Shown here: positions 1 through 64,000 of the stretch, piece by piece
Position numbering within the stretch: position 1 is the first letter of the stretch
Layout: each line of letters begins with the position of its first letter
From: Hemileia vastatrix
Lineage: Eukaryota; Basidiomycota; Pucciniomycetes; Pucciniales; Zaghouaniaceae
Assembly: GCA_030280995.1 (NCBI GenBank)
Contig: JASXTE010000017.1
Span: 10,936,498-11,000,497 of the forward strand
Direction of reading: 5' to 3'
DNA: 64,000 bases
Notes under the pieces: generated by a model
What the model saw: only the letters and a program-made list of their open reading frames with translations
The model's database searches: none
Told to the model about the DNA's origin: nothing
Translations under genes and position numbers: made by a program

Positions 1-833
1 GACTTATGCTAACAATTGTACATAGACTAGTGAGATATTTAGATACTGTTTGATATTCTTGTATAGCGCTAAACTTATGTAGGAAAACCAGTAGGGGAAA
101 GGAGCGTAGGGGTAGGGCACTGAACATACAGGTGTATGTAAGTAGCACTCATCTTTTAGAGAGAGGATTATAATAGAGGAGATGAGCGTATAGACTACAG
201 TATAGAGTGTAATAGATAAAAAGAAAAAAAAGATATTTTTTTTTACATAACAGGTGTGAATACCTGAAGTAGCACTGTAGAGTTATTAATTGCTAAAGTA
301 AGGATAGAATTGAATAGAGCACTTCAAAAGAACGTGACTGAGGATAATGGCGCTTACTGAGAATAGATTTAGCCAACAGATTGATTACTTATATTAAAAT
401 ATATATTTCCCTTTTTCTTAACTAAAATCTCTTTAAGTTTACTCCATTTTCTTCTCCAACAAAGTTAGATAACCATACTTATAATATGTGCTTTCACTGT
501 ATTTAAATTAAAGTGGCAGACACTTCTTTTTAAATAGTTTTCTGTTTGATAAAAAAGAACCAATATATTGTGGACTGTATCTATAGATAAGTATTATAGA
601 ACTGTTTCTCTCTAAAATTGGTGTCCCAACAGTGACAGCCAGATTTTAAGTAGGGTTATTACTACTTTTTTCAGGGTTTTGTCAAAGATGACATAATCAA
701 GCCTGTGCTTCAGAGGAAGAGTCATAGGGTCCACAACAAGTGGATTGAGATTGTATCAGAGGATAGCGTAGGACTGTATTTACAGAATATATTTGGTATT
801 TATTTTTTTATTTGTTTTTATTGAAAAGGTAGT
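1..833. other. AT-rich stretch without a recognised gene, 5' of the R1 gag remnant
   Basis: I see no open frame of useful length and no clear LTR terminus here. The stretch lies directly upstream of the decayed gag at about 834 and may hold the leader or 5' LTR of the R1 element, but no TG...CA boundary with a primer-binding site could be picked out. Positions 675-770 read in part like a short coding remnant. Confidence 0.3.
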
Positions 834-1843
834 ATGGAAACTACAGCTACTACTTCTAAGGTCACTCAGAAGAGTGAAAAACTTCCCATTTATAAAGCTT
901 AATTACCACCTAGGGTTTTGACAATTATTAGGTGCAAGGATGAAAGCTTGCAATTTACTGGAATAAAAAACTCAGAAGTTTTTGAAAAGTATTGAGCAAG
1001 AAGCAGAGGTACATGGAGCATCAAATTATGATATGTTGCGTCAAGTGTTACTTTTTTTTGAAAATGAATGTAAAGACAATCTAGAGGAGCTTGATGGTCA
1101 CAAAAATCGCAACTGGATGGTGTTAAAAGTGCAGATGTTGAAAAGATGACCTAAACTTAATGAGGAGAAAGGGTATACAATTAAGGATCTAGATGTCTTG
1201 TTAAACAGAGTAAAGGCTAGAGGGAGTATCAGAGACCCTAAAGAATTTACAAATTTTTGACAAGAATTTGATCAGGTAGTAGATTATTTGGTTAGTAACA
1301 AATATTTTAGTGATTCTAGTGTGTAGTTACCTTGGTTTTGTGAGGTGCTAGTGCCTGAGGTTCAATATTGGGCAAAGAAGCACCTTGATAAAAAAGGCAA
1401 GCTGGTTAGGAAGAAAAATGTGGATTATAAGTAACCAGGATTGGAGGCTGTGGAAACAACGGTGGAAGCCAAGATGAATTTGCATTGGGTAAAGTGCAAA
1501 GCAGCTAGAGTTTCCTCGGAGGATGAAGAGGAGGTAGAGGTTTTGCCTAATACTGGATCACCTTAATCAACGGCAACCCCAAAGGCCAAGACAATATCAC
1601 AGGATTCAAGTTCAGTAATGGCTAGGATCAAAGAATTGGAGAAGAAATTAAGGGAAGCGGCTAAACACAAGCCTATATTTACTCCTCAACCATCACCATT
1701 TTCTTCAATGATATGTTATTACCATAATGAAGAAGGTAATACATAGATGAGGTGTAATGCACTTCAAAAAGACAAAGAAGATAAAGTTGTTTTTGAAGAG
1801 GGTACAGCAATATTCAGCCTAGATATCCCTAGGACTAAGTATT
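834..1843 (+). pseudogene. Decayed gag of Ty3-type retroelement R1 (outermost host element)
   Basis: A Gag-like polypeptide can be followed from an ATG at 834 through a frameshift around 965-990 and several in-frame stops. Recognisable parts are LPPRVLTIIRCKDESLQFTG near the N-terminus, then GASNYDMLRQVLLFFENECK, ending in a zinc-knuckle-like segment CYYHNEEGNT.MRC. The same GAS-x-DM-x-QV pattern occurs in the gag at 17.9 kb, so the two are related lineages. Stops include TGA (where CGA is expected), TAG and TAA (where CAG or CAA is plausible), which suggests C-to-T decay. Assigning it to R1 rests on its order and orientation with the linker, protease, RT and integrase pieces downstream. It cannot be functional. 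Confidence 0.6.
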
Positions 1844-3000
1844 TTTTATACTTAAAAAAAGATAACCTTAAGTACATTAAGCTTATATCTTAAAAATAGG
1901 GTTAAAACAATAATATATATGATTATATTACATATATATATAATTATTACACTATTATATAAATTATAGTAGTTTAAATAGCTTATACATAGGCTAATAA
2001 TAATTATTAATTTGTTAATGGAGTCATAATATATTTATCTTAAGTGATATTGAGTAATTATTGACATACATAAGCTTATATGTATACATAAATCTCATAT
2101 TCAGTGAAATATGCAGTATATTATGTATATTTAGGTCTATAAGTGGGTTTTAGCCTCTTAATAGCCTATAACCTTTGTTTTCTGCTTATTATAGGTCATA
2201 TGGACGTATTCAGTGGACTCACAACGCCTACAGAAGCATAGACATCTATTTCAGGCGCATACACTCAGTTTGGACAACTTAATCTGCTTCCTTGGATGGA
2301 TTTTCATGGATTTATTGGTTGGGATATGATTGCTGGGTTAATATGGATGCTTGGGGATGTTATTTGGGGCTTGGAAAGTTAATTTGGTTCCTTTATATGC
2401 TTTGGGTTTCATTATATACTCTTTGGATGAGTTATTTTACCTGTTTCATTATGGTATCTGCTTTTATCTGGATTTTCTATTTATGGTATGGGTCTGTGTT
2501 ATCATTAATTGTGATGGAGGGTCCTTACTGGAGGTCTGAGTGTTGAAACTTCTTGAAGTGGACGCCATGGGGAGGTGATGGGCCCTCACAGTGCTGTAAT
2601 TGCCGGGGATAGCAGTGACATCATCTGAATTGAAGGTCTGTGCACTCCAGTGGATTTTAGTATAAGTAAGGGAGGATTTTGGCAGTTATTAGACATCACT
2701 TACTTACTAACATTCAATTAAAAATTTTAACACAATTATTATCATTTAGAAATATATTATAAAGCCTTTATAAATTGATATTATCATTATATAAGCTATA
2801 ACTAGATTCTATTTATCTATTTTCCACCACTAGCACGCATTTAAATCCAAGTATTGTGAGTTTTATTTGAGTATAACTATTTTATTAGTCTTCCCCTGAG
2901 GTTTAATCACTAAATAATTTATCAATAAGTAGTAGGACCATTAATAAATACTATTAAATCATACTTATATACTAGATACACTGACAGCAATAATTTTAGA
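1844..3000. other. AT-rich stretch, no gene recognised
   Basis: This separates the R1 zinc-knuckle region from the R1 gag-protease linker, so it is probably inserted or strongly diverged DNA. It contains runs of TA/AT and an 84-codon open frame (2292-2546) rich in Trp, Tyr and Leu that looks like chance translation. No terminal repeats were identified. Confidence 0.4.
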
Positions 3001-3251
3001 ATATGGCACAAAAATTGTTATGGATAAGGATTGAGGGATGGGAGCTAAGTTCATTGATCATATTAACAAAAAAGGTATGGAGTTTAAGTATAGTAAGGGC
3101 AAGGAGCCTGCGGATAAAAACTAAAATTCCGTAAATTTTGGGTTCACTTGTGCTGTATATGATTTTAAAGTCACAGAGGGGGAAGTTTCAGTGCCACTCA
3201 CTACAGCATGGTTAGAGATGTTTTCAGAAAAGCATAAGAATATAGATCCGC
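3001..3251 (+). pseudogene. R1 gag-protease linker, part 1
   Basis: One frame reads MGAKFIDHINKKGMEFKYSK and later VSVPLTTAWLEMFSEKHKNI, ending in GAT CCG C where a solo LTR begins. After the LTR the frame resumes as CA ACT GTT AGT (4478 onward), so the codons read DPP-TVSS across the insertion. This shows that the two pieces were contiguous before the LTR arrived. No catalytic motif lies in this part; it corresponds to the variable region between zinc knuckle and protease. One in-frame TAA is present. Confidence 0.5.
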
Positions 3252-4475
3252 TGTGGCATTCCACATCTGTGTATGCCACTTAGGTTTATTTTTGAAGATT
3301 AGTAGCAATTTTCTGGATTATATGGCTGGATACTTGAAATTTTGGAAAATTATTATTATCATTGGATAGCCCAGATTTTTCTCTATCTTTTATGTATTGA
3401 TGATTTTTTATCATATTTTACTGTTTTCTTAGTGTTTTACTTGATTTAGTGACTTATAGTATTTTTGGTGGATATGGTGTGCTGATGGAATGGCCACTGA
3501 GCTCCAGTGCTCCGGTGCGCTCTGGTTTGCTCTGGTGATTTTTCAGTGCAAAAGTGAAGTGTACTGGAAAAAATTCTGTCATTGTGGCAAAGTTTGGTCA
3601 TGGTGACAAGATTAACTCACTGTGGCAAACTTAGCTCACTCTGGCCAAATTAGCTCATTATGGCAAAATTAGCTCATTATGGCAAAAAGAGCTCATTGTG
3701 GCAAAATTTGCTCACAATGGGAAAGTCTGATCACCAGTGCAAAGTTTGGTCACTGCAGAAAAGTCTGGGCACTGTGGTAAAGTTTGGTCACTGTAGAAAA
3801 GTCTTATCACCAGTGCAAAGTTTGGCTATTGTGGCAAAATTTGGTTAGAATTTATTATGCTTGTTAGATCAATAGTTTATTGTAGATCCTATGCATGTAG
3901 GGTATTGTTGGAAAGGTCTGGAGTAAAAGAATCAGATAGAGGAGAGAATCTTAGTCTTCTAGATGTTTTTCTCTCTTTAGTTTCGATATTGAGAGTCTTT
4001 TTGGATAATTAACAACCATTATTCATATTTTTCTTTTGTCAACAAAATAATTAATCATTTATAATACCCTTATAAAATAACAATTTTACATAACACTTTA
4101 AATATCTTACTCAACAACTCTTAAACATTAACATATAGGGTATCATTAGAAAGGTCTCAACTCCAGGGACTCATTTATAGTATCTGTTCTCAAAAATTAT
4201 TAAAATCTAAAAAACATTAAAGCTACTTTCCTTTAAAATATTGTTTCTGGTGTAACATTATAGTTGCATTTCAGTTGTTTTTCACAGAAGAACCACTCAA
4301 TCATCCTAACAAGCGTTAATAAGACAGGGTTTCATTCTTTATTATTATCAAGTAGACTTTTAAGCTTATTGATCTAAAAAGCTCACAAATTCATTTAGAG
4401 GGACAGGGTTTTCTCTGACTATCCAACTCCTTTGGATTCTGCTTACAGCAAGGCGACTGTAAGAGTCTACCTACA
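3252..4475 (+). mobile_element. Solo LTR of a Ty3-type element, with 4-bp TSD CCGC
   Basis: The segment starts TGTGGCATTCC and ends GTAAGAGTCTACCTACA. It is flanked by CCGC at 3248-3251 and 4476-4479, and the interrupted R1 frame rejoins across it. The last 350 bp match the LTR ends at 17.39-17.74 and 57.34-57.68 kb (shared GACAGGGTTTTCT, ATCCAACTCCTTT, TCTGCTTACAGCAAGG). A central portion around 3340-3400 matches the LTR-like sequence at 60.06 kb. It also contains a 19-bp minisatellite. Confidence 0.7.
3579..3844 (+). repeat. Minisatellite, 14 tandem units of 19 bp
   Basis: Fourteen consecutive 19-bp units follow the pattern TCAYTGTGGCAAAGTTTGG, with substitutions but no length change. The unit is not a multiple of three, so the 62-codon open frame overlapping it has no coding meaning. 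The array lies inside the solo LTR and is absent from the other LTR copies in the window, so it expanded within this LTR subtype. Confidence 0.85.
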
Positions 4476-5051
4476 CCGCCAACTGTTAGTAGTCCAAGAA
4501 CGCCTGGCGCTAAGTACACAAATCCTGAGTATATTGAGGAAGTAGGATATACTACAAGATAAAATACATTAGTACCACTTGAAGATGTGGAAATGGAGGA
4601 TAAATCTGGGAATAAAATGGATTATGATATGAATCAGAATATTGAGGAAAAACTGTTAGAAGAACCAGAAGTAGTGCAACAAAGAGCAGTACCAGTGGAA
4701 GGAATGTGAGGAGCAAAACATAGTACTCCTAAAAACTCACCAGGCAGGGCTAAAACCGGAGCAAAAGCAACTCAACCAAAATGGTGGATTCAGCACCCAG
4801 TTCATGTGGAATATCCTAGGGCAGCTGAGGGTTTGATTAAATAATTTCTAAAAAAAACAGTTTTAGTACCATTGGGAGTGTTAACTGCAGTAGCGCCAGA
4901 TGTAGAAAATGGTATAGTAGATAAGTGTAGGAAGTAAAGAGTTTCAAATTCTATTGAATATGATGTGACAGAGCACTCGTTTCCCAAGCTGTGGAACTAT
5001 TGAGGGTACCACAATATGCAGGGCCATTAGGGTATTTAATGGTTACCATTA
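4476..5051 (+). pseudogene. R1 gag-protease linker, part 2, up to the protease N-terminus
   Basis: The translation includes TVSSPRTPGAKYTNPEYIEE and QPKWWIQHPVHVEYPRAAEG, and ends RVPQYAGPLGYLMVTI. The last motif matches the R2 protease entry at 19.93 kb (APLGYLVVTLNG). Several stop codons interrupt it. The frame is cut inside the protease by the chromovirus and continues at 13525 as NGKQIRALVVTGSQIN, which is the aspartic protease active-site region, with the expected Asp replaced by Val-Thr-Gly. Confidence 0.6.
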
Positions 5052-5824
5052 TGTCACCGGACGACCTACGCACAAGGTCGAGGATGTTCCTGAAAGTGAG
5101 ATGAGGGATTTAGAAACTTCTTCGAAGCACAGAGGAATGATTCGAGGAAATTATTCGAAGGTCACTCAAAGTAATAGCTATAGGTTCGAGGTTTGTTCGA
5201 GAAGAATTATAAACTAGTTCCAAGGTAATAATAATTCTTAAAATCTCACGAAGGGTTGGAAACTCAATAGTCAAAGATTTAGGATTTAGAAATGAATATT
5301 GAGAAGGTAAAAGAAAGATACAATAACAATGATTTAACTTTTAAGGTTTTTCCACTATTAATGTAAATACGATATTATAATTTAATTCTAAGGAATATCA
5401 AACCAAATACCCAACTCCTTTTATATCCTTTGTTCCTCCTCGCATTGACCTCCCTTCCATCGCAGTATTCCCATTCCATTGACCATTACTAACATACACT
5501 TAGACCCTCTTCACTAAATATCCGTCCATGCTCAATATACCCCTTTTTAATTAATTAACAAAACTTTAATAAAAAACTACTACTGTACTATTTCGTTGAT
5601 CCTAGCGCTGTGCGTCGCTTATTGAAAAGGACTAAGGTACCCTATTGGGAGATTGACTAATTTAGATTTAGAGTTTAGGCTAGCGCAGTTAAATAGTAAG
5701 TACACAAAGGAAAAATCGCAGTTGCTATGGAGAATTGCTTTCTGCGCTTTGAGTATAGATGTAGGACTCGATATTATTGATTTATTGAGTTAATTTCGCC
5801 TCGAGTGTCACGTGGCGCGTGACA
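5052..5824 (-). repeat. Chromovirus 3' LTR
   Basis: This 773-bp LTR pairs with 12752-13524 at an exact offset of 7700 and without indels. Differences are at 5063 (G/A), 5441 (C/T), 5594 (C/T), 5607 (G/A), 5616 (C/T) and 5750 (T/C). It serves as the 3' LTR because gag-pol is on the minus strand. A TATA-like sequence lies just inside it at 5835-5842 for the antisense gene. Confidence 0.93.
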
Positions 5825-5834
5825 GATGCCCGGG

Positions 5835-5842
5835 TATAAAAA
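5835..5842 (+). promoter_or_regulatory. TATA-like box upstream of the antisense accessory gene
   Basis: TATAAAAA follows CCCGGG and lies 98 bp upstream of the ATG at 5933, only 11 bp inside the LTR edge. The spacing allows a start site between TATA and ATG. Promoter function is inferred from position and sequence only. Confidence 0.45.
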
Positions 5843-5932
5843 CGCGAACTCCGTTGAGCTTGAACCATCTTCCCACACTAATTTCACTTGTCTAATACTT
5901 TTTTCCCGCATCTCTCAATTATTTATTTTATA

Positions 5933-6884
5933 ATGAACTGCCCTACCCCCACACCCACGCCTCCACACCCTAAAGCGGATGGGGGAATAATCACACGACA
6001 GTTTTCACGGACTTGCACGGCTTGTGAAAGCATGGAATATTTCTGTGTCGAAAGTACGGCAACTCGAGGCCCTCGCCAGAAATGCGAGTTTTGGCGTTGG
6101 CGGCGAGTGGCGTGCGATGCGTTGACAAAGAACGCGGAAATCGAAAATCGATTGACAAAAACAAAATTTTGGGTAGTTCCAAAGACTAAAGAGGTGGTCG
6201 AAGACATTTGGGATGTCTCGATCGAAGATGAACAATCGGTGGGGGAAAATGATAAGGAGATGAACAACGAGATCTCAACCTGGGTAACCCAGGCCACGAG
6301 TTCGAAGCGAGGTGTCAAGGAATAGGTCGATGAATTGGTGGAGGAGGATGAAGATGAAGTCCCTGTTCCAGGGCGGGCACCCAAGAAACGTCGGGTGGTC
6401 ATCGAGGATGATGAGGAAGAGAGAGAGGTAGAAGTCGGAGTGGTGCCCAGGTTATTTCTGGAGCCTGATCCCATCTTCGAGGTAAGTTTTAATTGTTTTA
6501 TTTCAAGGATGAAGTTACTGATGAGTCGCGTTTTAGACATCGAATAACCTGGAAGAGCCGATTGCGGAGCCTGCGCCGGTTATACCAACTGAGGCAAACC
6601 CTCCAGCCACGGAAGTGGTTGAAGAGCCCGAAGAGACCCTGGACCAGGTGTGGTCGAAGAAACCTCGTCAAGGTCGACGAGTAAGGTTCGCGGAAGAACT
6701 ATGTGGGGAGGTCAACGCTATTATTGACGCTGCTTCCTTTGACGTGGCGGAGGAGCTCTTGGAGATTGGAGAGGTGGTTCCGGTAGGAGAGGAGGAGGTA
6801 TTTGATAAATGCAGGAAGGAGATAAGGGTAGTTTTGGAGAAAATGAAAAGATTGGTTCGAGAAAAATTAAAAGAAAAAATTTGA
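5933..6884 (+). pseudogene. Antisense accessory gene of the chromovirus (Cys-cluster, acidic, coiled C-terminus)
   Basis: This gene runs opposite to gag-pol just inside the 3' LTR. The first ATG of the frame is at 5933 (MNCPTPTPTPPHPKADGG). Exon 1 runs to 6481. A 55-bp intron (6482-6536, GTAAGT...TTTTAG) is phase 0, and exon 2 ends with TGA at 6882-6884, giving about 310 codons. A cysteine-rich segment (CTACESMEYFC, then CEFWRWRRVAC) follows the Pro-rich start. Next come an acidic region, a basic patch (PKKRRV, nuclear-localisation-like) and a charged helical C-terminus. One TAG at 6323-6325 breaks exon 1 in frame. The family is not recognised. A zinc-binding nuclear or chromatin-associated role is only inference from composition. 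A related layout is seen at 55.8-56.4 and 63.2-64.0 kb. Confidence 0.6.
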
Positions 6885-7249
6885 AAATGAAAAGGAGATG
6901 GAAAGAAGTAGAAGAAAAAATTGTATTTTAGTTTTATTTTATTTTTATTTTATTTTATTATTAGTATTATTTTTTTTTTTTTTTATATTGTGGGTGAATG
7001 TTGTTAATTTTACAAGATTTGAGAAAGAGAGAAAAAGAAAAAAAAGAAAAAAGAAGTTTTAAATAAAAAATTTTAGAATTTGAAAGAAGAATTTTAAAGA
7101 AAGAAAAAAAGGTTGTTTTAATTGAAGGAAGTTTTAGTGTTTTTTTTTTTTTTTTTTAAAAAGGGAAATTTTTATGTAAGAAAAGAGAGAGAAAAAGAAA
7201 CGGTTTTGTGATTGAGATGAGTTGTTAAATTGAGGATTTTTTTAAAAAA

Positions 7250-7282
<33 letters not shown>

Positions 7283-7858
7283 TTAGTTTGAAAAAGAGGA
7301 GAAAGAAAAGAAAAAAAAACAAAGGGTAGAATTTAAGAGAGTTTGAAAAGAAGATTTATTTGTTTTGAAGAATTATTATAGGGAGATTCAGGGGTTGAAG
7401 TTAAGTTCGAGGAAATGGTCGTGCCATACAGGATTTGATGATTCGAAGAAAAGAAAGTCTTTAAAAGAGAGAATAAAAAATTTTTTAAAGAGAAAATTTT
7501 GAAGAGAATTTTAAATTTAAGAAAAGAATGTATTTAAAGAATTGAAAAAAGAAAAGAAGAAAATATTTAGAGAGATTTATGAGTTTTTTATTTTATTTTA
7601 TTATTTATGTTTATTCTATTTTATTTTATTTTATTTTATTTAATTTAATTTAATTTTAATTTTTATTTTATTTTATTTTTTTTTTATTGTATTTAATTTT
7701 AATTTTGATTTTATTTTTGGTTGGTTTTGGAGGAAATTTATAGAAGGAGAAGAAAGAAAAAGAAGAGAGAAAAAAGAAAACAAGGCTAAGAAATTTAAGA
7801 GGTGTTTTAGATTTTAAAGAAAGAAAGAAAAGAAAAGAAAATTTTAAATAAAGAAATT
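6885..7858. repeat. Strand-asymmetric purine-rich / T-run low-complexity spacer
   Basis: Nearly 1 kb between two convergent genes consists of GAAAGA-type purine tracts on the plus strand, interspersed with long T runs and repeated TTTTA units (7600-7690). There is no coding potential. It separates the 3' end of pol from the 3' end of the antisense gene and may be a transcript-termination or insulation spacer; that is inference. Confidence 0.7.
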
Positions 7859-10800
7859 TTAAGGTTTTGGTTTTAAAGGATATTTCGAATGAAAAGATTT
7901 TAGGAGTTCAGGAGCATTGGAAACATTGATGGCTGGTTCCCAGGATGTTTTGTCTGAGTCATTGAGGAAGCCTTCCCATTCCACGAGGTATTGAAGTTTC
8001 CCCTTGCGTATTCTTGAATCAAGGATACGACTTACTTCCCACTCTAGATGATCTTCTACTTCGACCGGTTCCGGAGGGGGTTGGTTCTTGCCCGGGTATA
8101 TTTCTCGAGCCAGTTCCAGGAGAGATACATGGAAAACAGGGTGAATCGCCTGCCATTTAGGAGGTAACTTGAGTCGAAATGCAGTTTTAGAGACTTCAGA
8201 GTCGATTTCGAATGGTCCCAAGCACTTTTCAGCCAGTTTCTTTGATGGTCTTGTTGTTCGGATGTTTCATGCATCGAGCCATACTTTGTCGCCTGGTTTA
8301 AAGGAAGGAGCAGATTGTCGATGTTTGTCGGCCTGTTCCTTGTATCTTCGAATCGCTGATTCCAAATTTGTTTTAAGTTCTTCTTGGAGTCGTGATATAG
8401 TTCGAAGATAATGTTCTGCAGGATGATTAGTTCCTACATGAATTGAGTTGAATCGAGGATGTCGTCCATAAATGGTTTCGAAGGGAGATTGTCGTGTCAA
8501 AGAATGAGTCGAGTTATTATAAGCAAATTTGGCCAATGGTAGCCATGTGGTCCAATCGTCTTGTTGGTAACTGACATACATTCGAAGATATTGTTCGAGG
8601 ATTTGGTTAACTCTTTTTGTTTGACCATCGGTTTCAGGGTGATAGGCCGTGGAGAGATTCCTCGTGATATTGAGTTGTCGACACAGTTGGGTCCAGAATG
8701 TGGATACAAACAATGAGCCTCTATCTGAAATAATGTCATTTGGTAAGCCGTGTTTAGAAAATACATATTCTAGAAACAATTTTGACAAATCTTCTGCTGT
8801 AGCAGTAGTAGTGGTTTTAACAAAAATAGACATTTTTGAAAATCTATCTACTATTACTAATATAGCATCAAAATCATTAGAAATAGGAAGTTGAGAAATG
8901 AAATCCATCGATAAAGATTCCCAAGGTTTAGAGGGAATAGGAAGTGGTTGAAGCAACCCATGCTTCCGGTGACGGGGAGCCTTATTCCTATTACATTCGT
9001 AACAAGCTTTTATATAGGCCTTGATTTCCTTGGTCATACCTGGCCAGAAGAAATCCCTCGCTATTAACTGGTAGGTTTTATCAACCCCAAAATGACCAGC
9101 TAACGGAGAATCATGTCGACTATTGAAAATCCATAATTTTATCTCATTGTTGTCGGGTATGACTACTCTACCTTCGAAGACTAATAGACCTGATTCAATA
9201 CTAAATCTTTTGGCCCCTTGCTTCGAGAGTATTTTGTCTTTTAACCCTAAACAATAATTGTCCTTCGACTGAGCTTCGAGGATGTTGGATAGTGGATTTC
9301 GAAAAGATTGAATTGTCATCAAATTAAGTTGATGAGTTGTTAACATTGATTCGTTGAAGATTGATTGCACATTTGCTGGGTTCTTGTCAGCAAATGCGTC
9401 CCCCCGCTGTGGGTAAACGTCGTCCCGACGTGACAAGATATCTGGGACAATGCAGTTTTTTCCTGGGCGATAGGAAATAGAGAAAGAAAATTCAGACAAA
9501 AGTTCAGCCCACCTGGCTTGACGCCTGGTTAACACTTTAGAAGACATGAAGTATTTCAAAGCATTGTGATCAGTTAAAATTTGAAAAGGACTATCTAGGC
9601 TGAGAAGAAAAGAACGCCATTTTTTAAGACAATGGATAATAGCTAAAAGCTCTTTGTCATGAATTTCATAATTTAATTCCGCGGCTATGAGTTTGCGTGA
9701 CTCAAAAGCAACAGGATGAAACAAATTTGTTTCAGGATTTAATTGGGAGATGACCCCTGCAATAGCATAATCGCTCGCATCTGTCTCAACTATTGTTGAG
9801 GCCAAAGGATCAAAATGCCGAAGAATTGGGGCTGTGGTGAACGCCGTTTTTAGTGCTTCGAATTCCTTTCGTGCTGTAGAAGTAAAAACAAAAGGAATAT
9901 CTTTTCTAAGAAGAGAAGTAAGATTGGAAATAGTTTTAGAGTAATCTTTAATAAATCTTCTATAGAAGTTTGCAAAACCCAAAAATCCTTGGAGTGATTT
10001 AATGTTTTTGGGCTCAGGCCATTCCAGGATTTTCTGGACTTTTTTGTCATCCATGACTAAACCGTCAGTGGACAACGTAAACTCCAAAAAATCAATTGAT
10101 TTGAGGTGGAATTCGCATTTATTATGCTTGGCGAAGAGACCATGATCTCGAAGACGATTTAGGACCTGTCGAACATGATGAATATGTTCATCCAGTGTTT
10201 TCGAGAATATTAAAATATCATCTAAATAGACGACTACAAATTGTTCAACAACATCTTGAAAGATATCATTAACAAAAGTTTGAAAAGTTGAAGGTGCGTT
10301 ACATAATCCAAAAGGCATAACTAAATATTCAAAACTACCAAATCTAGTGCGCATTGCAGTCAGTGGTTCATGACCTTCCGCAATGCAAATAAGATTGTAA
10401 GCGCCTCTAAGATCAATTTTAGAAAAGAAATTAGCACCATTGAAAAGGGTAAGAAGTAATGACATAGGAGGAACAGGATATGCATTTTTCTTTGTGACTG
10501 TGTTGAGCTGTCTATAGTCAACACACAACCTAAGACTACCGTCCTTCTTTTTTACAAAGAGGACTGGGGAGCCGGTTGGAGATTTACTGGCTCTGATGAA
10601 AACTTTGGCTACATTCTCTGCAATGTAGTCTCGAAGAACTTGAGATTCGTCCTTCGATAGAGGATAGACAGGACCTGCCGGAGGTACTGGGCCTATTAAC
10701 TCTATTTGATGGTCGTAGGGTCGATGAGGTGGTAACTTATTGGCCTTGCGGATTGAGAAAACATCGAGGAAATCGTGGTAGATTTCCGGTAGAGTTGATT

Positions 10801-11491
10801 TAATGGCTTCAACTTTGATTTGGTCATCCTCTTCATCTTCGAGAGAATCTGTCGAGGTGATACCTGTATTGAGAGAGCATAATTCGATTACTTCGAGGCA
10901 ATTTAAATCCTCTTCGAGTGAAGTCATCGAGCTAGAAGGGTTAGCCAATTGCTCATTTAAAGAAGGTACAGATGCTTGCAAGTCATCTGGCAGAGATTTG
11001 TCCTCTAGCAGGACGTTGTCAGGCGGGTTGTTTAACTCCCTATTGACCTGCATTAAAGAATCAGAAATATACTTAGAGCGTGGGGTGATCAATCCCCGGG
11101 TCCAATCAATTTCGGGATTCCAATACGTTAAAAAGTCATGGCCAAGAATGGTATCGTCCATCCTTGGGGCGTCCAAGACTGATAATTCCCACTCGAAGGG
11201 GGGAAAATTCGGAAAGTTGAAAACCCATAAAACTTTCTTACTTACCCAATATTTGGGTTCCTCTGATTCAACCAAATAGATGGGAGTTCGATCGATATCT
11301 GTAAATGTTAGTTGAAGCTTCTCGGCAAAAGATAAAATAACAAAAGAAATTGAAGCTCCAGAGTCTATAAGACAACTGAAGGGGATATCCTCCTTAAAAA
11401 GAATGAATCTCAAGTGGTTTAAGGCAACTCCAGTCCTTAAGACATGGAGGTTCTGTGCACTGGGAGAGATAAGATAGTTTTCTTTGCACAC
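7859..11491 (-). pseudogene. pol: Chromovirus pol: protease, RT, RNase H, integrase, chromodomain
   Basis: One frame runs from about 11491 (no ATG is evident near the start, so expression by frameshift from gag is likely) to TAA at 7859, broken once by TGA at 8267-8269. Seen in order: protease LIDSGAS near residue 45; RT with FVVVYLDDILIFSK near residue 420; RNase H with ETDASDYAIAG; integrase zinc finger (H..H..C..C, about residues 790-835); integrase core with MDFISQLP and IISDRGS; then the GPFEID...HPVFHVSLL module; and a chromodomain with YLVEWEGF and SWEPA near the C-terminus. The third acidic residue of the integrase core is Lys instead of Glu (QTKRVNQ, codon 8615-8617), which should abolish strand transfer. 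After the TGA the frame continues as NIRTTRPSKKL, so CGA (Arg) was probably the original codon. Confidence 0.9.
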
Positions 11492-11505
11492 AAGTAAACT
11501 ATCTA

Positions 11506-12678
11506 CTAGTTTTTTGACTTCGAACTAGTACCTTCTCTTTCCTTCAACTTTACACAGTCTTCCAACTTGTGCTTACCCCCACAATACATACATAACCCAT
11601 TATCTGCTCTTTTCTTCCTCTCAGCTTCTTTAAGTTCCCCTTTAGGATCCAGTACTTTGCTGATATCGCCTGGGGTTGAGCCTTTTGGTCGAGTTTTATC
11701 CTTTCCCTTATTGGGTTTGGATTGAGTCGGTCGTGGGTGTGAAGAAGGTCCCGATTTAAAATTTAGGCCTTGAGATTTGTTGGCATATCGACGATGTTGA
11801 AGTCGTCCTTGATAAACGCCGTCAAGTTCGAGGGTTTGATCCATTAAATCCGTTAAAGTAGTCATCTTCTGACCGTGAAGATTTAATTGATCCAGAATCC
11901 TCGAAGGAAGTCCTTTCTTGAAATGATACTTAAGAGCAGCATCATTCCAACCTACTCAAGTTTGAAGTGCTCTGAAGTTCGAGATATATTCAGAGGCTTT
12001 ACCATTATCACTCATGCGAAGAAAATCAAGTTCAATTTCTGCGTTGTCCATTTCATTAGGATCCCCAAACAACGTAAAAAGTTGGTCTTCGAACTTTTCC
12101 CAATTATTGATAAGTAAGTGGGTTTCTGTCGAAGAAAGCATGAGTAGATAAGGTTCGAACCATCTTGCTGCTTTCCCGGCTAGGAATGAAGAAGCGCAAA
12201 CAACCTTTGATCGGTTGCTGTTAAAGGTTCGAGGGTCATTATGGAACAGTAGCTTGCAGGTTTGCAAGAAGGGTCGCAATCTGTCGGGGTGATCTCCGTC
12301 GAATTTGTCAGGAGATTTCATAGAAGGAGTTTTGAACTTAGATCCTTCTGAAGACGTTGGATTTGAAAGGGTTTTCATAAAAAGTCTCATGAAATCTTCC
12401 AGAGAGTTAGATGGTCCCGGTTCTGAGGATTGGCCAGAAGGGTGATTGGCAGGGGCGGATGGTGCCTCATGCATTGTATCCTCTCCTTCTTCTTCATCAC
12501 TAGAATCCTCAAAATCTTGTGGAATGTCTTCTACAGATTGAACTGAGTGTTGCCGTTCCCTAAGGTTGAGTGGTTCCAAAGAGTGAGTGCGAGAAACAGA
12601 CCTTGTGGCTGTTGGCCTGCCTCTAGCGCGAGCTCTAGTAGTAGCGCCCCTAGGAGGAGTGCGTTGAACAGGTGCCAT
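11506..12678 (-). pseudogene. gag: Chromovirus gag with CCHC zinc knuckle
   Basis: The ATG at 12678 starts MAPVQRTPPRGATTRARARG, a basic N-terminus. A Ser/Glu-rich linker follows, then the retrotransposon Gag core (KSPDKFDGDHPDRLRPFL, ARWFEPYL, EFEDQLF-like LFGDPNE). A TGA at 11956-11958 sits inside the core, where the family usually has an Arg-type residue. The frame then continues with VGWNDAALKYHFKKGL and ends after a zinc knuckle CMYCGGKHKLEDC and a basic tail. The TAG at 11506-11508 closes gag; pol lies in another frame just downstream. The start is placed at the first Met, 74 bp inside the 5' LTR. Confidence 0.88.
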
Positions 12679-12751
12679 TTAAAATTTTTAGAAGCACCTA
12701 AAAAAGACGTAGTAGTGCAAAGAATGAGAACTACGGAGAATTAAATTATAC

Positions 12752-13524
12752 TGTCACCGGACAACCTACGCACAAGGTCGAGGATGTTCCTGAAAGTGAG
12801 ATGAGGGATTTAGAAACTTCTTCGAAGCACAGAGGAATGATTCGAGGAAATTATTCGAAGGTCACTCAAAGTAATAGCTATAGGTTCGAGGTTTGTTCGA
12901 GAAGAATTATAAACTAGTTCCAAGGTAATAATAATTCTTAAAATCTCACGAAGGGTTGGAAACTCAATAGTCAAAGATTTAGGATTTAGAAATGAATATT
13001 GAGAAGGTAAAAGAAAGATACAATAACAATGATTTAACTTTTAAGGTTTTTCCACTATTAATGTAAATACGATATTATAATTTAATTCTAAGGAATATCA
13101 AACCAAATACCCAACTCCTTTTATATCCTTTGTTCCTCCTTGCATTGACCTCCCTTCCATCGCAGTATTCCCATTCCATTGACCATTACTAACATACACT
13201 TAGACCCTCTTCACTAAATATCCGTCCATGCTCAATATACCCCTTTTTAATTAATTAACAAAACTTTAATAAAAAACTACTACTGTACTATTTTGTTGAT
13301 CCTAGCACTGTGCGTTGCTTATTGAAAAGGACTAAGGTACCCTATTGGGAGATTGACTAATTTAGATTTAGAGTTTAGGCTAGCGCAGTTAAATAGTAAG
13401 TACACAAAGGAAAAATCGCAGTTGCTATGGAGAATTGCTTTCTGCGCTTCGAGTATAGATGTAGGACTCGATATTATTGATTTATTGAGTTAATTTCGCC
13501 TCGAGTGTCACGTGGCGCGTGACA
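12752..13524 (-). repeat. Chromovirus 5' LTR
   Basis: This LTR is identical to 5052-5824 except at six CpG positions. In gag-pol sense it is the promoter-bearing LTR. Sense sequence immediately after it reads GTATAATTTAATTCTCCGTA, which does not begin with the usual TGG of a tRNA-type primer site, so self-priming as in Tf1-like elements is possible but unproven. Confidence 0.93.
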
Positions 13525-13667
13525 CATTAATGGGAAACAAATCAGAGCACTAGTAGTAACTGGTTCTCAGATTAATTAAGTTTCAGAGGAGGATACTGTG
13601 GATTTACATTTGCCTGTAAAAGAAAGCAAAGGAACTATTGCAGGTATTCGAAGAGGTATGTTACCAA
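13525..13667 (+). pseudogene. R1 protease fragment
   Basis: Directly after the chromovirus TSD the R1 frame resumes: NGKQIRALVVTGSQIN, a stop, VSEEDTVDLHLPVK, then GTIAGIRRGM. This parallels R2 at 19.95-20.1 kb (NGKEVKALVDSGYQIN, then GIGGHATELMG). The fragment ends at a solo LTR at 13668. Confidence 0.6.
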
Positions 13668-14766
13668 TGTGGTCTTCCAACATTGGAAGAGGCCTTTGTT
13701 GGGCTGTTTGGCACTGTTTTGGTATGTCTTAATTGACATTGGTTGAATAATTGGGTGTTTTTCTGGTTTTATTCAGTGAATATTGGGACTATGAGTATGT
13801 GGGTACTACCATTTGATAGCCCCAGTTGTTTTCTATATTTTATGTCCTGTGAATTTTTTCATATTCTAAGTTTTAAGGGGTCATTTCCTCATTTTTAATT
13901 TCTAAAAGATAGCAGTTCAATTTTGTTTTTTTGTGTTTTACAGGCTAACCTTAAGTCTTAGGGTTAATTGCTTGGTACCATTAAGTAGAGCTAATTTGGC
14001 TCTATATTTTATGTCCCAATGTTTTCATAGCTTAATTTTGTGTTTTAAGGGTTTTAGTAGTCATGGTAGATTTTTCTAAGTATTTTGGCCTTTATTGGAG
14101 GTTTCTGGTGGTTTTCTGACTTCAGGGAGGTCTGGCCACTTCTAGACAGGCTGCCCGCATTGGGAAGCCTGCCTGCTTCAATTATAAAAGCTGGAAAGCG
14201 CTTCTAGAGGGTTTTTATTGAATTTGGCTTCCAAAAGAGCCAAATTATTTGCTGTGCATGTATTTTAGATAGATGGTCTGTGTGTACATACTGAGTAAGA
14301 CAGTTTGGGGCAAATTTAATTATCATACAATCATCTGGTATTTATATAATTATTTCTCACTCAGTTTTCACTGTTTTTTGGCCACAATTGGCTGTGTTTT
14401 TTGCAAGTTTAGCTCTTCATTTAACTCAACTTTCGCAAGTGGTTTCTCTTGTGTAGCTTTGAAACATGCATCAAGTATTATTGCTGTTTCCTGTGCAACA
14501 AATGCACAGTATTTTTGTTTTTATGGTGTGGATCTTTCTGCATCACAGGTTACTGGTTCTTTGGTTCTCAGTGGTCTGCTATTGGCTACTGTCTTGACTT
14601 GTTAAGCAGTCAAGAAGTGTGTTGGAAGGGGTATAGTAAAAGTCTCTAATTTGCTGTAGCAAATAAATCTCACCTGGTATTTCTCAAAGGGAAAGGTGTT
14701 TTTCTCTCCAGTTTTACTCCAACTCCCTGGTCAAGGCCTATAGCTAGTACTATAGGATTGACTACA
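13668..14766 (+). mobile_element. Solo LTR of a Ty3-type element inside the R1 protease
   Basis: The segment starts TGTGGTCTTCCAACATTGG and ends GGATTGACTACA. Its first 800 bp match 59923-60716 closely (GGTCTTCCAACATTGG, AATTGGGTGTTTTTCTGG, GCTAACCTTAAGTCTTAGGG). The flanking R1 protease frame continues on the right as LVIGVAEYVEMQV. A target duplication is not evident (CCAA against CTGG), so the exact left edge or the flank may be altered. The open frames inside it (14273-14649) are chance translations. Confidence 0.6.
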
Positions 14767-16666
14767 CTGGTCATAGGGGTAGCTGAATATGTAGAGATGC
14801 AAGTTTCCAGAGAATCAAGAGATCTACACTTTTATAATTTTATGGGTGTAGTGAAACCAGTTTTGGGAACACCGTTTTTGATGGATTATTATGTGAAAAT
14901 AGATTGTTGTTTAAATAAGACTATAGGGAGTAGAATTATGGGTGATGATGGTATTTCGGTAAAAGAAGTCTTATACGCGCCTAAGGAGGGTTCCTGGGAA
15001 ACTAAGTATGTTGGATCTGTGAGTTTAGAGAAGGAAAGAGAGTTTTATGAGGATGAAGAGAATGGGTGTCCTCCAGAGTGGCCCCAATTTTTTCATTAAG
15101 GGCTGGCCTTCTAATTATTACTATCTCACAGAGTAAGAGGAACCTGGATAATGACCATTAAGTCCAAGAAGGGATACATAAAGTGGGGCTTCACAGGTGT
15201 CTTGCTAATATTACTATAGAATGTATTGTGCCTGGAATTTTTAATTTCTCTGATTATGTATTTTTTAATGCTTATATTAAAAAGAAAAGACAAAAATATG
15301 ATTTAGGTACAAATTGGAGTTATATTAGAAAAGTTCTAATATTAAGTAATGAAGGCAGAAGCTGGTACCGCCTAGCATCAAAGTATAAACCAGTGGTGGT
15401 TAAGTTTAAACCTGTAAATGTACTAATGACAGATTTAAACCCTCCTTTTCAGAGGCTAGCTCTATAAAGAAATCCTTATGACATGCCTTTAAAAAAGTTT
15501 CCACCAGAATTTAAGATTACAGATAGGATAGCCCTAGAAAGAATTTAGATGGTTAATTTTGGACCAGAATATTGGTCGTTGCAGGAGGAAAAGAAATTAT
15601 TATTAAATGTTATGGTGCTTAGAAAAAAAACAATTGTGTTTTCAGAAGAAGAAAGAGGTTTATTAAAGTTTTCTTAAGGGAAACCTTATATTTTTCCAGC
15701 TATACCTCATGTGCTGTGTCAGAAGAAAGCCTTTTGCATACCAGTGGAAATAAGAGAGGAATATATGGAATTAATTAGGGAAAGGTTAAGGTCTGGGTTT
15801 TATGAACAGTAAATTTCAAGCTACTCAACTCCAGTGTTTTGTGTTGTCAAGCATAATGGATAGTTAAGAGTTTTTCATGATTTGAGAGAGATGAACAAGG
15901 TTATGGTTAAGGATTCAGGATTACCACCAATATCAGAGGAATTTGTGGAATATTATTCAGGAAGAGCATGTTATGGATCAGGGGATATAATTGGAGGATA
16001 AAACAAGTGCCAGTTAGATGTGTTGTCAAAGCCCATCACTACTTTTGAAACTTCATTGGGGTGCTTCAGGTTAACAAGGCTACAGCAGGTTGCTACAAAC
16101 TAAGTGGCAGTTTATCAGGTCCAGATGATGTGAATATTACAGGATGAAATTACGGAATATGTAAAAATTTTCATTGGTGACGGCAGTATAAAAGGACCTG
16201 TGTCTGATTATTATGGGGAGGTTCTAGAGGAAAACCCAAACATTAGGAGGTTTATTTTGGAATATGCAATTACTCTTGAAAGGGTAATTTTAAGAATAGA
16301 GGAGGCTGGTTTGACAGTCTCAGGGTCAAAATTTTCTTTTTTCATTCCAGTGCTAGATATTGTTGGTCATTTTGTGTGTAGGAAGGTAAGAATCATCACA
16401 GAAAAACAAGGTACTTACATGGCCAAGACCAAGAAATACTACAGAAGTTAGAGGGTTCTTAGGTATTTGTACATATGTGAGGATGTTTATTTGTGATTTT
16501 GCCTTTTTATCTTCTCTCTTGAGGCACTTGACAAGAAAGGGTGTTGTGTGGGATTGGACAGAGGAATGTGAAGAGTCCTTTGAGTTGTTAAAAAGGATTG
16601 TAGGAAAAGATATACTTTTAAAGAAGCTGGTATATGGGCTAGGCTCTGGAAAGATTACTCTAGCGG
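14767..16666 (+). pseudogene. R1 protease end, reverse transcriptase and start of RNase H
   Basis: The protease C-terminus (VLGTPFLMDYYVKIDC) is followed by an RT of a Ty3 lineage common in basidiomycetes. Parts seen: FHDLREMNKVMVKDSGLPPI, CYGSGDIIGG, TTFETSLGCFRLTRLQQ, MMxILQDEITEYVKIFIGDG (the usual F-x-DD box is FIGDG here, so one catalytic Asp is Gly), GSKFSFFIPVLDIVGHFVC and the RT-RNase H connection ending GKITLAV at 16666. Many stops and frameshifts are present. The RNase H is cut by the R2 LTR at 16667 and continues at 57683 as AVESSMYAVGAV. Confidence 0.75.
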
Positions 16667-17736
16667 TGTGGAAGTCTAAAGTTTAGTATGGTACTTAAAA
16701 GTGAGAATGATAGTCAGGAGACTATATATGATGGACCTTTATTATTTAAAAAAAAGGGTTTTAAATCAGTTATTATGAGTAATACATGGTTAAAATGGTG
16801 AATGAAAAATGCAGATAAATAAATAATTTATTTAACAAGGAAGAAATACTTTTATGGCCTGGAAAATAAGTGATCTAGAAAGTCAAGATGCTCAAGAACC
16901 TTTTAAAATTTTTCCTCAATTTTTAATATTATTCTTATATTTTTAATTGATTTTTTAAGTTTATAAATTATTTTTGTTTTATAAAAATTACTTAACTTTG
17001 ATAATTTTTCACCGGGTGAATTGGTGTATGCAGACAACAAAAATTCTTTAGCAATGTTAAGGGGACATAGCTCTATCATATGTAATTTTTATAGATTTTT
17101 TATTAAGGTTTTAAGGCTCTAATTGAGTCTGGAAGTCCGGACAAGCTCAGGATGAGCTCTGGCTATGTTCCAGAAGGGAAAGTTGGGCATGTGACTTAGT
17201 ATACTTAAGTAAACCTCAGACTACAAATTTGGAAGAAAGAATTCATCATTCAGCTTTATCAGAGTACATAACAACAACCTTTTATATATTTTTTATTGCT
17301 CAAAAAATACATATATTTTTGTAATACCCTTTTAACAATTATATTTTTCATAACACTTTTGAAATACAACACAACAACAATATTTTCATCACTTATAGGA
17401 TATCTTTGGAAAAGTCTCAACATCAGGGACTTGTTTTTATTTTTATCTCATTAAAATAAAATCACCATAAAAACATATAAGTCGATATTTCAGATCTTTT
17501 CACTGGTACACCTTTATTGTTTCAATCCAGTATTTCTTTTCCAACAGCTGTTATTTCTTATCTCAATAAGTGTTTATAAATCAGAGTTCATATATTATTA
17601 ATTGATTCAAGTAGACTGTTAAGCTTAGATAATTGAGAAACCCTATTATTTTATTTAGAAGGACAGGGTTTTCTTCGGTTTATCCAACTCCTTTGCATTC
17701 TGCTTACAGCAAGGCAACTGTAAGAGTCTTTCTACA
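16667..17736 (+). repeat. R2 5' LTR
   Basis: This matches 56614-57682 over its whole length with many substitutions and small indels, so R2 is clearly older than the chromovirus. Shared blocks include CAGGAGACTATATATGATGG, GAAAGTTGGGCATGTGAC and TTATCCAACTCCTT. It inserts into the RNase H coding part of R1. Confidence 0.85.
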
Positions 17737-17740
17737 TTTT

Positions 17741-17757
17741 TGGCACCCAAAGTGGGG
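17741..17757 (+). promoter_or_regulatory. Primer-binding-like site of R2
   Basis: TGGCACCCAAAGTGGGG lies four bases after the 5' LTR end. It has the TGG start and GC-rich body typical of sites that pair with the 3' end of a tRNA. The particular tRNA is not assigned. Confidence 0.65.
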
Positions 17758-17912
17758 TTTGAATTCTCTAGATTTTTCTAGGACTTACTTGGATTAAAGA
17801 CTTTCTTAGCCTGAAAGAAGCTATTCTTTGGAACTCTTTTCAATTTGTTTATCTTAGCCTGAAAGAGGCTTGCTTATTTCAACATTCTAAATGCTTTTCT
17901 TACTATATTGGG

Positions 17913-19687
17913 ATGTCTTCTCTTCCTCTCACTCCATCAGTCAGGTTTGTCTCATGGTATGGTCCAAAGTTCAATGGGGAGGAGTTTAAATGGTTTATTA
18001 GCAGGCATGAAGCTGCTGCTGCTGCTGATGGTGCTTCTCATTTTGATATGGTGAAGCAGGTTAGGTTTTTTATTTCTGATAGGGAGGTAGAAAAAGAGGT
18101 CATTGCTATGCAGGCTAATGAGGACAAGGATTTGGTAAAGCTTTCTAAGGCTATGGTTGATATATGGGGATTTAGATTTACTATGTTAGACCTCAACAAA
18201 ATTGTTGGTGAATGGCTTGCCAAAGGTGAAGTCTCTTTAATGGCTTATTTTTAAAAGTTATGTGTTCAATTCAATGAAGTGGTTGAGTATATAATCTTAA
18301 TAGAAAAATTGGGCAATGAAAATCAAACTAAGGATCTTTTCTGGTCAGCTTGTAGTAGGGAGATTATAATGGAAGTCATGAAGGATCTTTCAAGAAAGAA
18401 TCTAATGAAGGAACTGCCTAATGGAAAACAGAAACCACTGTCTTTGGAGGTCGTTAAAGGAAACATCCAAGCTCATCTAAAACTTATGGCATTGGATAAA
18501 TATCAGGAGTCTTGCACTCAATATTTCAGCAAGGTCAGTGAAGTTTTGGTCAAAAGTAAAAATATTATGGTCAAAGCTCAAGAAGCTAAGAAGGCTAAAA
18601 TGGGACTACCGGTGGCAAAATTTGAGTGTAATGTGGACAACAAGATGGTCGATCACTTGGCCGATTTAACTAAACAACTAAAAATATTTGTCCAAGAGTC
18701 TCAGAGGGCCAATAATGCCACAATTGCTTCTTCTTTGACATCAACATCTTATCAATCTAGAGGATATGAACTTCAAAATTATAATGGCAATGGTAATGTT
18801 AACCAATTCTCTAGCAATGGTAGGAATGGGAACGGTAATGGTGGAAATGGTTATAGAGGTGGTTATGATGAACCAAAGGTGTGCTCCTATTGTAATAGGA
18901 GGGGGCACAGAGCTGGAGTATGCTTTACTTTTGATAAAGATTTTGACGCTGGGAGAGTTTTGTTCAATGGAAAGGTCTGCAAATTTCCTGATGGATTTTT
19001 CATCAAGCCCAGTGATGGTCAAGTGCCTTCAGATTTGGTTAGAAGGAATATGGCAGCTGAAAGAAGAGCCCAGTTTGAAGAATTGAAAGACAATGATGAT
19101 GATTCCAAGGGTGGAAAAATGTTGATGGTAAAAATGGTGGAAAGGTTGATAAGGGTAAAGAGAAAGAGGTCAGTAAGGCCAAATAATCTACTTCTTTTGG
19201 TGGTTTGGAGATGGCAACGGTTGCTAGAGTGGAGGGTAACTGTATGGCTGGCAAATATGATGTTGATGCTGCTAGAAGAGCAGCTGCTACTAAAGCAAAA
19301 AGTAGCATTCAGAGCCAATTAAAGGCTAAACCTGGAAAAGCAATTAAAAAGTCAAGATCTTACTCTAAGGACAAAATTTATAAGATTCAGAAGGGGATGG
19401 CTGATATGGAACCTATTAGTTATGGTAGATTTGATTTAAATGGTGAGCCTATGCCAGATGATGGTTCAGATACTGAGGAGGACGTACCTTTGGCATCACT
19501 ACCCAGACCAACTTTTAGCAGTCCTATCCCAATGGAGGAATTAAGAAAGACTAGCAGTGGATCAAGATTAGTGAAAGAAGCTGGTGATGCAGCTAGGGTT
19601 ATTGATAGTGAAGATGTTATTATGAGGGGTGAAGATTACAATGTGGGTCCTCAAGAGGTAACTAGGGCCAAGTTTATGAAATCTTAA
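17913..19687 (+). pseudogene. gag: R2 gag with CCHC zinc knuckle
   Basis: The ATG at 17913 (MSSLPLTPSVRFVSWYGPKF) opens a Gag core with ADGASHFDMVKQVRFF and EKEVIAMQANEDKDLVKLSK. A TAA at 18252-18254 interrupts it, and the same frame continues (KLCVQFNEVVEY) to a Gly/Asn-rich segment and a zinc knuckle CSYCNRRGHRAGVC near 18880-18925. After a frameshift around 19120-19200 another frame reads MADMEPISYGRFDLNGEPMP up to 19687, an acidic and Ser-rich linker before protease. It is related to the R1 gag at 834-1843 but much better preserved. Confidence 0.78.
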
Positions 19688-20450
19688 GTCCAATACAAGC
19701 AGCCAGTAGTATCCAGTCGAGAAAATGCAATGGAAAATGCTTTGAATAGGGTGAATCAATAGCAGATTCTCTTATCTTTAGGAGAGCTTTTCATGATCAG
19801 TCCGGCACTTTTAGAGAAGCAAAAGAAGCACCTGACAAGGAGATGGGTTTCTTCTGGAAAGGTGGAATATATATGTGAAAATGCTGAAAAGTTTGGAGAG
19901 GATGTTGAAACTCATTTTTCTGCTCCCCTGGGTTACCTGGTGGTAACTCTTAATGGTAAAGAGGTTAAGGCCTTGGTAGATTCAGGGTATCAAATTAATT
20001 AGATTTCTTTGAAGCAAGCAATGATTATAGGCTTGCGGATTAAAACTGGTACTAGGGGAAACATCTGAGGTATTGGAGGGCATGCAACAGAGCTGATGGG
20101 TACAGATGAGAAAGTTAAGTTAGGTATTGGTGGATCTATTGGTAAGTTTCACTTTTATGTGGCCAGAGGGGCAGTTTAAACTGTTCTTGGTGGTCCTTTT
20201 TTGATGGATTTTGAGGCCAGGACTGGTTATCAGGCTGGCATGGGTATTAGTTTGGAGATTACTGGTGAGGATATGCGGCGGCTACATATGCAGTTGGCAC
20301 CTCCTGGAGATAAAGGTTGGGAAACACAGCCAGGGATCACTACTCTGTGTCAGTGTTGTAAGTGTACCAAGAAGCGGCAAATACAAAGGATGGCTTCTGG
20401 TGAATTATGTTTAGAGGGGGATTATGGAGACCCTCATTTTTTAGGATAGA
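19688..20450 (+). pseudogene. R2 aspartic protease region
   Basis: The segment carries SAPLGYLVVTLNGKEVKALV-DSG (active-site DSG near 19978-19986), then GIGGHATELMG and VLGGPFLMDFEARTGY. It corresponds to a retropepsin-like protease of the same lineage as R1. Stops at about 20000, 20065 and 20176 break the frame. The tail (CQCCKCTKKRQIQRMASGE, then GDYGDPHFLG) is an unusual Cys-rich addition before the point where RT would be expected. Confidence 0.6.
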
Positions 20451-21280
20451 AGGGGCTGATCAACCTTATGTTGCAATCTCTCCCCCCAATGAGATCCCAG
20501 ATTGAAATAGGTCAGCTTGCTTGGACATAATTCAAGTGGATTCTCAATTATTTTCTGTTAATAATACTTTAAATTGTTATTATGTCCTCAAATTTCCAGT
20601 TTGTCTCACTTCTCTGTCAAGTTTTTCAATCACATTCAAGAATGGATCAAGAGGGAAGATGGGATATATTATGTTGGATAAAATTTGGAATAATTTATTT
20701 TCTGACCTCCACCAAGAGGATAAACTTGAAAATTATTTTTATGTGGATAAAATTGAAGAAATTGGTGTAGATTAATTTAGTAAAAAAGAGGTAGAAAAGG
20801 ATGTGGTGTATATAGATGAAGATGGAGTTATTTTCTGGGATAGTAGTAGGTTGAGGAATGGTGTATATGTTTGAGAATTAGCAAATTTGGTTAAAGAGAG
20901 GTTGGGTAGTGTAGAGTAACATTTGGTTAAAAAGAGGATGGACAAATGTAGGTGTATAAAAGGTGAATAAGAGAAAAAGGTTTTTTCAAATTTGGTATAT
21001 AAGAGGTCAAAAGGTTCAGAGGAAGAATATTGGCATAGCTCAATTAAGAAGCAAATTCAAGGTGAACGATTATTGGCTCATTCATGTGCAGGAAATGTTG
21101 GTGATAGAGAAGTGCCCATAGATATTATATTAATTGGTTTCAAGATGAAGTCTGGGGTCAGACTGGTTTTTATTTATTATTAGTCAAATATTTGTTGACA
21201 TTAGAGAGGCCAGAAGATTGTGAAGAAGACAAATGGGTGGATATCAAAAGGAAGTCATTGGCATTTTACTTATCTGGTTG
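20451..21280 (+). other. R2 spacer in place of RT/RNase H
   Basis: Between protease and integrase there are only about 830 bp, too little for RT plus RNase H. None of the RT motifs seen at 15.5-16.7 kb occurs here. Short acidic and lysine-rich open pieces (KKEVEKDVVYIDEDGVIFWD) resemble variable linker sequence. R2 therefore looks like a gag-protease-integrase element that lost RT or depends on RT in trans. Confidence 0.5.
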
Positions 21281-22251
21281 AAAATTAATGAAAAGGAGGT
21301 ATCCAAATCCTCAAATTGTTTTAAAACAAAAGAAAGGGCAAGAATTAGTTTTGAAATCACTGCATGAAGATTTTGGGCATAGAGGCATTGATGAAACGTT
21401 TAGACAAATTTATGATTGATTTTGGTGGCCTGGAATGAAGATGGCAGTTAAACAATGTGTTCAGTCATGCAAAGAATCTCAAAGAGAAAGTTATTTAAGG
21501 CAAAAAACTGGACACACTGCTGGTGAAAATACTCTTTTTGGAAGGTCTAGTTTAGATGATGTTCATATTAAAGAGGGACAGTATGAATATTTAATTGTGT
21601 CCAGAGATGACTTATCTGGTTGGGTAGAGTCAGCACCTTTTATTAATTTGACTGCCAAAAATGTGGCAGAATTTATGTGGAAAAAATGGGTGTATTGATA
21701 TGGAGTTATGAAATTGGTAACAGTAGATAGAGGTCCTGAATTTGGGACAGAATTAAGGAAAGCTATATAAAAATTTGGATCAAAGATTAGGGTAGCAACC
21801 CCTTATTATCCTGAAGCTGAAGGCATGGTTGAAAGTGGGCATCAAGTTATTAAGGATGCTTTAGTTAAAATGTGTGGGACAAGTGCTGAAAAATGGAGGC
21901 ACTATTTACCATTAGTTTTATTTGCTGACAGAATCACTGCCAAGAAGATGACTGTATTTTTGCCTTATGATCTTGTTTTTTGACAGAAAGAAGTTTTACC
22001 AGTCAATTTAGAAGCTGAATCATATTTTGGAGTTGACTGGGATTTGGTCAAGACCACTGAAGAATTATTATGTGCAAGAATGATGCAGTTAGAAAAGAAA
22101 GAAGAATTCCTAGAAAAGGCATATTCACAGATGATGAAGATCCAAAAACAGTCAGTAAGATATTGGGATGAGCCGTTGGCCCATTGAATTAGAAAACCTT
22201 TGAAAGCAGGTGATATGGTTTTGGTGTATAATAGGAGTTTGGAGAGCCAAT
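21281..22251 (+). pseudogene. R2 integrase, N-terminal and core part
   Basis: The zinc-binding region (HEDFGHRGIDETFRQIYD, then CVQSCKESQRES, with one expected Cys lost) leads into the core: LDDVHIKEGQYEYLIVSRDD, LSGWVESAPF, TVDRGPEFG and ATPYYPEAEGMVESGHQ, so D, D and E positions are recognisable. The C-terminal part breaks at ...NRSLESQ (22249-22251), where the 31-kb CACTA unit begins. It resumes at 53344 with WGKMFADRWNGP. Several stops are present. Close relatives lie at 58.6-59.6 and 60.8-61.9 kb. Confidence 0.75.
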
Positions 22252-22290
22252 CACCACAGGAAATCAGGGTATGAACTGCTAGAAGTTCCC
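22252..22290 (+). repeat. Left terminal inverted repeat of the giant CACTA element
   Basis: It starts CACCACAGGAAATC, then AGGGTATGAACTGCTAG. It aligns with the reverse complement of 53306-53343 with a few mismatches and one small gap. GCTAG is a shared core, also seen in the MITE ends. Downstream to about 22510, repeated TTGAGC and GCTCAA words form probable subterminal transposase-binding repeats. Confidence 0.75.
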
Positions 22291-22510
22291 TCTTTTTGAA
22301 ACTTTCAGGAAGAGGTTGGAAAATTGTTAAGGAAATGTTTTGACAGAATTAGGAAACTGTTTTTAAATTACATGAAAAAATTTTGAAAAAAAAGTTGGCC
22401 CTAAATTGAGCCTCAATTTATCCCTTCTTGAGCAGAGCTTTGGATTTAAGTTGAGCATCAGTTGGAACAAATTTGAGCAATGTTTGAGCCACAACACTCA
22501 ACATACCATA

Positions 22511-23149
22511 ATATTCAATTTTATAAATAGATCCATTTAATTTTGTGAGGTCAGGTTTGATATTAGCAGAAATATATTATATGACACATAGTATACTAGG
22601 TCTGGAATATTATTTCAATTATCAATTTTATTTCTGAAAATATATAAAAAAGAATACTATTTAAGTCCTTTTTAAAAATTTTATGAATAAAAATATAACT
22701 CTGTAAAAATATTTGCACATAATTTTAAATTTTCTAGACAAAAGTTGATATTGAGCCCTCATCAATAGAAATTTCTCATTGTTCCTTGGAATAACAAAGT
22801 ATAAGACAATGTTCAAAAAATTTAATGTAGGAGAGAATATATATATATATTTTATAAGGGGAAAAAATAGTAATGTATTTTTTTAAAAATTTACACTATT
22901 AAAGAAACTAATTTTAATATATTGGCACACAACTTAGGCTCTAAAATAATGCACTTTTTTAATTATTTATCTGTATTTAGTTATTATTAAAATGTGAGTC
23001 AACATTAATTATTAACATACATGAAAAATTCAATTTTGAATATTCATCCAATATTATATATATTCTCTACTTTATTCTCTTTCAAAACTTTGCTCTCACC
23101 CTCTCTTTCTTTAAGCTACCACCATCACCATCAAATTCATTTAATTAAA
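22511..23149. other. AT-rich subterminal stretch without a gene
   Basis: There are long A/T runs and an (AT)n tract around 22838-22850. The last 150 bp are pyrimidine-rich (CTCTCACCCTCTCTTTC) just before an ATG at 23150, as expected for a fungal promoter or leader. No further feature was seen. Confidence 0.45.
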
Positions 23150-25577
23150 ATGTCAAATTTAAGATGCATTGGAAAATTTTCTTTAAATTTTAAACCTATT
23201 TTTCCAAAGAAAGATCTGTATTTGATGAAGTATCCACTCAGGTTATTATGCAACGAGGAAGATCTTTAGTTCATGTTTTTGGATTATTCAAAGAAGGAGA
23301 AGCAAAACCTATTGGTGATCTTTCTAATTAACAGAGCAGCCAAATTGGAAAACTACTTGGAGAAATTAGATCTGGATCTCAAATTTTAAATGAGGAAAGG
23401 TCTTTAAATCCCAAAATACCTTATTATTTTTGCTCTTACTTGGTTCTACTTTTAAACAGGCAGTATAGAATTTGCGGCATCCTTTTTTGTGTGACTGATT
23501 TTATTAGTCAGGCTAAAGAAGTATTTCTAAATGCTCAAATTGATTTGACACCGATTCCACACTACAATCCAACCTTCTTCTTTAATATTCCTCATTCTTG
23601 TATTCACACAACTTCTGAAATTTCTGGGACAAGGGATAATCAAATGGCAAATCTATCTATACGTGGTATGAAAACAACTCTGAAAACGCATCAGATTCAA
23701 GCTATCAATTTTATGATAGATAATGAAAATAACTTATCCGAAAAGTTAGAAAAACTGTGGAGGCATGCAGACAACAGCTGGCTGAGAGTAGGTTTTAATA
23801 ATTATTATGAACAATTTATTGAAGAAGAGTTATCCTCTGCAGGAATTGTTTCAATTCTAGCTGATGATATGGGCTTGGGAAAGACCCTCTCAGCTCTTGG
23901 CCTAATTACTGCAACTCAAAGTGAAGCCAGACAATTCCAACTCTTGGGTGGTGGACAAGAGAAAGATAGGACATCAGCAACTCTCATCATTTGCCCACTT
24001 GCAACATTATCAAACTGGGACAAAGAAATAAGAATTCACTTTGAAGATAATGCACTACCTTTTAAGGTTCTTTATGGGAAGGATTCAAAGAAAATTAATT
24101 TTGAGGAGCTTCAGAACCAACTAGTTTTTTTGACTACCTATGAGACAGCAAGTTCATCTTCTTCAAATAAAACTCCTCAACCTATTCCGCCAGTAACTCA
24201 TAAACTCATTTGGTACAGAATAGTTTTAGATGAGGCTCAGTAAGCATTCATTTGAATTACTAAAAATTTTGAACATAATATTATAAAGCTGATGAAATGT
24301 TTAACATAATTTAAAAGTTTAATCAAGAATCCCCAGTCACACAAGAATCAGAATATATTGTCCTTGGAGGCTGAGTATCGACTATGCTTGACAGGGAAAC
24401 CACTTCAGAACCAGAAACCTGATCTTTAAAGCCTTATATCATTCCTCAGAATCGAAAGATGGCAAGAAAACTGGTTGTGGATTAATTTTCTTATGAATGG
24501 ATTAAACAGAAGAAGCTCTAGCTCATTAAAATTGATAAATACTCTCATGAATGTCATATGCCTGCGGAGGACTAAAGAAGCAATCTTATCACTTCCTCGA
24601 AAAATTGAGCAAGGAATATCTGTAGAATTATCAGAACCTTGGCACTCAAAAATTACGAAGCTTCAAGAATGTTTTTCTGAGTATTATGGGCCTTCTCAAA
24701 ACAATAACCTCCCTTGGGACTCAGCTGAGTTTCTCCAAGAACTGTCAATTTTACGGCAATTTTGTAACCACCCTGTCAACAAAAACCCAGACCAACCTCC
24801 AACATTTCCTTTCACTTGGAAAAATCCAGCAAAGATTATACATCTAATCAGTCATTTATAAATTTTTTTTAGGAGAGAAAGGGGGATAATTTGTCCCAAG
24901 GCTGTTATATTTTCAGAATATGCGGACTTTTTGGAAATGTAAGGAATTCTATTAATTATCTCAATAACTTATTTTTAGCTTAAAAGACATTTCAATATTC
25001 TATCCATTGAAACAGTATAAAAAAGGCTTTAGATGACCATGGAATTAGATACACAGAGCTTGTAGGAAAGTTGAGCATGAAAAAAAGGGATGAAAATCTT
25101 GACAAATTCAAAAATGATGAGAGATGTCAAGTTTTTCTTGGTACAATCAAGGCTGCAGGAGTTGGAATAGACTTGAGGTGTGCACAAAATGTATATATAA
25201 TGGTAAGTCAAAGAGTCTTATATTGAAATAAAAAATGTTGAAAAGAGAATTTTTTTAAAATATTGAAACAGGAGCCTAATTGGAATCCAGCAGTTGAACA
25301 GCAAGCAGTTGATTGTCTGTATAGAATGGGCCAACAAAATGAAGTTCATGTACTCAAGTATTTTGTAAGTAGAAGTATTGAATTCAGTATTTATAAGATA
25401 TAAAGAAAAAAGATTGAGCCATCAATGTATGTGAAATTTCCTTTATATAAAGTTGCATCATAGCTAAAAATATTTATCTGTTCTAATTTGAGAAGGTTAA
25501 GTGTCCCAAACATTGGAAATGAGGAATATGAGTCTGCTAGGTTGTTGATTAGGGAATTCATCAATAAATCACATTAG
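23150..25577 (+). pseudogene. SNF2-family DNA-dependent ATPase (RAD5/HLTF-like core)
   Basis: The helicase core is spread over several exons. N-lobe: Walker A in DDMGLGKTLSALGLI (about 23864-23908), LIICPLATLSNWDKEI, a YRIVLDEA box at the end of exon 1 (intron donor GTAAGC at 24239 would complete DEAH), then LTGKPLQN. C-lobe: RRTKEAILSLPRK, LRQFCNHP, CPKAVIFSEYADFLEM, FLGTIKAAGVGIDLRCAQNV, and NPAVEQQAVDCLYRMGQQ after an intron ending in ACAG at about 25271. Introns at 25203-25271 and after 25364 have GTAAGT donors. One TAA (24427-24429) interrupts PDL-SLISFL, and a one-base shift follows the DEAH intron. No RING finger was seen between the lobes. Known role of the family: ATP-driven chromatin remodelling or fork repair. 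The start at 23150 is uncertain. Confidence 0.8.
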
Positions 25578-26706
25578 AATTTGAAATTTTTCAAGTATGT
25601 AGGAAATGTTTATTGGGGCTTGACAATTAAGAAGTCTTAATTGTTGAGGATTAAGAGAAGCGTGATATAATGAAGAATAGCAGTCACTTGGCAAAACCCT
25701 GGAGACTGGAAAAGAATTAAAGTGAGTCTCAATTGAGGATACCAAATTTATACTATCATATAATGCCAATTTCTTAAGTATTTCTCCTGAATAAGAGGAA
25801 GTTTCTCGGATTTGAATGTGTTTCTGGTTGAGATTTTGTGCAAGTCTCGAGAATTTTTCACATCTCCATGGCAATAAAATCCGCTTAAAAGAACCTTCAT
25901 CATCAATTTTGGTGTCTGAGCAACATTTGACATTTTTGAAAAGATTCTCATAGGTTTCACCAATTGGAAGTTGTTTAAGAAGGTGAATTTAGTTAAAAGA
26001 ATTCTGAAAAACGTTGTCAAATTTATATAAGCTTGTGTAAAAAAAAGATAAAAACATTAGTTATTACTTTATTCTTTATTTTATATTTATACTTTCTTAT
26101 TTTAACTATTTCACGGAAACTATCAGAATATTTTCCGAGTCGTAATTTATCAGCATAAACTATAAACCAGCGGTGAAGAACACCCATTTGATTTAGGTAG
26201 GAAATATGAGTAGAGTCCATTGAATAAGAAACCAAATAATTATTTTCCAAAGCTTTATCGCAGTGCTTAATGATAATTTTTGCCAAAACTTGATTTCACT
26301 TGTGAAACCAATCAAGATTCCAAGCAAACGTTTTTCCAGGAAAGTTGCATTGATGAAGAAAGTGGATAAAAGCATTGTGGAATATAGCAGGGATTTGTTC
26401 AGAAACATGGTAATTTTGTTCAGGATATGGCAAATTAATATCAATGTTGAGAGAGCTTATATTGAACAATGAAAACCTATGTAGTTGTTCTTCAGTGGGG
26501 TACAGCTTCCATTCATTAGACTGAGGTGAAATATTTAAAAGCACACAACAGAAATTGTAAATAGACCTGCAAAAATGAGAAGTTGATTGAGGGAGTATCT
26601 CATTGGATCTTTTATTAAGTACACGGGTATTAGTAGGTATTTTTCCCTGAGGAAAATAAGAACAACTAGATCTCATCATATACGTTATGAAAAGCAAAAT
26701 GAACAA
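25569..26706 (-). pseudogene. Unknown protein family A, copy 1 (resembles multicopy rust proteins)
   Basis: Minus-strand pieces form one broken gene. The N-terminal piece includes INLPYPEQNYHVSEQIPAIF and FAWNLDWFHK. After a TGA (26296-26298) the same frame continues NQVLAKIIIKHCDKALENNY and MGVLHRWFIVYADKLRLGKY. Past an interruption around 26020-26100 the C-terminal piece reads LPWRCEKFSRLAQNLNQKHI and VLPSDCYSSLYHASLNPQQL. The layout (aromatic W/F-N-D-W block, W-N-x-V, RW..Y..K, basic stretch, LPWR, LP.D.YS..Y) matches the gene at 31.6-33.2 kb on the other strand. I recall similar uncharacterised proteins in rust genomes but know no function. Exact splice sites are not settled. Confidence 0.5.
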
Positions 26707-27753
26707 AAATATTAAATTTTGAAAGGATATGGCATGAAAAACACTACTATAATAAATTTTTTATTTTGAAAATAATTAATAATGAAGAGTTGAGTGGACG
26801 GACAGATGAGCTTTCTCATGAATATCTTTCTCTATAAAATATGGATATCTATGTATGTTCATAATTGATTCAAAAGGAAAGAACTCAGCTGTAATAGAAA
26901 ATTATTGCATGATAAACGGGTAAAAATATAATGCAGAATCATTTTGATTTTCCAACTTATTTTGATAATATTTTAATGCAAATAATGACCTTATTTGAGC
27001 TTGTTGATTGTGCTGACAAACTTATTTTAAAAATTTATATTAACACCTTATTAGTGTGTAAATATTTTATTTACCAAGATTACTCAGAAACCATACCAAA
27101 TTTTCAGAGTTTGGAATAAGCAACTTAATGTAAAAATTCTGTTTTTTGGATTCTGGAAGCTTTACTTTGATGACCTCTTAGATTTGAAAATTTTAAAATA
27201 ATATATTTTGTTGAAAAAATATTTATTTTTCAGACTGTAATTCTATATTGTGAAAAATAAATATTATAAATTTTTTTATATCTTATAGTTATTATTAATG
27301 AAAACCTTTCTGTTACTTGGCAGAATTTTATTAATGCAGGTGATTGTAGAAAAAAAAATGGCAACACTTAATTAAATTTATTATTACAAATTAAATGTTA
27401 TTATTTTGATTCAAGTTATGTCAAAGTTTCTCCTATATTTAAAAATGCGATTAACTTGTATTCTCTTATAGTATTATGCTTTGTGAAAAATAAGCTGTTT
27501 GATAAACATGTATGCAACATTGTAAAATGTAGCAAGTCTGAAACATTTTTCTGATGCACAGTATGGATACCTACTTAATGCATGGTTGATCTGCATGAAA
27601 CAAAAATTCAAAGAAATCCATGGTAACCAACTTGTTGATAAACTTCTTGAGACGTAAAAATTGGCTTATTTTAGTAAGTTCTTCACAATAAATAAATAGT
27701 TTGTTCAATTTCCACCATCCAGTAACATATTTCTTATACCCAGAAGGCTTAAA
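26707..27753. other. AT-rich intergenic stretch
   Basis: About 1 kb between divergent genes, with no convincing coding sequence. A 62-codon open frame at 26931-27119 has no recognisable motif. The interval presumably holds promoters for the minus-strand gene and for the transposase. Confidence 0.5.
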
Positions 27754-30700
27754 ATGCCACCATTTTTTTGCGTTTGTAAATGTGAAAAGCTTGGATGTTC
27801 ATCAAGAAAGCATCAGGCCTCATTGGGAAGCTTTGAAGTTGGTGTAGCTTTCAAAACATCTCAGCCATACTCCAAACATGAAGAGGAAAGAAATTGCAAA
27901 GCACAGATGGTTGGTACATCCAGCGCTTTACCTAACTTAGGATCCAACATCCAAGATCTTGTAAGACATAAATAATTGGTAAATAAAGAGAAATTATGTT
28001 TCAATTAATCTCTATTTTTTTTCTTTGCTTAGGAGCAGCCTGTTTTTGAAAAAAATTCAATCTCTACCACGGTCAAACAATTTGAATTTTGAAGAGCTTT
28101 ATAGCCAAAAGTTAATGTGACAAGCGGAGAAACTTTCTCTTATCCATCATTTAAGCAAAGAAGGTTGTTCTGAATTTTTGCATGATGAAGTCAACAAACT
28201 CAAACTTCTTAGTGATGTAAGTAAGCTAGATGCTAGCAGAATCATCAGCCTGATTCCCCTTTCTATAGAAACAGTTTTTAGTCGATTGCAACTCCATCCA
28301 TTATTTGTTACCAAGACATTCTGTGCTAAGTGCTTTGCTCTTTATGAGTATATCCCCAAACATCAACCATCGATCTTATCCTGTACTCAACCTTTTTATT
28401 CATCCTAAAAGCACTATTTGAAAGATTTAGGACAGAGAGAAGAAACTGTCAATTGTGATGAAAGTTTGTATTTGGCTAAGTACAAACAAGAAGAAGCAAT
28501 CTACCATCCTTGTAAAACATTTCATCACAACAGTTTGGTTGAATGGCTTTCTGAAAAGCTTAAACTAATCAAATTTGAGACGCTGATTGAGAAAAAAAAT
28601 GATTTTATAGAAAACATGGAAAGCAATGTCATGAAAGATGTATATGATGGTTTTGTGTGGAAAAATTTTCCAGATATTTCTATGACTTGAAATAGAAGTG
28701 TTGATGGATATACAAAAACACAAGGTAATTTAACTTTTAGTTTATGTGTTGACTGGTTTGGGCCGGGTGGCAATTGTATTGGAGGTCATCAGAAATCTGT
28801 GGGTAATATCTTGTTGGTGTGTATGAACTTGCCTACAGAAGATCGATACAAAACCAAAAATCTATTTTTGTATGCTATTATTCCCAGTCCAACTGAGCCA
28901 ACAAGTGAACAAATAAATCATCTTCTGAAGCCTCTTGTCGATGAACTAAAGACTCTATGGGATGGCATATTTATTGAAAAAACACCTCACTATCCACAAG
29001 GCCCAAAAATAAGGGCTACATTATTCTCTTTAATAGAAGACATTCCAGCAATGCGAAAGATTGCTGGTTTTGCAAGTCACTCCACCACTAAGTTCTTCTC
29101 TGTCTGTCATATTTCAAAAGATGAAATTGGTGAGAATCAAGTTGAAAAATTTTCCTTACGTACTCATGAGGATCATATGCACTGGGAAGAGAAGTGGAAA
29201 AAGTGTCAGTCACATTGGGAGTGGGTATCTATTGTTAGGAGTCATGGGGTTCAATGGAGCGAGCTAAATAACCTTGTATATTGGCATCCTACGGAATATT
29301 GCTCAATTAAGTTGATGCATTCACACATGCTTGGAAATCTTAAAGATCACAGTCTAACTTTTTATCTAATACAAAATGCCGCAATCAACCTAGAAAAAAA
29401 TCTGAAAACGGAAAAAAATTGGCATGTAAGAAGAGACGATGATGATGCATGTTCTGATATATTTCTAAATAGGAAATATAAAAAATGTAGAAGCAGCATA
29501 ATCAGCCCTGATGCCAATAATATTGAACCAGTGGGACGGCAAAAAAGACTACAATATACAAGTACAACGAAACTGTCACAAAAACATCTTAGAATGGATA
29601 GTGGAGGAGCTGAATTGGAAGGATCAAACAGCCAGACAAAGTCATGAAGTTCTGAACATCACTTTCAAACCTTAGAGTTTGGCTCCAAACATGCTTCTGA
29701 AAGTGGAAGTTGAAATTCAACCTATAACTTAAGGCAAAAAAGTAGCAGTATATCCGAAAGTGAAAGATCTAATTCATCCGTTGAGACTATTAGAAGTAAG
29801 GAAGATAAAAAGAAGAGCAAAGAGAAAGAAAGAAAAAGAACTAGAAATCCACAATTGTCAGCCACTGAGCTAGAGGCAGTGTGCAATGTGATAGAGCAAA
29901 CAAAAAAACCTTCCTGGATTTCATGAGTGCCAAAACAAGTAGGATCTAAAAAGTCATTTTTCCTCAAAGCTGCGGAGTGGCATGTACTATATACTGTTTA
30001 CTTTCCTTTGTCACTTATCCCCCTTTGGGTAGAAAAATTAAATCAAGCCAAGACATCCGTGAAGTCAGACCACAAACCTAGAGAATATTATCTTCTCAAA
30101 TCACTCACCACTTTAAGTTCAATTACCAAATTTTTGACTTTAAAAAATGTGTCTGCCAATGAAGTTGATGAATTAAAACAACTTTTATTGGAGTATTGTA
30201 ACTTCTTGGAAGAAGGTTGGAAAAACATCAGCTTTAAGCCAAATCTTCATTTCACTCCACATTTTCCAGAAATGATTAAACGTTTTGGTCCACCCGTAGG
30301 TATGGCTACTTGGGCTGCTGAAAGAGTTAATGGTAGATTATCGGAAATTCCAAACAATAATCATCCAGGTATTTAGTTTGGTAATTGGGTGCTTAAAAAT
30401 GTAAATGAGCTAATTTATTTTTATTGAACATAGAAGAAATACCACAGACCATGCTCAAGCACTGGCATTGGAAGTCTAGGGTATTGGAACTAGGTGAAGC
30501 TGAAGATAATGCTCAGTATGGATCTAATATTAAAAAAACTGAGCACAATACAAAAAAAGACATTTCCATTTAACTGAGGAATTATTTACAAAATGGGTAA
30601 GGGCAGGCTTAAGAAAAAGAGACATCTAAATGGGCTTTGTTACTATCAGAGAAGGTAGGAGACAGGGTAGTTGAAAATATAGCAAGCATATTGGTCCATG

Positions 30701-31055
30701 GAAAGCGTTATACAACTCATGACCAGAATCCTGGGATTTCTACCATTGAATTCTACTTTGGAAAATATTGTCAGTTTGGGCATATTGATCAGCTTTTTAG
30801 TTCAAAGGATGATAATGAAAAATTCTATCTAATTGTTAGTCCATTTAAAGAGCTTATACCAGAAGATACAAAAAAGGATCCCTATGAGGCGTTTCCACAA
30901 GTGCATTGCCGTTTAGCAAGAGTAGAAAAAGTGACACAAATTGTGATAAATCAAGATTAAATTATTGGACATGCCTCCAATTTACAGCACCAAATGTGAA
31001 TGTTTGGAATAAAGTACGATGTTATCACTGCTGTTGGACTTCAGACACTAGTAAG
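27754..31055 (+). pseudogene. CACTA transposase of tnp2 (Transposase_21) type
   Basis: Exon 1 begins MPPFFCVCKCEKLGCSSRKH, a Cys-rich start usual for basidiomycete tnp2 proteins. An intron follows (donor GTAAGA at 27961, acceptor TTAG near 28033). A single frame then continues to 30376 with stops TGA at 28118, 28688, 29645, 29711 and 29924 and TAA at 28406. Core motifs: SLCVDWFGPGGN, VCMNLPTEDRYK, IIPSPTEPTSEQINHLLKPL, KIAGFASHSTTKFFSVC, RTHEDHMHWEEKW, VQWSELNNLVYWHPTEYCSI and MHSHMLGNL. The DUF4218-like part has HFTPHFPEMIKRFGPPVGMA and WAAERVNGRLS. A further exon after an intron ending near 30430 reads on to about 30960 (C-terminal domain). The stops make this copy inactive, but the frame is otherwise well preserved. 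Confidence 0.85.
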
Positions 31056-31557
31056 TAAAAAATTAAACAACATGGACACTTTATTTTTGTTAATATGGTT
31101 GAAATTATTTTGGATTGGTAAGAATTTGGAGGATTTGGAAAGTTTGTAATAGATCTTTGGAACAGCTAGATGCAAGATTAATAAATAAAACTTTTTAAGA
31201 TTTTGCCTAAATGTTCAAGAAAACAATAAAAAGGGCATTCATTACGGTTTAGAAACCATGCTATTAAAGAGTGACATTTTATTGTTAATGTAATTCCAAC
31301 TAAAAGGAATTAAATGTACTATACAAAGTCTACCTATACTTGAAAAATATTATAAATAGTTCAGAACCAGGGTTTAAAAATCTAAGGACTATATTTTTCA
31401 AGCCAATAAAACTGATTTTCCACTAATTTTTTCGCTTGAATATTTTATTCATTAAACTCACAATTAAAATGTATAACTAATTTCTTTTTAATATTATCTT
31501 GTCTATATTCTGAAAGTTAATAATTTTTTTTATTTTTTATTTTTTATAAAGCACAGA
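31056..31557. other. AT-rich intergenic stretch
   Basis: No open frame or repeat of note was seen. The end (31528-31550) is a T-rich run just before the ATG at 31558. Confidence 0.5.
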
Positions 31558-33252
31558 ATGTCTAATACTGGTGATGCCATGCAGGTTGATCCTCCATTAG
31601 AAACTAATGTTGGAGTGCAAAATAATCCTCCCCCTCAAAATCCTAGAATGCCTCCATCGGGTCCTGCTCCCCCTGAAAGACCTAGTGAAAATCCAGGTAA
31701 ACCCTAACTTCCTTCTCAGTATTCATCAGATACCCAAATTTGATCAACTGATTGCTCTTCTAATATCACAAATACAGATAGTCAATCCACACCTGGTAAC
31801 TTTCAGCAGCAAGCAGAAAGTGTAGGTAATGATTGGGCTAGTATGTTATTGAATCAGTTTCTTGGAAGCGGTGGGGGATCCACTTCTACTAAACCAGCAG
31901 CCAGTACCAGTGGACCTGGTGAGTAAACTTTTTCAACATGCTTTTATGTTTTAAATTAGGTTTACAAATTTTTATTTTCAAAAATTTGCAGTTAATACCT
32001 CTCTTATAATTTGAGCTACTGATCAGCGCAGAATACTTGATGCTGAGTCACTTCAAAATGACCAAAACTTGCAAATGGTTAGAAGCATAGTTACGAGGTG
32101 TGATGTACCAAGGAGCTCAGATTCTATTAACCAAAATATCTATCACTTTTCAAAGTTCTGTCTTGGTGGACCCATTAATGTATCTGAGTTTCCTAAAGGC
32201 CCAACAAATGAAGAACTTACATACTGGAAAAATTGGCATGAGTACAAGCTATTGACGATTGAAACAGCATTAAAACAGGCTCAAAACGCACCGCAGGCAA
32301 CTTCAGCTGCTTATCCTCAATTTATTTTAACAAATACTGCTATATTCTTACGTTCCAAAATTCATCTACCAACTGTTATTTCAACACCTGAGCCCCGAGG
32401 ACTAAAGGGAGGAGCTGCTGTACCAATCTCTGTAAAACAAAATTTCGAACGAGAGCTTCAAGAGAAAGGATTTCGTCGACTCCCTTTTGATTGGAACTGT
32501 CAAAATTTTTCTGAGTCACTATGGAATCAAGTAATGTGGAGTGTAGTATCAGACCATTGTACTAAGTGGCTCTCAACATTGAAAAATATTAATTCAGCAA
32601 AACTCAGGTTTACACCAATCATTGTCGAGAAATGGGTGGTCAACAAGGGAAAGGAGATTCAAAAGATGGCTGGTCAAAACTGTGAGGTGATTGAGGCAAG
32701 TAGAAAGGAAAAGAGATCAAGAGCACAGATAAAGCATTATAAAACAAAGGTATTTATTAAAAGCATAAAAACTAAATAAAGTCTATTACTAATTTGATTT
32801 GATCTTAGATTTCAGAAAACCGCTACAACATGGCAAGAAAAAAGTGCTTTAATCAGCTAGGCTTTGTAGCACTTTTTCATGATACAAGTCTCATATCTGA
32901 TTTAGAAGAAGCCCCACCCAATCCAGAAGAGAATTGTCCTAAATGAGTAGTTACTGGATGGAGAAATCCAAAATAGGATGAAATTTTAGATAAAATGGAC
33001 AACTTGACTAAAAAGACGGCCCATTCAAATGTTGAAAAGGCTTCAATGAAGAAACTTCATGATCGCTCAACTAAAAAGACAGCTTCAACAGATGGTATCT
33101 TGAATGTGCCCAAATTTCTGCCAAAAAACTGCTATTCACCTGGATATTTAGCAAATTTGTTGGTTAATGAGAGGGAGTTACTTGAGCTTTGAGAAAATAT
33201 AGATTTCTCCAAAGTTAATGAAGCACTAGATTGAGCAGCAGCAACTTAAATT
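31558..33252 (+). pseudogene. Unknown protein family A, copy 2
   Basis: The first ATG, 31558 (MSNTGDAMQVDPPLETNVGV), opens a Pro/Gln/Ser-rich N-terminal region in short exons (donor GTAAAC at 31696). The main exon (about 32000-32750) reads FSKFCLGGPINVSEFPKGPT, KNWHEYKLLTIETALKQAQN, EKGFRRLPFDWNCQNFSESL, WNQVMWSVVSDHCTKWLSTL and FTPIIVEKWVVNKGKEIQKM, then a basic stretch. An intron with acceptor TTAG at 32808 leads to NRYNMARKKCFNQLGFVALF and FLPKNCYSPGYLANLLVNER. TGA codons at about 32011, 32944 and 33190 and a TAG break the frame. It shares its block order with the minus-strand gene at 25.6-26.7 kb. Function is unknown; two copies next to a tnp2 transposase suggest a transposon-borne gene. 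Confidence 0.55.
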
Positions 33253-33988
33253 TTTTACCCCACTGGTAAACATGTATATAGAGTGATAGTAATCATTTTT
33301 TAAATATAACATTATTATTCTTTCTTATAAAAAATCACAATTGATGTATAAGATAAAAGAGAGCAAAAAAAATAAATGATTTTAAAATTATTGAGGATAG
33401 AAAAACAGATATAAATTTTTGTAAAACTTTAAGACATGATAAACGTTTTGATTAAATAAATGTGAAATTTTTTTACGCACAATATATGAACTTGAAATAA
33501 ATTAAATTGAATCTCTTCTCAGATACTTACGACAAGATCAAATTAAAGACTAAACCAAGAATGGAATTAGACTCTAAATTTCAATTTAAAATACCTGTTT
33601 TTCAAAAATTATAATTTCTTTTTTATTGGCTAAACGCCACCAATGATTAGTATAAAAATACACATGTGAAAAAATTTATGAAAGTGAACACCATCCCTCA
33701 CCAAAAAAGAAACATCATTAAAGGCACTCAATAATCCATTACCATAGTTAGAAACAAAATATATACAAAAAATTAAAGCATTAAACTGATGGGAATTCAT
33801 TTTCACAAGGATCTTAAGAATTTTTTTTTTTAAAATTCTCTTTTCGCAACAATGATTAAAAATTATTAATCATTAAAAACCAAAAAATCATCAATTTACA
33901 TTTGGTTTTCATGCCTTAAAAAATAAAAGAGGCTTTAATAACATGTAATTGATAAACATACTTCAGTATAATTTAAGTATTGTGCTAT
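33253..33988. other. AT-rich stretch before the palindrome array
   Basis: Nothing coding was recognised. The sequence is A-rich with scattered T runs, and no repeat unit of the array appears before 33989. Confidence 0.5.
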
Positions 33989-35691
33989 GTGTCCAGTAAA
34001 AGTTTGTCCGAACTTGTGCTGGACACTTTTGCCAAGACCAGTGACTAAAAATTGCAAGGAAAACCAAAAGAAATGGTTCATATAATTAAGATAATTGATG
34101 GCATCAAATTTTTTTTGGTAAATATGTCCAGCACAAGCTCGGCCAAACTTATGCTGGACACTTTTATAATTTGAAGTTGGTAAGATGCATGTTTTTTTAA
34201 GAGAAGTGAGGTGTTCCTCATAAACGTGTCCAGCACAAGTTCGGCCAAACTTGTGCAGGACACTTTTACCAAAAAAAAAAAATTTATGCCATCAAATATC
34301 TTCATTTTCTAGCCTAATTTTATTTAATTTCCTTGAAGTAATAAGTTACTTTCCATGAATAAAGTGTTCAGCACAAGTTCGGCCGAACTTATGCTGGACA
34401 CTTTTATAAGAAAAACATCACTTCTCTTAAAAAAACATGCACCTTACCAACTTCAAATTAGAAGAGTGTCCAGCATAAGTTCGGCCAAACTTGTGCTGGA
34501 AACTTTGGTCATGGACATTAACTTATTACTTCAAGGAAATTAAATAAAATTAGGCTATAAGATGAAGATATTTGATGGCATCAATATTTTTTTTTGGTAA
34601 AAGTGTCCAGCACAAGTTTGGCCAAACTTGTGCTGGACACTTTTATGAGGAACATCTCACTTCTCTTAAAAAACATACACCTTACAAACTTCAAATTATA
34701 AAAGTGTCCAGAATAAGTTCAGCCAAACATATGCTGGACATATTTACCAAAAAAAAAATTGATGCCATCAATTATCTTAATTACATGGGCCATTTGTTTG
34801 GTTTCCCTTGCAATTTTTAGTCACTTGTCTTGGCCAGAGTGTCCAGCACAAGTTCAGCCAAACTTATGCTGGACAATTCCAATTTTAAGTTGGTAAGGTG
34901 CATGTTTTATTAAGAGAAGTGAGGTGTTCCTTATAAAAGTGTCCAGCACAAGTTTGGCCAAACTTGTGCTGGACACTTTGGTCATGGACAGTAACTTATT
35001 ACTTCAAGGAAATTAAAAAAAATTAGGCTAGAAAATGAAGATATTTGATGGCTTCAATTTTTTTTTTTGGTAAAAGTGTCCAGCACAAGTTTGGCCAAAC
35101 TTGTGCTGGACAAATTTATGAGGAACACCTCACTTCTCATAAAAAAATATGCACCTTACCAACTTCAAATTGGAAAAGTGTCCAGCATAAGTTTGGCTGA
35201 AGTTGTGCTGGACACTTTTTTAAAAAAAATATTGATGCCATCAATTAACTTCCTTTTATAGCCTATTGATTTTTGTTTTGCCTTGAAATTTTTAGTCACT
35301 GGTCTTGGCCAAAGTGTACAGCATAAGTTTGGTCAAACTTGTGCTGGACACTTTTCCAATTTGAATTTGGTAAGGTGCATGTTTTTTTAAGAGAAGTGAG
35401 GTGTTCCTCATAAATGTGCCCAGCACAAGTTTGGCCAAACTTGTGCTGGACACTTTTACCAAAAAAAAAAATTGATGCCATTAAATATCTTCATGTTATT
35501 GACTAATTTTTTTTAATTTCCTTGAATTATTAAGTTACTTTCCATGACCAAAGTGTCCAGCACAAGTTTGGCCGAACTTATGCTGGACACTTTTCTAATT
35601 TGAAGTTGGTAAGGTGCATGTTTTTTTAAGAGAAGTGAGTTTTTCTTCATAGAAGTGTCCAGAACAAGTTCGGCCGAACTTGTGCTGGACA
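33989..35691. repeat. Array of fifteen 38-bp palindromes with two alternating classes of spacer
   Basis: Fifteen palindromes start at 33989, 34124, 34226, 34364, 34466, 34603, 34704, 34839, 34939, 35076, 35178, 35314, 35416, 35553 and 35654. Each has half-site GTGTCCAGCACAAGTTTG around a GGCC centre. Start-to-start distances alternate 135-138 and 100-102 bp, so long (L) and short (S) spacers alternate. Spacers of one class are homologous but occur in both orientations. L spacers from left to right are +,-,+,-,+,-,-; S spacers are +,-,-,+,-,+,+. L spacers also come in two subtypes. Short open frames across the array translate the repeat by chance. Its function is unknown. Confidence 0.93.
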
Positions 35692-36998
35692 CTTTACTGA
35701 AAACAGTTTGATGGATTCAATTGTCTACATATTCCTTACCATTGTCGTTTGGTAAAGAGGGTAACATTTAGCTATTGGTAGTTGTTTTGAGTATATTATG
35801 AGTAGTTGATATTTCCATTTTAAGGTAAAAGAGTACAATATTTTTTGCGATTACTAGTAATTTATTTACCTCAATATTTCTAAGATATTAATTATAATTT
35901 TTTTTAACACCTATTCCTAATATTCCTCTTTGATTTGATTATTTTTTTTAGTCCTAATTTAAAGGTTTTTACTATTTTATCAACCAAGCATTACATCAAT
36001 GTAAAAAATACCCTGATTAATCCTGCTATATATTTTTTGACTGTCCCTATTCAATAATAGCTCAATTAAGAAACATATATCCATTATCTATTTTCTTTTT
36101 CAACTTAGTTATCTCAGTGGAAAATGTTCATCAATTACTATTGAATGATGTTTACAGTACGTAACCTTGTACAAATCTGTAAAATACTTTTAAAAAATTG
36201 TGACTTTGGTACTTGGTTATTGGATTTTATATGGCAATAATTTCAAATAATTTTATACTTTATTCATATGCTAAGATTCTTAAGTGTTTCTATTTCCAAT
36301 TTATTATATCAATTTAACTTTAAATAAGTTTAGACTAGGTTTGTTCCAGGGGGTGTCAGCGCAGCCCAAACAAGCTCCTATCATAGAATAAATTAATTTT
36401 TTTTTAGTAATTTTATATAATACTATTTAGTGTTAACTTTTTTTATCCCCTTTTTTTAAATTATCTTTTTCCTTTGTTTTTGTCCCCTATTTTTTATAAC
36501 ACATAAAGATGCCAAAATTTCCAATAATAGATCCCTTTGTCATATTACATGATGTCGATATTTACAAATTAATTTAAATATTTAAATTAGTTAAACTCAC
36601 ATTCTCAACTATTTACCCTTTGCAATTATCAAATTGTAAATTGGAAATTTTCTTTGTTTCTCTTACTTTTAAGCCCCCAATGTTTATGTCTAGTTACTTC
36701 CCTTTTACTATTAACCCCGTTATTATCATCGGACTATTTTCTAATATGCTTGCTAGCTTGATGCCATTGTAAAAGAACCCCTATCAAAAACCTGCTTCTG
36801 GTAATATATAAACCCTCTTGTTTTGTACCACATTTCTCAATTTGTTTATTTCTCTCAATTTAACTACTATTATCTTTTGGTTATCACATTTATCTGTGTT
36901 AGTACAGCTTGAAAATACAAATAGCAATATATATTTTTTATCTCTTTATTACCTTGATATAAGAATTTTTTATTTTTTTCAAGTAATAAGTCATTAAA
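35692..36998. other. AT-rich stretch with an isolated GGGGGTGTCAG word
   Basis: No gene is recognised. At 36349 the sequence GGGGGTGTCAGCGCAGCCC resembles the terminus of the Harbinger-like unit at 41464, but no matching inverted end was found. The last 100 bp lead into the ATG at 36999. Confidence 0.4.
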
Positions 36999-39687
36999 AT
37001 GCCTCGTGATAGACAGACAACTCCTTTGTGTAAGATCTATTGCTTTATCTCTTATATCTTCTTAGACTAACTTTTCTTTTCCATTAATATATTTGATATA
37101 TTAGCACCAAGTAGTTATTTCACAAAATATCATCAGCATCCTCGATTCGAATCCTTCACACTCAAGAAACAACCACCTCTAGGCATGTCTCCAAACCCCC
37201 TTTCACTTTCCAACGAAAGGACTGAAATTACCAGATCTCAATATGGCAAGATAAATGAATTTTCTAAAGGCAAAACTGGAAAACTACTGTCAACTCTTAG
37301 CGAGAAGCCTTTGCCATCTTATATTTCAAATGCTTACAACAATGTGCTTGAATACATTGATGACCTAGAAAAATGTAAGTAATTATTTTATATTAAATTC
37401 TTTAAACTCAGAAGGATAAATTATCAACACTTTTTCTTTAAAACTAATTCAAATTCAGCTTATGAAAAAGGTATCATTCCTCCTGATGATGTCATTATCA
37501 TCAAAGATGATGATGATAATGAAATACCTGATGCTCAAGGCTATGCATCAACATCTCGAGGGGGAGATAAGATTATTCTTCAAAGTTCAAAAAGAATGAG
37601 ACTTTCTAGGGGCTCTAGTTTTTTCAGTGCTACTAAATCTCCTCCTGCCAAGGATTCCTCTTACTCAGAATCTCAAAAATCTAAACAAACTAGCCAAAAT
37701 GTGTCAAAAGGGTATGTCATTTCTTTCATGAGTAATATAGCAATCAATTTTATATTAGTGTTTAAAGATATATCCAAATTATTTACTTCTTTATTTATTA
37801 TTTCTTGTCTTTTTCTTATCTTTTAATCCAGCTCTAAAAAGGACAATCACTCCAAAGCATCAACTAATAGTGAATCTTGCTCTAATGAAGAAAAAGTAGA
37901 AGAAGATGATTATGATGAAGTTTCAAAATATGAAGCTTCTATAACTCAAAAAAATGATGAAGCTACTTCTGCTGATGAGGTTGAGAAAACACCCAATGAA
38001 GAAATCAATCCACCTAGCCAGCCACAAAAAAATACTTCAAGTTCAAAGAAACAGCTTACAGTTGCCATATCTTCAAAATCTAAAATTGAAATTCCCAAAA
38101 TCCTACGGTCTCTATCATCATCAATAAAAACTTCTAATAACTCCCTTCCTTATACTCCAACAATGATTGGAAACTCAAAATTACAGAAGCAAATAGCTGA
38201 AATTCATCAATTTTTTGATGGTAGAATCAATGGACTAAAGGTACTTAGGGCATGGCCAGAAATCAATCAGTTGTTTGAAATCCGTTTGTCTGCTTCTCTT
38301 GAAAAGCCACACAAAATTTTGCACAAATTCCATTTTCTATGGATGAAATCTTCTCATGACAAAATGCTTACAAAAATTAATGAACTCTGTATGTATCACT
38401 TATATAAATTTGGTTAATTTATTTTATCACTACGCAATATAGGGGGTGGACTTGCTAGCAAGTCCTCAACCTGAACTCAGATGGAACTCAGATGGAACTC
38501 AGACTGAACTCATACTGAACCCATACTGAACTCTACTTGAACACCCACCTAAAACTGTTCTGCTGAGTGGTGTTCATCCCTGATTGTATGGTTCCTTTAT
38601 CAATAGCTCAATGTGTGTTCAATCTATGGTGAGTTTGGGTCCAAGGTTGCGGACTTGCTAGCAAGTCCGCCCCCCATATTGTGTGGTGTATGATAACTAA
38701 TTTTTTTGTTATTTTTTTAGCTTTAGATTTTCTTAATGTTGACACTTTGCAGATCTGGGTGGTCAATAATTTGAACTTTGAAAATTTGCAAAATTTTTGT
38801 AACTCTGAAGAACCAAAATCAATTAATCTTTCTCCGTTTAAGAAGACTGATCACCCTGAATCATTGATGATACGCATGATATCAATACTAGTTAGCCCAA
38901 GTGCTCACCAGCATTATTTTTAGGCATCCCTCTTCGCATCATCTCTTTATCTTGCTTCTCAAGAGTTTATCCTTCCTGCTGAAGAATACGACTTCAATCC
39001 AGATTGTCCTATTGAAAGTGCCCTACATATTCTAACCCGCCTTACACATCTGAAAAGCAAAGTTCCCGATACGTTCGACAACTCAAAATCACAGTTAATT
39101 TCTGTAAATTTTTCAATAACTCTCCTGTTCCAATTTAGAAACATAATAATTGACATCATGATTTCAATAATTATTTTAAAATCTAGAGAGGCTGCTACAA
39201 ATATAACTCAAGCTGAAAGCAAGAAACGACAACGTTCAAAGAATAAAAAAAAATAACAGATATGAATCAATTTGATGAGTATCATAATGATTCTATTCAG
39301 AAGATGAATCAAGAATATGCACACCATAAATATAAATCATTTACTTTTTACTTGGTTGATGGTGTTCATGGATTATTTCTTTCCTCACAGGACCACCAGC
39401 TTGTGTCAGCTTCAGAATGTTTAGAATTCATAACACAACTCGGCCTCCTTAGAAAATACTGTGATAATAATGATCTGGGCAGTGAAAGAATCTGGAAAAA
39501 CCTTAATTTTTATATCTTTAATATTATCAAACCCTTAAAAGGTAATTCTGGGCCTATGCCACTTAATTTTAATGCTCCCACCATAAGCCATATTGCTAAA
39601 GCAATGGCAGCTGATTTTCTTGATTATTGGAATTTTATTAAGCCGAATTCTTCATTTTTCTCTATTTTTGATGTAATTAATACATAA
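36999..39687 (+). pseudogene. Unrecognised multi-exon gene, Ser/Glu/Lys-rich then folded C-terminus
   Basis: The exon structure is read from consistent GT-AG junctions: 36999-37029, 37105-37374, 37459-37711, 37832-38398, then 38721 onward. Each joins in frame (for example MPRDRQTTPL then SPSSYFTKYHQ). The middle is acidic and Ser-rich (SNEEKVEEDDYDEVSKY). The segment before the MITE-bearing intron reads LQKQIAEIHQFFDGRINGLK, and the next exon reads LDFLNVDTLQIWVVNNLNFE. A TAG at 38921 and a stop near 39256 precede a last open piece (YKSFTFYLVDGVHGLFLSSQ, ending SSFFSIFDVINT at 39687). The family is not known to me. It may be one decayed gene or two adjacent ones. Confidence 0.5.
38428..38688. 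mobile_element. CACTA MITE (261 bp) in an intron, TSD TAT
   Basis: The left end is CACTACGCAATATAGGGGG and the right end, reverse-complemented, is CACCACACAATATGGGGGG. Both continue to a GGACTTGCTAGCAAGTCC palindrome. The unit is flanked by TAT at 38425-38427 and 38689-38691. It lies wholly within the intron 38399-38720. The interior has GAACTCAGATG-type repeats and GCTCAATGTGTGTTCAAT (38606-38623), the latter nearly repeated near the right end of the giant element (53108-53134). It encodes nothing and is probably mobilised by a tnp2 transposase. Confidence 0.88.
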
Positions 39688-41463
39688 TCCTACTTCATGT
39701 AAATATATACTTTATCCTATTGCTACATTTTTTTGTGTAACTCAAATTATTTATTTATGTGAGATTTATTACCAAATCTGAATAAAGATGCTTAAATAAT
39801 CAATAAATATTATTGTATAAATTTCTTACACCTTTTTGCTAGTCATTAAATATTATTGCAATAATCATAACTCAAAATAATGATGGATCAAAAATTTGAA
39901 AAAAATTAAGAATACAGAATCAGTCATTTTCTCATAACACTATATATTTCTTCAAGATGGCAATACATCTTAGCTTTTGTCGCAAATTTTAAGATAATTA
40001 TTACAAAAAATTGAAAAAGTTTTCTATCAATTATTTTCAGCATGTTAAAAAGTTAAAAATATTAAGTGTAATGAATTTTTGCTAAAATTCATCAAAGCTT
40101 TTTCTTAAGTAGACTTTTCTTAATCTAATTTCTATAATTTCTAGGTGCATAATTATCTAAATTATACTAAGTATTCTCTATGAAAAACTCCTGGAAATAA
40201 TTTTCAATTCATTTAATAATAGTAACGTATATATGTACCATGATAAAATAATATCTAGACATTTAAATAATGAGAGGCCATGATATTGGTATGAAATCAT
40301 ATTAAAGTGTCTTTGAAAAACTAGTTAAATTTAAAAAATATCTTTTTATCAGTGTCAATTATTTTGAAAAAAATTATTTACTCTACATTTTGATGATCTA
40401 TAATTTAGCTTGCTGTATTTTGATTCATATTTTATATTGATTATTTTTTACACTTACAGATTCATGTATAGATATCAAATTTTGTTCAATAATTTGGAAA
40501 AAAAGATATTTAATTCTTTCTATGAAAGCAAAAAAATAAAAGAAAGCAACTAGTGTACTCCTTATTAGGAACTTAAAAATATTATTTCTATAAATATTAA
40601 AACAAATCCTATTTAGATTGCCATCCTTCTTGTTCATCTTTAAATGCCAATAATAAGTTTTTGAAATTTTATTTTTCTTCTAAAATTTCATATGAATCGA
40701 ATACTACTTACATCTACCTTAATTGATCAAGTTCAATCAAAATGTATCTACAATATTTTTCTTGGTTTTTAAGATTCATTTAACTCCAGGAAAAAAGAAA
40801 AATTCTTCCACAACTCTTAAAATTAATTCAATGGATAAATATTCAAACACTTTAAAATAAATTTCAATTTGATTGTGTTATATTTATCTTAAAATATATT
40901 GAGGTCCACTCTCTGACAAAAGTAAAAGCCCTTTTATAATTATTAATATTTTATTTTAATATAATAAAATTTACTTAAAAATGATGTAGTAGTTTCTATT
41001 TTACATACTTGGGTTTATGAATTTTAAAAAAAAATCAATTAGATATATAGAAATATCATCATATAATTCAGCTTTTGGAATTCTGCACCTTAATTAAAGA
41101 TAGATGATGAAGGATAAGTCAAGATATACAAGGAAGTTTAAATTCATATTAATTAAATATTCCTCTTCTACAAGGTAAATTTTAAAATTAGAATTAATTT
41201 TTATTGGAGATCTAAATTGATTGATAGATTCTTCATTATCAAGATATCTCATTTCCTTTTATTGATTATTTCACTTCTACTTTTGAAGTTATATGCTTTA
41301 CTAAAATATAATTATGTGATGAAAAATATTCAATTTATCAAAAAAAATCATAAGTCACAGTAGTGTACAAATTTCAGTAAATTTAAGATTGAATAATGCC
41401 ACTAAATTAATTCAAGTTAGATATGAAAGTGAAAAATAAATGACTCAAAGAAAAAAATTAATA
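39688..41463. other. AT-rich stretch, no gene recognised
   Basis: About 1.8 kb of very AT-rich DNA without motifs, repeats or splice-consistent frames. It ends in the TAATA target site of the Harbinger-like unit. Confidence 0.5.
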
Positions 41464-41769
41464 GGGGGTGTCAGTTCTGGCAAATCCGCACTTAAATTAA
41501 GTGCGGATTTCAAACCAAATCAGCACTTACAAATCAGCACTTAAATTTTGCAAAAAAGTCACTTATTTCAAAAAAGGGTGTCAGTTATGACCTCAAATCA
41601 GCACTTTTTTCCCGTTTTTTTTCACAACCACATTTTGGCCACAAAACATCCCTTCCTTTCTTACCCCATCCCTGTCACATGTGACACACTGACCTTCCTC
41701 GCTACCTACCCATCAATCCTCGGCACACACCCCTTCCTGACATTTTCAATATTTTGACCAGGCATGTTT

Positions 41770-42536
41770 ACATTCTTTTTTAACACCTTTACTTGAAGAA
41801 GATCAATCCCCTCCACCTTCTAACCATAGTTCAGCTGAAGATGATCCCAACTATCAAGCAGAACAATTATATCGCAGAAGATCTGAATCCTCAGAGGCCC
41901 AAAATTTAAATGTATGTTTACTTTTTGTTTTTTCTTCAATTCTTCTCTGAATTTCTCTTTCTTTCTAGTCTCCTCCTACTCAAACTCAATCTCCATTAAA
42001 TAATCTCAATTCTGGAAATGTGAATACCTCTTTAGAAGTTGCTTTAGAAGAACTTCCTGAAGCCTCTTGTTCAAACTCCAAACTAAAGCGTCGAGCCTCA
42101 ACTTCAATGAACTTGAACCATCTATTAAAACGTGGTAATACTTCAACAAGCTCATTTGGCTCCCTTGAGGATTATTTTGAAAAAAAAGATATAAGTAAGT
42201 TTTGTTTACTATATATCTTAATCATTAACTCATTTATTTATTTATTTCAATTTAATTTTCTCAGCGAAATCAACTATTGCAAATAATGCCCTTGACTTTG
42301 AGAAGATGAAGTTTGATCATATGCTAAGGAAAGATCAGCAAGCCTTAGATTTGGAAGAAAAAAAATTTGAGGTAGAGCAGATGGAAAGAGTAAATGACCG
42401 TCAATTTCAAAGAGAAATGGCTACTTGTGAATTGGAAAAACAAGAGAGTTTTTAAAAAAAAGATTTCATTATGGAATGTGTTAAAAATGGCCAATCTTAT
42501 GAGGACATTAAAAAATTACTTGACCTTTTCAATTGA
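41770..42536 (+). pseudogene. Second protein of the Harbinger-like unit (C-terminal part with coiled coil)
   Basis: Three exons, to 41911, 41969-42194 and 42265-42536, join in frame (introns GTATGT..CTAG and GTAAGT..CAG). The protein is Ser/Pro-rich (LLEEDQSPPPSNHSSAEDDP), then SMNLNHLLKRGNTSTSSFGS. It ends in a long charged helix (FDHMLRKDQQALDLEEKKFE, MERVNDRQFQREMATCELEK) and DIKKLLDLFN. Harbinger elements usually carry a Myb/SANT-like DNA-binding partner whose C-terminus looks like this; the Myb part itself is not visible. One TAA (about 42453) lies in the helix. The 5' end is not determined. Confidence 0.5.
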
Positions 42537-42690
42537 TAAATTGTTTTTCTAGTTAATTTAATTTTGGTAATATTTTCTTATATGCTGACTTATAAAAGGA
42601 AAAGAATATAGTACGTTATTTTTGACAAAAATATGAATGTATAATAAAAATTTTCTATCTTTACTTTCTAGTCAATAAGTTTGCTTATCT

Positions 42691-42869
42691 AAATTTTTCT
42701 AAGTCATCAATTTCACATGTCAGATTTAAAAAATTGGCAATGCCCTCCCCTGCATTTTATTGAAACAAGGGATGGGTACCACCAAATTTTTCTAAGTCAT
42801 CAATTTCACATGTCAGATTTAAAAAATTGGCAATACCCTCCCCTGCATTTTATTGAAGTAAAGGGTGAA
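42691..42869 (+). repeat. Two tandem copies of a 93-bp repeat
   Basis: AAATTTTTCTAAGTCATCAA starts at 42691 and again at 42784. Each copy ends in CCCTCCCCTGCATTTTATTG. The CCCTCCCCTG...GGG word also appears in the unrelated unit at 49.9-50.1 kb. The repeats are noncoding and lie between the two Harbinger genes. Confidence 0.8.
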
Positions 42870-43203
42870 AGTCATCAAAATACAATATAATTACATAAAT
42901 TAATTAATATATAAATAAGATATGTCAAGTATACTACTTTTAAAGTAATGACAATTCCTTAAGCCAAAATGCAGATCAAGTCTAGAAACTAGGTTCAATG
43001 CAAAGTATTTTTTGAAGCAACTTATTTAAATAATACTTTATTAAATTAAGTTGATCAATAAAGATTGATTGACAATATTGCAATTCTTAAATACAATAAT
43101 TTTATTAAAAAATTTCAGATTACATATAAAAAAAATCAGTGACTTTTTCTATTACTTACAACTGTTTTTACAGAATTGAAAACTATGTTTCAGCTAATAT
43201 TTT

Positions 43204-43609
43204 ATGGAAGTGAACTCTGTTCTTCGCCCGAAGAACAGAGTTCATCCTCCTATTTTCACACTCTGTTTAAAAAGAATAAAATGACTTACCTGGAGAGATG
43301 AGTTTAGAAAAAAGAAATATAAGTGAATGGAAGTGAACTCTGTTCTTCGCCCGAAGAACAGAGTTCATCCTCCTATTTTCACACTCTGTTTAAAAAGAAT
43401 AAAATGACTTACCTGGAGAGATGAGTTGAGAAAAAAGAAATATAAGTGAATGGAAGTGAACTCTGTTCTTCGCCCGAAGAACAGAGTTCATCCTCCTATT
43501 TTCACACTCTGTTTAAAAAGAATAAAATGACTTACCTGGAGAGATGAGTTGAGAAAAAAGAAATATAAGTGAATGGAAGTGAACTCTGTTCTTTGCCCGA
43601 AGAACAGAG
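43204..43609 (+). repeat. 123-bp tandem repeat, three full copies and a partial fourth, each with a palindrome
   Basis: Copies start at 43204, 43327, 43450 and 43573 with almost no divergence, so the expansion is recent. Each has the palindrome arm GAACTCTGTTCTTCG around CC, and a segment that reads CTCTCCAG-GTAAGT on the minus strand, a perfect 5' splice-site context in transposase sense. The fourth copy stops inside the palindrome, where a G-rich tract begins. Confidence 0.92.
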
Positions 43610-43800
43610 GGGGTTAGAGGCGGGTTTGGTGGGGATTTGGAGGGAGGATTTGGGGGATTTGGTGGGGGGTGGAGTGGAATGAGGGGAAGATATGAGGAGA
43701 CCAAGAAGGGGGAGAAAGGGAGAGATGAGACCAAAGAGGGAGAAAAGGGAGGTTAGAGTGAGCCAAGGAGGGGTGAATGAGGCAGCCAAAGGGGGGAAAA
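43610..43800 (+). repeat. G-rich low-complexity tract
   Basis: The plus strand is dominated by GGGG and GGA words (GGTGGGGATTTGGAGGGAGG and similar) with almost no C. It has many G-runs and could form G-quadruplexes, which is a prediction only. On the minus strand it translates to Pro/Ser/Leu runs that generate false open frames. It replaces the expected catalytic part of the transposase. Confidence 0.8.
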
Positions 43801-44283
43801 GGGGGATGATTCCAAGGAGTTGATGGCAGTGATACATCGTTTGGTATAAGTGTTAACTGAACCATACCCTAAATCAAAGACATTTTCTAAACGTTTCAAA
43901 GCGGCTCCATTACCATTTGAACCCAAACGGCATAGTGTGATGGCCAATTGAATTGAAGGATGTCATTGTTCTTTTTGAGAATTATTGTGAAATATGGGAT
44001 GATCCTGAATAAGCTCAAGCAATTTAAGGAAAAATTCCTGAGAAGTCCTGAACAGCTGTCTAAAACTGGGTGTAGATAGGTTAAGAAGTGTTTGGATGGT
44101 GTACTTGGGGGTATGAAGTACTTGAGGCTTTCTGGGAAGAAGGTAACGTTTCCTGGCCATTTTTGATAAAATGACAAAATCTTCTTCTAGATCAGAATCG
44201 GAATCAGAGTCCAAGAGCAGTTCAAGCGCCATGAAAGTCATTGCTTTATGTAATTTATCATGATTTGAAAGTGAGGAAGGCAT
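43801..44283 (-). pseudogene. Harbinger-like transposase, N-terminal fragment
   Basis: The ATG at 44283 (MPSSLSNHDKLHKAMTFMAL) begins the fragment. It continues with MARKRYLLPRKPQVLHTPKY, FRQLFRTSQEFFLKLLELIQ and DHPIFHNNSQKEQ. A TGA (43963-43965) follows, then HPSIQLAITLCRLGSNGNGA and DLGYGSVNTYTKRCITAINS in the same frame. This is the helical N-terminal region of fungal DDE_Tnp_4 proteins. Similarity stops near 43795, just before the DDE core, so no catalytic residue is present. Transposition would need a full-length relative. Confidence 0.72.
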
Positions 44284-44590
44284 GACTCTTATATGATATG
44301 ATATGAAGATGTAAGTGATGTACGATGTTTTGAGTTATGAAGTGTTATTCTGCGGAGTGCTGCGTATGAATGGGATGATGCTGACAAATCAGTGAAATGG
44401 GACTTGATGGTGAAATCAGCACTTTTGGTTGAGAAAGTGCGGATTTGAGTGAAATAAGTGACTTATTTCATTTTGAAATCCACCAGTATTGGGGCTAGTG
44501 TGTTTTGGAAATCCGCACTTATTTAAGTGCGGATTTGGTCAAATTTAAGTGCGGATTTGTAAGTGCGGATTTGCCAGAACTGACACCCCC

Positions 44591-45170
44591 TAATATTTAT
44601 TTTTCCATTAATTTTTTTTGCTTTTTACTTAAATAATAATAGAATAATACATGGTTTTACTCTAGTTATTAATAAGAAAAAACTTATTTCAAAAATTAGC
44701 AAATTTCTAATATTCTTAAAAACAATATTAATAGTACAGATCTATTTATATTGATGCATATGATCTTTTAGGATGGAAACTAAAAATATTGTATATTTTT
44801 AGTTTACGTTTGCAATAATTAAGCAAGTTACAAATCTATATTTTGTTTCTTATATTTTATTATATTATATTTTATTTTACATGTAGCAATGATAATTTTT
44901 TATTGTAATATGATTTTTCAATTTTTACATCCATTTTTTTCATACTTTTATTGTTTTAGGTTTTTCACTAGATTATACATAATCATCAGCTTCATAAAAA
45001 GGTTTTATAGACATGTGTTTAAATATATCATTGTACCACTAAACTAAAACTATACCTGTACAATAAAATCACATTTTTACCTATCACTAGTTAATGGTCT
45101 TTTCCTTTTTTTATTAACATGTATATCAGAATCTTTTTCTGTATTTAATTTTTTAATATCTTTAGTAACA
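44591..45170. other. AT-rich stretch, no gene recognised
   Basis: This lies between the Harbinger-like unit and the 3' end of the dioxygenase gene. Only A/T-rich sequence was seen. Confidence 0.5.
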
Positions 45171-46371
45171 TTAAATATATAGTAATTCAATAACTTTTTT
45201 TTTTGTTAAATAAGTCTTTTCATTGTACTTAGAAAGTTTCATGATAAGAAAATTACATCTTTCCAACTCTTCATTTACATTTAAGTACTCAGAAATATCT
45301 ATTTCAAACTCTAGGAGTTTTTTAAATGTATTGAAAAGTCTTGTACTAACTTGAATAGAAGAGCCAAGGCGAGTGAATCCACCAATTTCATAACATTGTG
45401 AAGTGAAATGATTAAGAAGGCTTTCTGGCCATAGAATCGTTGTGATGCCATTAGTGGCCTCCATGTCTACTTTGAAAGCTATTTCAGGAAAATGAAGCTC
45501 TCCACCTTTTTGACGTGGTTGATTTGAGTCATAAGATTGATGAAGAGAATTTTTATCAGTGTCTTTAGGCATGAAAAGTCCAAATGTATACTCACTTCAG
45601 TTTGAGTCACAGTGAGGACTATTCAAAAACCCATTTCCATTTGAGCCTGTTTTCCAAGTAACATTGCCAGAAAATGGTTCAATTTCTTGATCATCAACAT
45701 TTTCTCCAAACCCAGGAATCCCGAGCTTTTGACAGAGTTTTACTGCTTCTTGATACTTAACATTAGATATATTTTGATAAAAAAATTTAAAGAATAACAC
45801 TATTTGCTTCATGCAACAATCATACTCTGCCAAATCTAAGGGCTTAGAAGCATATTTACCTATAAAAGTAATTAAAATATTAATAGATTAAAACTATTCA
45901 TAAATAAAACTATATAATACTTACGAATTAATAGAGACTTTTTCCTATCTAAACACCAACCACCAACAAACATATTACCAAATCCACCACCATTTTTATG
46001 AGCTTTATTTTGTAAAACTCCATGTTCACAATACGAAAAGTCTTTGATGCACTGAATTGTTGCTTCAAGCATGTTTAATCAAATGAGATCTTCAATAGAA
46101 AATGTTTTCACTATAACACTTGGAATTGAGGATCGGATTGGATCGAAAATATAACAGCTAGAATTCAAAGTAAAATACCATTCTGGATTAACTAAATTTT
46201 TTACAAAACTCCTAGAAAAATATTTTGCCCTTTTTCCATCTGTCTCAATACCGTAATTTTCAACAATAAGTAATGCATTCTTGATGTTTTTTGAACGCTT
46301 GTTGTTTGATTTTTTTCCTCAGCAGTGATTTTTCTTTATAAAAAACTTTGTGAAGCCTACATCTTGTAGTG
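45171..46371 (-). pseudogene. Tet-like 2OG-Fe(II) oxygenase
   Basis: Two exons: about 46371-45925 and 45859-45171, with an intron at 45860-45924 (GTAAGT..TATAG). Exon 1 reads YGIETDGKRAKYFSRSFVKN, NPEWYFTLNSSCYIFDPIRS, then, past a TGA at 46079-46081, LNMLEATIQCIKDFS and KNGGGFGNMFVGGWCLDRKK. Exon 2 reads FYQNISNVKYQEAVKLCQKL and GFLNSPHCDSN (the HxD iron ligands). A TGA (45597-45599) follows, then SEYTFGLFMPKD, ITTILWPESLLNHFTS (probable distal His) and GFTRLGSSIQVSTRL (probable 2-oxoglutarate Arg). The domain order matches the Tet-like oxygenase family expanded in basidiomycetes. The known chemistry of the wider TET/JBP class is oxidation of 5-methylcytosine or thymine; the substrate here is inferred. 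Only two TGA codons, at likely former CGA sites, spoil the frame. Confidence 0.78.
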
Positions 46372-48186
46372 TAGTTGATAAGAAATTAATTTAATTTAAA
46401 AATAAATAAAAAAAAGTGAAAAAGAATGCAATTGTTAAAATTAACACCTCCAAAAATAATCATTATATATTCTTAATAATAAATAAAAAATCATATCCAA
46501 CGTGCATGTAGAAAACATGAGTATTAGCTGCATTTAAAATATTAATCAAGTATTTGGTATTAAAGCTTCATTTAATTGCTTACAAGTATAGTATTCTGCC
46601 ATATGCGTTGGGCACATGAGATTCAACTAAACCCTAAACATAAACAATTAAATGTGAAGCTTAAATCCAACACCCAATTATTACAATATATACAGCAATA
46701 ATACATAAGTATGTGTTGATTCTTTATTTAATTTTTCTCCATATATAAATAATATATCAAACTTCCAGATATCCATAATTTATAATGTTGAAAGGTATAG
46801 TTTCCTTAAACAAGAATAAACTATACCTCTACCATTAATAGAATTACAGGAGGCCAATACAATAAATTATTGATATGTAGAAAAAATTGATCCCATACAC
46901 ATGTGGATACTATTATATTATATTATATTTTATTATTTAATATATAATGATTGAGAATAATAAAAACTTTAAAAATGAAATAGTGAAAAAAGATATTCTT
47001 TCTTGAAATTTTAAAAAAATCCTTGGGTAGAAGTTGATTGATTGATAAATGGACAACTAATCTGTTGATTTAAATTTTTAGGAATAGATTATTGTAGAAA
47101 AATAAGTATTATTTTTATTGAATGAAAAAATGAAAAGAGAAAGACAAAGCAATATAAAATTTGGATGCTAACTAAAAATTAGTTTTTTAATTATACTATG
47201 ACAAGTTAGAGATCAAGCTGCCAAGAGATAAAAACAATCATCAGTTCTATTTTTTTATTTTTTAAAGAGATTTACAAGGAGACTAAAAGACCAAAAATCC
47301 TAGTTAGTAATCTGTAAATAAGTTACTTTGGTGGCAAACCTAATGATTGAGAAAAATGGATTCCCTAAAGGTTGAACATATATTTAAAGTGAAATTAATA
47401 TTTTTACTTAAGAAACAAGTATAAGAGTCAAGCCAAAATAAAAAAATCTTAAGTGAAAAAGATGGAAAGCTAATTATTTTAATAACTTGTATCTTGTAAG
47501 TGGAAGGAGAGAAGTAGAAAATTTGCCACTCGGATGAAAATTTGCTTACAGTTATGCGTATAGAAACACACAAATTACTGAAGCTGCTTGCATGGCATGC
47601 AGTGACTTGCATAAGGTGTATATGCAACAGGTTTTTACACAGCAATATATTGTACAAATGATGAAAAAACATTTTCACATGCTTTTAATTAAAACTTACA
47701 TATTTTTTTACAGCTTATTTTTATAGGGTTTCACGATGTATAATTCGAGGAACCAAAGCCTTGGCATGTTTCACACAGATGCAATTAATATTTATTTTCA
47801 CTTATTTTTCAAATTCAATCCACTTATCCATATCATTTGTTCACATAAGGTTGGAAAACTAACCTTCAGCTGTTATGGACACCTTTTTTATCACTTATTA
47901 TTTTTTTGCCACTAAGTTGACATTTGGCTACAAAAGATTTAACAACCAAGTATATATTTCTGCAAAACAATCTGCACACAAAATCAGTATTCTGATATTT
48001 CAAATATCTTCAAACTGGTTATATAATTTTTGGCATTTACAAATATCCAATACCTCTTTTTCTGGCTTTGATTTTTTATTATGCACATATACATTTCACA
48101 CTGTCAAAAATTTAATGCCAAATGGCATGTAAAAGAGTAGCGCAAATTTCAATATCTCATCTCATCTTATTTCTTATTAATTCAAA
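46372..48186. other. AT-rich stretch, no gene recognised
   Basis: About 1.8 kb with scattered short open frames on both strands (for example 47340-47678 minus, 47875-48132 plus) that show no motif and no splice-consistent extension. Nothing else was seen before the hairpin cluster. Confidence 0.45.
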
Positions 48187-48683
48187 CCAGCCAGTTTCCC
48201 CCTGGCTGGTAGTTTATTTTCTATAGTAGCCAATGTTGCTTAAAGCAACATCGGCTGCTCAAATCTCACCTTAAAACCTCCTAGCCAGTGTTATCTGGTT
48301 GGGAGATGTGAAAAACAGTTTTCAACCAAAGTCGCTACAAGCAACTTTGGTTGCTTTTAAAAAAGACTTGAAGCCAGTTTTATACTGGCTGCAAATCATT
48401 AATATATAAAAAAAGCAAGTAAAGTTGCTGCATGAAACTTCCCTCTCTTTTAAACACAACATCTTGCAGGCAGTTTTAAACCGCCTGCAAGATGTATTAT
48501 AAATTTGACCAAAGCCACTTTTAGTGGTTTTGGTCATTTTTTTCATTTTTATTAAACGCTGCCAGCTTAAATCTGGAAGCAATTTTTTTATTTTTTTATA
48601 TTTTTCAATCCCGAGCCACAGTAAGTGGCTCGGGTTATTTTATTCGTTTTTTTAAATTATTATCAGCCAGGCTCCCCCTGGCT
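48187..48683. repeat. Cluster of about nine different hairpins
   Basis: Inverted repeats follow one another at roughly 30-80 bp spacing: 48187-48209, 48229-48255, 48280-48303 (with G-T wobble pairs), 48323-48353, 48368-48394, 48461-48493 (ATCTTGCAGGC arms), 48507-48535 (GACCAAAGCCACT arms), 48610-48634 (CCCGAGCCAC arms) and 48665-48683. The arms differ, but most contain a GCCA/TGGC core. No open frame crosses the cluster. It could be a structured noncoding RNA, a protein-binding array or a remnant of fold-back elements. Confidence 0.8.
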
Positions 48684-48885
48684 CGTAGTGTTATCTGACA
48701 TTTGAAATCTTGTAAAAAAGTTTAGAGGAAGTATAAAATGCATATTATTTGATACATTATGAATTATGAGGTAGAGGATTGATGAAGGGATTAATAGCTT
48801 AAAAATAAAATGGGCCATTGCTGATAAGGAGAGTTATAAAACAATAGATATTTTCTGTGAAAATGAGATGGGATGGAGTAAATTA

Positions 48886-51800
48886 GGGGGTCTCAAAATT
48901 GATCAAATATTCCACATAATCACGCCATAAAAAATTACCAAAAACCCCAATCAAAAATGAAATACACCTGCCCTATACAGGTGTATTTTGATGGTGTGTT
49001 TGACCTTAAACACACCTTCTTTTGGGAAGAAAAAGCCATCAGAGAACTTCTCTCCTTCATATTGATTAGTCAGCACTAGGTACAGACAAGCCATCTGTTT
49101 AGATTCTTTTTCACCTAATTCTTAAGGGCTTATTATTCAACATGTGAAAAACGTGACTTCCCACCACTTAGACATCCACTTCATCATACACTCACCCTTA
49201 GTCTTCATCAATATTCACAAACTTCCTCTTTCAGTCCATTGAAAACTAGAAATAACTGCTACCACTCTAGCCCTGGATCTATTGGTTAATTCAAATACCA
49301 ACTCCAATGCCAAAATTAAGTTGGCTTACATGTGTGACATGCTGAATAATCACTACTTATATTCCAGAACACTCTCCATACAACACCCACCACAATTTAA
49401 CCTTGATGTTCTTTGAAGCATTCCTGAAATTAGCTTTAAACAGATATTTGGCACAACCTTGCCTGGATATCTCAGTTACTTGAACTGATAAAAGATCACT
49501 CAATTTTCAGAAATGATTCTTGTTGTCCATAAAGAGATCCTCCTATTCAAATCTGTGTTGCACTTTGTCATTTTAGCTCAAATTTAAATGGTGGCACATT
49601 TACCCATCTTGAAAAACTCTTCCAGATCAGAGATGGAAATAAATATTTTGATTGTAAAAAATGCTTTGAATCTCTCTTATATACATTGCATGTGTCTACT
49701 CTTGCTAATTTTTAGGATTCCAGTTGATTAAATGTTTTTTGTTTAAATTATAAGTAATGTTTTTCTCCATATCTACATGACTAAAATTCATTCTGGATTT
49801 CTATTAATAATTTGGTTAAATATGGTTTTTCAACAGCTTCATTAACCAACCCTTGTGCACAAGATACATAACTTAACAAATTGTATTTTTCTAAATCTTG
49901 AAATTCAGAAATACCCTCCCCTGAGTTTCACTATATTAGGGGGTGGTGATTGCCATTTTTTTCATGTCAAAAAATTTTTTTATGTCTGAAAAAAAAATAA
50001 CAATACCTCATCCTGAATTTTACTGTGAGAGGGGGTGGAGACTGCCATTTTTTTCATGTAAAAAAATATTTATGTAAGAAAAAAAAATCACAATACCTCC
50101 CCCTGCAATATACTGTGGGAGGGGGTAAATATTACCAAATTTTCATTTTAATTTCATAAATTCTTTAATAAATCAATAAAAAAATATAATCAGCCAAGTA
50201 AAAGTAAGGGGATTCACAATTCCACCTACTAATGATTTCAGATGTGACCAAAGCCAAATAAATCATATGACAAGCAATGTATTGACAATTCATCCATTCA
50301 ATACAAATAAATAATTAAATTAACAAATTTATACTGAAGCAATTCTCAATTGCACAAAAGTTTTATTTGATTGATTATATTTAATAATTGATAATTTAAA
50401 AATTTATGAAATAAAAACAAAAAAAATCGAAAATCTTCTAATTACCATATTTGGAACCCCTCCCTAAAGATTTAACATAAATAGGGCGCTTCCCCCTTGC
50501 TTTACTTACCTGGTTTATCTGACTTTGGTTGATTTGGAATGAAAAACCAAAATGAGTAAGTTTTTCACAAGATTCCAAAAAAATGAGAACACTTTTTACA
50601 AGATATCAAACAAGGAGTTTCCTTGGTAGTTTGATGATTATCTCTTAGATTTTTTATTGATGATTATGCTGAGAAGAGTTCCAAATAGATTTGATGATGC
50701 CATCTCCTGAAAAAAACTCAAAACATCAACAAATCAGGGAAAAAAATGATTTATTAAGAAGAAAAATTGAGGAAACAAATGATAAAAAACAGTTGAGAAA
50801 TAGACATACCTTGGGAGTGGTACAATGAAAAGTATCAGAAAAAACATGCATATTATGGAATATCAAAATTCAAAAATTTAAATTAGTTTACATAAAAAAA
50901 CTCAACTTTAAAAGTAGATATCTCAGAAGTTTCTGAGCAAAAATTGATTATGCTTTCTGGAAATGAAATTCATGCCTATAGAGAGCCTGTAATAAAAATA
51001 ATGTGAGATTTGAATGAGCCAAAATCTAGCAAATGTTAATATTCATCCTCATAAAATAAAATTACAAAATTAAAAGGGCTCATCCAAAACTGATATTTAG
51101 CTGATCAAATCAGAGCCAAAAGCCTGAAGTGTTATTTGAAATAGATTGCATAAGACCTATATGCATATTATGCAACATTGAACTTAAAAAATGTAAATTA
51201 GTCCATGAAACAAGGTTCAACTTTGAAAGCAGTTATCTCAGCAACCACTGGACCAAATTCAACACCATTTGCTGGAAATCAAATCCATGATTCTTGATAT
51301 TCTTCCAACAAAAGGATATGTCATTTAAAAAACCCTAACCCTATTTCTGACCTTTTATTTTTGACTTACAAGAAAATCAAAAAAGGGTTATAAAATTTAA
51401 AGCCAGGTATTATCAATGGTCTAAAAAGATCTATTTTAGCTATCTATGTTTTTTATAAGTATTATATTTGTTCCAGAGTAAAACATACTTGAGAAGATTA
51501 AAATAAAGTTGATGGAAGTTTGAGCCAAGTGGATGATAAATATCTCAAAAACCAGTGAGCCAAATCAGATGTTGCGTGGTCGATATGATATCTAGGCTTC
51601 TGTAGAACCTTCTTAAAAGTGGAAATGTGATTTGAGAAAACAAAAAAAGAAATAGAACAATAACAAAAACAAATTCAGAAAAAGAACATCAGTTAAAATT
51701 GAAAAATAGATGGTGGGAGGATGACTTACCTGATGAGATGTCTTAAAAGATGTAAAAGGACCAGATAGAAGTTCAGGAAGTGATGGATAAAAGAAATAGA

Positions 51801-52419
51801 AGAAGAGTTAAGGAAGTGAGAGAAGATGAATAAAAGGATATGAGGGATCATTGAAAAACAGAAAGAATGAAAAATTATGTAATTTCTGAAATATCCAACT
51901 TCATGTTGAGATGATTAACCAAAATGAATCAGGAAGGGAAAAATTATGCTTTCAGTGAAAATTCAAAATAATAGTCAATATGAAAAAATAAAACCAACCC
52001 AAGTGAAGAGTACATGCAGCTTGATCATTTTGAGAGCATGAAAAAAAAAATTTAAAAGGGTTGTGTTGAAAATTTTGTAGTGTTCTTGGAATGAGGACTA
52101 AGTTTTGAGGATATAAATTTGTTCAGGAATTGTTGATAAAGAAGGTAATGAAAAGCTCAAAATTTACTGGGGCACCTGGGGCACCATGTGTAAGAATTTG
52201 TATCAAAAAAGTGGGAGGGGAAAGATGTGATGTGTGGTGAATTGGGAGGATCTGTAGATTGGTTGGCTGTGCTGTGGTTGGAAAATTTTCACTAAAGTAG
52301 GACATATTTGACCCCACGTTTAGGATCTCATGTACCAAATCAGCCATGTTTCATGGTGTGTTTATTTGGTGGTTTTCAATGAAATCCACTGGGCATATTT
52401 GTTCAAGTATGAGACCCCC
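48886..52419. mobile_element. TIR element with GGGGGTCTCA ends (3.5 kb), no transposase recognised
   Basis: The left end is GGGGGTCTCAAAATTGATCA and the right end, reverse-complemented, is GGGGGTCTCATACTTGAACA. Similarity continues through CAAATAT.CC for about 33 bp. Flanks AATTA and TATTA agree at four of five bases. The ends resemble the Harbinger-like unit at 41464 (GGGGGTGTCA). Subterminal hairpins AATACACCTG/CAGGTGTATT (48961) and GGTGTGTTT/AAACACACC (48993) follow the left end. A 74-codon minus-strand frame starts near the right end (52123-52347) without known motifs. It is probably non-autonomous. Confidence 0.65.
49900..50135 (+). repeat. Three imperfect tandem repeats of about 90 bp with CCCTCCCCTG / AGGGGGTGG arms
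   Basis: Each unit has an AATACC(T/C)CCCCTG segment, a short TTTACTG stretch and then GGGGGTGG, so the C-rich and G-rich parts can pair into a hairpin. TTTTTTCATGT and A-runs follow. Two similar units lie in the Harbinger-like element at 42.75-42.87 kb. Confidence 0.7.
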
Positions 52420-53305
52420 TATTAAAAATTAGATGGGTAGAGGAGGAGGAAGAGATCCTTAAGAAGATGAATAAAATATTGCTTTAAAAATTTTTTACAG
52501 ATAAATATTAAATTGAAATAAATTTTGTAAATATTTTTGTGATTATATTGGTTTTCACTTTTAAATGCAGTTACTATTTCACATGTACTCATACCAAAAC
52601 TTGGGAAAGTGATTTATATAAGCATTAAATATTTAAATTGGAAAACTTGCATATTAATTTCCATAACAACAATTCAAGTTATACACTTTAAGGACTATTT
52701 TTATTTTTATATAAATAGAAATATTTCTTTTAGTTAATTAACTGAATATTTTATTTTCAATAGCCTGTAGGTCTTACATTTTAGGTAAAATTTAAAAAAT
52801 TATACAAAATTTAGTTTTTCAAAGACTTAATAGATTAGAAGTGACTATAATCTTTTTAAAATTTGAAAATAGGAATGGCATTAGTTATTTCAATCCCTAT
52901 AGCTATTAATATTTGTGATCAAAAAATTTGCTAAATTTATCTATTGTTACAATTATGTAGTAAAAGATATTATTATTGTAAATTAAGTTTACTTTCATAA
53001 TTTTATGGTTTATCTTTTGAATGCAAAGTAATGATTAGGTATGTTAAGGAATAATTTTCTTACTCTAAATTGATAATAATATTGTATATTCAAAAGCTTA
53101 TTTTGGATCAATGTGTGCTCAATGTGTGCTCAATAAAGGATAAAATCATGGTTATAGTTGATCTACTTATGCATAACTTGAGATCAATTGAGGTTCATTT
53201 TTGGACCAATCTGAGAATAAATGTAAATCTAACTCTAATTTACTTATGTTTATAAAGTATTCATAAACCTGGCATAATTAAGGGACACTCTAAATTTCAA
53301 AAGGG
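52420..53305. other. AT-rich stretch and right subterminal region of the giant CACTA element
   Basis: No gene is recognised. At 53108-53134 the word TCAATGTGTGC occurs twice in tandem, shared with the MITE interior, and is probably part of the subterminal transposase-binding region. Confidence 0.5.
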
Positions 53306-53343
53306 GGGATTGCTAGCAATTCACCCCTAGATTTTGCGTGGTG
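53306..53343 (-). repeat. Right terminal inverted repeat of the giant CACTA element
   Basis: The reverse complement starts CACCACGCAAAATCTAGGGG and continues TGAATTGCTAGCAA. AAT follows at 53344-53346, matching the left flank. TTGCTAGCAA makes a small palindrome, as in the MITE termini. Confidence 0.8.
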
Positions 53344-53517
53344 AATGGGGAAAGATGTTTGCAGATAGGTGGAATGGACCCTAAAAAGTCAAAGAACAGG
53401 TTTCTGGAGGCTCATATGTGTTAGAAGAGTTGGATGGAGTAGTATTAAAGAAGAGGGTAGTGGCCAATCAAGTCAAGTGGCTCTATCCAAGGGGTACCAA
53501 GAGTGCTGAAGTTTAGC
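53344..53517 (+). pseudogene. R2 integrase, C-terminal part after the 31-kb insertion
   Basis: The translation is WGKMFADRWNGP, a stop, KVKEQVSGGSYVLEELDGVV, then VANQVKWLYPRGTKSAEV and a stop. This matches the ends of the integrases at 59.52-59.66 and 61.70-61.87 kb. It starts exactly at the TSD and completes the frame left at 22251. Confidence 0.8.
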
Positions 53518-55775
53518 TCTGCAATGAGGGTAAACTAACTGTCCAAAGTTGAATTGAAACTCTGAGATGAGGGTAAACTATGTTTCAAATATGGTGTCGA
53601 ATTTTTGCTACTCCAGAATGAGGACAAACTACTCAATATGAAGTCTGTAATTTTACTACCTTGGTTACAAAACTAATAACAAAAATCTTATGAAGATGAT
53701 GAAGACGTTCATTGAAAATTCTTAAAAATATAAAAAGCAATAAAATTTGGTGAAGATTTATGATGGATATGATAAAATTTATTGGTAGAAGTATTCACAG
53801 GGGAACCTTCTAAATTAAATATTGGCAAGTTTGGGGGTAATTGATTGGCTGGCTGTTCTATACACAATTACACCACAAAGTTTGTTACCAATTTTTCCCT
53901 GTTTCTAGTTGAATCCTGGCTCTGTTTTTGAATTATAGGAAGTCCACTAAGACTATAAACTGGAACAAAGCAACAAGACAAGGCACTTACAAGGCTGGAT
54001 TCAAGATTTTCTTTTTATTTTGTTTAGCTTTTTTTATATTTTTTTTTGTGATTTAAATACATTTCTTTTATATTATTATGATTATTAAAGTTTTTGTAAA
54101 GGGTGATTCTCACTGGTGGTCTCTAATCATTTTTACAAATTAGAGGGAGCCCACCCAGTGATCATTATTTTAAAATTCTTTATTTCTAAAACTTTCATTT
54201 ATTTTTTATATTTAATTTCTCATTTGTGTAACCACATTTAGTTGCACTTGGATGTGGGTATGATGTCAAGGGTACGGCTCATCAATTGGCTGGAGGGAAT
54301 CTTTTAAATTTTAGATTAAGAATTTTTTATTATTATTTTAAACTTTTCAAATTTTATTTTAAATTTTTTTAATTTTCTTAAAAATTCTTTAAAATTAAAT
54401 TTTAAAATTTTATTTCAAAACAATCTTTTATATTTCTTTATTTATAAATAACATAACATCACTTGAAAAAAATAAAGTAAAATAAAAAAAATAACAAAAT
54501 AATAAAAATAAAATAAAAATAAAAAATAAATAAATATATAAATATAAAAATATTTAACAATTTTTTTTTAATTTAATTTTCAATTTTTCTTTTTGGTTTA
54601 TTTCTTTTATAGTAATTTAATACAGGAAAAAGGGTCAAGTGGAGCTTGAGCATTATTTGATCCTACTTCAAGATCTGTTAGTCCTCCAAGACTTTGAACT
54701 GGCTTTTAATGATTCTTCTTCAAGAATTTGGTTCCTCTTTTTGTGTTGTTAGTCCTTCAAGATTTTAACCTGAGAATTTATGAAGATTTCTCTTAATATT
54801 TACAAAAGACTGGTCCTCCATGACCTTAAACTGGAAATTCAATAATTAATTGGATGATTTTAATGAAATATTTACAGAACTTTGGTCCACCATGACCTTA
54901 AAATGGCAAGTCATCATTCTTTGGTCCACTATGACCCTTAACTGGATTAACAAATGATCAAAAGTTTTTTCAACCATGACTTTAAACTGAAATATTAAAA
55001 TTACTCAATCTTTAGTCAAGCCTAGGCCTTAATTAGGATGAAGTTACTATATCCATGCTCATAAACAATCTTTAGTCCACTAAGACTATAAACTAGCAAT
55101 TGAATAAATTTTTGCTTCACCATGACTTTAAACTGGAATGTAAATCTATTTGGTTGAACTCAATTCAATCTTTTAATTTATCACTGTTCACCAAGACTTT
55201 CAACTGGAAATTCAATCATTGATAGAATTAGGTGTTATTAAGCTTGAGGACAACAAGATTTTAGGTGGAAATGATGCTAGGAAAGGCAAAATGGTTTAAT
55301 TAGGTAATACTTGTGACACTTAAACATGGTCTAAAAGGTTAAAATAAAGATTTTAAGCCTGGATAAAGTATTCTAAAGAGGTTGATGTATAGCAAAATGG
55401 ATGAAAATTGTGATGAAAGATTTAGAAGTCAGGGTGATAGTTGGATTTATGTTTAGAGTCTCAGTGTTAGAATATTTGGTGTGAAGATTGGAGGGCCTCA
55501 TAGCAAGATTGGAATCAAAGAATTTGGCTCAGTGGGGGGACCTATGAGAATGGAATTAAGAGTTTTTGGCTCATTAGGGAGATCCACTCTCTCATGCTGT
55601 GACATAGATGGAAGACTGGTATATGGGAGTCTGAAGGGATTCAAAACTTGCTCTCAGAAGTGGGAATCATCACAATTTTTTTATTATCATTATGTTAAAA
55701 TACAGAGAAAGAAGAAAAAAAGTTCATTTTTTTTATAGAAGACCAGCTAAAGCAACATTTATTAAAATAAAACAA
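53518..55775 (+). other. R2 3' noncoding region with dispersed repeats
   Basis: This follows integrase and matches the R3 3' region (61.9-62.9 kb) in blocks such as GAGGGAGCCCACCCAGTGAT, GCACTTGGATGTGGGTA and GGGGGTAA(C/T)TGAT. It contains a long A/T-rich low-complexity part (54.3-54.6 kb) and the TCCACYATGAC repeats listed separately. The 85-codon frame at 55481-55738 is not supported by any motif. Confidence 0.6.
53941..55206 (+). repeat. About eleven dispersed copies of a 22-25 bp motif
   Basis: The motif is approximately TTTAGTCCACCATGACTTTAA followed by ACTGG. Copies lie near 53941, 54679, 54749, 54810, 54881, 54919, 54966, 55010, 55070, 55114 and 55185, mostly 35-75 bp apart. R3 has only two (about 62125 and 62375). 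The irregular spacing and same-strand orientation suggest binding sites or RNA elements that multiplied in R2, but this is unproven. Confidence 0.75.
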
Positions 55776-56401
55776 TTAGAAGAGATAATTCCTCTGAAAT
55801 TTCTTGACATCATTATCAAAAATCTGCATTAAAAGTCTTCTCTTTAGGATGTCTTCATGATTATTGGCTGGGGTTTTTTGAAAATAGGTTAAAATTTTTT
55901 GTTTCAACTCATCAGTAAAGTCAAGAGAAGGATAGCAATGAAAATTTGGATAGTGATTAATATAATCTGTCTTCACTTTGCCAATGTCATTAGTGTTGGT
56001 TATTTCAACAGCTAAATTCAATTGTATTTCAGAAAAGGATATAATCAGTTATGATTTGAAGTTTATTTTATATTTAAAGTATTACATTTTGAGCCAGGAA
56101 AAATTTTTTCAGAAAAATTATTTGGAGGAACTGGCATTATAGGGTTTGGGTCTTGAGAAGGCTGAATTAGGCCGGGATCTCTTGAAGTTGATTGGACTTT
56201 TGAAGATGAAGCTGTTTTTGAACAAATTCTTTTAAAGAAGACTGGAATTTTAGATTGCTTTTTGGCTATTGTAGGATCAGGGAGAGTGTCTGGTCCAAGA
56301 TACATGTTTGTTCTAGATGGAACTATAGGCCAGTTACATTTAACTTTCTTTACACAGCACAAGTTGCAAGCAGTTCTGCCAGGGAGTTCAGGATTGGACA
56401 T
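55776..56401 (-). CDS. Antisense accessory gene of R2, two exons, Cys-cluster protein
   Basis: On the strand opposite to gag, 212 bp inside the 3' LTR, ATG 56401 opens MSNPELPGRTACNLCCVKKV followed by KCNWP. The CNLC..KKVKC pattern resembles a fungal Zn2Cys6 cluster, but only part of the expected cysteines is present. A phase-1 intron (56012-56085, GTAATA...ATTTAG, branch-like TAACTGA) joins exon 1 (56401-56086) to exon 2 (56011-55776) in frame. The result is about 183 residues ending QIFDNDVKKFQRNYLF, with a helical charged tail (DELKQKILTYFQKTPANNHE). No premature stop is present, although all other R2 genes are broken. The R3 gene at 63.2-64.0 kb has an intron at the equivalent place and phase. 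Function is unknown; DNA or RNA binding is a guess from the cysteines. Confidence 0.6.
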
Positions 56402-56603
56402 TAGACTGGGTACTTGGTAGCAAGCACATAATTCACATGGAGTGGCTAGTTATTTGAAAGAAATTTTAAAATGATGATATTGTAGGTTGATTTAGAAGAA
56501 ACTTGGTTAATGGTGTGATTGGAGATAATGGTGGTTCAGGAGAGAGATGGAAGATTTTGGGTGATCAATTATGCAAAGTTAAAGAATGGGGACATTCTCT
56601 ATT

Positions 56604-56613
56604 GGAGGGAGGA
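56604..56613 (+). promoter_or_regulatory. Polypurine tract of R2
   Basis: GGAGGGAGGA directly abuts the TGTGG start of the 3' LTR, the position where plus-strand DNA synthesis is primed in LTR retroelements. It supports the reading of 56614-57682 as a 3' LTR and not a solo LTR. Confidence 0.7.
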
Positions 56614-57682
56614 TGTGGCAGTCTAAAGTCTAGTACGACACTTAAAAGTGAAAATAATAGGCAGGAGACTATATATGATGGAAATTTATTATTTAAAAAA
56701 AAGGGTTTTAAATCAGTTATTTTGAGTCATACACGGTTAAAATGGTAAATGAAAAATGCAGACAACTAAATAATTTATTTTACAAGGAAGAAATATTTTT
56801 ATGGGCTGAAAAATTAGTGGCCTAGAAAGTCAAGATGCTCAAGAACCTTTTGAAATTTTTCCTTAATTTTTACTATTTTTCTTATATTTTTAATTGATTT
56901 AAAGTTTACAAATTCTTTACATTTTCCAAAAATTACTTAACTTTAATAATTTTTCACGGGATGAATAGGGCTGCGCAGCCTACGAAATTTTTTTAGGAAT
57001 TTTAGGGGGACCTAGCTCTATCATATATCATTTTTCAAGATTCTTTTTTAAGGTTTTAAGGTTCTAATTAATTCCGGAAGTCTGGACAAGCTCCAGATGA
57101 GCTCCAGCTATGTTCTGGAAGGGAAAGTTGGGAATGTGACCTAGTATACTTAAGTACACCTCAGACTCAAAATTTTGAAGGAAGAATCAATCATCCAGAT
57201 TTATCAGAGTACATAACAACAACCATTTTACATATTTCTTATTACTCAATAAATAATAATATTTTTGTAATACCCTATCAACAATTATATTTTTCATAAC
57301 ACTTTTGAATAACAACAAAACAACAATATTTTCATTACTTATAGGATATCTTTGGAAATATCACAACCTCAGGGACTTGTTTCTATTGTTATCTCATTAA
57401 AATAAAATCACCATAAAAACATATAAGTTGATATTTCAGATCTTTTCACTGTTACACCTTTATTGTTGTAATCCAGTATTTCTTTTTCAACAGCTGTTGT
57501 TTCTCATTTCAATAAGCCTTTATAAATCAGAGTTCATATATTATTAATCAATTCAAGTAGACTTTTAAGCTTAGATAATTGAGCAACCATATTACTTTAT
57601 TTAGAAGGACAGGTTTTTCTTTGGTTTATCCAACTCCTTCCGATTCTGCTTACAGCAAGGTGACTGTAAGAGTCTTCCTACA
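56614..57682 (+). repeat. R2 3' LTR
   Basis: This corresponds over its full length to 16667-17736. It starts TGTGGCAGTCTAAAG and ends GTAAGAGTCTTCCTACA. R1 RNase H sequence begins at the next base. The 81-codon frame at its left end (SLKSSTTLKS...) is not a gene. Confidence 0.85.
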
Positions 57683-59665
57683 GCAGTAGAGTCAAGCATG
57701 TATGCAGTAGGCGCAGTTTAAATGCAGGAGGATAAATAAGGATATGATAGGCCTGTCCTTTATGATTAGAAGACTTTTAAAAAGGTAGAGTATAGGTACT
57801 CTCAATTCAAGTTGGAATTGTGTGGGGTAGCAAAGATTTTGAAGAAGTTGCAATGGATGCTTTAGGGGAAAAATTTTGAGTTGCAGTTTGATGCACTATC
57901 TCTGGTCAAAATGGTCAGTAGTCCAAGCCTACCAGATGTGCCAATGACTAGATGGATGGCAAAGATTAATTTTTTTTCTTTTGATTTAGTTCATAAACAA
58001 GGAAAATCTTTCACAATGCCAGATTCCTTGTCTAGGAGGCTGTTGTTTGAAAAGGATTCCGAGGTGGAAGAATTTGAAGAAAATAAAAAGTGGATAAACA
58101 GAATAGAGTATTTTTATCAAAGGTTCAGGAATAAGGATGTCTGCAAAGATGTAAAACATAATGACCAGCGTCTGGGAAGATGTTAATCTATTACCAAGCA
58201 GCATCTCTGATGACATAAATCTAAGAGAATTAAGAAAATATATTCATGAAAGAGATGATCATGAGGAGATAAAAGCTCAAGAATGGTATGAAAAAGCTAA
58301 CCTGATAACAAGAGGAGCACTAGATGAAGTAATCCTGGATTCAGAAGAAGATGATGACTCAAGCAGTTGTCAAGAAAGTAATAGACAGTTAGAAGGCAGA
58401 GATTCAATTGAGGATTCAGATAAGCAGGTAGACTGGTTAAAAGCATATCTAAAAGGTAATAGTCAACTGGAAGACTGTGATGAAGCCACTTGGCACCAGA
58501 TAGGGAAACACACTAAAGATTATTTTATTAAGGAAGGAAGGGTATGGAGAGAATGCTCTTCTATGTTGCAATTGGTTATATCAGATAGAGGTAGAAAAGG
58601 GAAGATTTTTAGATAATTACATGAAAACTTGGGGAATAGGGGACAGGATGAGACTTATAGGAGAGTTAAGGAATGATTCTGGTAGCCTAATATGAAAGCA
58701 GAGGTCCAGGACTGGGTTTAATCTTGTCTGGAATGTCAGTGCAGAAGTTACAGAAATCCTAAGGAAAAGAAAAAGGCAACAGGTGAAAATATTATTTTTG
58801 GAAGAATCTGCTTAGATGCCATTCATATTAAATAAAAAATCTTTAAATACTTGGTTTTAGCCAGAAATGATCTTTCAGGATGGGTTGAAGCAGCCCTTTT
58901 GGTAAAATTTAAGGCATGTAATGTAGCTGAGTTTTTAAAGAAGGAATGGGTATATAGATATGGGATAATGAAAATGATAACTGTAGATGGAGGTGCTGAA
59001 TCTTCTGGATAATTCCAAGAAGTTTTTAAAGGGAATAATGCTGAAATTTGAGTTGCAACACTATATTATCCAGAGGCAGAAGGTATGATTGAGAAAGGGC
59101 ATCAGCTAATTAAGGATGTGCTAGTTTAGCTATGTGGAACTAATGGGGAAAAATGGAAAAAATATTTACCTTTATTATTATTTTCAGATAGGATTTCAGT
59201 GAAAAGAAAAATGGGGTTTTCACCTTATGAACTTATGTTTGGTCAGAGGGCAGTATTACCTATTGATCTGGAAGCTGGATCTTTTCTAGGATGTGATTGT
59301 GATCAAGTGCGCTAATCTGAGGAGTTAATTTTAGCAAGAGTGGCACAGCTTGAAAGAAAGGAAAAGTTTTTGGAAAAGGCATATGAAAAAAAGATTCAGA
59401 TTCAGGACAAGTCAGTGAGATATTGGGATGAGTGTTTAGTGCACAGATTAAGGGAAACATTGAACAAGGGGACTTGGTATTAGTATACAACAAAAGTCTT
59501 GAAAGTCAATGGGGAAAAATGTTTGCGGAAAGATGGAATGGACCTTATAGGGTCAAGAAGCAAATAACTGGAGGAATTAGACAGTGCTGAATGGAAGCAA
59601 CATGTAGTGGCCAATCAGATCAAAAGATTCTACCCAAGAGGGATACCAGTAACATAAGAATTACC
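57683..59665 (+). pseudogene. R1 RNase H and integrase
   Basis: The RNase H continues from 16666: AVESSMYAVGAV, DRPVLYD, KVEYRYSQFKLELCGVAKIL, then the RNase H-integrase connection FSFDLVHKQGKSFTMPDSLS. An acidic linker (58161-58480) precedes the integrase: LHENLGNRGQDETYRRVKE, SCLECQCRS, LDAIHIK, DLSGWVEAAL, TVDGGAESSG and YYPEAEGMIEKGHQLIKDVL. The tail reads VRYWDECLVHRL and ends IKRFYPRGIPVT. There are many stops (at least eight) and frameshifts towards the end. Like the RT piece at 14.8-16.7 kb it is strongly decayed, consistent with one parent element. Confidence 0.75.
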
Positions 59666-59922
59666 TCTGGGATGAGGATAAACTAACAATTTTTTTTACT
59701 CAAGGAAGAGTATAAAATATCATCAGATTTTTTATGGAGGCTATGTCACAATTGTGATGGATAGGGTTTTAGAAATGGTAAAACAATTATGGCTGAAAAA
59801 GCAGTTTGCATTAGCACTTGAGCTAAATTATGTAGAATTAACATTTTTAGAAGAGATATGAAGAAGTGGGTAGACTGGATAGAGGAACGGCTGTCTGGGA
59901 AAATCAGAAAGCTACAGTACCC
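59666..59922. other. R1 3' noncoding remnant
   Basis: It starts like the post-integrase region of R2 (GGGATGAGGATAAACTAAC) and then diverges. No gene is recognised. Confidence 0.4.
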
Positions 59923-60716
59923 TGCGGTCTTCCAACATTGGCGGAGCCCTTTTTTGGTCTGTTTGGCGTTGTTTTGATATGTCTTAAATGGCATTGTTTA
60001 ATAATTGGGTGTTTTTCTGGAATTATTCAATGAATATTGGGACTGCGGGGATGTGGGTTTTACCATTGGATAGCCCTGGTTTTTCTCTATATTTTATGTC
60101 TTGATGACATTTTCATATTCTAAGTATTTGAGGGATTATTTCTAATTTTTCATTTTAAAAGGTAGCTGTTTAAATTTTCTTTTCGCGTTTTACGGGCTAA
60201 CCTTAAGTCTTAGGGTTAATTGCTTAGTACCATTAGAACGGGCTAATTTTTCTCTACATTTCATGTCTCAATGTTGTTGTAGCTTAATTATGTGTTTTAA
60301 AGGTTTTAGTAGTTGTAGTTTATTTTTCTAAGTATTTTGGGTGTTTTTGGTGGTTTTTGGTGGTTTTCTGGCTTCAGGGCGGTCCTGCAGCTTCAGGCAG
60401 GCCTCCTGACGTTGGGCAGACCGCCCGCCTCAGTGCTAGAAGGCTGGGAAGCGTTTCTAGAGGGGTTTTATGCAATTTGGCACTCAGAAATGCCAAATTT
60501 GTTGGTGTGCATGGGCTCTTAGATAGTGGTCTGTGTGTATATAGTGAATAAGACAGTTTGGGGCAACCTTAATTATCATACAACCATCCGGAGGTGATAT
60601 CCTTATTCCTCACTCATTTTTCACTGTTTTTGGGCCACAATTGGCTGTGTTTGTTGCAAGGTTAGTTATTCATTTAACTCAACTTTGGCAACTGTTTTCT
60701 CTGGTGTCCTAGCTTT
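59923..60716 (+). repeat. Truncated LTR related to the solo LTR at 13668
   Basis: It starts TGCGGTCTTCCAACATTGG and matches 13668-14455 in order (AATTGGGTGTTTTTCTGG, GCTAACCTTAAGTCTTAGGG, GGCCACAATTGGCTGTGTTT). The match ends near TCTCTGGTGTCCTAGCTTT, and integrase-lineage coding sequence begins at once, so the LTR end and the gag-to-RNase H part of R3 are missing. The small open frames at 60337-60551 are chance translations. Confidence 0.65.
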
Positions 60717-60721
60717 TATGT

Positions 60722-61871
60722 GTCAGGAAGGAGGTTGATGAGTAGGAGACATCCAAATCCTCAAGTGGTTGTGACTCAGAAGATGGGTCAAGAATTGGTT
60801 TTGAAGTCTTCGCATGAAGACCTTGGTCATAGAGGCTTTGGGGAGACTTACAGAAGAGTAGCAGATAGATTTTGTGGCCAGATATGAAGTTGGCTGTGCA
60901 GGGTTGGGTTCAATCTTGTGAAAAATGTCAAAGAAGAAGTCACTTGAAACCTAAAGAGATTGGCCGTGCTACTGGTGAAGCAACTGTGTTTGGAAGAGTC
61001 AGTTTGGATGCTGTCCATATCAAAGAGGGCAGGTATAAATACTTAATTGTTGCTAGAGTTGATTTATCTGGTTGGGTTGAGGCTGTGCCTCTGGTGAATT
61101 TGACTGCCAAACATGTGGCAGAATTTTTGAAGAAAGAATGGGTGTTTAGGTATGGATTGATGAAGTTGGTGACTGTTGATAATGGGCCAGAGTTTGGAGC
61201 TGATTTTTAAGAAGCAGTGGCAAGTATTGGTTCTAAAGTCAGATTGGCTACACCTTATTATTCTGAAGCCAAAGGAATGGTTAAAAGAGGCCATCAATTT
61301 ATTAAAAATGCTTTGGTGAAAATGTGTGGAGATAGTGCTGAAAAATGAAGGCCTTATTTACGCTTGGTGTTATTTGCTGATAGGGTCACTGTATAAGGAC
61401 AGCTGGATATTCTCCTTATGAATTAATTTTTGGGCAGAAAGCTGTTCTACCGGTGGATTTGGAAGCCGTCTCTTATCTTGGAATTGATTGTGATGATGTA
61501 TGATCTACAGAAGATTTGCTCTGTGCCAGGATGCAACAGTTGGAATGTAGAAAGGAATTTCAAGAGAAGGCATACTCTAGAATGATGAAGATAAGAAATC
61601 AATAAGTCAGATACTGGGACAAGAAGTTAGCTCATAGACTCAGGAATCCCTTGAAACCTGGTTTTTTGGTTTTGGCGTATAATAGAAGTTTGGAGAGTCA
61701 GTGGGGAAAGTTGTTTTCTGACAGATGGAATGGACCTTAAAGAGTCATATATAAGGTGTCTGGAGGTTCTTATGTTTTGGAGGAGTTAGATGGCGCGGTT
61801 TTAGAGAAGAGAGTGGCTGTGGATCAGGTGAAGAGATTTTACCCTAGAGGCACAAAAAGTGAAGAAGATTG
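60722..61871 (+). pseudogene. R3 integrase
   Basis: The frame opens in the pre-integrase segment (MSRRHPNPQVVVTQKMGQEL), then HEDLGHRGFGETYRRVADRF and CEKCQRRSHLK (zinc site). The core reads LDAVHIKEGRYKYLIVARVD, LSGWVEAVPLVNLTAKHVAE and TVDNGPEFGADF, then ATPYYSEAKGMVKRGHQ, in which the expected catalytic Glu is Lys. After a frameshift near 61390 the tail (SLESQWGKLFSDRWNGP, SGGSYVLEELDGAVLEKRVA, FYPRGTKSEED) can be followed to 61871. It is the best preserved of the three related integrases up to 61210. Confidence 0.8.
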
Positions 61872-63177
61872 ACTCCACAATGAGGATAAACTATGTACCA
61901 TTATTTAATTTTGGATTTTGGTGATGCTGTGCATCTGTTTTGTTGGAAACTCTTTGTTAGAAGGTACCCATGGGTGGGGCTTCTAGATTTTGTTTTGGCA
62001 AGTATGGGGGTGACTGATGGGATGGCTCCTCTATCAACAGTTACCCCAGATTGTCAGTTTCCAACCCCTTCTCTTAATTTTGTTGAGCCCTAGTATTGGT
62101 TTTTCTTCACAGGTTTTAGTCCTCTATGACTTTAAACAGTAATTCTTTTGGTCTTCAAGTGCCGGACTCTTCACACTTATTTATTTTAATTTAATGTGTT
62201 GGACTTTGTGTTTTTGATAGAAGGTACCCAGGGGGGACTTCTAGATTTTATTTTGGAAAGTGTGGGGGTAACTGATGAGCTGGCTGCTCTGTAGAACAGC
62301 TACCCCATAATTTCTGTTTCAAGTATTTTGTTTGTCCTAGTTGAATCCTAGTTCTGGTTTTTATTATTCAGGTTTCAAGTCCACTATGACTTTAAACTGG
62401 ATTACTGGCTTGGGACTGGCTTCTTTGGGTTTGGTGGGGAATCACTGGTGGTCTCCCATAATTTTTACTTATTTGAGGGAGCCCACCCAGTGATCATTTC
62501 CTTGGACTGGACTTTCTATGGAGCTGGATTTTTTTTTCTTTTCTTTAATTTTTGTGTCTATGTTTAGATAGTAGTTTTAGATTATTTTCTTTTTTTCTCT
62601 TTTTTTCTTTTTATTTCTTTATGGGAGTTATTAGGATATAAAGAGGGAAAAATCTTAAAATTATATTATATGGTGTTACCACATCAGGGTCACCTGGATG
62701 TGGGCAAGCATTGGTTGGGAAAGGCTCATCAATCGGCCGGGCAATTCTATTTTCTTTCTTTCTCTTATTACTCTCTCAATTTCTAATTATTTCATCTTTA
62801 TTTTTTATTTCAATTCTTTTAAAAATTATTGAACAGTGTATCCACATCAGGGTGCACTTGGATGTGGGTAAGGTATCAGGGGATCAGCTCCTTGATTGGC
62901 TGGGGAATACCATTTGTAAATATTATTTATCTTTTCTTATTATTATTATTCATTTCATTTTAATTTTTCAGCTCTCATATTTTTGGTTAATTTTTGTTTA
63001 TTTATTTTCAAGTTTTTTCAAGATAAAAATATAAATAAAAAAATAAAAAAAAATAAATAAATAAAATGAAAAATAATAATAATAATAATAATAAAAATAA
63101 ATAGAATAAAAAAAAATAAAAATAAAAAATTATATATATATATATATATTTCTGTTAATTATTATTGTTCTCTTTAT
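61872..63177 (+). other. R3 3' noncoding region
   Basis: This contains two copies of a 270-330 bp block starting AAGGTACCCA.GGG (61961 and 62221), each with ACTGATG and GTTAC/GCTACCCCA segments. It also has two TCCTCTATGACTTTAA-type motifs and GAGGGAGCCCACCCAGTGAT at 62473. Two ATGTGGGYA blocks (62695 and 62863) precede an A/T-rich tract with (TAA)n and (TA)n runs at 63030-63150. It matches the R2 3' region but lacks the expanded motif array. The open frames here are not supported. Confidence 0.6.
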
Positions 63178-64000
63178 TTAGTGACTAATAGCCTCTGGTG
63201 GTTGGTCTGAATTATGGTGGCCTTTTTGCTTTTTGTTAGGATTGGTGGAAGAACTGTGTGCTTTATGATGTAGGCAGCTGGAAAGCATATATGGGTTGTA
63301 ATGGTCAGGGACCAGAGTGGAAGGTAATTTTTGGGAAGAAGTGTAAGAAGCAGGGATAGAGTGCTGGAAGGGGTGCTTGATTATTCTAGACATCTTCCAG
63401 TGGTCATCAAGGAGCTTTTTCCTCAGATTCTTTTCAAACTCATTCAACGGACTGTGGAGGGCAAAGGCCTTAAGCATGTTTGAACACATCAGGCTTAGGT
63501 GTTGTTTTATGTCGGCTTAATCCAGAATTAAGGTAGTTTCTAGAGGTTGGCCTATCCCAATTTTAGTTTCCGGAGGCAGGGTTTCAACTACCCAGAAGAA
63601 TTAGATCAGTAATTGTTCTCTGTTGAAGAAATTGGATTTATTAATTTGATACTTACAGATTGGAAGCTCATCAAATTTGTAAGCAGCCCGGATTTGAGCT
63701 GTTGATGAAAGCTGAATGGATGTTGGAGGAGGATCAAAAAGATAGAGGTATGGATTCTCATGATCATTCTCTAAATGGTGTTGAGAAGATGAAGGAGAAG
63801 AAGGGCGTTTCTGTGGCCTGGTTTAAGCAGCAGGGCTGCTGTTGTTGTTGTGGATATTATTATTGCTTGGCCCAGCTGGGTTGAACACTGGTGGTGGAGA
63901 AACAGGGTTGTTGAAGGAAGGATCAGGAGAAGGTGACCTGGAAGCTTATTGTGATTTACTGGATGAAGATCTAGAAGAAAGGGAATCATCAGAGGAATAA
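63178..64000 (-). pseudogene. Antisense accessory gene of R3 (3' part; start beyond the window)
   Basis: The gene is on the minus strand, placed as in R2. Exon 2 (63587-63178) reads VETLPPETKIGIGQPLETT, a TAA at 63517-63519, then MCSNMLKAFALHSPLNEFEK and NLRKKLLDDHWKMSRIIKHP. The upstream exon ends ...AAYKFDELPI at 63657. The intron 63588-63656 (GTAAGT...GGGTAG, branch-like TTACTGATC) is phase 1, as in the R2 gene. Further upstream the exon is Ser/Pro-rich (ASRSPSPDPSFNNP), with at least two stops. The Cys cluster would lie outside the window. The C-terminal charged helix parallels DELKQKILTYFQ of the R2 protein. Confidence 0.5.

Follow-up and report, generated by a model that had tools for sequence, protein, structure and literature searches.

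The 64,000-nucleotide stretch of Hemileia vastatrix DNA analysed here (the window) contains a 31-kb interval, 22252-53343, with inverted-repeat ends and several genes, among them a SNF2 ATPase and a TET/JBP-like dioxygenase. Is this interval a single transposon, and what would such enzymes do on it? Transposons have swollen the genomes of rusts, and it is an unanswered question how a DNA transposon remains active when the genome around it is methylated. The interval is, with near certainty, a CACTA/EnSpm-type transposon. The locus as a whole is probably best explained as a degraded copy of a large (~27.5 kb), multi-gene family of this type.

Ends and Target Site

The boundaries are defined by the following features.

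22249-22251, no strand: left target site duplication (TSD), AAT (sequence, copy comparison)
22252-22304, + strand: left terminal inverted repeat (TIR), ~53 bp, imperfect
53292-53343, − strand: right TIR (local alignment with the left end)
53344-53346, no strand: right TSD, AAT (sequence, copy comparison)

The element starts with CACCACAGG... at 22252 and finishes with ...GTGGTG at 53343. Its termini are CACCAC...GTGGTG, and thus of the CAC...GTG form with inverted repeats that characterizes CACTA/EnSpm elements. The first-pass annotation had described AAT-flanked inverted-repeat ends, which are confirmed; it had underestimated the extent of the repeats, and the termini read CACCA rather than CACTA. 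The best local alignment of the two ends spans 53 columns with 39 matches, while the terminal 20 bases are identical at 13 positions, as are those of 168 in 200,000 random pairs. The first 18 bases of the left end occur in 98 exact copies genome-wide (reversed-pattern control, 0). The right 20-mer of the window copy has a single genomic match, namely itself; of the 11 further copies for which both ends were read, seven terminate in ...GATTTCCCRTGGTG. Exact 3-bp TSDs, as expected of CACTA/EnSpm elements, were called by eye in 7/12 copies including that of the window, with a one-base mismatch in two and no TSD in three. The chance of at least seven in 12 is 1.6e-9, and the six of 11 that remain without the window copy correspond to 4.4e-8.

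The element sits inside a Ty3 integrase. When the flanks are joined, they align across the junction with three empty sites: window 61104-61893 (73.8%, 25 gap columns), window 58945-59559 (69.7%, 36 gap columns), and the locus L021 (79.2%, 10 gap columns). One frame of the joined flanks is continuous as SLESQWGKMF, with stops elsewhere in that frame, which bears out the earlier reading that the integrase rejoins at SLESQ/WGKMF.

Full-Length Copies and Short Derivatives

Three other loci harbor the whole unit in collinear form, at about 29,142, 27,576, and 28,970 bp. The full-length copies are 89-95% alike pairwise, and all three long copies that were followed to the far end are complete. Two inserts are present in the window copy and missing from the three other full copies.

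38428-38688, no strand: nested small CACTA-type element (CACTAC...GTGGTG, TSD TAT)
41464-44590, no strand: nested 3.1-kb TIR element (GGGGGTGTCAG ends, TSD TA or TAATA)

These inserts amount to ~3.4 kb and leave ~27.7 kb; the core unit is ~27.5 kb. The first-pass reading as one big multi-gene element of CACTA type is supported, as is its unusual size, although at ~27.5 kb and not 31 kb. The ~7 kb of nested insertions proposed earlier is not sustained, since the private nested DNA comes to ~3.4 kb and the array at 33989-35692 is part of the element. The genome search that had been recommended for further copies with the same termini returned the 98 left ends and the collinear full copies. It is extremely improbable that unrelated elements nested by chance between two CACTA-like termini to give the 31-kb interval, or that the assembly was misjoined there: the window copy does hold two nested elements and a right 20-mer unique in the genome, but both versions are ruled out by three complete collinear copies without those inserts, exact TSDs in 7/12 copies, and continuous empty sites.

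Copy types were read from a sample of left ends (the first 20 of 98, 10 kb each). Nine are of the long type and enter the SNF2 gene, eight are short derivatives, and three belong to another subfamily or are rearranged; other copies are thus not only short MITEs, the finding that had been named as refuting the large unit. SNF2 and the tnp2 transposase gene are both read at six of the nine long-type loci. Among the remaining loci, L026 departs from the pattern at 27266 and the 4.7 kb that follow show no tnp2, and the sequences of L011 and L012 ended before tnp2 could be reached. The short derivatives consist of the two ends plus array DNA and have their own TSDs. They also have breakpoints in common, seven of the eight breaking on the left at 23384.

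22252-23384, + strand: left segment retained by 7/8 sampled short derivatives (the eighth retains ~0.26 kb)
52653-53343, + strand: right segment, source of the right part of the short derivatives (copy sample)

Transposase and Orphan Genes

The transposase, two orphan genes, and the right arm are listed next.

28121-30957 (start provisional), + strand: tnp2 transposase gene (PF02992), interrupted by stops in the window copy
31558-33189, + strand: gene D, orphan open frames (ORFs)
37185-39684, + strand: gene E, orphan open frames (ORFs), with the insert at 38428 inside it in the window copy
46400-52652, no strand: right arm, no gene assigned (ORFs, codon-phase scan)

The transposase matches PF02992, as CACTA/EnSpm membership implies, with an E value of 5.4e-15 and 55.6 bits (cut-off 28.6). 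When ORFs were inspected by eye for the DDE residues and the C(2)C and H(3-4)H motifs of CACTA/EnSpm transposases, CxxC was seen in sister copies. A tnp2 piece has three matches in the protein collection, all from Austropuccinia psidii, and the genome contains 125 scored tnp2 matches, the window's own included. Pfam matches of genes D and E all fall below the cut-off and are read as noise, and an Rfam scan of the whole window gave no match at gathering thresholds. The tnp2 protein would cut and paste the unit and would move the short derivatives in trans; the window copy, being broken, would be at most movable in trans.

Starships are very large, cargo-bearing fungal DNA transposons moved by a tyrosine recombinase captain. 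The present element resembles them in size and cargo but differs in having tnp2, TIRs, and a 3-bp TSD. No such captain was found, as no recombinase family appears among 20 chosen window ORF pieces (Pfam).

SNF2 ATPase and Gene B

Two convergent genes occupy the left portion of the element.

23150-25349 (boundaries approximate), + strand: SNF2 ATPase gene, Rad5-like, several exons (PF00176, PF00271)
25575-26679, − strand: gene B, orphan, convergent to SNF2 (ORFs), with one stop in the window copy

In the window, the SNF2 gene is broken, with its start exon out of frame and one stop in a later exon. Its protein falls in a rust clade of the tree. Gene B has one homologue, P0124 (60% identity over 58% of the query), no Pfam family, and no PDB relative at E values up to 10; an AlphaFold model of it (two sequences, mean pLDDT 41) was left unused.

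Measured against an older relative, H, dN/dS is 0.15-0.38 in three pieces of SNF2 and 0.24 in gene B, compared with 0.83 in an intergenic control. These ratios indicate, at the sequence level, that SNF2 and gene B were once under purifying selection. Relative H has one stop as well, and the comparison covers SNF2 and gene B, L036 running into nested DNA and L037 into the array before tnp2 and TET.

Rad5 is a DNA-damage tolerance protein, and a ubiquitin-ligase role belongs to both Rad5 and HLTF. It is somewhat unlikely that SNF2 serves transposition itself, through target choice or excision-gap repair by a Rad5-like ATPase, with TET acting alone and silencing escape playing no part for SNF2. 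Rad5 is indeed the best PDB match of the SNF2 protein by sequence. However, a Rad5/HLTF-type ubiquitin-ligase role is unlikely because no RING family is listed for the Puccinia relatives and no RING pattern occurs in them or in the window protein, the pattern being crude enough that 10 of 20 other rows of the same tree also lack it.

TET/JBP-Like Dioxygenase and Palindrome Array

45174-46318, − strand: TET/JBP-like 2OG-Fe(II) dioxygenase gene (PF20515), with a stop between its two main ORFs in the window copy
33989-35692, no strand: palindrome array, a 38-bp palindrome (46 bp if its A/T ends are included) in 15 copies with 0-7 mismatches

The dioxygenase assignment comes from PF20515, with an E value of 1.5e-20 for the ORF of a sister copy; against PDB sequences there is a 13-bit match only, at chance level. 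The gene lies inside the collinear units, as in TET-positive fungal transposons, and is separate from SNF2, the two being ~20 kb apart in the window. The genome holds 150 scored TET matches, the window's own included. For 71 of the 125 scored tnp2 matches, a scored TET lies downstream in opposite orientation, at a distance of 10-40 kb (distance bounds set by the analyst), compared with 0 on the wrong strand and a random mean of 0.41. The other 54 have no scored TET partner, where scoring covered 150 of 5,305 TET candidates.

Palindromes are spaced by ~102 and 136 in the window and by ~608 in L037, and their core is conserved while the spacers differ. All eight short derivatives contain them, from two to seven each. 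The array may act in cis as the site for a dimeric protein that the element itself encodes; the products of genes B, D, and E are possible candidates.

Decay and Proposed Role

Stops occur in every copy compared. In 17 of 23 exon pieces, including the two main TET ORFs (1.18, 1.05), pN/pS is 0.70-1.36; five pieces are lower (tnp2, 0.43, 0.47, and 0.61; gene E, 0.40; an upstream TET piece, 0.58), and a single short piece of gene D reaches 11.8. A codon-phase scan of copy differences is weak nearly everywhere. Together, the stops, the ratios near 1, and the weak scan give no support to present function of the compared copies or to selection on TET. The rate of C-to-T singletons at CpG is 3.2-fold that at non-CpG sites, a pattern expected of methylated DNA.

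SNF2 and TET are nevertheless fairly likely to be working genes of the element. The alternative is that a CACTA element captured host genes as passive passengers that do nothing for it. Such a history accords with the stops and the pN/pS near 1 that most exon pieces show across the copies compared, and with short derivatives that multiplied without the genes. It is unlikely, given the purifying selection on SNF2 and gene B seen when relative H is set against the window copy, the same gene order in three full copies, TET lying with tnp2 at 71 of 125 scored places, and the recurrence of TET genes in rust transposons (PMC12730594).

For SNF2 and TET as working genes, escape from methylation silencing in the manner of a split JBP2 is about as likely as not. 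Kinetoplastid JBP2, in the portion of PMC11065753 used for comparison, likewise pairs a TET/JBP-type hydroxylase with a SWI2/SNF2 domain, but as one fused protein that helps make base J, whereas here two genes lie on a transposon and hydroxylase and SNF2 do not share a polypeptide. The TET-like enzyme would oxidize 5-methylcytosine on the element, and the SNF2 ATPase would open chromatin or position TET activity, a part like that suggested for JBP2's SNF2 domain. SNF2, TET, and the array together could then allow a long, conspicuous element to evade methylation silencing. Since the unit is present in many copies and pairs a demethylase-type enzyme and a chromatin remodeller with a transposase, silencing escape is testable on existing read data.

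Relation to Known Elements

TET-positive EnSpm elements are known in Pucciniales, including Austropuccinia psidii (Kojima 2025, PMC12730594, in part). They share with the present element CAC...GTG ends, a 3-bp TSD, an EnSpm-type transposase with a TET/JBP gene, and a rust host. The main text of that paper contains neither Hemileia nor SNF2 (0 occurrences each), and for the EnSpm families its abstract and sections 3.1 and 4.2 give no further genes, array, or size. Among the papers listed for SNF2 in transposons, CACTA elements in rusts, and TET transposons, titles and abstract openings mention no SNF2-bearing CACTA element. What may be new is the size and the presence of SNF2 and further genes in a TET-bearing EnSpm kind already known from rusts.

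Enlarged En/Spm elements of Chondrus crispus (PMC6431247) are also CACTA-type, unusually long, and equipped with several ORFs, but they are smaller (16-20 kb, 4-5 ORFs), and the portion of the account compared here names no TET or SNF2. The 20.5-kb soybean Tgmt* (PMC2613891, in part) has tnp2, CACTA TIRs, a 3-bp TSD, and repeated stem-loop motifs; unlike the present element, it combines tnp2 and TNP1 domains in a single large gene, and its repeats are subterminal rather than an internal array. The core unit exceeds both in length.

A broader reading is tentative: a lineage of eukaryotic cut-and-paste transposons would carry a two-enzyme epigenetic-escape module, a RING-less SNF2 and a separate TET gene, aimed by a palindrome array to which an element-encoded protein binds, and the SNF2 genes repeated in Puccinia would belong to elements related to this one. 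If true, giant transposons of this kind would occur across the rusts and would be the transposon equivalent of JBP2. The giant element is a suggested source of the SNF2 family enrichment in wheat rusts, which stands at a ratio of 2.56 with a q value of 5.8e-12 in Table 3 of PMC5295586.

Element Termini, Target Sites, and Empty Sites

CACTA-type elements related to the window copy form a transposon family with tnp2, terminal inverted repeats (TIRs), and a target site duplication (TSD), in which a TET gene lies beside tnp2 at many places. The first-pass annotation had placed the ends of the window copy at 22252 and 53343, and both were confirmed at those bases, with AAT on either side. The terminal 20 bases of the left and right ends match at 13 positions, and local alignment of the inverted repeat spans 53 columns with 39 matches. 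Among the 12 copies with both ends read, the 3-bp duplication is exact in seven (probability of at least seven by chance, 1.6e-9), one base off in two, and lacking in three (L010, L021, and C2m, a full-length copy). The right ends of C2m (L031) and L010 lack GTGGTG and both run on as TTGTAGACAA, which suggests that the two share either a variant right end or a target repeat. The joined window flanks align over the junction with three unoccupied integrase copies.

Long Copies and Short Derivatives

The genome searched comprises 747.6 Mb in 791 contigs; the window has a GC content of 33.3%. The left 18-mer occurs 98 times, 49 per strand (control, 0), and 10 kb was read behind 20 of these ends, namely the first 20 rows listed rather than a random sample. 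Nine (L011, L012, L015, L020, L023, L024, L025, L026, and L028) are of the long type and continue into the SNF2 gene, so that copies sharing these termini are not merely short MITEs. Eight are short derivatives (L010, L014, L016, L017, L018, L019, L022, and L029), and three belong to another subfamily or are rearranged (L013, L021, and L027, the last tracking the window to 23535 and departing thereafter). The short derivatives, five of which are 2.3 to 2.7 kb long, consist of a left part, palindrome-array DNA, and a right segment from ~52653; the left part stops at 23384 in seven and is ~0.26 kb in L029, while L014 and L018 carry inserts of their own.

Three long copies were read to their far ends; they measure ~29,142, 27,576, and 28,970 bp and are collinear with the window copy over their whole length, and pairwise identity over aligned segments of the four full copies, window included, is 89.3 to 94.7%. 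Two inserts, 38428-38688 and 41464-44590, occur in the window copy alone; C2m and C26b have further private inserts. The 31-kb unit of the first-pass annotation stands as a single large collinear unit, and without these two inserts its core is ~27.7 kb. The large CACTA elements of 16-20 kb described in PMC6431247 and the 20.5-kb element described in PMC2613891 are smaller than the Hemileia unit.

Genes and Palindrome Array

Features of the window copy
33989-35692: array of a 38-bp palindrome, 15 copies (0 to 7 mismatches; 46 bp with A/T ends); reversed-sequence control, 0
Window ORF pieces: SNF2 (Pfam PF00176, PF00271)
Window ORF pieces: tnp2 (Pfam PF02992)
Window ORF pieces: Tet-like 2OG-Fe(II) oxygenase (Pfam PF20515)

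The longer TET ORF of a sister copy matches Pfam with an E-value of 1.5e-20. Gene B, on the minus strand and convergent to SNF2, has one relative found, at 60% identity; no Pfam family scores above its cut-off for genes B, D, and E. Both SNF2 and tnp2 were read at six of the nine long-type loci, the sequence ending too early at two others; L026 departs from the pattern at 27266, and its remaining 4.7 kb is without tnp2.

The full copies C2m, C26a, and C26b hold 17, 10, and 16 palindromes, respectively, and each of the eight short derivatives holds 2 to 7. An older relative, H, has six at a period of ~608 bp, 17-20 kb past its junction with C2m (L037). Matches between this array and that of the window are confined to the core and its immediate surroundings (40 to 121 bp), and the spacers differ. 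Because the core is kept while the spacers differ, it looks like a putative protein-binding or structural site.

Association of TET with tnp2

Genome searches scored 150 of 5,305 first-look candidates for a TET piece and 125 of 3,558 for a tnp2 piece, such that all counts are lower bounds. Scored matches are 83 to 100% identical for TET (at least 150) and 82 to 100% for tnp2 (at least 125). Given the 5,305 candidates, TET-like genes may be present in very many copies genome-wide. Of the 125 tnp2 places, 71 have an opposite-strand scored TET at a downstream distance of 10.9 to 36.6 kb, within bounds of 10-40 kb chosen after the window had been seen; a scored partner is missing for the other 54. 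Controls gave 0 (wrong strand) and 0 and 2 (upstream side), and random TET places gave a mean of 0.41 pairings and a maximum of 2 in 200 draws. Relative to the 98 left ends, the expected side and strand contain 13 tnp2 and 14 TET places, with three controls each at 0. Both searches list stop-free frames (tnp2 up to 780 aa); some copies are therefore open, unlike the window copy.

SNF2 Relationships

The joined window SNF2 protein (612 aa) matches 4,470 proteins at E ≤0.001 among 7,990 scored. In the best 120 of these, which were listed, the first 17 are all from Puccinia (P. triticina and P. graminis), with the leading match 41% identical across the entire query; among PDB sequences, Rad5 matches best. 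A 36-row tree was built from the window protein, 15 of the 19 listed Puccinia rows, and 20 of the remaining 101 rows. A branch with 100/100 support separates the 16 window and Puccinia rows from the other 20; the letter make-up of the window row was flagged by the program as unusual. A RING pattern is absent from these 16 rows, although the pattern is crude and is absent also from 10 of the 20 others. The number of Puccinia SNF2 genes suggests that they may sit within transposons.

Selection, Decay, and Mutation Spectrum

Per exon piece (four to nine rows each), pN/pS is 0.70-1.36 in 17 of 23 pieces and 0.40-0.61 in five (three of six tnp2, one gene E, and one TET); one short gene D piece, almost without synonymous change, gives 11.8. 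With most values at 0.70-1.36 and no stop-free copy among those compared, a burst was followed by decay of these copies, and any older signal in tnp2 is faint.

C2m is inserted in the SNF2 gene of H, which is 76-77% identical. Between the window and H, three SNF2 pieces give dS of 0.55-0.71 and dN/dS of 0.15-0.38, and gene B gives 0.84 and 0.24, vs a ratio of 0.83 for an intergenic control; thus, purifying selection formerly acted on SNF2 and gene B. The H pieces compared contain one stop. The stretch of H read toward tnp2 is nested DNA, and that toward TET is the palindrome array.

CpG C-to-T singletons fill 92 of 1,611 cells vs 675 of 38,132 elsewhere, a 3.2-fold excess that appears to be a modest mark of methylated CpG rather than of strong repeat-induced mutation. 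Across all compared copies, C-to-A and G-to-T singletons number 850 vs 767 for C-to-T and G-to-A; this abundance of C-to-A is unexplained by methylation and unusual for methylation-led decay.

Proposed Mechanism and Known Systems

The tnp2 protein would cut and paste the element, while TET-type oxidation together with SNF2 remodeling may relieve silencing. Relief of silencing has been proposed for transposon TET genes in section 4.2 of PMC12730594, whose section 3.1 describes EnSpm elements of Puccinia and Austropuccinia that are TET-positive, end in CAC...GTG, and have a 3-bp TSD. The main text of that paper mentions neither SNF2 nor Hemileia (0 occurrences of each); one of its families may still include an SNF2 gene. 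The possible role of SNF2 is drawn by analogy with JBP2, described in PMC11065753 as uniting a hydroxylase with SWI2/SNF2 and proposed to place base J.

Other Elements in the Window

The insert at 38428-38688 is a small CACTA-type element (CACTAC...GTGGTG, TSD TAT) nested in the large one; its inner TIR closely resembles that of the large element, and relatives occur at L003, L005, L017, and L027. The insert at 41464-44590 is a 3.1-kb TIR element containing a 123-bp tandem repeat. Pieces of it at two loci, L013 and L018, show 97.6 to 100% identity, and for this reason it was probably active recently. Identical 300-bp direct repeats at 5052-5351 and 12752-13051, 7.7 kb apart, enclose a minus-strand ORF for a Ty3-type polyprotein of 1085 aa; 5052-13051 is probably a young LTR retrotransposon.
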